Source of the DNA: Rugalucina vietnamica
Lineage: Eukaryota; Mollusca; Bivalvia; Lucinida; Lucinidae
DNA length: 64,000 nt
Direction: 5' to 3'
Assembly: GCA_964017185.1 (NCBI GenBank)
Contig: OZ024871.1
Span: 60,873,226 to 60,937,225 of the forward strand
Positions 1 to 64,000 of the stretch are shown one piece after another; the stretch's first letter is position 1; each line of letters opens with the position of its first letter. The translations under genes and the position numbers were made by a program. Below the pieces are notes generated by a model that was not told where the DNA came from, ran no database searches, and worked only from the letters and a program-made list of their open reading frames with translations.

Positions 1-922
1 ATAATTGGTTCACTTGCTCTGAGAAAGTTTGATCAAGATATATGAACAATGTACATGTACTTAGAAATTTACGAGCACATGTAAGTCTGTCACTTAAGCA
101 GACAACTAAATATAACCATAATTAAGGATAATTGAATACAATTATGCATTCATAGAATAAATCATATGAAATAAAAATGATAGAATGCAGATTTTAAATG
201 AACTGTCTAAATAAAAAGATGTTTTGGTTTGAAATATGATCTCTGTCCTTCAGTATTAATGATGACATTATTTGTATGTTCATAAAATTCACATCATATA
301 AGTTGTCGTGTTTTTGTTGTTGTTGTTTTTTCTATATAATGACCATAAATATAATTAACCTTTGATACAATAGAGCAATGACGTGGTTAGTGGTATGTTT
401 TGAGGGGTTTGTGGTGTGTTTTGTGGTGGTTTGTGGTGTTTAGTGCCACCCGTTTTTAAAGCCCCACTAAAGGCCCAGCACTACGGGGTCAGATTTGTGG
501 TAAATTCATTGCATAAAGTCCCGGCTCCCTGGAGACGACTGAAAACAATGTGGAACAACAGCTGAGAGTTGTTCTAATGAAAAATATGAGAGAGAGGCTT
601 AAATTTGCAAATTAAATTAGGACCTTAAAAGTAATTAATTGATTGAAATATAACTAATATCTTACACGCTATAGGACCCTGACATTATGGGACGATTTTT
701 TGAGCAAAAAATGGCAGACAATCTAAAGGTGTTTGGGTTACCTGTCCCCAAACGAAGGTAAAGGAGAACGTCCATTCCTGTATTCAGTTTGCCTAGATTT
801 TGAAAGCCTGCATTGACAAACATGCATAAGTAATGCCTGAAATTGTGTATTATTGTGGAAGCCTGACATCTTGTGCACACAACAAAACAAGTTTGAATTG
901 AAAATTTTATATATACTCGCCA
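1..922. other. Unassigned non-coding stretch
   Basis: I see no gene here. A GT-rich patch lies near 385-445 (repeats of TTTGTGGTG). Short open frames at 662-923 overlap on the minus strand without similarity I recognise and end where the TIR element at 923 begins. Confidence 0.4.
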
Positions 923-1339
923 TACCCTTCCCTCAGAATTACATGTAAAGACATGTCAAAGACATGTCCTTACGCGTAATGCCAGGAATGCGGAGTATTG
1001 GCACATGCTTTTACAGGTTGTGATGTTAACACGTAAACCAGAGGACCATTGGTCCTGAGAACGCTCACCTGAAGCCTGATCTTGGAGTATTAAGTCATAA
1101 TGAAATGACCTTGACCTTGAATACTCACACACCTTTATTGACTTCATAAGTTGTCTGCATCTGCAAAGTTTCAGGTCTCAGGCTGCAATAGTTTCCAAAC
1201 CCAGTCATTTCTGAGAAAACCATAATTTTAATTTTGATATTTAAATGACCTTGGGCCAAGGTCAACAAATGACCTTGGCCTTCACATTAGGTGTACATCT
1301 CTTAGGTCCAAAAAATGGTCTTTGGTCATTAGCCTCTTC

Positions 1340-1926
1340 ATGCTGTGAGCTGCTATAAACCAATTAACACCAATTAGCACCAATTAACTCTACCTGGATT
1401 TTACTGATAATGTTGTGATGCTCAGTGGTCGGAACTTCTTTTCAACATGCATCTGTTGATAAGCCTCCAGTAGCCTGAATTAATCATCAGTTTCTGCATG
1501 CTGTTGTTGTTTATTTCATTTTTCAGCTTTTATGTTTCCAAGCTTATTAAGAAGTAATTATGCTCGGGTTTCCAACTTTATTAACTCATCTCATGTTAAC
1601 ATTGCACGTAAGAGACAGCATATTATTCCAGTATAGTTTTGAAAACTCATCAAGGAACAATGATGCTAGATGATCTCGAAAACTCTGGACTGCTGAAAGT
1701 CTTAAAAGTAAACACTTTTCATCTGTATGTTTGTTTTGTGTCGACAATTGTTTCAGTCATCACAAGATGGAGCTACATGTTTTTGGTTATTATCCTATTC
1801 TATTGGGAGTAAATGTGCCCTTCCAAAAGACAAATCATGGCACATTAACATGGTTTGAGTCGATTCGGAATCAGGTGCTCTACCACTAGTCCACCCCGCT
1901 CTAGTCTAACGGCTTGGCAGTCAAAT
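1340..1926. other. Sequence inserted in the 1037-4682 element; possible tRNA-derived SINE fragment
   Basis: This is not monomer sequence. A short direct repeat of CCAATTAACA-like units lies at 1358-1388. On the minus strand, 1910-1867 reads like a tRNA head with box-A-like TGGACTAGTGGTAGAGCACC, but box B is not evident, so it is at best a broken SINE or tRNA relic. No coding region is recognised. Confidence 0.3.
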
Positions 1927-2590
1927 TTAGCAGTTACACATTAACATATTAGTGAAAAGGGCACCGGGCGTGTTGAAAAGGAAAATGCAAAGTTCCACAT
2001 ACTCCAGACGCACGTCGGAGACGCGTTCAAAACGCGTAATGTGTGAGTCTGGTAAGTTTGGTGTCCTTACGGTGCGCGTCGCTGTAAGCCGCTTAAAGTC
2101 GGTGCGCGTTTCGTGCGCGTTTGGGCTCCAAATGTTTTAAAAATGCTTAAATATTGTCTAGAAGCTCGGAGTGTCTCGGTTCGAATAAGCTCCACGCGCG
2201 TCGGTTGCAGGTGCATTGAATACGCTTTGAATGCGCTTGGTGCACGTTTTAGGCACGCCAGTGTACAGTTCATGTACATGCTCATTCCGATTTTACTAGA
2301 TATTGCTTCAATAACTTGCCAAAAGCGTGTATGAGGTGCACGTTTAACGTTTGATGCGCGCCTGTAGCGCGTGCTTAGCGAGTCTGGGACGGAGCACAAA
2401 CGTACTCCAACATTTTCAGTGTTTTGATATTTTTATACGTTCGGCATATGCCTCAATCTTTCTCTAATGTGTGACTGCTAAAACGACTTAAGGATCGAAA
2501 CACATTTATTTTTATACATCCAACATCTTCAGCGTGTTGAGATTTTTCATACGCTCGGTGCGCCGTTTGGGTCATACATTAGCTATCTGC
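1927..2590. mobile_element. GC-rich MITE-like element (degraded copy of the 48693-49344 family)
   Basis: It starts TAGCAGTTACACATTAAC and aligns along its length with the better-preserved element at 48693-49344, sharing the order head, ACGCGTTCAAAACGCG region, TGCGCGTTTCGTGCGCGTTT block, CTTCAGCGTGTTGA block and tail. CpG-rich CGCG words set it apart from the AT-rich surroundings. The small open frames here (1952-2140, 2067-2399, 2113-2334) come from this repeat and are not genes. Confidence 0.65.
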
Positions 2591-3275
2591 TCTTTTACTA
2601 ATATAAACATTTAGTAATAAAATCACAACTTCACATTTTGTTTTCGAAACCAGTTCTTATCTAATATGGCGCGACCTCCTGTGACCTGTCAGTCAATCGT
2701 TGAGATATTAATACGCCATCTAGAAGTTCAAATTACAGAAAAAGAACTTATATAAATGTGTTCGAAAGCTTCAAACATAAACGATTTTATGTTTCAAATG
2801 TATTGATGCAATAAATAAGTCGTCTTCCCGTTTTATTTTTGTGACATTCGTTTGAAATATTGGGACTATTTTTTAAGGCATTCTATGCAATGTGGTTGGT
2901 AATGAGGCACTTTCATTGATCGTCTGGTAGATTACGCCAGAAAATTAAATTCTAAAATATTTATTCCGTAACGCAGAAAAACGGCTGAAAAAACGATTCC
3001 TATTATTTTTTGTGAGGATTCCATTTCTTTCTATAAAAGAAATAATTATGACAAAATTCATCTTTTTCTTAAAAAATAATCAACTCCCATACCTGGTTGT
3101 TACGTTATCAGGTTACACTTTTGATAATCTCTTGCAGCAAGACCGGTCGATATTAACGAAAAGCACATGTACGCACAGCGGGATTACAGCATAAGTACCA
3201 ACCCGAGGATACCCGCCAAAACGCGATTTTAACGGGTAAAGTCGGGTCCAAAACCTAAGACGATGTACACGTTAT
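2591..3275. other. Unassigned AT-rich stretch
   Basis: No gene or repeat recognised. It ends where tandem monomers of the surrounding Helentron-like element resume (near 3280). Confidence 0.35.
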
Positions 3276-5215
3276 GTTAATTACTTACCTTCATTGACTC
3301 CATTAGTTGTCTGCATCTAGCAACTTTCAGGTCTCAGGCTGCAACAGTTTGTTTTCGCCTTTTCCCATGTGAAAGCCTATGTTTCCAAATTTGACCTTGC
3401 CGTAAAATAGGTCAAAGTCATCCAAGGGTCATGGGCTGGAATGGGCTGGAGTCCCAAATGCTACATACCAAGTTTCCTGAAAATCGGCCCACCGGTTCTG
3501 GAAAAGAAGATTTTTGAAAGGTTTTTACCATATATGGGCTTGGTGGCCATCTTGGTCATGTGACCTGGATTTCGCGATCAAACTTTCTTCTCCCCTACCC
3601 TGGATGCTCCACATAAAATTTCACATTGATTGGCCGCGCAGTTTCAGAGAAGAAGATCTTTGTAAGGTGTGTATGGACAACAGACTGGCCAAGGTCAAGA
3701 GATGACCTTGACCTATATTAATCACATACCTTCATCTACTCCATTAGTTGTTTGCATCTACCACTTTTCAGGCCTCAGGCTGCAATAGTTTTCAAAAAAT
3801 CCATAGTTTTCACTTTTTCCTATGTAAAAGCCTATGTTTCCAAATTTGACCTTGTCGTAAAATAGGTCAAGGTCATCCAAGGGTCATCATTTTATCAAAC
3901 TATGATGGGCTGAGGTCCTTGATGCCACATACCAAGTTTCGCGGAAATTGGCCTACCGGTTCTGGAGAAGAAGATTTTTGAGTGGTTTTTATCATATATG
4001 GGCGTGGCGGCCATCTTGGTCATGTGACCTGGATTTCGTGATCAAACTTTCATCTCCCCTACCCATGGATGCTCCACATAAAATTTCACTTTGATTGGCC
4101 AAGAAGTTTCAGAGAAGAAGATCTTTGAAAAGTGTGTATGGACAACAGACTGGCCAAGGTCAAGAGATGACCTTGACCTATATTAATCACACACCTTCAT
4201 CTACTCTATTAGTTGTTTGCATCTACCACTTTTCAGGCCTCAGGCTGCAATAGTTTTCAAAAAATCCATAGTTTTCACTTTTTCCCATGTAAAAGCCTAT
4301 GTTTCCAAATTTGACCTTGCCGTAAAATAGGTCAAGGTCATCCAAGGGTCATCATTTTATCAAACTATGATGGGCTGAAGTCCCCAATGCTACATACCAA
4401 GTTTCGTGGAAATCGGCCCACCGGTTCTGGAGAAGAAGATTTTTGAAGGGTTTTTACCATATATGGGCGTGGCGGCCATCTTGGTCATGTGACCTGGATT
4501 TCGCGATCAAACTTGAAATGCCACTACCCAAGGAGGCTCCACATAAAATTTCAACTAGATCGGCCAAGCGGTTTCAGAGGAGAAGATCTTTGAAATTGTG
4601 GACGACGGACGACGGATGGACGGACGCCGGATCATGGCGATCCTATAAGCTCACCTTGTGAGCTTTCGGCTCAGGTGAGCTAAAAATGCCAGAATAGCAG
4701 TCTGCTAGTAAATATGTTAAAAAATTACAGCTTATGACGTGTAAAAACGCGTCATTACATGTTACAACCTGTAACTTTTTACATGTCTTTCTAGTTTTAC
4801 GTGTAAAAAATGCCATGTAGTCACTTCGGTTTCTTCTCTAAAAATGCCAGTAATGCGTAAAATTTTACATGTCACTTTTTACATGTAAAAATTACGCATT
4901 TCTGGCAGTAACAAGTAAAAATTGCCATGTCGAATTTTCGTTCAAAGGTTAACTAACGGTCATGTCAGTATACAATAATTACATAAGCGTATGCTTTAAA
5001 TAGGCTTTATATGACCTAGTACACAGGCTATTTCTTTACTAATATGTGTATTGCCCTGAAATTGCAATTTGCAGTTTCAGGGGCACAAAATTAGTTATAG
5101 TTCGTAGAAGATTTCCAGATCTATGCTATTAGCACATAAGGAAGGTAATATACAGCCTTCATATCATGCGCTATGCCACTCAAAGCAATAGTAAAGAGAG
5201 AAAAAATAATAATAA

Positions 5216-6507
5216 CCCCTGCGAAAATTAGTTCTTAATTGATGAACTGTTCTTGAACTGCTCTTAAGAGTTCTTAATCTGTTCATAAAGGATTTCAAGA
5301 ACATTTGTACTTGAACTGTTCAAGAACACACTTCAAGAACGGTTCAAAAACTTTTTAAGAACTCCTCAAGTTCGTAAATTGTTCTTCAATAGTTCTTGAA
5401 CATTTTAAGGACTTTTGTTGAACATATTATTGACATAGATGTTCTTGAACTGTTCTTAAATTTGTACTTGAACATTTTAAGGACTTTTCTTGAACATCTT
5501 GTCGATTTAGGCGTTCTTGAACTGTTCTTAAATTTGTTCTTGAGTCATTTCAAAGACTTTTCGTGAACAAGGGTTATAAGGCAAATGTTCTTATTTTGTT
5601 CATAAATTTGTCTGAATGATTCAGAAGGAAGTCATGTGACACCTAGGCATGCTGGGACTTTCCTTTTCTAAATGTCTTCTGCAGAAGAAAGGTCAGATTC
5701 AACAGAAATCTCTATTTAGTAGGTTTTTACTTACGCTTAAGATCTGACTGATAGAGGGAAAATGACAGAAACATGTCAAGAAAATATTTAAGAATTAGGT
5801 TGCTGCTTGTACATGCCTATTGTTTATGTATTGCACTGAAATTCATTTTTGTACCTAATATCCTTACCCCACCCACTTCAAATACATGTAATACACACAC
5901 TTAGCTTGAAAATTGAATATCTTTTGGACCAGTGGGTGGATTTTGACCAAACTTTCTTAGATGCATGGTTAGGAGAGGGGAAAGACTTGATTAGATTTTG
6001 GGGACCGTGACCTAATTTTTAAGGTCACCGGCGGATGAAAAGTGTTCAAATTAGCATTTGTGATGCAACATTTTCAGATCAAATGGATGGTTTCAGACCA
6101 AACTTACACAGAAACATTATTAGGAGGAAACCTAGAGTTGATTAGATTTTGGTGACCGTTAAACCACATTTTCAAGGTCACCAGACTTTTAAATATTTTG
6201 AAATTAGCAGGTAAAGAACAGTTCAAAAACTGGTCCTGAGTAGTTAAAGAAAAAAGATTCTTGAAAAGTTCATGAACTGCTCTGAAAGTGTTCAAGAACA
6301 GTTCAAGTATATTTTAAGAAATGTTAAATTGGACAAATTTTAAGAATGATTATTCTTGAAAAGTTCATGAAAGCTGTCTTTAAGGTCATTTCAAGAATAT
6401 TCTGTCCTTACAAATTTGTCCAATTTAACATCTCTTAAAATGTACTTGAACTGTTCTTGAACAGTGAAAGAACTTTTCATGAACTGTTCCTAAAAATTTC
6501 GCAGGGG
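5216..6507. mobile_element. 1.29-kb TIR element, arms of GTTCTTGAAC words, unique core
   Basis: The termini CCCCTGCGAAA (5216) and TTTCGCAGGGG (6507) are inverted. The left arm (5216-5610) is packed with GTTCTTGAAC/TTCAAGAAC words, as is the right arm (about 6210-6507). The core at 5611-5908 aligns in reverse complement, with about 70-80% identity by eye, to 46965-47264 in another element. The core edge (5611-5624) still reads TCTGAATGATTCAG, which is the arm word of that other copy. A stretch at 5930-6210 holds AGGTCA-type sequence like the 50191 element. The target duplication is not intact: TAA on the left, AAT on the right. No transposase is present. Confidence 0.7.
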
Positions 6508-7149
6508 AATACTAATAAATACAAAAAAACTTGTCCATTAAAACCATCCTACATTGTACCTCTTGGATCAGCGCAAATGATTTTACATACAATCAGATGC
6601 TTCACAGTTCGATATGCGTGACACAAAGCAGAGAATTTATTTAAAATTAAGCATATTTTTGAAATTCTAAAACAAAATAAGACAGTTTGATGCTTGAAAC
6701 ACACTTTATTGATTTAACCATGTTGCATATTTATAACTTTTCTTTATATTTGAAAGATTGATCTAAAATCATGACATGCAGGCAAAATTCATTACAGTGT
6801 ACATGTATATTGTGAGTCAAGTGCAGTCACATAAAATGGAACAACATAAAAATACAGGCCTCTCTACATACTATACTAAAATAATGTTTAAATTCTTACT
6901 TTGCTGCTGCACTAACTCTTTCATAGTACTCAACTCCTTTATATAATATGTATGCCAATCAAACTTAAAATAATACCATCACATTCCCTCCAATATTCAA
7001 ACACAGGAAATGAGTCATTAAATATGTCTGCCAAATCTTGGCTTTTCATTGGATAGATATTTAAATACAATTTGGCTACATGGCAAAAAAACTCACTTTT
7101 ACATATTTTTACGGGTTGAAAATTTTCTAAGTCCACAAATTGTTCATTT
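6508..7149. other. Residual AT-rich part of the 923-9420 element
   Basis: No gene recognised. It lies between the nested 5216-6507 element and the right arm of the surrounding TIR element. The minus-strand open frame at 6939-7136 has no similarity I recognise. Confidence 0.3.
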
Positions 7150-7312
7150 TACAGGCTTGATTTTGTCTATGTTGAAGTTTTGACGTGTTTTGCCAGATGA
7201 AATATCTTTAAGTCCGAGGTTTTACGTGTCAAGACATGTAAAATTATAGTTTTACACTTAAAGACGTGTAAAACTTTACACATTTCGCCAGGTTGGAGGA
7301 TGCTTTTTTTGT

Positions 7313-9301
7313 TAGCTCACCTGAGCCGAAGGCTCACAGGTGAGCTGATAGTATACCCATGCTCCGTCGTCCGTCCGTCCGTCGTCCGTCGTCCGTCCGT
7401 CGTCCGTCGTTCACAATTTCAAAGATCTTCTCCTCTGAAACCGCTGGGCCAATCAAAGCCAAACTTCATGTGGAGCATCCTTAGGAAGGGGGAACGAAAG
7501 TTTATATAAATGGTCCAGGTCACATGACCAAGATGGCCGCCATGGCTATAAATAGAAAAAACCTTTAAAAATCTTCTTCTCCAGAACCAGTGGGCCGATT
7601 TCCACGAAACTTGGTATGTAGCATTTGGGACGCGGGCCCATCATAATTTATATAAATCATGACCCTGGGATGACCTTGACCTATTTTACGGCAAGGTCAA
7701 CTTAGGTCGCCAATGCATTTGAATGGGAAAAAATGGTAAAATGCTATTTAATGGGTAAAACTTACTGGGAATAGGCAAATGGACAGAAGATTAATGTTAA
7801 TAGAAAATTTTAGCCCCTGGGGGATTGTCTGCCCCTGCCCCGGGGCTATATACATGTATATTTCCATAGTAATGAAACATCTTCGCCCCTGAAACCGCTT
7901 GGCCAATCAAAGCCAAACTTCACGTGGAGCATCCTTGGGAAGGGGGAAAGAAAGTTTATATAAATGGTCAAGGTCACATGACCAAGATGGCCGCCATGGC
8001 TATAAATAGAAAAAACCTTTAAAATCTTCTTCTCCAGAACCAAAAGGCTAATGGTATTGAAACTTGGTGTGAAGCATCAGGCAATGGAGCTCTACAAAGT
8101 TTATATAAATCATGACCCTGGGATGACCCTGACCTATTTTATGGCAAGGTCAACATAGGTCGCTCATGCATTTGAATGGGAAAAAGTGTTAAAATGTCAT
8201 TTGTAGGGAACAACTTGCAGGAAATGGGCTTAAGATTGATGATGCTGAAAAAATTTGGACCCCAGGGGTCTGTCTGCCCCCACCCCGGGGCAATATACAT
8301 GTATATTACAGTGATGTTCAAAGATCTTCTTCTCTGAAACCGCTTGGGCAATCAAAGCCAAACTTTATGTGGAGCTTTCTTAGGAAGAGTGAATGAAAGT
8401 TTGTATAAATGGTCAAGGTCACATGACCAAGATGGCCGCCATGGCTATAAATAGCAAAAACCTTTAAAAATCTTCTTCTCCCGTACCAGAAGGCCTATGA
8501 TTTTGAAACTTGGCATGAAGCATCAGGCAATGGAGCTCTACAAAGTTTATATAAATCATGACCTTGGGATGACCTTGACCTTTTTTACAGCAAGGTCAAC
8601 TTAGGCCGCCTATGCATTTGAATGGGAAAAAAATAGGAAAATGTCATTTAATGGCAAAAAACTTGCTAGGAATAAGCAAATGGACAGAATATTCATGTTT
8701 ATGAAAATATTTTGGGCCAGAGAGTTGTCTGCCCCTGCCCCAGGGCTATGTACATGTGTATGACCATAATATTCAAACATCTTCTCTGAAACTGCTTGGC
8801 CAATCAAAGCCAAACTTTATGTGGATCATTCTTAGGAAGAGTGAATGAAAGCTTGTATAAATGGTCAAGGTCACATGACCAAGATGGCCGCCATGGCTAT
8901 AAATAACAAAAACCTTTAAAAATCTTCTTCTCCAGAACCAGAAGGTCTATGATTTTGAAACTTGGCATGAAGCATCAGGCAATGGAGCTCTACAAAGTTT
9001 ATATAAATCATGACCCTGGGATGACCTTGACCTTTTTTTTATGGCAAGCTCAACTTAGGTTGTCTATGCATTTGAATGGGGAAAATTGTTACAATGTCAT
9101 TTGAAGGGCAAAACTTGCAGTAAATTGGCAAATGGACCGAATCTTTATGATTTAAAAAAGAAATTGACTCCAGAGGTTGCTCTGACCCTGCCCTGGGGTT
9201 ATATACATGTATATGGTTATATACATGTATATTGTCATTCTAGTCAAACAAGTTTATCTCAGGTCTCAGGTGAGCGTTTACAGGACCATTGGTCCTCTGG
9301 T
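7313..9301 (+). mobile_element. Helentron-like (HINE) tandem-repeat element, four monomers
   Basis: The head TAGCTCACCTGAGCC pairs with the subterminal CTCAGGTGAGCG near 9266. The tail ends with the hairpin AGGACCATTGGTCCT followed by CTGGT. After a (CCGTCCGT) patch (7360-7412), four monomers of about 450 bp begin near 7429, 7881, 8328 and 8782, judged by the repeated GAAACCGCTTGGCCAATC. Each monomer carries CAAGATGGCCGCCATG and TGACCTTGACC. Flanks on both sides are ACATGTAAA-word arms of the 923-9420 element. Non-autonomous: no Rep or helicase sequence. Confidence 0.75.
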
Positions 9302-9420
9302 TTTACATGGTATGACACGTTTTTACATGTAAAATTCATGCTTTGACATGTATTGACGGGCTCTTTTACACGTCATGCCATGTAAATTGGAATTTTACAT
9401 GTAATTCTGAGGTAAGGGTA

Positions 9421-9775
9421 ACATTAGTTTTTGGGGGGCAGGGGTAATTTTTTGACAAAAAAATTTGATACCAAAAACCAAGATTTTCTTAAGCATTGAG
9501 CGAAATGCATGGTAAAATAATATTTGCAGCATAAAACTATGCTGCAAATGGTCACATTTTGATAAAAACGAGTTAAAATATTTCAATGTTTTTATATTTT
9601 GTCAAATAATTATTTTATCTATAACTTTTGAACATTGCCTGTAAAGCCTATTTCCTACACTGTCATCATTTAGGTGTATCACAAATACATACTGTCTACA
9701 TGAAATTCAAAGTGAATACTCTACATATCTGATAATGATAAATCGACTATCTCTGCTTTAAGGCTAGTATAGTCT
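9421..9775. other. Unassigned spacer
   Basis: I see only AT-rich sequence with homopolymer patches and no supported gene. Confidence 0.3.
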
Positions 9776-11570
9776 GATTTTTTTCAATGTGCAGGGCGGA
9801 GCCTGTCAATTTTTGATTGACAATGACAAAGTTGACCATTACATTTAAAAATAGGTAGTTCTCATTTGGACTGTTACTTTGACCCACTTGTTATTGTTGA
9901 ATCAATCAGTGTCAAAATTAAACCTCATGCACTGAAAATGATGGGTAAACACATACTGTCATAGACAAAATATTCTGTACTACATGACTGTATTTATGTA
10001 TGACCATATTGAAAATTCCCTCAGTAAATGCCTGGTAAACATTCTTGTTGTATGACTCTCTGTTTTGTGTTTCAAGTTTAAAACTTTAATTCTGATACAA
10101 TCATCAAATATCAAATGATGCAGGCTTACTTTAAATTACTAATTTACCAATGAAGGTGGCAGAAAAAGGTGCAATAACTACAGTACGGATCTGTAAAGTG
10201 ATACTGACAGCTCATTAAAGTTAGCAGCGAATCTGTTGCAGCAGCAGCCAAAAAAACAAACGAACAAAATAAAAAACGGTCAAGTTAGCTGCAGCGAAAC
10301 TTTTTGCCACCTATTGTCTATTGTTCATACAGACAAGGCTCCAGAGTATCATCGTCTGTCTTGAAGCTTACACCGATGAGCAAATCACTAAGGTGAGCTA
10401 TGGCACAATTCGGTCTCTCGTTTTCATTTAAGTCTGTCTATGAGCGCTATAAGATGATGAATGTCATCACAAACAGACGTTTTTACCCCACCTATTACCC
10501 AGTCTATGGACACTTTTACTGTTGGCAGGGAACTTTATGGGTGGGATAGAAAAGTCTTGTTTGCAGCATAAGTATTCGTTTTCTATAGCACTCACAGCCA
10601 GAGGAAACTGTAAAAAATCAACAACATTTTCCATAAAGTTGGTAATATGAGGTCTAGAAAAGTTGTGTTGCAGCATTCATCATCATTTTCTACATAGCGA
10701 TCACAGCCAGACGAAAAAGAAAAAAAATAATAAGAAGAACAAAATAATAAAAAAAAGGTGACAAACATTTCCACTTAGAACTTTTCTACATGGAACTTTT
10801 TTCGTAGGTGACGTCGAAAAGATGTGATTGTGACAAAAAATGTCATTTTCTTATGCGTTATCTCCCAGATTAAAGCCAAAACATTCTGCCACAAAAATGT
10901 TTGCTGCAAGCGAAATTGATGGTTACTTGACTGTTTTTGGTTGTAGCAAAATAGCTGCTTACTTGACCAATTTCGCTGCAGCAAAATTGCCGCTAACTTG
11001 ACTGTATTTTGCTGCAGCAAATTCAATTCTAAAGCTGCAAGCAAAATTGCCGTTAACTTGACTGCTTTTGCTGTAGCAAAATTGCTGCTACATGTAACAT
11101 GACCGATTTTGCTGCAGAAAAATTGCTGCTATCTTGACCGTTTTTGATGCAGCAAATTTGCTGCTAATTTGACCGAGCTGACCTTGTAGGAAAAATAAGT
11201 AAAATCAGCTGGTTCTCCGAATCGCTTTATTTTTTCGAATGGTACTTTTATATTGACCTTCTACTGCGGTCATGTACCATCAGTAAAGCAAAGAGTTGAC
11301 AAAAATAGAGGCATTGGCTAACTTGATAGAAATATTTGAGTGTAGCTGTATGGTTATATTTTAAAAACAAAATGTTTATGTTTTTGTGTTTCTACCATAC
11401 ACTTCACCTATTTTGAAATCATTCAGGTGAAACACAGGTATAGCACAAAGACAACAAGCATAGTCACCTTTACTTCAATTATACATTGTCAGCTCTGGGA
11501 CCCTTTCTCAACAATGAAATCATCCAAGGCTGGGCTTAACTAAGCCCTGCCCTGCACATTGAAAAAAATC
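9776..11570. mobile_element. Probable TIR element enclosing a second TIR element
   Basis: A 22-nt exact inverted pair, containing TTTTTTTCAATGTGCAGGGC, occurs at 9776-9797 and, reversed, at about 11548-11570. The enclosed 1.8 kb includes the CTGCAGCAAA-word element at about 10208-11172. No transposase is present. The outer boundaries could extend a little beyond the pair; no target duplication was found. Confidence 0.4.
10208..11172. mobile_element. TIR element with TTTGCTGCAGCAAA-word arms
   Basis: The left end CAGCTCATTAAAGTTAGCAG matches the complement of the right end (CAGCTCGGTCAAATTAGCAG) imperfectly. The right arm (10890-11172) has many TTTTGCTGCAGCAAAATTGC words spaced by AACTTGAC-like linkers; the left arm (10208-10300) has fewer. 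The core at 10490-10790 contains a diverged internal duplication around TCTAGAAAAGT...CACAGCCAGA. The minus-strand frames at 10467-11044 follow this repeat and have no recognised product. Confidence 0.5.
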
Positions 11571-11934
11571 CAAGTATAAATATTTGCCCACTTATTTTGA
11601 GCAACACAGTTTGTTTGACATAACATTTAGCAAAACTTAGAGCCCGATGACTATGTAGACCATGACTTGCCTAAAATATGCTAAACACAAGCTTACATGT
11701 TACTAAGCCAAGACAAGGGTATGGGTCACCACTTAGACATAAACAAACACATTCAACAGACACTCTAATTTCTAAAGCCTAACCAGTAATGCTCATCAAA
11801 CTTCACCATAATTGTGTCTGGATGAAGAACACAGGACAGACTTTCACCTGATGTGGCTACTTTTTCAAACACTAGGTCATGTTCCACCAGGTAGAAATAT
11901 GTATATAAACAAGCTACAGTCCTCAACAAAATTT
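11173..11934. other. Unassigned spacer
   Basis: No gene or repeat recognised apart from the inverted copy ending near 11570. The minus-strand frame at 11765-11998 runs into the large inverted repeat and is not supported as a gene. Confidence 0.3.
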
Positions 11935-12866
11935 TTGAAGTCACTTTAGCCCGAGAGCCAGCAGTATGTTTCTTCATGTTGAGGCCAAAAGGTTTCAAGG
12001 CATGTTTTGAAGCAGAAAAGTATGCTGAATTAAAAAATCAAAGTCTTAGAAAAATCCGACGGTACACAACTTGGTAATATGCGAACGAATACCTCCGGCA
12101 TGACCCCCTTTTTAAAATAGCACCGAAATGCGGATAAACATACAAGATCAATCATATCACAGCAAGTACTTGCTTTAAACCATTGAATGTGGTATCAAAT
12201 TAAAGCACAGATATGTCCCTTTCATCTCGTGGTAACATTTGCAAATTATCTATTTTTGCATATTCATGAAAATTAATGAAATTATGGAGAAATACTGAAA
12301 AACCTGAGAAACACTGTGGTACACCGGGAGCTAATTAGACGTACCTTGCACTCCAAGGACAATTTTTTCATGGGTGCCAAATCGTTCATTTGGATCCAAG
12401 AAATATCAATAATTTTTGTCCGCAAAGATAAACTTGTTTGCATTATTAAAAAAAAAAAACGCATGGCTTCCGTGGCAACCGTTAACGTGATTCTCCAGTA
12501 TGGGGGTGTACATACAAAATTGATCATATCTCCGCTATTGCTTATCATAGACCACTGAACCGGGTCTCATTTTATAATTGTGACATTGCTTTTTTATCCT
12601 TTGTATGTAATGCAAGATATCTAACTTGCATATTCATGAATTTTAATGAAAACATTAAAAATGGTTAAAATCCATTAATAAACCATTTTTTTTAGCCAAT
12701 CTATCATTGTGACACTTGGTATTTGCACCAGTAATATAAAATGACAAATTTATTGATGCTATGGGCCTAAATGAAAATTATATCATTTACATATTCATGA
12801 ATATTAATAAAAAAATGTCGGATAAAATACAGAGAATAACTTCCAACATGGATTTACTGTTTATTT

Positions 12867-12902
12867 ACACAACGTTTCAGCCTCATGGCCTTTTTCAAGT
12901 GT
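12867..12902 (-). ncRNA. Hammerhead-ribozyme-like motif in Penelope-like terminal repeat (degenerate)
   Basis: On the minus strand, CTTGAAAAAGGCCATGAGGC is followed by TGAAACGTTG. Stem II (GCC/GGC with loop ATGA) and the conserved GAAAC box are present, but the expected CTGANGA box is degraded to CTTGAAAAA, so cleavage activity is doubtful. Confidence 0.4.
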
Positions 12903-13083
12903 AATGAAAACAAATTAACAGGAAATGACATCAACGTCGCATGACGTCAATGACGACGACGTCAAGTAGAAACACATCAGTTGGCGTAAAAAATCAAAAT
13001 AAAGGATCTTTACAGATGCTGATTACAGAGAGATACAGGTGTCATGTAAAAATCACAGAAGTCAGTAAAAACTTTATAATGAC

Positions 13084-13487
13084 TTAATACATAATTTTGG
13101 AATTTAAGCCAAAAGGACACACCGTTCCAAGACGGTGCATCCAGGAAGTCTCCTTCAAAAGCCTTTTCCAATTGCAGGTTACTCTATCAATAGGCATAAA
13201 TGAAAAGTCTTTGATTGAATGTCCTGGTGAATTGAAATGCTCAGAGACTGTTGTAATAATGTCAGAGAAATGTTTTATGTCAAATTTATGTTTGTTCATT
13301 CTTTGACTACATTTTTGCTGAGTTTGTCCAACATATTGTAGGTGACATTTTTTGCATGTAATGAGATAAATTACATCCGATGAAGCGCATGAAAAATTTT
13401 CCCTTACATTGAAAGCAGCAGACGCTGTCGTGCTAGAAAATGAATTTGACTCCACAATGCTTGAACAATGCGAACAACGAGGCCTAT
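13084..13487 (-). pseudogene. GIY-YIG endonuclease domain of the Penelope-like element
   Basis: This frame is shifted by one base from the upstream RT frame and is in effect its C-terminal half. It reads RCSHCSS, then VIYLITCKKCHLQYVGQT: the GIY half is VIYLI, the YIG half QYVGQT, with the CxxC pair (CKKC) between them that Penelope-like endonucleases have. A conserved arginine follows in QRMNKH, and a histidine-rich stretch (EHFNSPGHS) comes later. It ends at LNSKIMY. The domain nicks target DNA for insertion (family knowledge). The domain itself has no internal stop, but separation from RT by the frameshift makes it a pseudogene part. Confidence 0.85.
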
Positions 13488-14302
13488 TACATTTTGAAAC
13501 AACCAGAATTTAATTTTCTGTTCAGCTCAGAATGAACCAACATGTCTTGTAAATTCGTAGGTCTTTTATAAGCCACAATAGGTCTACACTTATACAGTTG
13601 CCTTACACTTTCACTTTTTGAGTATTTTAGGAGATTCCAATACTGATTTATGATACTTCCTATGTTTGGCAATGACGGATTGTAGGTGCATACAAAAGGA
13701 ATGATATCCTGACACTTCGTGGGAGAAGTAGGTTTAAGGGCTTCGTCCATGCTCATCGAGGATACTTTTTTGACAGCCTCCTCAATAACATGTTCGGGAT
13801 AATTACGTGCCAGAAAATACTCCTTCAATCTGCTAAGATCATTTTCAAAATGTGACTCGTCTGATGTAATACGCCTATAACGTTTAGCCTGACTATAGGG
13901 GATACTCTGTTTACATGACAGAGGATGACATGATGAAAATTCAATGTACTGATGACAATTTGTGATTTTTTCATGAACACTTGTTTCAAGTTCACCATTT
14001 TCTTTCATTCTTATATTAACATCTAAGAAGGTAGCTTCTGTCTTAGAATAATTAAAAGTGAATTTTATGGTATCATGAAATTTGTTGATTTTGGAAATGA
14101 AATCTTGTAAGTCTTGTTCACTATGATCCCATATCATAAAAATGTCATCAAGGAAACGCAACCAAATCAAAGGTGTTTTATCACAGGAGTCGAGAAAATC
14201 CATCTCGAGCTTACCCATAAATAAAGAGGCGAAACAAGGAGCCATACGGGTGCCCATTGCATACAAAAACAGAAACATTTGACCAGCATTTATTTTTATC
14301 AA
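13487..14302 (-). pseudogene. Penelope-like reverse transcriptase fragment
   Basis: The 271-residue frame lacks the RT N-terminus; similarity begins just before MGTRMAPCFASLFMG (about residues 16-30), a Penelope-class RT signature. The catalytic motif RFLDDIFMIW follows near residues 48-58 with both aspartates intact. The rest is the palm, thumb and linker up to SELNRKLNSGCFKM. The frame stops at TAA near 13490 because of one extra A in an A-run (13492-13495 on the plus strand). The next frame picks up a CxxC pair (RCSHC) and the endonuclease. The enzyme would copy its own RNA by target-primed synthesis; 5' truncation plus frameshift mean this copy is inactive. Confidence 0.85.
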
Positions 14303-15583
14303 AATCTGAGGCAGCTATACATTATGGCTCCCATTTTGTAACCACCGTCAGAGGTCCTTAATAAAACACACATGAAATCGGAGAAAAATATTAGAAAAAA
14401 ATAGGGGGTGTACTTACAAAATCACTTGTACCATAGCTGTTAACAAACCTCGGATGCTGAAAGAAGTATCAAATGAATGTAATGGCAATATACTATGACC
14501 CTATTGTCTCATACAAGAATGATTATTGATCTGATTTCCAATTTCATTAATTTTAATGAAAACTTAATAAATAGGAATGAAAAAGTGAAAAAATAGACGG
14601 GTAAACCTACAAAATGACTTGTATCTCGGCAACCAAAAGCCCTAACATGCTTAAAATGGCATCAAATGATTGCTGCAATATTATACCATACAATATATAA
14701 GTCATTTGATTTTTTATCTTATGAATATTATCAAAACCTTTCGAAATAAGAGCAAAATTACGGAACACATTAAGGCGGTATACATAGAAAATCACATGTA
14801 TCTTGGCTCCTGATAGACCTAGAGAGCTATATTTGGTATCAAATGATTGTTAGGGCAATGCTCTATAGCATACACTCTGATATTTGAATCATCAGCTTTT
14901 TATGTTTAATAGATATTAATGAGATTTATATAAATAAATGAAGAATCAACGAAAAATGAAGGGGGTATACCATCAATATGGCGTATGTCTCGACTACCAA
15001 TAGCTGTGGAGAACTCAACATGGTAACATCAATAGCTATTACAATGTTTTATTGCCATGCATTCAGATATACAATGCTTGCATGCTGACAACCAAGAGTC
15101 AATAATTCTTTTTTGGCGCACAAGCTTCAATTTTCTTTTAATATTATAATTTTTCAAACTTCTTATTTATTATTCGCAAAATTAAAAAAAATATGGTTAT
15201 GCTATCAGACTGCATGACAGTAGTGCATTATCCAAACATTCTATTGAATCCATTTTCAGCGCTCTAAGGAAATTGGCAGCTGAGATATAAGCCACTTTGT
15301 TGGTATTCTTCTTCATTTTCCGTTGATTTTTCTCTTATTTGTATAAATCTCATTAATATCCATACAACAAAAAAACACTGATGATTTATATATCAGATTA
15401 AATGGTTACAGAACAGTGTCCCAGCAATCATTTGATACCAATTAAAGCTCTCTAGGTCTATCAATAGCCAAGATACATGTGATTTTTTATGTGTTCGTTT
15501 ACTGCCTTATTTTTTCCGTAATTTTGCCTCTCAATTCGAAATGTTTTGTTACAATTCCTAAAAGAAAAAATCAAATGACTTAC

Positions 15584-16519
15584 ACAGGCCAACTTCGCTA
15601 TCTCGAAATCAAGGGGAAAGGGGAAAACACTTCGAGTTTTCCGAAGTTCGAGATAAGCAAATTGAGACAAAAAAGCTCAACTCTCTCACATTCCCGGACT
15701 GAGTGGTTCTTTCGTTTTCCACCCTGTTTACTCTATCGATAGTGATTTCAAACATACAGAAAACGTCAGGAATTATCAAATCATTTGTCATTTTTGACTC
15801 TTTCATATACTGTATTTTTGCTAAAAAAGGGACGCATGTCATGGCCGGATGTTTGGAGAGCACTCTGCTACTCAATTATGACACTAATTTTGAGACGATA
15901 TTATAACAGTTACAGAATGCTTCTGATAGCTAACATAAAACGCCGCTGCTTAACAGTGTTCAAACAATTAAATTTCAAAGGTGCCGATAATTGCTCAAGT
16001 GTTATGGTTCAAGGTCAATTAGTTTACACAAAGCTTCTGACCAAATCAATTAACCCCATTGTTGTGTGTTATCGGACTTGTGGCATTGTGAAGATGAAAC
16101 TAAAATTATGCTGGATTAAATGACAAATTTCTGTGTATTAAAAATCCATTATAGGTAAATTTCTTTGTCTTTTGTTTTCGGACTTGGTATCAATTTACTA
16201 ATGTGGAAAACGCAGTTCCGAAAATTGACTTTTTATTCTCTACATCTTTTTTTTTTCTCTTCTTCTTTGCTGATCATGAAGTCTGACCGATAATTTTTTA
16301 CTTCGAAGTTCGACATAGGAAGGGTGAAACTAATAGTATTTTTTCTGTGGGGAGCAAATTATCACTTCGACACAGCCGAGTTTTCGTCATAACCAAGTTC
16401 GACACAAGCAAGGTTGAAATACAATAACATATAGGGAGAGAGGCTCGGGAGTGAGTGATCACTTCGACATAAGTGGGTTTTTCGAGACAACCGAGTTTGA
16501 GATAGCGCAGGTGGCCTGT
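15584..16519. mobile_element. 0.94-kb TIR element with TTCGA-word arms
   Basis: It begins ACAGGCCAACTTCGCTATCT and ends with the imperfect complement (GAGATAGCGCAGGTGGCCTGT). Both arms repeat ACTTCGACATAAG / AGTTCGACACAAGC-type words (15600-15670 and 16300-16510). It interrupts the large inverted repeat: flanking sequence at 15540-15583 continues at 16520 when compared with 14600-14780. There is no transposase. Frames at 15609-16123 and 16298-16561 are repeat-derived. Confidence 0.55.
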
Positions 16520-17754
16520 ATATTGTTGTACATGATGGTATATTATTGTCCTAGCAACCATTTGATGTCATTTTAAGCATGTTAGGGCTTATGGTTGCAT
16601 ACAGGTCATTTTGTTGGTTTACCCATTTAATTTTTTCGCTTTTTCTTCCTATTTATGAAGTTTTCATTAAAATTCATGAAATTGAAAATCAGATCATTCT
16701 TGAATGAGACTATAGGTTCCCAGTACATTGCCACAGCATTCATTTGATACTTCTTGCAGCATCCTAGGTTTGTTAACAGCTATGATACAAATAATTTTGT
16801 GCATATACCCCCTATTTATCCAAGATTTTTCTCCTATTTCTTGTGTGCTTTATTTATTTTCATGAATATGCAAATTCAACGATTTATATAATATGAATTA
16901 TGGTTAAACTACTAAGACCATGCATCACTATCAGACCAATTTTAGTATTCTAGCATGCTGTTGTTGGTATATGAATATTTTGTGAGTACAGTCTATTCTT
17001 TAGAATCACACTAGGGATGTGTAATTTAACAGCATGTAAATGCGTTCATTGTTGAGGACTATATTTTATAGCATTAACACGGGGTCTATTCTTCAAGCCA
17101 ATATGCTCGGGAGTTGTGCTGGTTAAGGTCAGTTTAGTCTGGTGTTTCATTGCTTTCTTGAAAAAGTGAAAAAAATATAAGAACTTAGGTCAGCAATATA
17201 CATTTTTTGAAGTGCAGTCTCTAGATACATGTTAAAACATCAAATTAACATTAACAAATCTTTGCAAAAGTTTGAGAAGCGTTCAGCGGAAATGTTCAAA
17301 GCTCATATAAGCACGTGCCTCATCCGCGTGAAGATAAACTAGCGGTACATTTTGGTTGATTTGTCGACACACTTGTGATTTTGAGCAGATTGCTGAAGGT
17401 TGAGTACACTTGTTGGGCTTCACTGATTTATATATTCAAGAAATAACATGTCATTTTGCTTTGGAGGAAGAACAGCATGTAAACATGTAACGTGTAAGAA
17501 TAAAATGTAGGGGTGGTGTGAATGCAAAGCACAAAATCATGGGTTGTGAGATATTTCCAAAAACATGAAACTGTTAAGTTTTCGCTGTCATTGAGATTCG
17601 TTCGTGATATGGATTCTTTTAACAGGCAATACCATAATTAATATGTGCAGTTGCACACGTTAAGACTTTCGTTAAATTGTTACTGTAGATCGAAGAGTAA
17701 TAGGCGTTATAAGCATTACAACTAATAACGATTAATAGTGAAAGTATAATGATT

Positions 17755-18310
17755 ATGCCTAGGTTACATTTACACCGATCATCGTATGATTTTTCAGTCT
17801 GCGATTTTTCCTACGATTTTAGACATCGGAAGTGATCGTTAGCTACGATGTACGTGTTAACAATTCAACGATTTCTTGCTCTGGCGTTCGTCAATGTTAT
17901 GAGTCAGAACCGTATGGATATCGTATGGAAATCGTAGGGTATCTGCACTCTTTAATTGAAAATCGTACGGAGCCCGTGCGACGTCCGCGAGGAGTCGCGA
18001 TGATTTCTGACTGAGCCCTTGCGGTCTCCCTACGATCGCCGAACTATTTTTGTCCATACATTATCATAATAAATCATGCGGCGATCGTACGATCATCGCA
18101 GTGTCTACGTACGGCGCGCGCTCGACGTGTCTACGGGCTACGGTTTTGCGACTTTTAAAAATTTGTAAAAGTGCAGACTATTACAAATTCGTAGAGGCTA
18201 TGATGATAGTTGAACATCGTAGGGTCACCTGTGGACACCGGACGAAAATGCCAAAATTGGCATCGTGCGATCACCGCACGATAATCGTAGGCCAAATGTA
18301 ACCTATGCAT
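17755..18310. mobile_element. Foldback element with CGATCATCGTACG-type words
   Basis: The ends CTAGGTTACATTT (about 17758) and AAATGTAACCTA (about 18305) are inverted. The interior is unusually rich in words such as CGATCATCGTA, CTACGAT and CGTACGATCATCG, in both orientations. It is CpG-rich compared with its flanks. TATGC is present at both borders and may be a short target duplication. The overlapping frames at 17832-18301 follow the repeat and are not supported as genes. Confidence 0.5.
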
Positions 18311-18533
18311 TAGTCATAGTAGTCATTGATGTGACGATGAGTTGGGCATTACGTCCACTGGATAATTTAGGTCGAACGGAGGCAAGACCTAGGTTAAAAG
18401 TCCCATTTGAAACACTGGAGAAGCACGAGATTGAATCAACGATGATTGAATCAATTATTACAAAATACGGTTTTTGACTCCGCCTTAGCTGTTGACTGGG
18501 CCATAAAGCATCAATTCAAACAAACAAACTTCT

Positions 18534-18535
<2 letters not shown>

Positions 18536-18589
<54 letters not shown>

Positions 18590-18752
18590 CCTGGGCGAGA
18601 CCAGTACTATAGGAGGTTGTTTTTTTTTTGTGGGTTTGTTGTTCCGGGAGCACCCGAAGGCTCAACCGGAAGGAGGTTTTAGGAGAAGCCCGGGATCGAA
18701 CCTGCGACCCCTGGTTTACAAGGCGAGTGACTTAACCAATGCACCACGGACT
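18536..18752 (-). mobile_element. tRNA-derived SINE with long poly(A) tail
   Basis: On the minus strand it starts GTCCGTGGTGCATTGG, with box A TGGTTAAGTCACTCG and box B GGTTCGATCCC, the internal RNA polymerase III promoter of tRNA-derived SINEs. A body of about 90 nt follows, ending in a run of 54 A (plus-strand T-run 18536-18589). The long pure tail suggests a recent insertion (inference). The SINE family was not identified. Confidence 0.8.
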
Positions 18753-18954
18753 TCTATGAACTACTGTATTTGCTATCACGCACATGCAAAAAATACACTA
18801 AAACACTATTTGAGTAATAAAATGGGATCGTATTAGAAAGAAGTGTCTTAATCGATCTTTTAAAAATTGTACTTTTAGAGCCATCTTCTAAACATTGATT
18901 CAGTTATTTGACCACGTTTAGGCATGCGTCTTTGATTTAGACTAACGTAAATTT

Positions 18955-19460
18955 TTGAAATTGCAGTATATTTATCTGGCTATCAGCGCCGGTTTATAAA
19001 GGGTCACTGATGAGGGTTCAGTACCCGAAATTGCACAATATGGCCCATACTACCTCCCTTTGAACGTTTTCACTGCTTCCAAAGGATCAAGCTTTTATAT
19101 TTTATTTTAACGTTCAATGTATGTCACTTTTACATCCCAGTCGACAATGGTTGAATGATGTCGGGCGGGATTTAAAGCTCCCTGTGTAGAACCAGATATA
19201 TGGTTCATAAACGTATACGCCCGCCTACAAATGCAATAGCATATTTTTGCTAAAAACATTTGAGCCGCGTCATGAGAAAACCAACAATGTGGTTTCCGAA
19301 CAGGTTCGACACAAACCGAGCTGTACAAACAGAGAAGACGGTTAGAGACTGAAAATTTTGGATTTAGAAAGTAGATTAATTGTACTAGCCGAGTAGCGAA
19401 AACATGGGCGCTGATCAGCTACTGTGAAGCTGATCTGCTCCTTTGTTTTGGCATATGCAT
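18955..19460. repeat. Dispersed repeat module
   Basis: Two blocks, 18985-19090 (GATGAGGGTTCAGTACCCGAAATTG...) and 19260-19460 (GCGTCATGAGAAAACC..., then CTGATCAGCTACTG...), recur elsewhere in the window: the first near 24390-24485 and reversed near 58195-58290, the second near 59060-59240 and 61668-61906. The GAGCCGCGTCATGAGAAAAC end is also the TIR of the element at 61668. Confidence 0.5.
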
Positions 19461-20794
19461 ACATAAACAGGGTTAGTAAGCACTTCGCAACTATTTCCTA
19501 TGCAACGGTGTGTTTCCAAAAAAGAATTGTTCGCCAGCGGTACGTAACGTTCGCCGTTGCTAAGGAATGAGGAAGATCAAATGGCGTCATCAATATCTCA
19601 AGGGTTCGCGTTATGCAACTCACGCCAGAATTACGAGGAACCATTTTATGTTTTGGGATGGGATAAGATCCTTGTTACGCTTTTGAGCGAATATGTCTCT
19701 CAGCCACTATAAACAAGCTCAATTATTTCAAATTTGAGAGTGCTTGCGATTGCATAAACAATTTGACTACCTGGTACAGTGTCAGTCAGATTGCACGTCT
19801 ACCACTACTAAAGCGTCTTAACATTCACGACCACCTGAAAAATGTGCTTATACCAAGATTTTTTATTTTGGACTCACTTTCGTGAAACGATTTCGATTCC
19901 CAGGAATGTACGTACTGGTTATATTTGTTTGTGGGTCAAATCGGACAATGTCCGGTGCATAAATATTCAAAATGTAGGGCAAACTTGTGAATCTGGCCGA
20001 AACTGTTACATCAAAACAGCCACGTATCGAAACTTTGAACATCGAAATCTAGTTTCCTATTGCATCTTCGCCACTCGAGTTTTGATTTCTACTAGCGTTT
20101 GTAAATTCTCTTGAGACTGCACATCAGGATTTTATTCAAAATCAAAAGATAAAACAGTAATAATGCAACTTACCTGTTCACCTGTCTACTCCATTACTTT
20201 GTTTACATTCAATTTCTCAAATCCACTACCGGAACCTGCTTATACCTGGACGACACCAGATTATATAGGCTTAGAGAATAGACCCCGTGATTAAGGTGGT
20301 CCATCTGACCACACTGGCAGACATGATTATTGGTTTCAATGATGCAAGATCTTATAACCCATCCAAAACCTTGCAATGGCTATACATTTTTCCCATTAAT
20401 TCCTTGATTTTCGATATTTTATTCATATTCATGAATATGCAAATGAGAAAAGAAAAATTTTCATTTAGACCCATGACATCAATACATTTGTCATATGATA
20501 TTACTGGTTCAATAACAAAGTGTCATAATGATAGTTTGGGCCTGAAATTAGTCTATTTTTATGGATTTTAATGATTTTTCTGTCATCTTTAATGTTTTCA
20601 ATTAAATTCATGAATACGAAAATTAGATATCTTGCATTACTTACCATAGGATGAAAGGGCTATGTTTAGGCTTTAAAATGAGGCCAGGTTTAGTGGTCTA
20701 GCATAAGTAACAGCGGAGGACATATTACCAATCTTGTATGTACACCACATGCTCAAGAATCATGTTAACGGTTGCCATGGAAACCATGCATTTT

Positions 20795-22320
20795 TAGCTC
20801 ACCTGAGCCTTTAGGCTCACAAGGTGAGCTATAATATAGGATGGCCATGATCCGGCGTCCGTCCGTCGTCCGTGGTCTGTCGTCCGTCCGTCCACAATTT
20901 CAAAGATCTTCTCCTCTAAAACCGCTTGGCCAATCAAAGCCAAATTTTATTTGAAGCATCAATAGGAAGGGGGAATCAATGTATATATAAGAAATCCAGA
21001 TCACATGACCAAGATGGCCGCCATGCCCATATATGGTAAAAACCCTTCAAAAATCTTCTCCAGAACCGGTGGACCGATTTCAACGAAACTTGGCATGAAG
21101 CATTAATGGCTCAAGCACTACAATGTGTATATAAATCATGACCCTGTGATGACCTTGACCTATTTTACGGCAAGGTCAACATAGGTCGCCAATGCATTTG
21201 AATGGGGAGAACTTTTAAAAATTTCATTTAATTGAAAGTCTTGCAGAAAATGGGCAGTAGGACTGAATATTAATGATTCTGAAAAAAATTGGACCCCAGG
21301 GGCTCATGTGCCCCCACCCCGGGGCAATATACATGCATATCTCCATAATATTCAAACGTCTTCTCCTCTGAAACCAATTGGCCAATCAAAGCCAAATTTT
21401 ATGTAAAGCATCAATAGGAAGAGGTAACAAATATGTATATAAAAAATCCAGGTCACATGACCAAGATGGCCGCCATGCCCATATATGGTAAAAACCTTTC
21501 AAAAATCTTCTTCTCCAGAACCGGTTGACCGATTTCAATGAAACTTGGCATGAAGCATTGATGGCTCAAGCACTACAATGTGTAAATAAATCATGACACT
21601 GTGATGACCTTGACCTATTTTACGGCAAGGTCAACATAGGTCGCCAATGCATTTGAATGGGGAAAACTTTTAAAATGTAATTTAAAGTGAAAGTCTTGCA
21701 GGAAATGGGAAATAGGACTGAATATTAATGATTCTGAAAAAAATAGGATCCCAGGGGCTCATGAGCCCCCACCCCGGGGCAATATACATGTATATTTCCA
21801 TAATATTCAAACGTCTTCTCCTCTGAAACCGCTTGGCCAATCAAAGCCAAATTTTATGTGAAGCATCTATAGAATGGGGGAATCAATGTATATATAAATA
21901 ATCTAGGTCACATGACAAAGATGGCCGCCATGCCCATATATGGTAAAAACCCATCAAAAATCTTCTTCTCTGAAACCAATAGACTGATTTCAAGGAAACT
22001 TGGTGTGAAGCATTGATGGCTAAAGTACTCCAATGTATATATAAATCATGACCCTGTGATGACCTTGACCAAGTTTATGGCAAGGTCAACATGGGTTGCC
22101 TATGCATTTGAATTGGGAAAACTGTTAAAATGTCATTTGAAGGGAAAAGCCAGCAGGAAATAGTCAAATGGACAGAATATTGAAGATTCTGAAAAAAGAA
22201 AATGGCCCAAGGGCTTCATCTGCCCCTGCACTGGAGTTAAATACCATAATATTCAAACATGTTTATTGGTATATGCAGCAGATCTCAGGTGAGCGTTTAC
22301 AGGACCATTGGTCCTCTGGT
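20795..22320 (+). mobile_element. Helentron-like (HINE) tandem-repeat element, three monomers
   Basis: Head TAGCTCACCTGAGCC and a (CCGT)n patch (20858-20892) are followed by monomers starting near 20908, 21361 and 21818, subterminal CTCAGGTGAGCG and the terminal hairpin plus CTCTGGT. The site is well defined: the flanks read ...CATGCATTTT and TTTCATAATG..., and the uninterrupted counterpart lies reversed at 12420-12475, where only an A-run separates them. Confidence 0.75.
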
Positions 22321-22891
22321 TTTCATAATGTAAACAAGTTTATCTTTGCGGACAAAAATTATTGATATTTCTTGGGTCCAAATGAACGATTTGGCACCCA
22401 TGAAAAAATTGTCCTTGGAGTGCAAGGTACGTCTAATTAGCTCCCGGTGTACCACAGTGTTTCTCAGGTTTTTCAGTATTTCTCCAGGTTTTCATTAATA
22501 TTCATGAATATGCAAAATAGATAATTTGCAAATGTTACCACGAGATGAAAGGGACATATCTGTGCTTTAATTTGATACCACATTCAATGGTTTAAAGCAA
22601 GTACTTGCTGAGATATGATTGATCTTGTATATTTAACATCATTTCGGTGCTATTTAAAAAGGGGGTCATGCCGGGGGTGTTCGTTCGCTTATTTCCAAGT
22701 TATGTACCGTCGGATTTTTCTAAGACTTTGATTTTTGAATTCAGCATACTTTTCTGCTTCAGAATATGCCTTCAAACCTTTTGGCCTCAACAACATGAAT
22801 AAACATATTGCTGGCTCTTGGGCTACTTGATTTGATGGGCTAGCCTTACAGATTGTTTTTGAGCATTTTGACAGCCTGATTTTGACAGCCC

Positions 22892-22892
<1 letters not shown>

Positions 22893-22926
<34 letters not shown>
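22893..22926. repeat. Poly-C tract (34 nt)
   Basis: An uninterrupted run of C sits just outside the right end of the large inverted repeat. Length may be unreliable in assembly. Confidence 0.9.
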
Positions 22927-22928
<2 letters not shown>

Positions 22929-23842
22929 GACCAAGCATGCCATTTTTACATGATGTCTGTAATGTAAAACTACAACTGTGTGCAAAATGATTTTCTCGGT
23001 CCCGGGGGGGAACACACCTGAAAAAAACCTTTTCAATTTCCCTTAAGGTTAATTGCAGAAACTATTTTTTTCACACCAAAAATTTTAATGGGTACTTTTT
23101 CCTGGAGGAAAACATTCTAGGAATCAATGAAGGTATATTCAAACTATTAGATTCACTGATAAAAAAGTGTTTTTGAAATAAAAACTTATTTAGCCTTTTC
23201 TATAGGCAGTCTCCCATACAGAATGGACGTTCTCCTTTAAAGACTTTTAACCATATTTCACTGTTCCTACACAGCAATTTTGGAAGAAAATGTTCATTTT
23301 ATCAGCCTGTAGTCTTAAATAGAACAATGATGGTTAAATTGTTCAAATCTAGTTTCCAGATGCATTAGAAAGTGGTGTGCTCACCTAGTTTAGCGATGCC
23401 ATACATAAGGAAAAGGACTAAAACAGAACGAAGAAAGTATCGGTCAGCTTTCTTTAAATTAGTGAATTTGATATTTAAGACAACAGATGCTCTGGATAAC
23501 TTTCAGATGCGAAAACAATATTAATTTATGAGAAAAACAACATTTTATTCCACTGTACACATACCCTTTGTTCCCAGACCAGTACAGTATTTTTCGAGCA
23601 ATGTTGCATTCCTCTGAACGGATATTTCGAGTGATTTTATGCTGGGATTCCCCTAAAATTCTGGACGGGTAGTATGAGCGATATAATCACAGCGAATTTA
23701 ACATCTTACTGTCGACAAATAAACAGACCAGCATAATTTAGCAAAGTGTGATGCGCTACTTTACATATACCGCTTCAGAAAACTAGCTATCAAAATATAA
23801 ACCACCTCTTTAATCATGTCAGATATATAGATATTTGGTCAC

Positions 23843-23845
<3 letters not shown>

Positions 23846-23884
<39 letters not shown>
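23846..23884. repeat. (CT)n microsatellite
   Basis: About 19 perfect CT units followed by CTGTCTGTCT. Confidence 0.9.
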
Positions 23885-23888
<4 letters not shown>

Positions 23889-24769
23889 GTCTAGGATATA
23901 GGGAAGGTGCTAAAAACCTAATACGACACGTGCTAGGCATGGTCATAACTATGTCAGGTGTTAACAGACTATATAACCTATTGGTGTTGGATTGTGTTTG
24001 GTAGACGTGTTATATTCTGTATGACATTGTGTCATAAAAAACCCTGATGGACCCTTAAATCGGACTGCTTCCTGGCAGAACCATACTTACTAGTCTACAG
24101 CATCCTAATATCAAATCCGTTGTTGTTATCGTAATTTGTGTCAGGCAGTTGTTACATGTACTCGGTTGCATAGGCTTCAGTGCAACATGATTTAAGAAAT
24201 CGGAGATCATTTATATCGTACAGGATAATGACGCTGGTAGTGAATCTTTACCATTTGTCGCACGAATGGATAATTAGTACCGATGTCATCTGGCACCTAG
24301 GATAGCGTTACCCATTGAACTATACAACTGAATTTAAAACTTTGTAGAAAATATACCCCACCTATAAACCATAAAATGCGGATGGTCAAGGGTCGGAGAT
24401 GTGAGTACTTAACCCTAAATTGTGCAATGTGGCCCATACTATCTCCCTTTGAATGTTTTCACTGCTTCAAAAGGATCTTACAATTTTTTTTATTTTATCT
24501 ATTTGCTTATAACGGTGTTCTTGTCAGTTTTTACGATTTATAGTAACGGGCATGTGTAGTTGTATAAGCCTTTCAACGTAATACCAAAGATTCAGGTCAT
24601 ATGTTGTGGTAAATGGAACACTACTATTGTGAATAATGAGTGTTCACAATAAAAATGGAGAGGAAGTCAGAAACATATATTCTAATAACCACTGCTGACA
24701 TGCCTGGTCGTTCGTCTCTCACTAATTGGAAAGAATAGGGAATAGGGAATGAGAAAGAATAAAGAAAAA

Positions 24770-25978
24770 TATTTCTTGAATAGGTTTGTGTGGTTCTTTG
24801 ATGGCTGACTAGGCCAATTCTAGCTCTGAACTGTCTGTTGTAAGTAGAGCAAGTCAATGTCATGAAATTGGTATTGCCTTGGCGTTCTCTATGCTTTCTT
24901 TCAGCTTCACAGATGCTCTTTTTTCATAGAGAGCTGCTCCTTTGTTGACGAGACCTTGCCACGTTGATCGCTCCTGTGCAGTCTGTTTCCAAGACCCCAT
25001 TGTATGTCAAAATCCTTCAGAGAGGCTTTGAGGGTTTCTATGTAGCATTTCTTCTGGCCATCTTGAGAGCGCTTTCCCTCCTGTAATTCTCCATAGATTA
25101 CTAAGAAGACTGTCTTTGGAAGTCGCTCATCAGGCATTCTTATAACATGGCCAGTCCACCTTAGCTGTGCTAGCTTTAAGACACTATGCATGCTTTGCAC
25201 CCCTGCTTTCTTCAGGACCTCCAGGTCTGGAATCTTGCCTTGCCGCTTGATGTATAACAGCTTTCTCAAACGGTGAAGTCTCTTTGCATGACGCTGGTAT
25301 ACTACAGATCTCACATGCATACAAGAGGGCTGGCAGTACCACAGCCTTATAGACTTTCAGCTTGGTGTCAAGCTTGATTCCATTACGCTTCCAGCCATTT
25401 GAACAGAATCTTCCGAAAGCCACACTGACATTTGTCATTCTGGCGTTGACCTCATCATCAATGTGCACTGCTCTGGAGTGAGTGCTTCCCAGGTAGGCGA
25501 ATTTATCAACAACTTTCAGTTTTTGTCCATTGCTATGAATCTGGGTAGACAGCTAAACTTGGCCATGATTTTCAATTGTCCATCATGACAAAATGTGTCA
25601 AAAGCTTTGGTGAGGTCGACAAACGTCATGTACAGATCTACATTCTGTTCTTGGCATTTCTTCTGAAACTGTCTTGCTGTGAAGATCATGTCTATTGTCC
25701 CTCTGTCTGTTCTGAATCCACATTGACTTTCTGGGATAAGTCCCTTCTGATCAAATAGAGCATTCAGGCGATTCAACAGAATTTTTGTCAGTATCTCCCC
25801 AACAATAGATAGGAGGGGCCTCTGTGGTTGTCACAGACTTGACGATTTCTTTTCTGTTTGTATAGGTGGATTGTGGATGCATCCTTAATTTTTTGTGGGA
25901 TAGCCTCCTTCCTCCACATACAGTGAAACAACTCTTGTCAGTTTCTCTGCCAATGCCTGGATAAATCGCACATCTCAC
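24770..25978 (-). pseudogene. LINE (non-LTR retrotransposon) ORF2 remnant with internal deletion
   Basis: Pieces on the minus strand, in order: a degraded RT start (about 25978-25780, shifted frames); RT fingers and palm, reading MNRLNALFDQKGLIPESQCG then VDLYMTFVDLTKAFDTF (25516-25776), with the first catalytic aspartate in FVDLTKAFD; then a jump straight to a post-RT segment VDKFAYLGST...VHIDDEVNARM (about 25184-25535); then LRWTGHVIRMPDERLPK (24907-25320); and finally a C2H2-like finger remnant TCSTYNRQFRARIGL (24790-24863) that has lost one cysteine and one histidine. The YxDD active-site region is absent between PRFIAM and the VDKF segment. Frameshifts and stops occur. It is 5' truncated. 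The clade (Jockey/CR1-like versus others) is not settled. Confidence 0.8.
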
Positions 25979-26880
25979 GCAATTTAAATTTGTGTTACAT
26001 ATAAAGAGTCAGGACAAAGATTTTGATGAGTCAATGGTTAAAATACACTCTTTAGGTACTCGAAACACCCGTACAGAAAGTGACTCAGAATACCCGTTCA
26101 ATGTAAAATATGTGCTTGAAATACCCGTTCAGTACTGCTCGAAAAATACTGAACAGTTTTGCACGCGACTTGGGAAGTACAGTGATGAAAACAAGTAGTT
26201 TTTCAGTTTAATTTTTCAGTGTAGCCTTCATGTAAGTTTGTGGGTTCTTAGTGTGATGGTATATTTCTATCTTGACACATAAAGTATACTTAACTGAATT
26301 TTAGGATGAGTTTTGTCTTTCGAATTTCATACATAATACATGAGCAAAGCCACCCGAACACCTTTGTGTGTCATTTATTTTCTGCATACCACTCTAGTGA
26401 ACAAAAACTGCTTGCACTAACATACACTAGATACAGACCGAGCTGCACATGTATTCAAGTTTGCCCTAGGTGAAAGTAAACTCAATTTACGTCAAGAAAA
26501 ATGTCTGCATCTTCATTATTTATCCTCCTGTCTGCCATTTTGGTTTGCTCGAAAAAATCATTCCATAAGGTCAGGGTCCTTTGGCGTGTCTTATTTGAAT
26601 TAATGTGACAGTGTATTTTGGTGGGAAATTAAAAGCCTGGCATATCAAGATGGGACTCGTCAGAAGTTAAATCCCGGCACTTTAGCCCTGCTGTGTTTCT
26701 GCTATCCCTGGCCCCAGGGGGCCGGGAATACAAATGACTGGTGCATAAGTACTGATAATCTACCTGATGGAGGCTTGTCCAAGAACAGTGTGAAGTAGAT
26801 AACTGACCGTTACGACATGACATTAGCTGCTGACTGTGGATGTAAATCGCTCGTATTAACAAATCAAAACATATGGTCAC
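25979..26880. other. Unassigned spacer
   Basis: No gene recognised. ATACCCGTTCA occurs three times in diverged form at 26060-26150. The frame at 26629-26880 is not supported. Confidence 0.3.
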
Positions 26881-26887
26881 CTATTGT

Positions 26888-27061
26888 GTCTTTACAAGCC
26901 TCAGTGGCGTAGTGGTTTTGTCACTTGCCCTGTAAAGCAGGTTTCACAGTTTTGATTCCCTGGGTTCTCCATTCTGTCGGACTAGACTATGATCCGAGGT
27001 CCCGTCTCCAAATGACCTGAGCCATTGGTGGAATGTTAAACCCTAAATCAACCAACCAACT
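26888..27061 (+). mobile_element. tRNA-derived SINE
   Basis: It starts AGCCTCAGTGGCGTAGTGG (box A), with box-B-like TTTTGATTCCCTGG about 45 nt later, a unique body, and a 3' end GGTGGAATGTTAAACCC then AAATCAACCAACCAAC. This tail style is common in molluscan SINEs (general knowledge, not searched). Box B is degraded, so it is probably transcriptionally dead. Confidence 0.6.
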
Positions 27062-27346
27062 ACTCAGAGTTCTCCACAAGCCCCGGTGCCCGGGGAATTC
27101 TCTGTCTACAACAGAAGGACAGGCTTGCTACTTTTTGAATGATCATAAAATTTTCCCATTGAAAAATGAAAGAAATTCATTCAATTTCGTGCTTTGCCGC
27201 ATGGAAGTGCCTGCTTCTTTTATTTCAGGGCCTGCTATTTTTAACTTTAGAGAGAACACTGACTACTGTGTCTTTGAGTATGACCCTAGTATTATTGCGA
27301 ACCTGACATAAACACTTCAAGCAAACATATACACTGTATACATTTT

Positions 27347-30300
27347 TAGCTCGACTGCACGAAGTGCATAAAGCTATTGCAGTCACCCCAGTCGTCCACG
27401 TTCCTGTTCCCGTTCCCGTGCGCTTTCCCGTGAGCGTCACACTTGCGTTAAAGTTTTCTAGAAGTCCATATCTTGACAACCACTCATCAGAAAGCATTCA
27501 TACTTGGACCATAGATACCCTGTAGGGCTAGCTTTCATTTCATGGCATCGGGCCCCTGGGTCCAGGCCAGGGGGTGGGGCTGGAGGTTAAAATCTAGAAC
27601 ACCTTCAAAAATGGCAATTCTTGTGTTAAAGTTTTCTAGAAGTCTATATCTTGACAACCACTCATCAGAAAGCATTGATACTTGGGCCATTGGCACCCTG
27701 TAGGGTAGGCTTTCATTCCATGGCATCAGATCCCTGGGTCCAAGCCAGTGGATGGGGCTAGAGGTTAAAATCTAGAACACCATTAATAATAATGGCTTTT
27801 CTGTGATATAGTATTCTAGAAGCCTATATCTTGAAAACTTTTTATCAGAGGGCTTTCATACTCGGACCATAGGCACCCTGTAGGGTTGAGTTTCATTTCA
27901 TGGCATCAGATCTCTGGGTCCATGCCTGGGGGATGGGGCTAGAGGTTAAAAACTAGAACACTGTAAAAAATAGATGTACTGCTGTGTAACTTTTACAAGG
28001 AGTCCATATCTTGACAACAACTTATCATAAAGCATTCATACTTCATACACTTTAGGTTCCATGACATTAGACCTCTGGGTTGGAGTCAGGGGGGCTGGGC
28101 TAGAGGTCAAAATCTAGAACTCCCTGATTTTTTTTCTTTTTATTTCTTAATAGAAACAACTTAGGAAGATGGTTGGTCATTCATCTTTTGACTTTGTGAC
28201 ACTGACTTGTGTGTCATGACAGTATAAGGGTTGGTTGACCTACTTTCCATGGTTCAGTGATTTTGCCTTATATCTTGACACTCAATTAGTATATTTTTAT
28301 ACTTCTTTCAGATCATGAGTGAGTACGACCAGGCATTTGACCCCAATATACTTATAGGTCACTGTGACCTAATTTCACGGTTCATTGATTTTGCCTTATA
28401 TCTTGACACTCAATTAGTTTATTTTCATACTTTTTTTCAGATTATGAGTGAGTATGACCAGACCTTTGACCCCAGTATACTTATAGGTCACTGTGACCTA
28501 ATTTCACGGTTCAGTGACTTTGCCTTATATCTCGGTACTCAAATGGTTAATGAACAAACTTCTTTCAAAGAATGTTTGCGTATGACAATACCTTTGACCC
28601 TGAAGTAGTCCTAGGTCACTGTGACCTAATTTCACGGTTCAGTGATTTTGCCTCATATCTTGACACTCAACTAGTATATTTTCATACTTTTTTCAGATTG
28701 AGTGAGTATGACCAGACCTTTGACCCCAATATACTTATAGGTCACTGTGACATAATTTCACGGTTCAGTGACTTTGCCTTATATCTGGGCACTCAAGTGG
28801 TTTATGAACAAACTTCTTTCACAGTATGTTTGCGTATGACAAGACCTTGGCTTTGACCCTAAAGTAGTCCTGGGTCAGTATGACCTAATTTCACAGTTCA
28901 GTGATTTTCCTTTATATCTCGGCACTCTATTGGTATATGAACATACTTCTTTCACGATATGTTTGCGTATGACAAGACCTTTGACCATAAAGTATTCCTG
29001 GGTCACTGTGACCTAATTTCATGGTCCAGTGATTTTGCCTTATATCTCGACACTCAGTTGGTATGTTTTCATACTTCTTTATAGCCCCGCTTTGAAAAAG
29101 TGGGGCTATACTGGATTCACCATGTCCTTCCGTCGTTCTGTCCTTCCGTTATTCCGTCCTTCCGTCATTCGGTTATTCCGTCCATAATTCTGTTACCACT
29201 CATAACTTGAGAACCAGTTGTAAGACTTTAACCAAATTTGGCATATGCATCAATATTGACAATATCTACTTATGTATCTATGCATGTTGTTTTCCCCAAA
29301 TTTGCAGAAGAGTTATTGCCCTTGGATGACCCTATATTGATGTCAGAATTTTGTTTCCGCTCAATATCTTGAGAATGAATGGACAGAATCTGACCAGATT
29401 TTGTATGCACATCAACATTGACATGATCTAGCTTGGGATTGTAGCCCATCATTTTTCGCAAAATTTTGATGGAGTTATGGCCCTTGATTGATGTCAGAAT
29501 TTCGTTTCCGCTCGAAATCTTGAGAACAAATTGACAGAATCTGACCAAATTTTGTGTGCACGTCAACATTGACAAGATCTAGCTTGGGATTGTTGCCCAT
29601 TATTTTTCGCAAAATTTTGACGGAGTTACAGCCCTTGATTGGCGTCAGAATTTCGTTTCCGCTCAATATTTTGAGAACAATTTGACAGAATGTGACCAAA
29701 ATTTGTATGCACATCAACATTTACAAGATCTAGCTTGGGATTGTTGCCTGTCACTTTTTGCAAACTTTTGAAAAGAGTTATGGCCCTTGATTGATGTCAG
29801 AATTTTGTTTCCGCTCAATATTTTGAGAAAGAATTGACAGAATCTGACCAAATTTTGTATGCACATCAACATTGACAAGATCTAGCTTGGGATTGTTGCC
29901 TGTCATTTTTCGCAAAATTTTGACGGAGTTACGGCCCTTGATTGACATCAGAATTTCGTTTCCACTCAATATTTTGAGAACGATTTGACAGAATCTGACC
30001 AAAATTTGTATGCACATCAATATTGACAAGATCTAGCTTGGGATTGTTGCCGGTCATTTTTTTGCTAATGTTTGACAGAGTTTTGGCCCTTGATTGACTC
30101 AGAATTTTGTTTCCGCACAATACCTTGAGAACAAATTGACAGAATCTGACCAATTGTTTTATGTGCATCTGTATTAATAAGATCTAGCTTGGGATTGTTG
30201 CCAGCCATTGTTTTCCTTACCCTGGCAAAAAGCTCAGAAGCGGGGTTATAATAGTCAGATCCTCTGACCATTCTAGTTCTCATTATGAATGTCAGTATGA

Positions 30301-30727
30301 CCAGACCTTTAACCCAAACATACTTATAGGTCACTGTGACCTAATTTCATGGTTCAGTGATTGATTTTGCTTTATATCTCAACACTGAATGGGTATATGA
30401 TCCTATTTTTTTCACATTATGAGTAAGTATCACTAGACCTTTGACCCTGAAATACTTATAGGTCAGTGTGACCTTATTTCACAGTTCACTGATTTTGCCT
30501 TGTGTCTTGGCACTCACTTGGTATATGAACACATTTCTTTCACAATATGAGTGAGACCTTTAAATCTTAGGTAGTTATAGTTAACTTTCATGGTTCAGTG
30601 ATTTTGCCTTATTGCATCAAGGCAAAAAGATGTATGAGCATAATGCTTTGGGTTACTGGTTGGGTTTGGCCTTATGTTTGATAAAGGTCAGAAGCAGTTG
30701 AGCACGCTGTCTTGCGACAGCTCTTAT
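27347..30727 (+). mobile_element. Helentron-like tandem-repeat element, AGCTCGACTGCACGAAG family, with consensus ERE monomers
   Basis: The head TAGCTCGACTGCACGAAG pairs with subterminal CAGTTGAGC (about 30696). The tail has the hairpin GCTGTCTTGCGACAGC and ends CTCTTAT. The 5' third (27360-28130) has four diverged units of about 185 bp (TAGAAGTCTATATCTTGACAAC...). The 3' part has units of about 130 bp (TTCAGTGATTTTGCCTTATA...), each with AGGTCACTGTGACCT or a variant. Another element (29081-30252) is nested inside. No coding capacity; the frames at 28315-28856 come from the tandem units. Confidence 0.7.
29081..30252 (+). mobile_element. Tandem-repeat element of the ATAGCCCCGCTTTGAAAAAG family
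   Basis: The ends ATAGCCCCGCTT (29081) and AAGCGGGGTTAT (30252) are inverted. A pyrimidine-rich CCGTCCTTCCGTC patch (29125-29190) is followed by about six units of roughly 150-185 bp containing TCTAGCTTGGGATTGTTGCC and TTATGGCCCTTGATTGA. It interrupts the ERE-bearing element: monomer sequence stops at 29080 and resumes at about 30265. The open minus-strand frames across it (29270-30334) are periodic repeat translation, not genes. Confidence 0.65.
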
Positions 30728-31650
30728 GTTATTGTTCTACCTATAAATTTATACTGATTGAAATTAGAAATGTACATTGTACCACAGATCACTTCTCGCT
30801 CTCATTCAGAAAAATATTTTCATTGAGCTGGGAAAATAGATGTGCTGATTCATATTTCTGCATCTTTGTGAGAACTATAAAAAGAAAATGTAAAGCTAAT
30901 AATGGAAGTCAGTATATCAGGACAGATATAGGTATCCAATGAAACATTAGCACAGGTAAATTATTGCTGTATTAATTATTGAATGAGGCTTCTGAAGGGT
31001 AATTTTCTTGTGAAAAAAAAAAAAAAAAAACAACAAAAAAAAAAACAAAACAAAAAAAAAAACACTTATCTAAATTTTCAAGAGACCAGGGGTTGGTAAC
31101 TCAAAGCCATATTAAGCTTAATATCAACTTTCAACCAACTTAACTTAGTGTCTGTTAGGGATTATGGTGAATAACTGAAAAGGTCCTACATTATGGTGAT
31201 AACATAGCAGCAGTGTAACTTTGCAGTCAACTCAAGCCCACATTGGCATCATCTTATCTTACGAAGTGGCACTTTTCATTATAAAAAGTTACGATAGTGT
31301 AGAGTGACATTATAAAAAGTTACGATAGTGTAGAGTGACTGGAATAGCAAAGTAAAGTTGAGGATAGTCATCTTAAGACCATCATAAGTTTGTTGTAAGT
31401 AGGTGAACTTAAGATGCCTTGGATTTACTAACGCCTGAGCAATATTCTTAGCTTCAATCTCTACCAAAAAATTATTCTCACTACGACTCGGCTATCCAAA
31501 TGCGTATGCAAAATTTCAACTCTGAACAAAGTATATGTAAAATTTTAAAGGCGAAAAACCGAGTTCCATTTGATGTGTGATTTTATATTAAATGCCAGAC
31601 TTTCTCATTATACCCAAAGTAGAGATTGTTAACTGTACTTTTCCTTTTTT
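30728..31650. other. Unassigned spacer with short repeats
   Basis: It holds an A-rich tract (31010-31062) and a short tandem duplication (31278-31340) of CATTATAAAAAGTTACGATA followed by GTGTAGAGTGA. No gene is supported. Confidence 0.4.
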
Positions 31651-34600
31651 ATACCCCGCCACTTGAAAAAGTGGGGGGTATTATGTTATACCCTCCGCAA
31701 AAAATTTGCGTTTGAGTGTCCGTCCATCCGTCTGTCCGTCCGTCAGTGCTTCGTTTCCGTGCTCTAACTTGAGCATTTATTGGCCAATTTTCTTCAAACT
31801 TTGTATAGGAGTTCATATCAGGAAGGAGTGGTTTGGGATTGAAGATGGGCAAATTTTGTCAAATAAGTACAGAGTTATGGCCCTTGATTTACGTTAAAAT
31901 TTCATTTCTGGGCTCTATCTTGAACATTTATTGACCAATGTTCTACAAACTTTGTATAGGAGTTCATATTAGAAAGGAGTGGTTTGAGATTGAAGATGGG
32001 TAAATTTTGCCAAATAAGTGCAGAGTTATGGCCCTTGATTTACGTTAAAATTGTGTTTCCGGGCTCTATCTTGAGCATTTTTCTTCAAACTTTTGTTTGT
32101 ATAGGAGTTCATATTAGGAAGGAGTGGTTTGGGATTTAAGATGGATAAATTTTGTAAAATAAATGCAGTTATGGCTCTTGATTTACATTAAAATTACATT
32201 TCCAGGCTCTAGTAATTTGACCAATTTTCTTCAAACTTTGTATAGGAATTCAAATTAGGAATGAGTGGTTTGGGATTGAATATGGGTTAATTTCGTCAAA
32301 TAAGTACAGAGTTATGGCCCTTGATTTACGTTAAAATTTCGTTTCTGGGTTCTTTTCTTGAGTATTTATTGACCAATTTTCTTCAAACTTTGTATAGGAA
32401 TTCATATTAGGAAGGGGTGGTTTGGGATTGAAGATGGGTAAATTTCATCAAATAAGTACAGAGTTAAAGCCCTTGTTTTATTAGCTCACCTGAGCCATTA
32501 GGCTCACAAGGTGAGCTTATAGGATGGCCATGATCCGGCGTCCGTCCGTCGTCCGTCCGTCCGTCATCCACCATTTTCAAAGATCTTCTTCTCTGAAACC
32601 GCTTGGCCAACCAAAGCCAAATTTTATATGAAGCATCTATAGGAAGGGGGAACTAATGTGTATATAAGAAATCCAGGTCACATGACCAAGATGGCCGCCA
32701 TGCCCATATATGGTAAAAACCCTTCAAAAATCTTCTTCTCCAGAACCGGTGGACTGATTTCAACGAAACTTGGCATGAAGCATTGATGGCTCAAGCACTA
32801 CAATGTGTATATAAATCATGACCCTGTGATGACCTTGACTTATTTTACGGCAAGGTCAACATAGGTCGCCAATGCATTTGAATGGGGAAAACTTTTAAAA
32901 TGTCATTTAAAGTCATTTAAAGTGAAAGTCTTGCAGGAAATGGGCAGTAGGACTGAATATTAATGATTCTGAAAAAAATTGGACCCCAGGGGCTCATATG
33001 CCCCCACCCCGGGGCAATATACATGTATATTACCATGATATTCAAACATCATCTCCTCTGAAACCGCTTAGCCAATCAAAGCCAAATTTTATGTGAAGCA
33101 TCAATAGGAAGGGGGATTCAATGTGTATATAAATAATCCAGGTCACATGACCAAGATGGCCGCGATGCCCATATATGGTAAAAACCCTTCAAAAATCTTC
33201 TTTTCCAGAACAGGTTGTGATTTCAAAGAAACTTGGCATGAAGCATCGATGGCTCAAGCACTACAATGTGTATATAAATCATGACCCTGTGATGACCTTG
33301 ACTTATTTTACGGCAAGGTCAACATAGGTCGCCAATGCATTTGAATGGGGAAAACTTTTAAAATGTCATTTAAAGTCATTTAAAGTGAAAGTCTTGCAGG
33401 AAATGGGCAGTAGGACTGAATATTAATGATTCTGAAAAAAAAATTGGAACCCAGGGGCTCATATGCCCCCATCCCGGGGCAATATACATGTATATTACCA
33501 TAATATTCAAACATCATCTCCTCTGAAACCGCTTGGCCAATCAAAGCCAAATTTTATGTGAAGCATCAATAGGAAGGGGTGATCAATGTATATATAAATA
33601 ATCCAGGTCACATGACCAAGATGGCTGCGATGCCCATATATGGTAAAAACCCTTCAAAAATCTTCTTCTCCAGAACAGGTGGATCGATTTCAAAGAAACT
33701 TGGCATGAAGCATCGATGGCTGAAGTACTACAATGTGCATATAAATCATGACCCTGTGATGACCTTGACCTTTATTTACGGCAAGGTCAACATAGGTCGC
33801 CAATGCATTTGAATAGGGAAAACTTTTAAAATGTCATTTAAAGTGAAAGTCTTGCAGGAAATGGGCAGTAGGACTGAATATTAATGATTCTGAAAAAAAT
33901 TGGACCCCAGGGGCTCATCTGCCCCCACCCCGGGGCAATATACATGTATATTACCATAATATTCAAACATCTTCTCCTCTGAAACCGCTTGGCGAATCAA
34001 AGCCAAATTGTATGTGAAGCATCTATGGAATGGGGGAATTAATGTATATATAAATTATCTAGTTCACATAACCAAGATGGCTGCCATGCCCATATATGGT
34101 AAAAACCCTTCAAAAATCTTCCTCTCCGAATTTTGAGGACCGATTTCAAAGAAACTTGGTATGAAGCACCAATGGCTGAAGTACTACAATGTATATATAA
34201 ATCATGACCCTGTGGTGACCTTGACCTATTTTACGACAAGGTCAACATAGGTCGCCAATGCATTGGAATGGGGAAAACTTTTAATAAGTCATTTGAGGTG
34301 AAAATCTTGCAGGAAATGGGTAGTAGGACTAAATATTAATGATTCTGAAAAAAAAAATGGACCTAAGGGCTCATATGTCCACACCCCGGGGCAATATACA
34401 TGTATATTACCATAATATTCAAACATCTTCTCCTCTAAAACCACTTGGCCAATTGAAGCCAAATTTTATGTGAAGCATCTATAGGATAGGGGAACCAATG
34501 TGTATATTAATAATCTAAGTCACATGACCAAGATGGCCACCATGCCCATATATGGTAAAAACCCTTCAAATTTCTTCTTCTCTGAAACCAATAGATTGAT

Positions 34601-35223
34601 TTTAATGAAACTTGGCGACAGAATATTGATTAGTCTGAAAAAAGAAAATGGCCCAAGGGCTTCATCTGCCCCTGCACTGGGGTTACATACCATAATATTC
34701 AAACATGTTTATTGGTATATGCAGCAGACTCAGGTGAGCGTTTACAGGACCATTGGTCCTCTGGTGTTAAAATGTAATTTCCGGGCTCTATCTTGAGCAT
34801 TTTATTGACCAATTTTCTTCAAAGTTTATGTAGGAGTTCATATCAGGAAAAAGTGGTTAGGGATTGAAGATGCATAAATTTCGTCAAAATAAGTACAGAG
34901 TTATGGCCCTTGATTTACATTAAAATGTCATTTCGGGCTCTATCTTGATTATTTATTGACTTCAAATTTTGTATAGGAGTTCATATCAGGAAGGAGTGGT
35001 TTGGGATTGAAGATTGGTAATTTTTTTCAAATACATACAGAGTTAATGCCCTTGATTTATGTTACAATTTCTTTTCCAGGCTCTATCTTGAGCATCTTTA
35101 GACCAGTTTGCTTCAACCTTTGTATAGGAGTTCATATCACGAAGATGTGGATTGGTATTGTAGATTAATGTCATTAAGATATTCTGTGCATTTGTACTAA
35201 ATTAAATTTGTGTGGCGGGGTAT
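31651..35223 (+). mobile_element. Tandem-repeat element of the ATACCCCGCC family, with nested Helentron-like element
   Basis: The ends ATACCCCGCCACTTG (31651) and GTGTGGCGGGGTAT (35223) are inverted. The head hairpin CCACTTGAAAAAGTGG and a GTCCGTCCATCCGTC patch lead into units of about 180 bp (TTGGGATTGAAGATGGG, GTTATGGCCCTTGATTTACG) at 31780-32470, which resume at 34766-35160 after the insertion 32482-34765. No protein is encoded. It ends only about 50 nt before a splice acceptor of the SLC25A16-like exon. Confidence 0.65.
32482..34765 (+). mobile_element. Helentron-like (HINE) tandem-repeat element, about five monomers
   Basis: Head TAGCTCACCTGAGCC, a (CCGT)n patch (32540-32570) and monomers starting near 32583, 33049, 33517, 33977 and 34426, then subterminal CTCAGGTGAGCG and the terminal hairpin with CTCTGGT. 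The last monomer is shortened (an internal deletion near 34615). It interrupts a unit of the 31651-35223 element between ...CCCTTGTTTT and GTTAAAATG.... Confidence 0.75.
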
Positions 35224-35274
35224 CATGCATGCCTGCAGCGCTTTTATTTTTCTTTTTTTCCCCCTTTTTTTCAG

Positions 35275-35408
35275 GAGTTCTCTCATCTCTACGAGGTGTT
35301 GCAATAAAGGAAGGATTCCTAGGATTGTATAAAGGCAACTGGGCTCAAATGATCAGAATATTTCCCTATGCTGCTGTACAGTTCCTGTCTTATGAGCAAT
35401 ATAAGAAG
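35275..35408 (+). CDS. Exon of a mitochondrial carrier (SLC25A16-like), partial
   Basis: A 134-nt exon with a strong acceptor (polypyrimidine run then TTTCAG, ending 35274) and donor GT at 35409. It encodes GVLSSLRGVAIKEGFLGLYK followed by GNWAQMIRIFPYAAVQF and ending YEQYKK (44 codons, upstream intron phase 1, downstream phase 0). The GLYKGN and RIFPYAAVQF parts fit the matrix-loop and second-helix part of the first repeat of mitochondrial solute carriers; the wording is closest to SLC25A16, with SLC25A42 next (family knowledge, not searched). Such carriers sit in the inner membrane, and SLC25A16/42 relate to coenzyme A transport. No further exons were found in the window; with an exon this short, the rest probably lies outside it on either side of repeat-filled introns. 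Confidence 0.75.
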
Positions 35409-35921
35409 GTCAGCAATTACCCTTGTTCAATGTCAATATTAGGTACTCATCAATATAAATTTTTGTAAGGCAAAATAAAAAAAGTGTGCTTTATACCTGA
35501 CTGGCCCTAGCTAGAAGGGTCATACCCTAATTATTTTTTCATAGCGTACACATCTCTTATAAAATTTCTGTGCATTTTTTCTTCCCTGAACCATGAAGTG
35601 GGCATATGGTTGGGCAATAAAGTGTTAGTGATGCTGCAGCTCACTGCAGGGTGTGTGTAATTAGCTGATCATGTCAGATAAAATCTATTTTCATCAATGT
35701 GCAAATCGTTAATATTGTATGTAGAAAACGGATTGAAAATGCAATGCTATTCAAAAGATTCTGATAATTATGAATTTTTACTTTGTTTTCGTCTAAAATG
35801 AACAATTAAATGTTTTGATTTTTATATAGATATATCAATTATCAACAGATAATTAAGCACAAGATAATCATACCAAAATTTGCATAATGACCGCAGTAGC
35901 ACTGGGGGAGTTTATTATTTT
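35409..35921. other. Intron sequence downstream of the SLC25A16-like exon
   Basis: No repeat family or other exon recognised between the donor site and the next Helentron-like element. Confidence 0.4.
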
Positions 35922-38463
35922 TAGCTCACCTGAGCCGTTAGGCTCACAAGGTGAGCTTATAGGATGGCCATGATCCGGCGTCCGTCCGTCCGGCGTCCGT
36001 CCGTCGTCCGTCCGTCGTCCGTCCACAATTTCAAGGATCTTCCTCTCTGAAACCGCTTGGCCAACCAAAGCCAAATTTTATATGAAGCATCTATAGGAAG
36101 GGGGAACCAATGTATATATAAGAAATCCAGGTCACATGACCAAGATGGCCGCCATGCCCATATATGGTAAAAACCCTTCAAAAATCTTCTTCTCCAGAAC
36201 CGGTGGACTGATTTCAACGAAACTTGGCATGAAGCATTGATGGCTCAAGCACTACAATGTGTATATAAATCATGACCCTGTGATGACCTTGACCTATTTT
36301 ACGGCAAGGTCAACATAGGTTGCCAATGCATTTTAATGGGGAAAACTTTTAAAATGTCATTTAAAGTGAAAGTCTTGCAGGAAATGGGCAGTAGGCGAGA
36401 ATATTAATGATTCTGAAAAAAATTGGACCCCAGGGGCTCATATGCCCCCACCCTGGGGCAATATACATGTATATTACCATAATATTCAAACATCATCTCC
36501 TCTGAAACCGGTTGGCCAATCAAAGCCAAATTTTATGTGAAGCATCAATAGGAAGGGGTAATCAATGTATATATAAATAATCCAGGTCACATGACCAAGA
36601 TGGCCGCAATGCCCATATATGGTATAAACCCTTCAAAAATCTTCTTCTCCAGAACCGGTGGATCGATTTCAAAGAAACTTGGCATGAAGTATCGATGGCT
36701 CAAGTACTACAATGTGTATATAAATCATGACCCTGTGATGACCTTGACCTTTTTTACGGCAAGGTCAACATAGGTCGCCAATGCATTTGAATAGGGAAAA
36801 CTTTTAAAATGTCATTTAAAGTGAAAGTCTTGCAGGAAATGGGCAGTAGGACTGAATATTTATGATTCTGAAAAAAATGGACCCCAGGGGCTCATCTGCC
36901 CCCACCCTGGGACAATATACATGTATATTACCATAATATTCAAACATCTTCTCTTCTGAAACCGCTTGGCGAATCAAAGCCAAATTTTATGTGAAGCATC
37001 TATGGAATGGGGGAATTAATGTATATATAAATTATCTAGTTCACATGACCAAGATAGCTGCCATGCCCATATAAGGTAAAAACCCTTCAAAAATCTTCTT
37101 CTCCGAATCTGGTGGACCGATTTCAAAGAAACTTGGCATGAAGCACCAATGGCTGAAGTACTACAATGTGTTTATAAATCATGACCCTGTGGTGACCTTG
37201 ACCTATTTTAGGACAAGGTCAACATAGGTCGCCAATGCATTGGAATGGGGAAATTTTTTAAAAAGTCATTTGAGGTGAAAATCTTGCAGGCAATGGGTAG
37301 TAGGACTAAATATTAATGATTCTGAAAAAAAAATGGACCTAAGGACTCATATGCCCACACCCCGGGGCAATATACATGTATATTACCATAATATTCAAAC
37401 ATCTTCTCCTCTAAAACGACTTGGCCAATTGAAGCCAAATTTTATGTGAAGCATCTATAGGATGGGGGAACCAATGTATATATTAATAATCTAGGTCACA
37501 TGACCAAGATGGCCGCCATGCCCATATATGGTAAGAACCCTTCAAATATCTTCTTCTCTGAAACCAATAGATTGACTTCAATGAAACTTGGCGTGAAGCA
37601 TCCATGGCTATAGTACTACAATGTATATATAAATCATGACCCTGTGATGACCTTGACCAAGTTTATGGCAAGGTCAACATGGGTTGCCCATGCATTTGGA
37701 TGGGAAAAACTGTTAAAATGTCATATGAAGGGAAAAGCCAGCAAGAAATTGGCAAATGGACAGAATATTGATTATTCTGAAAAAGGAAAACGACCCAAGG
37801 GCTTCATCTGCCCCTGCACTGGGGTTAAATACCATAAGGCCTAAAAAAAAAAATGTTATGTTTCCGATTTCATCATAAATTTAGCATAGGGTCGGTAGGT
37901 AGGCTTTTTTTTTTTTCCTTGGAAAATCGGGGTCGGTAGGTATTTTTTTTTTTTTTTTTTTTTTACTAGACTTTCTTCTTACCGCACATTTGACTCCAAA
38001 TCGGAAACCTTTACACAGAGGATGGCCGTCTTCGTATAACAGGGATAACGGGGCATTGTGCCGCAAGGCTTTTATTACATTTGAAGCAGGTATGTGGCTA
38101 CATTTGTCGAAATAAATGGGGACTAATGTGCTTGGTCGTGTCAACACACTACACAGTAGCCATGTTGTTGTTCTTGATCGTAATTGTTAAAGACCGAAAA
38201 TATCCGAAAATCTGCGCGGACAAATTCTCGTAACGAAATGGTTTTGACTTTTGATAAAAACCGGAATCGTTGAACAGGGTCGGTCGCCGACTTTTTTTTT
38301 TTTTTTTTCTGAGCGCTAAAAAAGTTGCAGTCGGCGCAGATTTTGACCAGTCGGTCGGGAAATCGGAAACATAACATTTTTTTTTTAGCCTAATATTCAA
38401 ACATGTTTATTGGTATATGCAGCAGACTCAGGTGAGCGTTTACAGGACCATTGGTCCTCTGGT
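35922..38463 (+). mobile_element. Helentron-like (HINE) tandem-repeat element with a nested TIR insertion
   Basis: Head TAGCTCACCTGAGCC, a long (CCGTCCGTCG) patch (35978-36025) and monomers starting near 36040, 36494, 36949 and 37405, then subterminal CTCAGGTGAGCG and hairpin plus CTCTGGT. It is very close to the elements at 43639-45616 and 32482-34765, sharing single-base variants such as the ACCACCAATGGCTGAAGTAC type in one monomer. The 3' part is split by the element at 37838-38390. Confidence 0.75.
37838..38390. mobile_element. 553-bp TIR element with TAA target duplication
   Basis: The ends GGCCTAAAAAAAAAAATG and (complement) GGCTAAAAAAAAAATG extend through TTATGTTTCCGATTT as an inverted repeat of about 32 nt. 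TAA is duplicated at 37835-37837 and 38391-38393. The empty site CCATAATATTCAAACATG is seen in sister Helentron-like elements (for example near 34690 and 45540), which proves the boundaries. TSD of TWA type and AT-rich TIRs point to a PIF/Harbinger-like non-autonomous element (inference). It has oligo-T runs and no transposase. Confidence 0.8.
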
Positions 38464-39149
38464 ATTACCTAGTAATGTGCACCATCTGTACCCGAGATAC
38501 CTTTCATCTCAGGCAGAGTGAAAGGTATCTCGGGGTCCAAAACAATAAGACGTGAACGCCATGTAATCTTAAGAACAAAAAAAAAAAACAACAACAAAGA
38601 ACAAATAAATAAAAAGATAAACAGGATATTATTGTATCCCAATTCCCAATTTCACGGCTGGTAATGTTGTTAGGGGCAATCAGATGTTAAGCAGGAGCTT
38701 CAGGACATGAGTAACGGGAACAGAACACGAAAAACAACATGTGTCATTTGTTTATGTTTACGCAAATTTCTTTGTTGGAGGTAAATATTCTGAAATCGGG
38801 CAATACTATTCCAAAAAGTATTTATTTCTGCATACTTTTTTTGCGATCGTGGGAGTGAAAAATGCTATTGCATCTCTAAAATTCAGTTTTTCCGGGATGC
38901 AAAGTATGTTGTTTGTTCTGTTTTGAGCTGTTACTGGACATGTTTTGGTGCATTGTCGAAGAGCTAATGTAGACAAACATAATTCATTTGAGCCTTTCAC
39001 TGTATAATGCCTTGTCCAAAGAATTTGCCATAGAAATTCTGCTTAAAAACGTTGCTACAGAAGAAATGGAAAAAAAGTTATGACTTACGACATGACTACC
39101 CCCTACTGGTTACCCCTAACGAGCGGACCTGCGGAAGGGCTATTTTTTT
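38464..39149. other. Unassigned spacer with one strong hairpin
   Basis: It contains a perfect 15-bp stem at 38491-38505 and 38520-38534 (CCCGAGATACCTTTC and its complement, 14-nt loop) and A-rich patches. The short frames at 38741-39000 are not supported as genes. Confidence 0.4.
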
Positions 39150-39209
39150 TTTTTTGTTATTCAGTTTTATGTCCCTTTCAAGACTATTTCAGCTCATATG
39201 AGACGGGCC
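39150..39209 (-). mobile_element. 3' part of a tRNA-derived SINE, split by the Gypsy element
   Basis: On the minus strand this reads GGCCCGTCTCATATGAGCTG, then GAAATAGTCTTGAAAGGG, CATAAAACTG and an A-run, the tail of a molluscan-type SINE. It continues the SINE body at 53137-53262. The two are separated by the Ty3/Gypsy element, whose 5-bp target duplication GGGCC lies at the break (39205-39209 and 53137-53141). Confidence 0.65.
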
Positions 39210-39383
39210 TGTCATGATCTTGTTGGATTCGAAAACACATCTTGACGGTTTGGTTGTTTAATCTATTCTAATTCTATTTTACAAAGCATGCACACATGTC
39301 AGAGGTAATTATTGTTCAAACATACAGAGGTGTTATACAGAGACCATACACACTCTTATTAGAGCTCTGATACATACATTACA
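39210..39383 (-). repeat. 3' LTR of the Gypsy element (174 bp)
   Basis: It starts (minus strand) TGTAATGTATGTATCAGAGC and ends GATCATGACA. It aligns with both ends of the 5' LTR but lacks the extra segment seen there. Confidence 0.8.
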
Positions 39384-39399
39384 TTCCCTTCCTTCCTTT
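39384..39399 (-). other. Polypurine tract
   Basis: On the minus strand AAAGGAAGGAAGGGAA directly precedes the 3' LTR, as needed for priming the second DNA strand in LTR retrotransposons. Confidence 0.8.
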
Positions 39400-40232
39400 A
39401 AAATGAAATTAAAATTCAAAACTTTAAAAAATTAAATTCAAACTTTTCATATATTTACATGCATGCAACCATTGGAACCTAAATCTAAGGTGTTCTTAAT
39501 TAGAATCAAGTTGGTAAAATTCATGAGATTCTGAATGATAAAACATGAAGTTCTGATAAAATATCCAATTAAGCATGAACAACTGTTCTTTTATTTCAGG
39601 ATATGGCAATTAAACTGTAATTGAATGAAAACAAATGTCAAACTCACAGAACACACATACCAAATGTCACCGAGTAGATGATTTGTAATGTCTGATTCAT
39701 GATTTACAGGATACCAAGCCCTGCCTGTTGATAATAAGGTTTTACATGACAGACTTGTCTGAAGAAAGTTTGATTGTGTGGGCTTAATTGTCCTGTCACA
39801 GTAAAAATGTCTTTCTCCCACTTCGAGTCCAACTTGCCCGGCTGTCTGGGTAGAATCAAGGAGTTTCTGTACCTAGAGTTCGTGCTTCATTATCAGCTTA
39901 TTTAGCACATTTAGTCACATGCTGTGAGCGCAATGTAAGTCAACGGAAAACATCTAATCTGAAGGGTTATTATCATCTAATTAACAATTCCTTTGAACAC
40001 CATGTCCGGCACCGCCTCCAACAGTGAAAATGGATAAAATCGCCTCTTCAGTTTTATAACAGAAAATTACACACGTAAATGCGCACTTGTCACAGCACAA
40101 CGACACTTGCAATAAATTATGCGCACTTGATTATCATTGAAAGAAGATATATAGCTCTACACGATAATCAAGAAATTATTACCAAACAGGTGCCAGTAAT
40201 CTTTAAATCGCTGAAATAAGTAGGTTGTTTAT
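39400..40232 (-). other. 3' non-coding part of the Gypsy element
   Basis: It lies between the polypurine tract and a Helentron-like insertion. No open frame of note. A tandem-free, AT-rich stretch. Confidence 0.4.
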
Positions 40233-41776
40233 TAGCTCACCTGAGCCGTCAGGCTCACAAGGTGAGCTTATAGTATACCCATGCTCCGTCGTCCGTCCGT
40301 CCGTCGTCCGTCCGTCGTCCGTCGTCCGTCCGTCCGTCCGTCGTCCACCATTTTCAAAGATCTTCTCCTCTGAAACCGCTTGGCCAATCAAAGCCAAATT
40401 TTACATGAAGCATCTATGGGAAGGGGGAACCAATGTGTATATAAATAATCCAGGTCACATGACCAAGATGGCCGCCATGCCCATATATGGTAAAAACCCT
40501 TCAAAAATCTTCTTCTCCGGAACCACTGGACCGATTTCAACCAAACTTGGCATGAATCATTAATGGCTCAAGCACTACAATGTGTATATAAATCATGACC
40601 CTATGATGACCTTGACCTATTTTACGACAAGGTCAACATAGGTCGCGAATGCATTTGAATGGGAAAAATTATTAAATTGTCATTTAAAGGAAAAATCTTG
40701 CAGAAAATGAGCAGTAGGACTGAATATTAATGATTCTGAAAAAAATTGGGCACCAGGGGCTCATCCGCCCCCCACCCCGGGGCAATATACATGTATATCT
40801 CCATAATATTCAAACATCTTCTCCTCTGAAACCGCTTGGCCAATCAAAGCGAAATTTTATGTGAAGCATCAATAGGAAGGGGTAACAAATATGTATATAA
40901 AAAATCCAGGTCACATGACCAAGATGGCCGCCATGCCCATATATGGTAAAAACCGTTCAAAAATCTTCTTCTCCAGAACCGGTTGACCGATTTCAACGAA
41001 ACTTGGCACGAAGCATTGATGGCTCAAGCACTAAATGTGTATATAAATCATGACCCTGTGATGACCTTGACCTATTTTACGGGAAGGTCAACATAGGTCA
41101 CCAATGCATTTGAATGGGGAAAACTTTTAAAATGTCATTTAAAGTGAAAGTCTTGCAGGAAATGGGCAGTAGGACTGGATATTAATGATTCTGAAAAAAA
41201 TTGGACCCCAGGGGCTCATGTGCCCCCACCCCGGGGCAATATACATGTATATTTCCATAATATTCAAACGTCTTCTCCTCTGAAACCGCTTGGCCAAACA
41301 AAGCCAAATTTTAAGTGAAGCATCTATAGAATGGGGGAATCAATGTGTATATAAATAATCTAGGTCACATAACCAAGATGGCCGCCATGCCCATATATGG
41401 TAAAAACCCATCAAAAAACATCTTCTCTGAAACCAATAGACTGATTTCAAGGAAACTTGGCGTGAGGCATCGATGGCTAAAGTACTCCAATGTATATATA
41501 AATCATGACCCTGTGATGACCTTGACCAAGTTTATGGCAAGGTCAACATGGGTTGCCTGTGCATCTGAATTGGGAAAACTGTTAAAATGTCATTTGAAGG
41601 AAAAAGCCAACAGGAAATTGGCAAATGGACAGAATATTGAAGATTCTGAAAAAAGAAAATGGCCCAAGGGCTTATCTGCCCCTGCACTGGAGTTAAATAC
41701 CATAATATTCAAACATGTTTATTGGTATATGCAGCTGATCTCAGGTGAGCGTTTACAGGACCATTGGTCCTCTGGT
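40233..41776 (+). mobile_element. Helentron-like (HINE) tandem-repeat element, three monomers, inside the Gypsy element
   Basis: Head TAGCTCACCTGAGCC, a long CCGTCCGTCG patch (40290-40345), monomers starting near 40363, 40819 and 41273, subterminal CTCAGGTGAGCG and hairpin plus CTCTGGT. The open frames across it (40225-40563, 41345-41803) are the same repeat translation seen in every copy and are not genes. Confidence 0.75.
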
Positions 41777-43332
41777 TTTATTTGCATCATCAAATTTATT
41801 TAATTCCTAATTTACAAAATGTTCCGAAGGTTTCCTAAATTTTAAAACCATATGTTAAAAAGGGAAATTTTCGCAGCTTTCGTGTAAGCTAAGCAGCAAT
41901 ATGTCCAAAATTATCCGAAAGTGTGTTTTGAAGGGTCAAAAAGAAGCAAGAGGTTTTCCTATGAGAGCGACCCTAAAGCGCATTACAATATTAAAGTCTA
42001 CATTTCAAAGTTCCGTGAGTACACTTCCTTTGCGTCTTCATTGTTTTTCGCATCAGCAACTTACGTAAATGGGAATAGATCTAACTGTATTCATTTTAAT
42101 ATTAAATAAGTTTTTTTTATTTTGAAACCAATGGAATTTAAAAATCCAGTATCAGAGATATTTGTGCTGTGCCAAGACAACAATTTAAAGCTCATTACAG
42201 CTTGCCCATGCTCATTGATGCATATGCTACAGTATTTCGTACATGTTTACCTAACAGGCAAGACAAGTAAAAGTAGGCAATGATCAGAAAATGGCACATT
42301 CAGAAAGAAATTCCCACTCCAAAAACCAAGGCGGGGAAAAAAATAAATAAAAACTTATACGGAGAAAACATGGTTAGCCGGAGAAAAACATATCGTAAGC
42401 CGAGTGAAGGAATACATTGTCAGCAGTTTTTGTTACATAGTCAAATCTTAAATAATCTCATTTCGTTCTATTCAAACACAAAACATGCAAACATATAAAA
42501 AAAATTCTGTGAAGTGGTTCTAATGTGTACCCACAATCTATGTTTTGAGAAAATTTGAGAGAAAAAAATGCTTAAAATATCATTTTTTCGCATGAAATTT
42601 TCATTTTTACAGATGAAAAAATCTCAGTACATGTATATTGCATGGTTTTCGTAATGAAAAGTTGTTTGTTCCACTTCTCCTCTCCCCACCCCCACATACA
42701 AAAAAGTATTATTGATATTAATCGTGTGTCAAGGTGAAAGTATTTTAGCCTTTTTACGATTTCTTACATAGACGAGGTATAGTTGGAAAGTTCCCGGTCC
42801 AAATACGATGGAACTTTTGAAATAAAGCCCATCCATTTTCCTTAGTTTGCGGATAAATTTAGTAAAATTTTGCAAGAATTGTTTAAAAAATGTCGATTGA
42901 CATACGGCATATAGAAGGGTTCGGAGCACTTTGGAAAATCTCTCATTCAGATGTTTTTGATGTTTTGAAACTTTGTCAGTTCAGTCATTAAACGGCGCCA
43001 CAACGGCATGAATTTTTGCATGATGTCATATTAACATTTGTTTTGATGCAAGTACAAAGAATCAGAACATGAAATTTACAATTTTGACATCTTTTCTAAG
43101 ACAAACATGGATAATTTTTCGAGCGTAAAAACGCAGACGTTGTTGAAACGTACGGAGCAGCGCGCTGTAGTCAAGCATCATATAAGAGCAGGTGAGACCC
43201 CTACAAACACTTAGAAATTTGTGAAACATATGGATAGTGTATAGAAATCGTTTAATTAATTTACCCGTGAATACTATATTATTTAAAAAAAAAAACATGG
43301 AACCTTTGATGCGGTGAAGCACGATCTCCATG
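41777..43332. other. Unassigned stretch within the Gypsy 3' region
   Basis: Between the integrase end and the nested element I see no conserved coding. The minus-strand frames 42729-42929 and 43062-43331 are not recognised. A GTACCCACAATCTATG piece near 42526 resembles the inverted repeat at 57999-58061. It may include another unrecognised insertion. Confidence 0.3.
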
Positions 43333-43638
43333 TCTTGAAACTCCTTGGTAGAATTAATACTTTCTGTTCCAGACGGTAGCGTCTATAATCCTTCGCCAAT
43401 CGTCTACCCGCGTACTTTTTCATGATTGCCTTTTGTCTCACGTCTGTTTCTCAAAGATTTCTCGGGGCACTTCCCTTATCAACTGAAGGAAGTTTAGTAC
43501 GTATTTCCCTTTGGAAATGTAATGAACTCGGGGACTTGTCTGTGGTACAACTAGGGGTTGCTCTAAAAGCTAGGAGGAACTTGTGTATTTCAATTTTCCA
43601 GTCCTTTCCTGCTAAGCATGCTGCTTGAATTGCCTTTT
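43333..43638 (-). pseudogene. Gypsy integrase C-terminal part
   Basis: The minus-strand reading continues the integrase from the far side of a Helentron-like insertion: after the AAAAGGC junction come IQAACLAGKDWKIEIHKFLL, AFRATP, CTTDKSP and REIRTKLP, all usual in Ty3/Gypsy integrases, then a stop and a frame change, and a KKYAD...VLIL stretch of the C-terminal domain. In-frame stops show it is dead. Confidence 0.75.
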
Positions 43639-45616
43639 TAGCTCACCTGAGCCGTTAGGCTCACAAGGTGAGCTTATAGGATGGCCATGATCTGGCGTCC
43701 GTCCGTCTGTCGTCCGTCCGTCCGTCCGTCGTCCGTCCGTCGTCCGTCCACAATTTCAAAGATCTTCTTCTCTGAAACCGCTTGGCCAATCAAAGCCAAA
43801 TTTTATATGAAGCATCTATAGGAAGGGGGAACCAATGTGTATATAAGAAATCCAGGTCACATGACCAAGATGGCCGCCATGCCCATATATGGTAAAAACC
43901 CTTCAAAAATCTTCTTCTCCAGAACCGGTGGAATCATTTCAACGAAACTTGGCATGAAGCATTGATGGCTCAAGCACTACAATGTATATATAAATCATGA
44001 CCCTGTGATGATCTTGACCTATTTTACGACAAGGTCAACATAGGTTGCCAATGCATTTTAATGGGGAAAACTTTTAAAATGTCATTTAAAGTGAAAGTCT
44101 TGCAGGAAATGGGCAGTAGGAGAGAATATTAATGATTCTGAAAAAAATTGGACCCCAGGGGCTCATATGCCCCCACCCTGGGGCAATATACATGTATATT
44201 ACCATAATATTCAAACATCATCTCCTCTGAAACCGGTTGGCCAATCAAAGCCAAATTTTATGTGAAGCATCAATAGGAAGGGGTAATCAATGTGTATATA
44301 AATAATCCAGGTCACATGACAAAGATGGCCGCAATGCCCATATATGGTAAAAACCCTTCAAAAATCTTCTTCTCCAGAACCGGTGGATCGATTTCAAAGA
44401 AACTTGGCATGAAGTATCGATGGCTCAAGTACTACAATGTATATATAAATCATGACCCTGTGATGACCTTGACCTTTTTTACGGCAAGGTCAACATAGGT
44501 CGCCAATGCATTTGAATAGGGAAAACTTTTAAAATGTCATTTAAAGTGAAAGTCTTGCAGGAAATGGGCAGTAGGACTGAATATTAATGATTCCAGGGGC
44601 TCATCTGCCCCCACCCCGGGACAATATACATGTACTATATTACCATAATATTCAAACATCTTCTCCTCTGAAACCGCTTGGCGAATCAAAGCCAAATTTT
44701 ATGTGAAGCATCTATGGAATGGGGGAATTAATGTATATATAAATTATCTAGTTCACATGACCAAGATGGCTGCCATGCCCATATAAGGTAAAAACCCTTC
44801 AAAAATCTTCTTCTCTGAATCTGGTGGACTGATTTCAAAGAAACTTGGCATGAAGCACCAATGGCTGAAGTACTACAATGTGTATATAAATCATGACCCT
44901 GTGGTGACCTTGACCTATTTTAGGACAAGGTCAACATAGGTCGCCAATGCATTGGAATGGGGAAAACTTTTAAAAAGTCATTTGAGGTGAAAATCTTGCA
45001 GGCAATGGGTAGTAGGACTAAATATTAATGATTCTGAAAAAAAAATGGACCTAAGGACTCATATGCCCACACCCCGGGGCAATATACATGTATATTACCA
45101 TAATATTCAAACATCTTCTCCTCTAAAACCACTTGGCCAATTGACCAAATTTTATGTGAAGCATCTATAGGATGGGGGAACCAATGTATATATTAATAAT
45201 CTAGGTCACATGACCAAGATGGCCGCCATGCCCATATATGGTAAGAACCCTTCAAATATCTTCTTCTCTGAAACCAATAGATTGACTTCAATGAAACTTG
45301 GCGTGAAGCATCCATGGCTATAGTCTACAATGTATATATAAATCATGACCCTGTGATGACCTTGACCAAGTTTATGGCAAGGTCAACATGGGTTGTCCAT
45401 GCATTTGGATGGGAAAAACTGTTAAAATGTCATATGAAGGGAAAAGCCAGCAAGAAATTTGCAAATGGACAGAATATTGATTATTCTGAAAAAAGAAAAC
45501 GACCCAAGGGCTTCATCTGCCCCTGCACTGGGGTTAAATACCATAATATTCAAACATGTTTATTGGTATATGCAGCAGACTCAGGTGAGCGTTTACAGGA
45601 CCATTGGTCCTCTGGT
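43639..45616 (+). mobile_element. Helentron-like (HINE) tandem-repeat element inside the Gypsy integrase
   Basis: Head TAGCTCACCTGAGCC, long (CCGT)n patch (43698-43748), monomers near 43765, 44219, 44664 and 45118, tail with CTCAGGTGAGCG, hairpin and CTCTGGT. The host reading frame on either side gives the site to within a base or two: the flanks are a T-run (...GCCTTTTT) and TCAGAG..., consistent with insertion between two T, as known for Helentrons. Confidence 0.8.
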
Positions 45617-46380
45617 TCAGAGTTTTGTTGAAGTTTTCAACTAGGCCATTTGCACAAGCCCAGTATGGAGTAACTCTACGATGTTATATCCCGTGTTCTG
45701 ATAGGAAAGTTTCTATTGCTTTTGACACGAACGCTTTGCCGTTGTCTGAGATAATTTCCTTTACGTAACCATGGGTACTGAAGATTTTTATCAGTTTATT
45801 GATGATCGACTTCTAGGCAATGTGAGTAATAGTCCATTATTACTAAACAATAGTATCCTCCCTTAAAAGTTCCTTTCAAATCAATACCGATTTTCTCCCA
45901 TGGCCCTTTCGGAGTTCAGTCGGTTGTACTGGTGGTGGTCTTTCTGGATTTGCTAGTCTCTGGCAGATAGAGCAGTTTGATATCAGTCTTTCGACGTCAT
46001 TACACATTCCTGCCCACCATACCTTTTCTCGTAACAAGGCTTTAGAGCGGTATTTCATGTAATATAGACGATACGCGTGCCTGTAATTTACAAGGTATTA
46101 CTAGCTTGCTGCCTCTGAGAATCAGATTACCTTGTACAGATAATTCACTTCATACTTTGAAGTATTGAGTTAACGTTTTGTCACGTTCAGTATAGTTATC
46201 TGTTTCTATGTATTGTCTTATTTTCTTGAACAGTTCATCCTTTGATGATTCATTTTCTATTTCTTCGAGTGTCATTGCTTTTGGCACCAAATTTTCTGCA
46301 CAATAGTTTATGTACAGTTCTGCATCACTGCTTAAAGTGTCGTTTGTACATGTATCGTCCTGATTTGGAGATCTGGATAA
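45617..46380 (-). pseudogene. Gypsy integrase N-terminal and core part
   Basis: The zinc-binding (HHCC) region is seen as LLREKVWWAGMCNDVERL then ISNCSICQRLANPERPPP (45876-46058), with the two cysteines intact but the two histidines upstream degraded. The catalytic core follows in shifted frames, with a DLKGTFKGGYY stretch carrying the first acidic residue, and it ends near GLVENFNKTL just before the Helentron-like insertion. Several stops and frameshifts occur. It belongs to the same element as the parts at 43333-43638 and 47690-48690. Confidence 0.75.
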
Positions 46381-47660
46381 CCCTCATGAAAATTTGGTGT
46401 CTGAATCCTGTCTGAATTTGTGTAATTTTTTTCTGGAAATCTGCTGAAAAAAAGTCTGAATCGGTCTGGAATTAGTTATAATTGCTTTTCTTAATATCTG
46501 CTGAAATTGGGACTATCCAGAAAAGATTCAGACAATTGAAGAACTGGTTCAGATATTTGATACATAAATAATAAGCACTATTCAGTCATTGTCAGAACAA
46601 ATGTAGAAACAATCAGATATTTTCAGAACAAATTCAGTGCGTAATTCAGAAAGGTTCAGCCAGCTTAATCATTCTGAATTTAATCTAAATATTTCTGAAT
46701 ACTGCTTTTCTTAATATCTGCTGAATTTGGGACAATTAAGGAAAGATTCAGACATTTTGCAGAACTGGTTCAGATTCTTGAACCAACACTGAATATTTCT
46801 GAAATGTTAATCTGAACTTGTCTGATGGCTGAATCCCCCCCCCCCCCCAATTTAACTCAAACTTTACTTTATATACCCATTATAATTATTTCATCAGTCA
46901 TAATCAGCTTCAGGAAGTGACAGTTCCCATAAATTTTTAGATTGATCCTGGTTGATCACGTCTCTCAAGCCAAAAATGAGTGTGTAACATGTATTTTGTA
47001 GTGGGTGGGGTAATGATATTTAACTTTAAAGGTGAATTTCAGGGCAACACATGAATAATAGACTTATACAAGCATCCATTTAGTTCTTAATATTTTCTTG
47101 CATGTTTCAGTCATCTTTCCTCATCATTCAATTTCTTTAAATTAAGTAAAACTTACTTCATAGAAATTTCTGTTGAGTTTGACCTTTTTGTTCTGCAGAC
47201 AACTTTGAAAAAGGAAATTCCCAGCATGCATAGAAGTCACATGACTTCCTGCTGAATTATTCAGAAAGATTCAGACAAATGCAGACAGAAATATTCAAAA
47301 GGATATGATTCAGACATATCCAGACCATTCAGAAAGATTCAGATTTTATTTCATATAAGAACTCATACTAATTTGGTTCAGAAAGATTCAGTTCATTATG
47401 AGGTTCAGAAAGATTATAAGACCATACAATAGATTCATAAAGATTCAGACAATTCAGAATATTTCAGCCTGATTTCAGATTCTGAATCTTTCTGAATATC
47501 TATCAGAGCATGTCCAGTCATGGTTCAGAAACAATAAGACAAAAGGATTTAGTGTTCAGATGGAATCAGACAATAATTTAGTGTTAAGCCAAACTTCAGT
47601 ACTAAATAAGATAACTTCAGCCAAGTTAATAAACTATTCAGAAAATTAAGTTCATGAGGG
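46381..47660. mobile_element. 1.28-kb TIR element, arms of CAGAAAGATTCAG words, TAA duplication
   Basis: The ends CCCTCATGAA and TTCATGAGGG are inverted and flanked by TAA on both sides (46378-46380 and 47661-47663), a PIF/Harbinger-type target duplication. The arms repeat TCTGAATC/TTCTGAAT on the left and CAGAAAGATTCAGA on the right. The core 46965-47264 is the reverse-complement relative of the core of the 5216-6507 element, though arm words and terminal sequence differ. It contains a short C-run (46837-46848). It interrupts the Gypsy element between integrase and RNase H. No transposase. Confidence 0.8.
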
Positions 47661-47689
47661 TAAGCAGTATGGCTGCAGATTTAGTAACC

Positions 47690-48261
47690 TGGTTTTGTCA
47701 TTCTTGCACTTGGTGACTTGTGATTAGGCTTGAATATGTTTATTAATGGTTTATGGTCTGTTATTACTGTAAAGTCTATACCATACAAGTACACTTGAAA
47801 CCTTTCTATACCCCATGTAATTCTTAGTGCTTCGCATTCTATTTCAACTATATCTCTCTACTGCATTCAATGTTCTGCTGGCATAAAAGCAACTGGTCGA
47901 AATTGTCTCCATGTTTCTGTTCTAGTATGCAACCTAATCCTACTGGGTTTGCATCGCAAATAATCCTTGTCTCTGCATTTTGATCGTAATATGCCATTAC
48001 TTCTACACTTATCATTGCATTTTTCAATGTCTCGAACACGTCTTGCTGTTCTTTTACCCAGTGGAAAGACTGATTTCTCCTTGTTAGATTACGCAGTGGT
48101 TCACTTATTGTAGCGAACTGAGGTACAAACTTTGAACAGTACGATACGAGTCCCAGAAAACTTTTCAGTTCTTTCACATTTGTTGGCCGTTCAGTTTGTA
48201 ATACAGCCTGAATTTTGCTGTCTTGTGGCTTTAATCCTTCTGATGTCAATGTATGACCCAT
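47690..48261 (-). pseudogene. Gypsy RT thumb and RNase H
   Basis: On the minus strand it reads MGHTLTSEGLKPQDSKIQAV, then FLGLVSYCSKFVPQFATISE (RT connection), QSFHWVKEQQDVFETLK, and the RNase H start RIICDANPVGLGCILEQK, where the first catalytic aspartate is kept. A frame break follows, then ITDHKPLINIFKPNHKSP (47690-47800), another RNase H hallmark. Frameshift at about 47850 and stops mark it as dead. Confidence 0.8.
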
Positions 48262-48690
48262 GAACGATATACTGTCCCTGCTGAAGATACATTTATCAGG
48301 GTTTAGAGTCAGATTCTTGTCTCAAAGTCTTTGTAACACTTTTTCTCAAGATTTGATCATGTTCTTTCTGTGTCTTGGCATAAATAATTATGTTATCAGA
48401 TATGTTCTTACAGCCTTCAATGTCCTGCAACGTTTGTTGGATTATCCTTTGATAAATCTCAGGTGAACAGGAAATTCCAAATTTTAGCCTGCAATATCTA
48501 TATATTCCATCGTATGTCACAAAGTTTGTAATGTCCCTGCTGCTAGGTTCAAGGCCTTGTAATGTCCCTGCTGCTAGGTTCAAGGCCTACTTGATGAAAC
48601 CCTTGGGCAAGATCTAACTTTGAAAATATCTTTGCTCCATCCATTTCTTCGAGGGTTTGGTCTACGTTTGGTAAAGGAAAGCATTCCCTT
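48262..48690 (-). pseudogene. Gypsy reverse transcriptase, palm region
   Basis: Minus-strand pieces: [32 protein letters not shown] (motif A aspartate present), YRYCRLKFGISCSPEIYQRI, then NISDNIIIYAKTQKEHD, where the second catalytic aspartate of the ISDD motif is replaced by asparagine. A tandem duplication of about 30 bp (around 48528-48590) repeats [10 protein letters not shown] and breaks the frame. The N-terminal half of the RT is on the other side of the 48693-49344 insertion. Confidence 0.8.
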
Positions 48691-48692
48691 AA

Positions 48693-49344
48693 ACAGCAGT
48701 CACACAGTAGCGTATAAGTGAAACGCGCACCAGGCATGTTGAAAAAATAGCAAAATTCCACATACGCCAGACACACGTCGGAAACACGTTCAAAACTCGC
48801 TACAAGCGCGTTGGGTACGCTTGGTGTATGTCCGGCACGCGTCGCTGTACGTCGATAAAAGTCTCTGCGCGTTTCGCGTGCGTTTGGGCTAAAAAGTTTT
48901 TAAACATGCTTAAAAATTCTCTAGAAGCTTGGCGTGTCTCGGACGTGTGACTCGGGCGTGTGACATATACATCTCGAATAAGTTCCACGCGCATCTGAAT
49001 GCGTTTGGTGCGTGTTTGAGGCATGCCAGTGTACGTTACATGCGCGTTCCAATTTTATGAGATGTTGCTTCACTAGCATGCCCCAAGCGTGTGCAAAATG
49101 CGCATTAAACATTCGATGCGCGCCTGTAGCGCGTGTTTAGCGTGACTGGGGCGTGTCACAACCGTACTCCAAAACTTTGAGAATTTTCATACGTCCGGCA
49201 CTTGCCTCAGTCACGCGCTGATGTGTGACTGCTAAAGCGAGTTAAAGGAATAAACTAATTTTTATACGTCCAAAGTCTTCAGCGTGTTGTGAATTTTCTA
49301 CGCCCGGCGCGCGTTTGAGTTATACGCTACTGTGTGACTGCTGT
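48693..49344. mobile_element. 652-bp GC-rich MITE-like element in the Gypsy RT
   Basis: Perfect 25-nt terminal inverted repeat starting ACAGCAGTCACACAGTAGCG. The interior is rich in GCGCG and ACGCG words. It includes an internal copy of the terminal segment (GTGTGACTGCTAAAG near 49224-49238, after CTCAGTCACGCGCTGA), so the last 100 bp look duplicated. A degraded sister copy lies at 1927-2590. The target duplication is not resolved (AA/AATT around it). Non-coding. Confidence 0.8.
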
Positions 49345-49560
49345 AATTAGTACAGCAGTATTTGCTTTTCGCATGTCCACACATATTCGTATATCATTGT
49401 TCGGTTTGGGGACTAGGACACCCGTGGGACCCTCTACTTTCTGGATTATCCCTTGGTCGAGGGGGTCATTCAGTTTATTGTTCACCTGTTCACACATTAA
49501 CTGGCATTTTTCTTGTTGACTGAGCTACTGGCTGAATATCTCAGTTGATGTGTAGTTTCA
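49345..49560 (-). pseudogene. Gypsy reverse transcriptase, N-terminal part
   Basis: On the minus strand an open stretch includes DQGIIQKVEGPTGVLVPKP, then NNDIRICVDMRKAN, the usual fingers region just before the palm. It stops at the 48693-49344 insertion, and the palm continues beyond it. Confidence 0.75.
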
Positions 49561-49748
49561 GCTTGAAATCCTTCAATTTTCCTAGCCCTTCGAATCGGTC
49601 CTTGTATTCTTGTAGTATCGAATAGACTTTTCCTGTGACTGAATCACCTTACACAGAATTCACGCATTATTTAAGTAATCCAAGATCTTATGTGCACTTA
49701 AGACCAATTATTGACTTACACTGGCCATCAATTATGTGGAAAATTAAT

Positions 49749-49940
49749 TTATGCACTTTTCCATTCACAACAACATTGAATTGTGATACTCCAAGCAATT
49801 TTATTGGAATTTTTTGAAGCATAAGGGTAGATTTTAGCACTTGATTTTTCTAATTTTGTAGATGCTGTTTTCACTGAATTATAGGTATCTTTATCCATGC
49901 AACTGACTGATGCACCACTATCAATTATCACCAGTCTCAT
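49749..49940 (-). pseudogene. Gypsy aspartic protease
   Basis: MRLVIIDSGASVSCMDKDTY contains the retropepsin active-site triad DSGA. The flap and C-terminal part are in the same 63-residue frame in degraded form. It lies between the zinc knuckle and RT, as expected. Confidence 0.75.
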
Positions 49941-50036
49941 ATTGACTTTTATTTAATTAAGATGACTTGGAACACATGATTAATTCCAGATATTTCCTCA
50001 TTTTCATCTGCACTAGAATTTACTTCCTGAATTTTG

Positions 50037-50190
50037 ATCCGCATAATTTACTTTTTGCTTAGACTTTGATCTACACATGTGGCTGAAATGATTTTTCTTA
50101 TGACACACTGAACACACAACATTATGCGATCTTAAACACTTGTATGACCCTCATACACCGCTATGACCCTCATATCCACATCGAAAACAA
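50037..50190 (-). pseudogene. Gypsy gag zinc-knuckle remnant
   Basis: The minus strand reads CSVCHKKNHFSHMC, a perfect CX2CX4HX4C knuckle. A first knuckle, CFRCGYEGH, is broken by a short tandem duplication (CTATGACCCTCATA twice, 50142-50175) that brings in a stop. Most of gag upstream is missing: only about 40 bp separates the nested insertion from the 5' LTR. Confidence 0.7.
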
Positions 50191-51344
50191 ATTATGTCCC
50201 CCCTCCGAAGGAGTTGGGGGACATATTGTTTTTGGTGTGAATCCCGTCGGCGTCGACGTCAGCGTCGGCGGCGTAGCTTTTTGTCTGCACAATATCTCCT
50301 GAACCACTGGATGGATTTAGACCAAACTGGCACAGAAACTTCATTGGGACAGCCCAATGGAGTGATAAGATTTTGGTGACCTTGACCTAATTTTCAAGGT
50401 CACAAAGGTCAATTAACTGTTTGAAAGTCCGTCCGTCATCCGTCCGTCGTCCGTCCATCGTCCGTCCACAATTTCAAAGATCTTCTCCTCTGAAACCACT
50501 TGGCCAATCAAAGCCAAATTTTATATGAAGCATCTATAGGAAGGGGGAACCAATGTGTATATAAGAAATCCAGGTCACATGACCAAGATGGCCGCCATGC
50601 CCATATATGGTAAAAACCCTTCAAAAATCTTCTTCTCCAGAACCGGTGGACCGATTTCAACGAAACTTGGCATGAAGCATTGATGGCTCAAGCACTTCAA
50701 TGTGTATATAAATCATGGCCCTGTGATGACCTTGACCTATTTTACAGCAAAGTCAACATAGGTCGTCAATGCATTTGAATGGGGAAAACTTTTAAAATGT
50801 CATTTTAAGTAAAAGTCTTGCAGGAAATGGGCAGTAGGACTGAATATTAATGATTCTGAAAAAATTTGCACCCCAGGGGCAATATACATGTATATTATCA
50901 TAATATTCAAACATCATCTCCTCTGAAACCGCTTGGCCAATTAAAGCCAAATTTTATGTGAAGCATCAATAGGAAGGGGTAACCAATGTGTATATAAATA
51001 ATCAAGGTCACATAACCAAGATGGCCGCCATGCCCATATATGGTAAAAACCCTTCCAAAATCTTCTTCTCCGGAACCGGTACACTGATTTCAAAGAAACT
51101 TGGCATGGAGCATTGATGGCTCAAGAAGTACAATGTATATATAAATCATGACCCTGTGATGACCTTGATCTTTTTTTATGGCAAGGTCAACATAGGTCGC
51201 CTATGCATTTGAATGGGGGAAACTTTTAAAAAGTAATTTGAGGTGAAAATCTTGCAGGAATGGGTAGTTTGACTGAATATTAATGATTCTGAAAAAAATG
51301 GACCCAACGGGCTCATATGCCCCCACCCCGGAGCAATATACATG

Positions 51345-51960
51345 TTTGTTATATGACTGAAGTAAATCTTGTCCCCTGATTGGTTCATTCAGTATTAATA
51401 AATTCTTATATTTCTCTGAAACTAGACCAAACTGATGAAAACCAGATCAAACCAGTTCCTGGAGGTTAATTATTTTGACAGGTTTTCTATATTAACCTCC
51501 AAAATCTATATTACGCTCCTGAGTACCCAAAAATAGCACCAGCATGAAATCAACATGGGCTTCATGAAATTGACATGATTTGATGTATGTGTTTAAAACC
51601 TGCTAGTTAGCTATAAATAGCACGAACTCATTTCAGTTCATGAAATCTACATGCTTTGCAGCAACACACTATTACAGGTAAACAAAGCACTAGATAGTGA
51701 GGTGTACTTGGTGATAATTAAGGGATAATTTTGTTTATTTTTCATAAGAATCTATGTTGTTGGTATCCATTGGAATTGCCTCGTCATGGTGATTCTTATG
51801 AGTACCCATAACATAGGTTTTATTAAGAACTAACAAACTTATCTTTCAATCATAATCAATTGTTCCTCATTGTCTAGCCTTCTTTAACATCTGATATGAT
51901 TTTGTTTATTCATTTGTTATAAAATAAACACTAAAATACTTGAAAAGTCATATAACAGAA
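51345..51960. mobile_element. Possible small TIR insertion
   Basis: GTTATATGACT near 51348 and AGTCATATAAC near 51946 form an 11-nt inverted pair around about 600 bp of AT-rich sequence that is absent from other monomers. Weak evidence; no TSD. Confidence 0.3.
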
Positions 51961-51976
51961 CACCCCCCGTTATTGA

Positions 51977-52096
51977 ATTCAATTTCGGTAGATATAAGGA
52001 TTTATCTACCCTCAAAAGTGATATTCACCTCGGCCTCCGGCCTCGGTGAATATCACTTTTTCAGGTAGATAAATCCTTATATCTACCTCATTGAAG
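51977..52096. repeat. Near-perfect palindrome (about 120 bp)
   Basis: Arms contain GGTAGATATAAGGATTTATC and AGTGATATTCACC with their complements. The centre, near 52034, is CGGCCTCCGGCCTCGG. It is a foldback MITE-like unit, similar in design to the palindrome at 62128-62303. Confidence 0.75.
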
Positions 52097-52662
52097 TCGA
52101 TAATTGTATAATATTACCAAAATATTCAAACATCATCTTCTCTGAAACCACTTGGCCAATCAAAGCCAAATTTTATGTGAAGCATTTATAGAATGAGGGA
52201 ACCAATGTGTATATAAATGATCCAGGTCACATGACCAAGATGGCCGCCATGCCCATATATGGTAAAAACCCTTCCAAAATCTTCTTCTCTGGAACCGGTG
52301 GACCGATTTCAACAAAACTTGGCATGAAACATCAATGGCTTAAGTACTACAATGTATATATAAATCATGACCCTGTTGTGACCTTGACCTATTTTACGAC
52401 AAGGTCAACATAGGTTGCCTATGCCTTTGAATGGGGATAACTGTTATTTGTCGGTTGAAGGGAAAGACTTGCAGGAAATTGGCAAATGGACAGGATATTG
52501 ATTATTATGAAGAAAAATAATGGACACCAGGGAATCATCTGCCCCTTTACTGGGGCTTTTTTCCATAATATGCAAACATGTTTATTGGTATATACGTACA
52601 ACAGATCTCAGGTGAGCGTTTACAGGACCATTGGTCCTCTGGTTCTTTATTATTATTTAAAG

Positions 52663-52686
52663 ATCCCATTTGTCGTCGCCAAAATT
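52663..52686 (-). other. Primer-binding-site region of the Gypsy element
   Basis: Directly inside the 5' LTR, the minus strand reads AATTTTGGCGACGACAAATG, the position and style of a tRNA primer-binding site in Ty3/Gypsy elements. The tRNA was not identified. Confidence 0.6.
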
Positions 52687-53136
52687 TGTCATGATCTTGT
52701 TGGGTTCGAAAACACATCTGGACAGTTTGGTTGTTTAATCTATTCTAATTCTGACTTACAAAGCATGCATACAATGTGATATAAATCATGTCAGAGGTAC
52801 ACCTCAACCTCTTTATAACACTATTGTTGGGGTCCAAGCCAATTTCCGTGTTAGCTATCCAATCCGTGTTATAACGAGACTAAAATGTATAGATATATAG
52901 CAAAATTATTCTAAAATGACCATTTGGGGTCCAACAGTGATCAGTGCTATATATTGTTGGGTTCGAAAACACATCTGGACAGTTTGGTTGTTTAATCTAT
53001 TCTAATTCTGACTTACAAAGCATGCATACAATGTGATATAAATCATGTCAGAGGTACATGTAATTATTTAAGACTTACAGAGTTGTTATGCAGAGACCAT
53101 ACACACTCTTATTAGAGCTCTGATACATACATTACA
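52687..53136 (-). repeat. 5' LTR of the Gypsy element with internal insertion and duplication (450 bp)
   Basis: It is longer than its partner because a segment of about 101 bp (TTGTTGGGTTCGAAAACACA ... GTCAGAGGTA) is present twice, at about 52697-52797 and 52957-53057, around about 160 bp of unrelated sequence (with TAACACTATTGTTGGGGTCC and CCGTGTTATAACGAG). Otherwise it aligns with the 39210-39383 LTR. Confidence 0.75.
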
Positions 53137-53141
53137 GGGCC

Positions 53142-53262
53142 AGTCAGTAGGTGGGGCAAAAACGGGAGAACCCTGAGAAAAACCACTTGGCACACCCGCA
53201 AGCAGAACTTGGCTTGTCTCACATGTGGCCAGAGCTGGGCTCGAACCCACACCAGACACAGC
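53142..53262 (-). mobile_element. 5' part of the SINE split by the Gypsy element
   Basis: On the minus strand TGTGGGTTCGAGCCCAGCTC is box-B-like. A body follows with GTGCCAAGTGGTTTTTCTC and GGGTTCTCCCG, typical of molluscan SINEs (general knowledge), ending ACTGGCCC at the Gypsy insertion point. Box A is not visible, so the copy is 5' truncated. Its tail is at 39150-39209. Confidence 0.6.
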
Positions 53263-53726
53263 GGTGAGAAGAAGGGCTCATGGAAACACCCAAAACCACT
53301 CCAAACATTCAAAAGCCATGTGATCGGTTAGCAAAAAAACAATTTCTGCTCCGATGTGGGGTTCTGTGCTTAAACACTTATAAATTATTATGTTGTTATA
53401 AAGGCAAATGTTTGTTCTATATGATAGGAAAGTGCAGGGAACGCCCAGAAACCAAGAAAAAGAGGAATACCTCCGGAACAGAAAACCACATCAATATGCT
53501 CGTTAGCAGAAAACCACATCAATATGCTCGTTAGCAGAAGTAAAATCGCAAAATCTCGCCTATTAATACCTATCAACCACAGAATAGGAGAAACGAAATA
53601 TGACAGAGCCTACTCAAAAACTAACATAAGTAGCATGCCAGAATTACTGCTTTACAAGGCCACCAATCCAATACGATATCACTTGTGGGGAAGTTGCCAA
53701 TGGGCAAAAATGTTCTGAAGGCTCTT
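53263..53726. other. Unassigned spacer
   Basis: No gene recognised. A 33-bp tandem duplication of AGAAAACCACATCAATATGC plus CTCGTTAGC occurs at about 53479-53540. The open frames here are not supported. Confidence 0.35.
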
Positions 53727-55490
53727 AAGGTGAGCTTATAGTATAGTAGTCGAGCCGATGTCCGTGTGTGCGTGCGTCCGTTCACACTTTCAAACTTTAA
53801 TATCTCTAAGACTACAAGGCCAATCGCCAGTCGCAATCAAATTTTATCTAAAGCATCATTATAAGGAGGGGGAAAGGTTGCGTTAGGTTTGGGCCAGGTC
53901 GGATCAGAATATAAAAATTAAAACTGAGATCCTTTAAGAGCAGCGAACTCTGGTTTCCTTGGCAACAGATAGCTCCCATTGAGTTATAATGGGGAAAATG
54001 TTGTGGCCACTCTAGCAACTTCATTTTTGATTGGATCGTCTTCATTCTTGGGAATAACAAGGACAACCATAAAATCTCGGATGAGTACGAATTTCGGCTA
54101 GGTTCGACCTCAGATTGCGGAGTTAGCTGCCTTTGAGCGCCTGGAAAAATCACCATAGACTTACGTATAATGGGGAAAATGTTGTGGCCACTCTAGCGCC
54201 ATTGTGTTGTGGGCACTCTAGCACCTTCAATTTTGATCGGATCTTCTTCATTTTTAGCTTGCCTGCATGAAGTGCACAGAGCTATTGTTGTCACCTCAGT
54301 CGTCCCCGTTTACGTTTACGTTTACGTGTACGTCCGCGTCACACTTTCAGTTAAAGTTTTTTAGAAGTCTATATCTCTTGAACATGTAGATGTATCAAGT
54401 TGATACTTTGCATATTGGTAGATATTGGTCTGAAGTTTTATGCAGTTGTGTACCATCATGACCCATCCTGGGTGACCTTGAGGTCAAGGTCACAGACTTA
54501 GAAATCTTATGTTAAAGTTTTTCATAAAAGTTTTTAGAAGTCTATATCTCTTGAACATGTTGATGGATCAAGTTGATACTGTGCATGTTGGTAGATATTG
54601 GTCTGAAGTTTTATGCAGTACCATCGTCGTCCACCCTGGGTGACCTTGAGGTCAAGGTCACAGACTTAGAAATTTTACATTAAAGTTTTTCATTAAAGAT
54701 TTAAGAAGTCTATATCTCTTGAACATGTTGATGGATCAAGTTGATACGTTGCATGTTTGAAGATATTGGTCTGAAGTTTTATGGAGTACCATCATGAACC
54801 ACCCTGGGTGACCGTGAGGTCAAGGTCACAGATTTAGAAATTTTTTGTTGAAGTTTTTCGTTAAAGTTGTTAGAAGTCTATATCTCTTGAACATGTTGAT
54901 GAATCAAGTTGATACTTTGCATGTTTGTAGATATTGGTCTGAAGTTTTATGCTTTTACGACCCACCTGAGCGACCTTGAGGTCAAGGTCATGGGTCATAG
55001 ATTTTGATAAATTTAGTGGCAAAGCACAAGTCAGGCGAGCTACGCTGTCCTGCGACAGCTCTTATTGGAACTAACAAGGATAACAATAACATCTTGGATG
55101 AGTTCATTTTTTGCCGGATTCGACTCTTGACTGTGGAGTAAGCTGCCCTTGAATGTTTGAAAAATCAATTTTTAGTGTTGTGGCCACTCCAGCGCCTTCA
55201 ATTTTGATCAGATCTTCTTCATTCTTGGAAGTGAAAAGGATAATCATAACATCTTGGATGAGTTCGAATTTCAGCCAGATCCCATGCTTGACTGCAGAGT
55301 TAGTTAATTTTCTAACATCTTCTATTATATTGCAGCCATAGACCTGAAACATGACCACGATGGCCGTTATACCCATATATGGTAAAAAACAAAACAACAA
55401 CAACAACAAAAAAAAAACAACCACTTTGTCCAGTGACTGTACTTGTTAACTCTCAGGTGAGCGATCGTTGCACTTGGGCTACTTGTTAGA
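53727..55490 (+). mobile_element. Helentron-like tandem-repeat element (divergent subfamily) with nested element
   Basis: The head resembles AGGTGAGCTTATAGTATAG with GTGCGTGCGTCCG patch (53755-53775). Units of about 200 bp follow (TTGTGGCCACTCTAGC, ATCTTCTTCATTCTTGG), and the tail has CTCTCAGGTGAGCG (55449-55462). The leading part of the head hairpin is missing. A second element (54255-55066) is inserted within it after GATCTTCTTCATT. The open frames 53848-54156 and 55104-55424 are repeat translation. Confidence 0.6.
54255..55066 (+). mobile_element. Helentron-like element of the AGCTTGCCTGCATGAAG subfamily
   Basis: The head TAGCTTGCCTGCATGAAGTG pairs with subterminal CAGGCGAGC (near 55032). 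The tail has the hairpin GCTGTCCTGCGACAGC then TCTTATT. After a CGTTTACGTTTACG patch, four units of about 185 bp contain TATATCTCTTGAACATGT and TGACCTTGAGGTCAAGGTCA. It is a close relative of the elements at 27347 and 62592 by head and tail structure. Confidence 0.7.
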
Positions 55491-56289
55491 TAAAAACAGC
55501 ACAAGAGCAAAGCCATGTGCAATCATGCACATATTCAACTTGAACAAGAATAATACCGATTTTATATGCAATCATAAACCGGTCGCACATGTTTTGCTGT
55601 AGGAAAATGCATTTTTCAAGCTATAACATAGATGAAATGGTCAAGTTTTTAGGGGTTTAATGAATGTTTTGGAATGTAATTCGTACCGCAAGGGCTACAA
55701 TCCCATTTTATTCACATTGTCTCAGCAAATGACATGAAGGGAAGCATGTACGGACACCAAATTCTTCACCACCGATGCAGATCGAACCTAGAACCTCTAG
55801 CACCAGAGGCCAGTGTTCTTACCACTGAGGTATACCGCGCTTCAGTCAGTATAACTGAAATAAAATTGCCAATATTTGAGTAAATTTCTGTTTTCGGGTT
55901 GTTGCTTTATTATAAAAAAGGTTTAAATGGGACTATACTGCAATAGCAGGAATTCGTCTTGTTAGGGGCAATAGTGTCGATAGGCACAACCCTTGTTAGG
56001 GGCAACATAAACAGAAGGCTCAGTTTCTACACAAGTGACACCTATGAATTAATCTTGACATCCTTTGTTTGCAAAACAAAATGGATTAGGATATGGTTAT
56101 ATGTAGCAAAAGTGCATTTTAAAGCATTTTATTGACCGAACGCCCTCACTTGCAACCACGAAATCTAATGACTCCGAAACACCACACTCTGGAGAAAGTG
56201 TATCGCAAGTAAGCTATAGACTTTTGTGTGCCCGATTCATTCGTTTCAGATGCAGAAATATATACTATTTGGAACTGTATTCTTCTTTT
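55491..56289. other. Unassigned spacer with tRNA-like relic
   Basis: At 55772-55842 (minus) TACCTCAGTGGTAAGAACAC and, about 35 nt later, GGTTCGATCTGC resemble box A and box B of a tRNA-derived SINE head. The rest is not recognised. CTTGTTAGGGGCAA is repeated at about 55960 and 55992. Confidence 0.4.
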
Positions 56290-56325
56290 TATACCCCGCC
56301 ACTTCAAGAAATGCGGGGTATTATG
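56290..56325. repeat. Short remnant of the ATACCCCGCC-family head
   Basis: ATACCCCGCCACTTCAAGAA then ATGCGGGGTATTATG matches the head hairpin of the element starting at 31651. Only the head is present. Confidence 0.6.
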
Positions 56326-56439
56326 TTTTATCATATATTTACTACAAAATACGTTCTTTTTGCATATGCGATACAGACAAGAGTTACGTTCACGTATCGC
56401 GGCACAGTATCTCGAAAGCCGTATCCGTTCAAAAATTGA

Positions 56440-56658
56440 TAAAACCCATATCACTCCCTAGGGAGAAAAAGCCGTATCACCAAATGATTGGCTCACATAC
56501 CCACGTGACCCATATCATCCCTAGGGAGAAAAAGCCGTATCACCAAATGATTGGCTAATTCTGTTCTATTCTATCCATTCGGATCGCTCGGTGTTTAACA
56601 CGTTAATCGTGCTGACAGTCCGACGCCATTTTGAAATACGGAAGTGAAAGGTGTAAAC
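56440..56658 (+). promoter_or_regulatory. Putative promoter of the tyrosine recombinase gene
   Basis: A tandem duplication of about 65 bp (56448-56560; CCCTAGGGAGAAAAAGCCGT repeated) carries two inverted CCAAT boxes, TGATTGGCT at 56485-56493 and 56548-56556. Also present are a CACGTG E-box (56502-56507), a YY1-like AAAATGGCGTC on the minus strand (56622-56632) and an ETS-like CGGAAGTG (56640-56647) 11 nt before the start codon. No TATA box at a usual place. The set suits a TATA-less, broadly active promoter (inference). Confidence 0.55.
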
Positions 56659-59600
56659 ATGTCGTTTGCACCGTTTGGTCGCTGTGAAACAGACTTTCAG
56701 AGACAAATGGGGGAAAAAACAATTGAAGCCCTATCAAATAGACTTCTGGAATTAGATTCTTTGATCGAAACGAGAGATGAAACGCCTCAGTCTGCTTATA
56801 TCAGCAGTTTTCATGATGATGATGAACCCCCACAAACTGACCCCCCACGTACAGATTCTCAACTCGGAGGCCCTCACATTGACCCCCCAGCTACAGACGG
56901 ACTCCAGAATCAGGATGACATCGACACACACAAATTCGTTGACAGTATGAGAAATAAAAATACAGTCAGAAAGACAAAGGGTGACATGAAAAAGTTTGAA
57001 GAATTTCTAGCATCTCAAAATGAGATGAGAGCAGTACATGAAATCGATGCAAAACAATTGGATTCGTACTTGGCCCGTTTCTTTCTATGTGTTAAAAAAA
57101 GTAACGGAGAAGAATATGAGCCAGACTCATTGAAGGCTTTTCAATCGAGCATCAATAGACACATCAGTGAAAAGGGCATTAAAATAAACTTATTAGAGGA
57201 TAACGATTTTAAACACTCGAGAGATGTATTAATGTCTAAAAGAAAATTATTGAAACAGCAAGGCAAAGGAAACAAAGAAAATAAAGCAGAAGTGCTTTCT
57301 AAAGAGGAGATAAATGTGTTATATGAAAAAAATCTGCTTGGGACAGGTAATTGGGCTTCAGTTTTCTTCTACTTAGGTTTTGACCTTGTCAAGACACAAG
57401 CTGAGCTGTACAGCCAAAGCAAAGGAAATAGAGCTTGTCAAATTTTTTGTAAAACTTCATTTGTTTTCAGCGTTAAATCAGTATTCAGTTATCATGTCGG
57501 TACTTCGAGCCACCAATCTTAATTTGGATGTAAATTATCTGGCATATTTTAATTACATCACTCAAACATGTCCGTGAAATGTATACCCTGTCATACCCCA
57601 CTATTATATATAAAATAAAACGGGTTTACATGGGATAAATATACATATTTTTCTTTTTTTATTTAAAGCAGAGATTAAGGATGTTCAGTGAAACCGCCTC
57701 AAATGAACACACTCAATCAATGTTTTGAACAAAAGTAAAAACAAAATAAATAAATAAATATGGAATTTCAAGTTTTAAAGCCAAAAAAGTTGCTGGTCTT
57801 TGCTTAAGCTTGTTTTATTAATGTGATGGAAAGTTACATACATGTTTCTGAGTTCTGACATCTTCCTATCCTACCCAGTCTAACACTTAGCCACAACATT
57901 ATGAAAACATGCCCATGCGATGCAGAGATTTTTTTAGCTGTAAAAAATGAAAATTTCCCAGAAAAAGTTTGATATTATTAATATTTTTGTTCAAAACATA
58001 CATTGTGGGTACACGCTAGAACCGCCTCACCGAGGTATTTCTAACGAGTACCCACAATGTATGGTATGAATCAAAAATAAAAAAAATTGGTATACCCCTA
58101 CATACCCCAGTTCTTCTGTATAAAAGTGGGGTTTACAGGGGTATACACTACACAGACATATTTCTCTGATGAATAAAATATAATGGTTTGATCCTTTGGA
58201 AACAGTAAAACATTCAAAGGGAGATAGTATGCAATTTCGGGTAATGAACCCTCATCAGTAGCCCTTGTTAAACCGGCAACGATAGCTAGACTATAGTTCT
58301 ACAATTTCAAGAATTTATTCGAGGTCTAAAAGACACATGAATTCCTATACAAGGTCAAGTAATGAAGTATGTTTCTAAACATAAGTGTTTTGAACTCTGA
58401 ATATCTGAATATCTTTACTGATCTCAAACATGTCAAAGGACCGAAAGAAAAATATAATCTGCACTATGGATCCGATGATGTATGGGGAGACTTTTTAGGG
58501 CTGCCACACGGTACAACAGCTGCAGTAATAGGAAATAAAATATTAGTTCCTCTTTTTAGTGAAAATTATGCATGTTATGTGCAGTAAGAACGCACTTTCT
58601 ATCATATGACATATACACCAATGATAGCAAACACAGTTTGTTTTCCGACACTGGTTGAAGGGTCAAGTTGATTTTGCTGTCGAAAACATATCTGTTTGAA
58701 TATATTAAAAGTAGCCTTATATACATGTCTTTCACCTTTCATAATCTCACATACATGTATTTTTATCTTTGTTCCAGCAAATGCCAGGGCATTGGTGAAT
58801 TTAATGTATTTAAACAATACGATGCACCTTGGATTGCGGAGTAACGAAGTACATTCCAATCTACGTTGGGGGGATTTAGAGCTCCTTACTAATGCAACTG
58901 GAGAAGAATATCTTGAATATACGGAGAGGGCGACTAAGACTAGGACCGGAGTCACTAGTGACTGTCGTGCTTTTAAACCGAAGATGTTTGCACAGCCTGG
59001 TTAGTATTAAAGATATATCACTGTAGTACTAAATACTCAGTTGAGATGATTGATGATTGCAGCCAGGTGCGACACAGACCGGCCAGTACAGTCTCAGAAC
59101 GCTAGAATCTTGATATTTAAGATTTAGAAGAAGACTGATGTACTATCCACGAAACAAAACCAAGAATGCTGATCAACTATGCAGTTACTGCACAACTGAT
59201 CTACTTTTCTTTTTGCATACTCTTTTGCAACCCTAATGTCTTAAAAAGTGCCACAAAAATTTGAAAATCTATACACCCAAAATTTAATTTGAAAAATAGG
59301 CCTTTTGCTTGTGCAAGGGAGATAATCCAAAAACCTTAACATTGAAAATCCAGCAAATATGTGCAATGATTTCAAGAGTTTGGCACTCAACTTAGTACAT
59401 GTATACTATACAATTTTGTTTTGGTTTGGTGCATTTAAAATGAAAAATAATCAATTTAGATATTTTCCAGGAAAATACTGTAGTTACTTCTCTTGCTGAC
59501 AATTTAACAATGGAAAAGGCCCTATTGAAAATACTTTTTGGGCATTATATTTTTATTAGTGTAGCGATTTTCAACTTTTTTGTGTCCCTTTTTACGACTT

Positions 59601-60529
59601 CTGAAATGCAATATTGTGACATGGCAATATTTTTCTTGAGGTTTTTAATGTAGTTTCTGGAAGATGGTGTATTGACAAGGAGTCAAAAAACAAGTCTTGA
59701 GACAAGGCTCATTGTAATTATAAATTTACTTTTTCTTTTTTCAGATAATCCACGCTGTCCAGTAAAAGCCTATAAAATATACAAAGCCATGCGTCCTGAA
59801 GAGATGCAGGGTGTGGACACACCATTTTACCTTGGTATTGGGAAGAAAGAAAAATGGTTTGTGGGTCAAGCCATGGGAAAAAATACTATTGGCAAGCTAG
59901 TTAAGTCAATGTGTGAAGAAGCAAAAATTCCTGGAAAAAAGACAAATCACAGTCTTAGAAGAACGGCCATTACAACACTGGTTCATTCTGGCGTTGACCC
60001 AACTATAGTGCAGCAGTTATCAGGCCACAAAAAAATTGAATCAGTCAATAATTACAGTACAGCTTCGATACCTCAACAGAAAAATATGAGTGGGATTATT
60101 ACTGATTTCACAACTGGGGGTGATAATCAAACAAACCAAGATGATGATAATGAAGAAAAGGCAGTGACAAGATCTTCTCAGGAATTTGTTGAGAATATCC
60201 TAAATGAAATAACTATGTATGAAAACTTACACCTTGACAACATTCAGTTGGCAAGTACATCAACTGACAAAACTCCCCAGATCCCTGCAGTGTATTTTCC
60301 CAATCATATGTCTCCAAATCAGAACACCTTTAAGAAGTCTCTAACTGTTTTCAACAGCCAGAGTGTCCCATCTGGTATCCATCGGAGTGGCTTTCCGTTT
60401 TCTGATTACCCAAATACTATTTTAGCAGGTGCTAGCATATCAGGAAATGTAACAATTAATATGAATACTAGAAAAGGGAGGAAAAGGAGCAGTGCTGAAG
60501 CACATATATCTGATAGTGAAAGTGAATAA
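56659..60529 (+). CDS. Crypton-type tyrosine recombinase (DUF3504-like), three coding exons
   Basis: Exons 56659-57346, 58778-58999 and 59745-60529 join in frame (phase-1 introns, GT-AG) to 564 codons; the ATG has A at -3. Residues 1-90 are acidic and low-complexity (a PPQTDPPRTD region). About 95-185 is a SAM-like DNA-binding domain (KTKGDMKKFEEFL). The catalytic domain starts near 215 with R250 (LGLRSNEV), K283 (RATKTRTG), H372-x-x-R375 (NHSLRRT), H398 (SGHKK) and Y407 (NNYS), the full tyrosine-recombinase set. A C-terminal tail (410-564) is Asn/Ser-rich and ends in a basic RKGRKRS patch and acidic SDSESE. Such proteins cut and rejoin DNA through a phosphotyrosine; relatives in animals include Crypton elements and domesticated ZMYM/QRICH-type proteins. 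No element ends were found, so active element or domesticated gene remains open. Confidence 0.85.
57347..58777 (+). other. Intron 1 of the recombinase gene
   Basis: GTAATT donor and TTTGTTCCAG acceptor. It contains a 14-bp perfect inverted repeat extended by more pairs (57999-58012 / 58048-58061, TACATTGTGGGTAC), ATACCCC/GGGGTAT pieces (58090-58145), a reversed copy of a dispersed module (58195-58290) and an open frame at 58369-58587 with a possible donor GTAAGA. The frame reads NLHYGSDDVWGDFLGLPHG; I do not recognise it. Confidence 0.6.
59000..59744 (+). other. Intron 2 of the recombinase gene
   Basis: GTTAGT donor and TTTTTTCAG acceptor. A dispersed module, also at 19260-19460 and 61668-61906, occupies about 59060-59240. 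No exon is recognised. Confidence 0.6.
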
Positions 60530-61364
60530 TTGATATTCTTTCTTGAAAAACAATGAGCTCTTTTCTTTAACATTTATTGTGACACTTTAAGCTCCAAGAA
60601 GGAGTTGTTATTCAATTCATGTTAAATGATTTAAAACTTTTTGTGAGCGTTTTCACATTTGCAAAATCTTCTCATGGCACAACTTGTTACGTATGATAGT
60701 TCATACATGCATAGTCTACCCAGGTGGATGTCTACAGTCTAGGCTGATCGATTATCAGAATCTCCAAGTTCTTTCTTATGTACTGTGCAGGTCATTTCAA
60801 CAACATCCAGAAATTGTTGCTCATGGTTTTGTGTTTTACACCGACATTGTTCATACAGACATGTAATAAGACTCCTGATCAATGGTTTTCTCAACAAGCG
60901 TTACTACTTCATCTTGGGAGCTTCTAGCTCTCGAAAGTGTTTTTTCTTGATACAAGGTGATGGTAATTTTCAGGGGAACACCCTAGTTGTTTTTGTTGTC
61001 AAGTTTTTTCTTGATACAAGGTGATGGTAATTTTCAGGGGAACACCCTAGTTGTTTTTGTTGTCAAGTTTTTTCTTGATACAAGGGGAGGTAATTTTCAG
61101 GGCAACACCCTAGTTGTTTTTTTGTGTTTTTTTTTTGTTGTTGTTGTCAAATAATTGTCTATTGCTGATCTTGTTGTTGTATTGGTTTTGCTATATGGGA
61201 AATAATTAAAACTGGGGAAATAATTAAAGCCTAAACTCAGTGGTAACTAAAACTAAATGTTTGATACCTGAGAAGTGTCAAATTAGAATTTCCCAGGCAT
61301 ACATGTATTTCATATTGTACATGCTTTTATAAGCTACATGTAACATCATGAGGGAGAGCTGTCA
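60530..61364. other. Downstream region of the recombinase gene with 64-bp tandem repeat
   Basis: Three tandem copies of a 64-bp unit (TTGATACAAGGTGATGGTAA... starting at 60947, 61011 and 61075), the third diverged. No clear polyadenylation signal close to the stop codon; AATAATT occurs at the stop itself. Frames at 60684-61024 are not supported. Confidence 0.5.
60947..61120. repeat. 64-bp tandem repeat, about 2.7 copies
   Basis: The first two copies are identical over the unit ACCCTAGTTGTTTTTGTTG; the third has GGGGAGG for GGTGATGG and other changes. Confidence 0.85.
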
Positions 61365-61365
61365 T

Positions 61366-61563
61366 CTAGTTGTAGGGTGTCAGACTCCGAATCAAGGTAT
61401 TGGTTTCAAACATGGCTTGGGTACTGTTTTGTGTCCCTGAGCAAGTCACATATAGAACTGAAAGAACATGTACCAATTAATACCAAGTTTGTGATGGCTT
61501 TGTCCCAACATGACTCTAAAATTGTTGACTGGGGGCGTTATATCACAAAAACAAACAAACATA
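61366..61563 (+). mobile_element. tRNA-derived SINE, degraded
   Basis: TAGTTGTAGGGTGTCAGACTC looks like a tRNA head, then TGTGTCCCTGAGCAAGTCAC, a body motif typical of molluscan SINEs (general knowledge), and a 3' end GGGGGCGTTATATCACAAAA followed by ACAAACAAACAT. The frame 61377-61655 across it is not a gene. Confidence 0.55.
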
Positions 61564-61667
61564 TTAATGCTGTAGGTCAGGGACAGTCAGAACTGCCCAC
61601 ATGCTGTTCAAAGACAAGATCAATCCTTTTAAAGGGAGTATTTGGTGATGATTGATCATAAATTGAA

Positions 61668-61906
61668 ATTGAGCTGTGTCATGAAAAAACAATATGGTAT
61701 CTGAACAGGTCCGACTCAAACTTAGCTGTACAAGCACTGAAAATGGCTAAAGAATGGAACTTTTTGGATTTAGAAAGTAAAAGAATTGTACTATTCCTGT
61801 AGTGTAAACAAAGGTGCTGATCACCTTTGCAGTTACTGCAAGCCTGATGTATGCCTTTGTTTTCAAATATGCAAAATGCCGGGTTTTCTCATGACACAGC
61901 TCAATT
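61668..61906. mobile_element. 239-bp TIR element (TTGAGCTGTGTCATGA family)
   Basis: Ends AATTGAGCTGTGTCATGA (61668) and the complement TCATGACACAGCTCAATT (61906) are inverted. The interior CTGATCACC...GCAGTTACTGCA is shared with 19420-19450 and 59190-59215. Non-coding MITE. Confidence 0.65.
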
Positions 61907-62127
61907 TTGTTTTCATTTTGATTAAATTTCTTTAAAAAAAAAACAACATGTTTTTTTTATTCACTAATTCATGTGATAGTTATTGAAAATAATGTTCTGG
62001 AATTAAATTTTTGAACATCATTTCTTTCTTTCTTTTTTCCATATAAATGGTCTTTTGAAACCTTTTATGCATTGAACTGTACTGAACAGAAAAAATCCTC
62101 TTTCAAAAAAAATATATGATAAAAAGA

Positions 62128-62303
62128 TCATGATATGGCAATTTTCATATCATACCCTGTATCAACCCTCAACTCCCGTATCAGCCCTCGACTCCCATAT
62201 CAGCCCTCGGGCCTTCGGCCCTCGGGCTGATATGGGAGTCTCGGGCTGATACGGGAGTCTCGGGTTGATACAGGGTATGATATGAAAATTGCCATATGAT
62301 AAT
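62128..62303. repeat. Near-perfect palindrome (about 175 bp)
   Basis: Arms ATCATATGGCAATTTTCATA-type with TGATACGGGAGTC units on each side. The centre near 62215 is GGGCCTTCGGCCC. Each arm has three diverged copies of a TATCAGCCCTCGACTCCC unit. Confidence 0.8.
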
Positions 62304-62591
62304 CTCTATATACCCTCTACAAAAAATTTGCATTCGAGTGTCTGGCTGTTGACATTCTCTGATCTCGTGACTCATGTCCGGAAGTTCCCATGAAGATTCG
62401 CTTTGCATAACCGGCCAGTTGCGCCTAACGACATTACCAGCCGTGAATTTTGGCATTTCAAATGGCAGAATATTTTCCCAATTTTAGGGAAAAGGCCTCA
62501 TTCATTCCCAAGCCCTGAATCATGATGATTTCATTGATAATGCAAGAATGTCTTAATTATCTATAATTGGCAAGAAGCATGCATTTATTTT
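62304..62591. other. Spacer with remnant of the ATACCCCGCC-family head
   Basis: CTCTACAAAAAATTTGCATT then CGAGTGTC at about 62314-62342 matches the part of the 31651 element just after its head hairpin. Otherwise nothing recognised. Confidence 0.4.
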
Positions 62592-64000
62592 TAGCTCGAC
62601 TGCACAAAGTGCATGGAGCTATTGCAGTCACCCCGAACGTCCACGTTCCTGTTACCGTTCCTGTGCGCGTGTGTGTCACAGTTTTCTAGAAGTCCTTATC
62701 TTGACAACCACTCATCAGAAAGCATTCATGCTTGGACCATAGATCCCCTGTAGGGATAGCTTTCATTCCATGTCATCGGACCTCTGGATCTAGGCCAGGG
62801 GGTGGGGCTGGAGGTTAAAATCTAGACCACCTTCAAAAATGGCTCTTCTTGCGTTAAAGTTTTCTAGAAGTTCATTTCTTGACAACCATTCATCAGAAAG
62901 CATTGATACTTGGGCCATTGACACCCTGTAGGGTCGGCTTTCATTCCATGGCATCGGATCCCTGGGTCCATGTCAGGGGGTGGGGCTAGAGGTTAAAATC
63001 TAGAACACCATTAATGATAATTGCTATTCTAGGAGTCTATATCTTGAAAACCTTTTATCAGAAGGCTTTCATAATTGGACCATAGATACCCTATAGGGCT
63101 GAGTTTCATTTCATGGCATCGGATCCCTGCGTCCATGCCTGGGGGGTGGGGCTACAGGTTAAAAACTAGAACACTATAAAAAATGGATGTACTGCTGTGT
63201 TCTACAAAGAGTCCATATCTTGACAACAACTTATCATAAAGCATTCATACTTCATACACTTTAGGTTCCATGACATCAGACCTCTGGGTCAGTCAGTGGG
63301 GTGGATCTAGAGGTCAAAATCTAGAACTCCCTGAATTTCTTTTTCTTTTTATTTTTTAATAGAAACAACTTAGGAAGATGGTTGGTCATTCATCTTTTAA
63401 CTTTGTCACACTGACTTGTGTGTCATGACAATAAGGGTTGGTTGACCTACTTTCCATGGTTCAGTGATTTTGCCTTATATCTTGACACTCAATTAGTATA
63501 TTTGCATACTTCTTTCAGATTATGAGTAAGTATGACCAGGCCATTGACCACAATATACTTATAGGTCACTGTGACCTGATTTCACGGTTCAGTGATTTTG
63601 CCTTATATCTTGATACTCAATTAGTATATTTTCATATGTCTTTCAGATTATGAGTGAGTATGACCAGACCTTTGACCCCAATATACTTACAGGTCACTGT
63701 GACCTAATTTCACGGTTCAGTGAGTTTGCCTTATATCTCGACACTCAATTAGTATATTTTCATACTTCTTTCAGATTATGAGTGAGTATGACCAGACCTT
63801 TGACCCTGAAGTATTCCTAGGTCACTGTGCCCTAATTTCATGGTTCAGTGATTTTGCCTTGTATCTCGACACTCAGTTGGTATTTTTTCATACATCTTTC
63901 AGATTATGACTGAGTATGACCAGACCTTTAACCCAAACATACTTATAGGTCACTATGACCTAATTGCCTGGTTCAGTGATTTTGCCTTATTTATATCTCG
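62592..64000 (+). mobile_element. Helentron-like tandem-repeat element, AGCTCGACTGCAC family, cut by window end
   Basis: Head TAGCTCGACTGCACAAAGTG and the same order of units as 27347-30727: four units of about 185 bp, then about 130-bp units with AGGTCACTGTGACC (near 63563, 63693, variants near 63830 and 63945). The tail is outside the window. This copy has no nested element in the visible part. Confidence 0.75.

Follow-up and report, generated by a model that had tools for sequence, protein, structure and literature searches.

Element A, a CCC-tip element in the window (the whole stretch of 64,000 nucleotides of Rugalucina vietnamica DNA that was analysed), is a chimera. Its arms are those of a family here called D, its interior is that of another family, C, and the left junction lies at the word TCTGAATGATTCAG. 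We concluded this because C carries the A core within arms of the type found in a second window element, B, while D carries the A arms around an unrelated interior and does not match C. In BLAST comparisons of one representative per family (L022 for A), the A-D match was confined to the arms (A 1-410 and 997-1440) and the A-C match to A 396-969. D gave no match to C or to B at E 1e-3. Both ends of one family enclose the interior of another, the arrangement described for Galileo elements. The chimera has one common left junction and spread later, with 2-bp target duplications.

A sequence-only reading of the window had placed the ends of A and B exactly where the tip matches and flanking repeats put them (Table 1), and had recognised that the two elements have a common core in opposite orientation. 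The core alignment (5605-5902 against 46974-47271 on the minus strand) has 240 of 303 columns identical, with 10 gaps and E 2e-64. The next best A-B match, among the matches listed in order of E-value, had an E of 0.058, and a chance origin of the core match is excluded. That reading was right about the core itself, with positions off by 6-9 bases. The near-equal length of the two elements holds as a measurement but is a coincidence, since the A copy L022 is ∼1440 bp long. The arm words do differ (GTTCTTGAAC type in A, TTCAGAAAGATTCAG type in B), although one A word had been misquoted: A has AAGAAAATATTTAAGAA, one T longer. The tips were correctly seen to be different, but their CCC start is common to both elements. 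AA flanks A at both ends, a 2-bp repeat read from the sequence; B has CCCTCATGAA as its tips and TAA at both flanks. An Rfam search of the window gave 0 matches.

Table 1. Positions of elements A and B and of their parts in the window
Feature	Position	Strand	Basis
Element A, non-autonomous CCC-tip element with GTTC-word arms	5216..6507	+	11/11 inverted tip match
AA, left 2-bp target duplication of A	5214..5215		Sequence reading and family-wide test
AA, right 2-bp target duplication of A	6508..6509		Sequence reading and family-wide test
A left arm, tip CCCCTGCGAAAATTAG, TTC-NN-GAA dyad words, homologue of D arm	5216..5604	+	87.7% to L062 over A 1-396; dyad counts
TCTGAATGATTCAG, remnant of C/B-type word array at left junction	5611..5624	+	Identical in C copies, where it ends the word array
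Core common to A, B and C	5611..5902	+	Mean identity A-B 0.80, A-C 0.895
Two diverged units with GACC...AAGGTCACC, rest of imported interior; common to C, unmatched in B	5903..6210	+	A 396-969 vs. C 81-83%; 0.824 for this part, one pair
A right arm, TTC-NN-GAA words, tip AATTTCGCAGGGG, homologue of D right arm	6214..6507	+	A-D alignment
Element B, non-autonomous CCC-tip element with CTGAAT-word arms, core on minus strand	46381..47660	-	30 copies including window copy
TAA flank of B, left	46378..46380		Sequence reading
TAA flank of B, right	47661..47663		Sequence reading and duplication test
Core in B	46974..47271	-	A-B alignment
CTGAATAATTCAG word at B core edge, counterpart of 5611-5624	47252..47264	-	Sequence and core alignment
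B arm adjoining GGAAGTCATGTGAC core edge, TTCAG/CTGAA words, tip CCCTCATGAACTTAA	47273..47660	-	Copies, alignment, word counts
Other B arm, TTCAG/CTGAA words, tip CCCTCATGAAAATTTGG	46381..46826	-	Copies, alignment, word counts

The genome assembly (1,089,854,562 bases, 1.09 Gb) was searched with the DNA of both cores. With the A core, 40 of 158 candidates were scored, and the best 26 of these were A-type copies (the window A and 25 further fetched). The remaining 14 scored 373 bits each and matched over the first 283 bases only. Family C was defined on four distinct loci out of these 14 equal-scoring ones (L027; L028, also read as L059; L060; and L061), three of them with both ends. With the B core, 40 of 155 candidates were scored, matching at 97-100% identity. 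All 30 fetched were B copies, the longest aligned piece being 94.9-98.4% identical in the 29 other than the window copy.

Family C elements are ∼2.1-2.2 kb long, with the left tip CCCTCATGAA as in B and the right tip CCATAAGGG. In their arms, TCTGAATC and its inverse, both B-type words, form arrays. The elements include A positions 396-969 (the core and the GACC units after it) at 81-83% identity. The left array of C runs into TCTGAATGATTCAG, the same scrap that stands at the A core edge, as expected from the earlier claim that this scrap is a word of the second arm type. A middle part of ∼780 bp to the left of the C core is absent from A and B.

The A left tip pattern (≤1 mismatch) was found at 29 places (reversed control, 0), 19 of them already in the A list. 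Nine of the 10 places outside that list were read, C15:40395362 being left out. L062, L063, L064, and L069 proved to be family D, with the left arm (∼87%) and the right arm of A and an unrelated interior of ∼800 bp. L065 and L074 are D copies as well, with nested insertions, and family D is based on L062-L065, L069, and L074. The other places read include an A copy with a nested insertion (L066), a left arm of A type that runs into other sequence (L068), and a single arm, E, with a similar tip and a different word, GTTCATGAAC (L067). A search with the D interior gave 15 matches from 14 candidates, nine of them nearly whole blocks and six of them pieces; four places were L062, L063, L064, and L069, and two were the nested D elements L074 and L065+L075. 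The genome therefore contains the copies with mixed arms that the sequence-only reading had proposed to look for. Its main point, that arms and core have separate histories, is borne out by C (B-type words around the A core) and D (A arms without the core).

When the family consensus cores are compared, 215 of 303 columns do not vary, and this conservation is clustered along the core (60 copies; permutation p 0.002). Conserved blocks such as GGAAGTCATGTGACT and GCATGCTGGGA recall what we take to be promoter motifs (ETS, E-box, ZNF143). The chimera explanation does not need this conservation.

The left junction is the same in all 25 A-type loci compared (the 26 without L021), barring point changes and small indels, which points to a single founding event followed by transposition. 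On the right, interior gives way to arm at a point within A 969-999. The words at the left junction, TTGTTCTTGAAT in D and TGTCTGAAT in C, are similar. Mean core identity was 0.895 for A-C (104 pairs; 26 A and 4 C cores), 0.80 for A-B, and 0.797 for B-C (26 A, 30 B, and 4 C cores). The A-D left arms were 0.876 identical on average (150 pairs; 25 A and 6 D arms), close to the A-C core value, a similarity that a single exchange predicts. For one A copy, identity was 0.893 in the left arm, 0.92 in the right arm, 0.888 in the core, and 0.824 in the GACC part. Because the GACC part is lower than the core in this one A-C pair, the interior may not have been transferred as one block, or it may have changed afterwards. 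D may be a relative rather than the actual parent.

The core occurs with CTGAAT arms in two families (B and C) and with GTTC arms in one (A). A single CTGAAT-type word stands at the A join, where C has a continuous array. On these two grounds, the interior of A was probably derived from a CTGAAT-armed element. Within families, mean core identity was 0.952 for A, 0.987 for B, and 1.0 for the four C cores. As the A cores have diverged more than those of B or C, the exchange is old relative to the present B and C bursts. The same divergence could be read the other way, with A as a possibly older radiation in which the core first sat within GTTC arms before being taken over by C and B. The lone word at the A core edge and the two CTGAAT families against one GTTC family make an ancestral A unlikely, and we keep to a CTGAAT-armed source.

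To define the class of the elements, we examined 57 copies with both ends and flanks (21 A, 28 B, 2 C, and 6 D); five A loci (of 26), two B loci (of 30), and one C locus (of 3) were dropped as an end was missing. Duplications of 2 bp were present in 41 of the 57 (5.4 expected from re-dealt flanks), i.e., in 16 of 21 A, 17 of 28 B, 2 of 2 C, and 6 of 6 D copies. A 3-bp match was seen in four copies (1.1 expected), one of which matches at 2 bp as well; three of the 28 B copies, including the window B, have the 3-bp match in place of the 2-bp one. Thirteen of the 57 show neither, and duplications of 4 to 9 bp were found in 0 of 57. This family-wide test ruled out a duplication of TAA or of 8 bp, which the two window copies had at first suggested. 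The duplicated dinucleotides vary (AA, TA, AG, CT, AT, TT, TC, TG, CA, and GT in A and D copies). Elements of the PIF/Harbinger or Tc1/mariner type make fixed TWA or TA duplications, and membership in either was rejected since the dinucleotides here are not fixed. Galileo/P superfamily and Ds (hAT) membership were rejected on 7-bp and 8-bp duplications, respectively, each 0 of 57.

All four families begin with CCC at the tips. CCC tips and 2-bp duplications are signs of animal CACTA elements in one published description (PMC1636069). A-D show these animal CACTA/EnSpm (TRC) signs, the duplicated sequence being arbitrary, together with subterminal arrays of short words in both orientations, a rule that itself comes from plant CACTA. 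No recognisable coding sequence was seen in these elements. Their assignment as non-autonomous elements of the CACTA (EnSpm/TRC) kind is supported by structure, not by a transposase. The sequence-only reading had called arm replacement around a kept core the reverse of normal element evolution. This does not fit the CCC start kept in all four families, the 2-bp duplication in most copies, or the A-D left arms, whose similarity is much like that of the A-C cores.

The words fill the arms, in both orientations at both ends, and are nearly absent from the interiors. TTC-NN-GAA dyads numbered 17 in the A arms (0.6 in shuffles) and 29 in the D arms (0.9), with 0 in the A interior and 2 in the D interior (shuffles 0.5). 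The B arms contained 2 (0.7) and the C arms 0. The dyad with a 1-bp spacer, TTC-N-GAA, was found 13 times in B arms (0.7 in shuffles), 15 times in C arms (1.7), and 0 times in A and D arms. CTGAAT was counted 21 times in B and 61 times in C (shuffles, 1.8 and 3.5). In these counts, the B stretch 690-830 and short edges were assigned neither to arm nor to core. The single E arm has a large excess of TTC-NN-GAA and no TTC-N-GAA.

TTC-NN-GAA is also the heat-shock dyad (the element reads nTTCnnGAAn), and its strong enrichment in the A and D arms might suggest that the words are host regulatory sites, such as heat-shock elements, rather than transposition sites. This is quite unlikely, since the words lie in both end arms and both orientations and nearly avoid the interiors, like CACTA subterminal repeats, and since the 1-bp spacer of B and C is unfit for a heat-shock dyad. 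By analogy with CACTA elements, the arm words are probably binding sites of the transposition system, and the arms would decide which system moves the element. In the plant CACTA elements of one study (PMC2613891), TNPA-like proteins bind such subterminal words, which differ among the subfamilies of one genome although the tips are kept.

Could the arms have been rewritten gradually, word by word, through slippage and gene conversion and without any exchange among families? B and C have the same word, their outer arms hardly align, and their cores are ∼80% alike; the word types also differ by a small step (TTC-N-GAA vs. TTC-NN-GAA). Such rewriting may apply to B vs. C, and over longer times arms may also be rewritten faster than cores. 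For A it is very unlikely, because the A arms, with their tip, align to the D arms over ∼400 bp at ∼87%, and arm gives way to interior abruptly, in the same manner in all 25 copies compared. Least probable of all is that the core is itself mobile and inserted separately into elements unrelated to each other. In favour of this are its presence in three families and 149 genome sites of a core motif pair (25 specified bases, ≤1 mismatch; reversed control, 0; viral contigs, 0), 100 of which were listed. At the A junctions, however, no inverted ends were seen and no duplication of its own, which the sequence-only reading had named as refuting its claim. The whole D interior and last arm words are missing from A rather than split, and two odd loci, L078 (core with variant spacer) and L079 (A-type core without a listed tip), are C-type and A-type copies, respectively, cut by other repeats.

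We consider it likely that A-D are elements of the CACTA kind, with a recognition module at both ends and a passenger interior between them, and that A arose once by exchange, from the GTTC arms of a relative of D and the interior of a CTGAAT element related to C. Each recognition module would consist of a CCC tip and arrayed short dyad words to which the transposition machinery binds. The tips and word arms of A would come from the GTTC-armed element, whose living relative is D, and the interior (core and GACC units) from the CTGAAT-armed one, whose living relative is C. The GTTC-armed element may have been excised, and gap repair from a sister copy may then have jumped to a CTGAAT-armed template before returning. 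The interior could instead have been overwritten by an ectopic conversion tract; if the exchange took place, we put the chance of the gap-repair route at about even. Template switching would have taken place in or beside the words, on the left where the D and C words read similarly. Through the new arms, a different transposition system would act on the old interior, and a switch of transposase is plausible. More tentatively, CCC-tip elements here may be composed of two modules that can separate, recognition arms with dyad words (TTC-NN-GAA vs. TTC-N-GAA) that define the moving system and a passenger block that passes between arm sets, with words evolving by change of the dyad spacer and several word families existing side by side.

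We also searched for an autonomous partner. The PF02992 profile (Transposase_21, the CACTA transposase family) gave 15 genome matches among 21 scored. Five of these 15 loci were inspected, with no A, B, or C tips at their borders and no word arrays of these kinds. L071 has one CCCTCATGAA inside its reading frame and a CCC-tip-like pair 7.1 kb apart without a matching duplication. Short matches to the C middle part were found in L072 (36 bp) and L073 (92 bp). L070 and L077 are the same over all 9501 bases taken, the ends lying beyond that stretch. Of 11 candidates scored with PF06869, nine matched, without exceeding the cut-off, and these were the PF02992 loci again. Right tips of A/D type were located at 39 places and left tips at 29. 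B tips and C left tips together gave 199 matches, some tips being matched twice, and the matches listed comprise the first 100, through contig C8. Three long tip-to-tip pairs, but not two shorter ones of B (1.8 and 2.8 kb), were fetched as candidate autonomous elements and rejected, as they are two D elements and one B element with nested insertions. The five PF02992 loci, the three long tip pairs, and the tips listed thus yielded no autonomous element with such tips.

Element A shows that such elements are able to exchange parts and perhaps to switch the enzyme that moves them. It offers a clean natural experiment, with the same interior under two arm sets, relatives of both parents extant, and a sharp left junction. 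One can ask which part of a CACTA-type element decides its mover, and how often non-autonomous families arise by exchange vs. internal deletion. That arms and core have diverged to a similar extent also provides a way to date the exchange.

The sequence-only reading had proposed a new mode of change; the mode is already known, with Galileo and Ds2 as precedents. In Drosophila mojavensis, one Galileo central region is described between the end repeats of three subfamilies (PMC3573991). That account resembles A in the different end sets around one central region, the long, internally repeated arms, and the proposed exchange among copies. It differs in the P-superfamily membership, the 7-bp duplications, and two compared end sets that are still 77% alike, whereas the two arm sets here are unmatched and the structure is CACTA-like. 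Maize Ds2, as described (PMC3260210), has Ac ends around unrelated filler; it likewise keeps transposon ends with subterminal words, but makes 8-bp duplications, and the filler of A comes from another CCC-tip element. SmTRC1-like animal CACTA/TRC elements share CCC tips and 2-bp duplications with A-D in their published description (PMC1636069), A-D being without recognised coding sequence. The soybean elements Tgm1 and Tgmt* (PMC2613891) are alike in having two subterminal-repeat subfamilies in one genome, with conserved tips and diverged words; they differ in being plant CACTA elements with CACTA tips and a 3-bp duplication, and interior exchange does not figure in that account as far as it covers them. 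No earlier report of an exchange like the one described here appeared among the papers listed in searches of an open-access library. What is new here is an exchange between CACTA-like families with unmatched arm sets and different word dyads, followed by spread of the product.

A single arm fetched from the same genome assembly (locus L067) is another word family, akin to the non-autonomous families A and D, whose arms are filled with TTC-NN-GAA dyad repeats ("words"). It combines the tip CCCCTGTGAAAATTAGTTC with the word GTTCATGAAC, a perfect palindrome, and the dyad count gave 7 TTCATGAA dyads in 259 bases vs. 0.1 expected. In the window, TTTTGCTGCAGCAAAATTGCTGC words in both orientations form an array, possibly another word-armed repeat. 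The A-type copy at L079 is interrupted from base 934 (minus-strand reading) by TCGCGAA-, TTCGC- and CGTGCGA-rich sequence, which may be yet another word-armed element; it lacks the TTC-NN-GAA and TTC-N-GAA dyads of the A–D arms. At L073, direct and inverted AAAGTCAC word clusters and a match to Transposase_21 (PF02992, a CACTA transposase family) fall within one 8-kb stretch.

Eight PF02992 matches in the genome tie on score, and a ninth scores close to them. L070 and L077, both on contig C4, each contain a 901-residue Transposase_21 frame and are identical over all 9501 bases taken; either the region has been duplicated, or both are copies of one long element that spread very recently.

The GACC...AAGGTCAC unit of the A interior recurs elsewhere in the window, and therefore may itself be a dispersed module. 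The second copy adjoins a tandem array.

Features in the window and at fetched loci
Feature	Position	Remark
Word-armed arm	L067:62-320 (G000:C6:27452610-27454500)	
TTTTGCTGCAGCAAAATTGCTGC array	window 10890-11180	
AAAGTCAC clusters	L073:6826-7153, L073:7608-7670	
GACC...AAGGTCAC unit	window 5903-6210	A interior
GACC...AAGGTCAC unit, second copy	window 50291-50403	
Reverse transcriptase adjoining GIY-YIG frame	window 13084-14314	RVT_1 score under its cut-off
RT_RNaseH_2 fragment	window 47848-48321	
QRICH1-like frame; phage-integrase + DUF3504 frames	window 56635-60529	open frames
~455-bp unit arrays	window 7306-9302, 20787-22333, 32472-34616, 35915-37837, 40225-41782, 43631-45618, 50427-51351, 52105-52651	
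3' segment of the arrays	near window 1035-1079 and 38391-38467	

The reverse transcriptase and GIY-YIG pair is presumably Penelope-like, and we take the phage-integrase and DUF3504 frames to resemble a Crypton-like element.

Arrays of a roughly 455-bp unit are scattered through the window; many have a 3' segment in common, which is also found at two further sites. Oyster Helentrons are reported to carry satellites (PMC7492417), and the ~455-bp arrays appear reminiscent of these elements.
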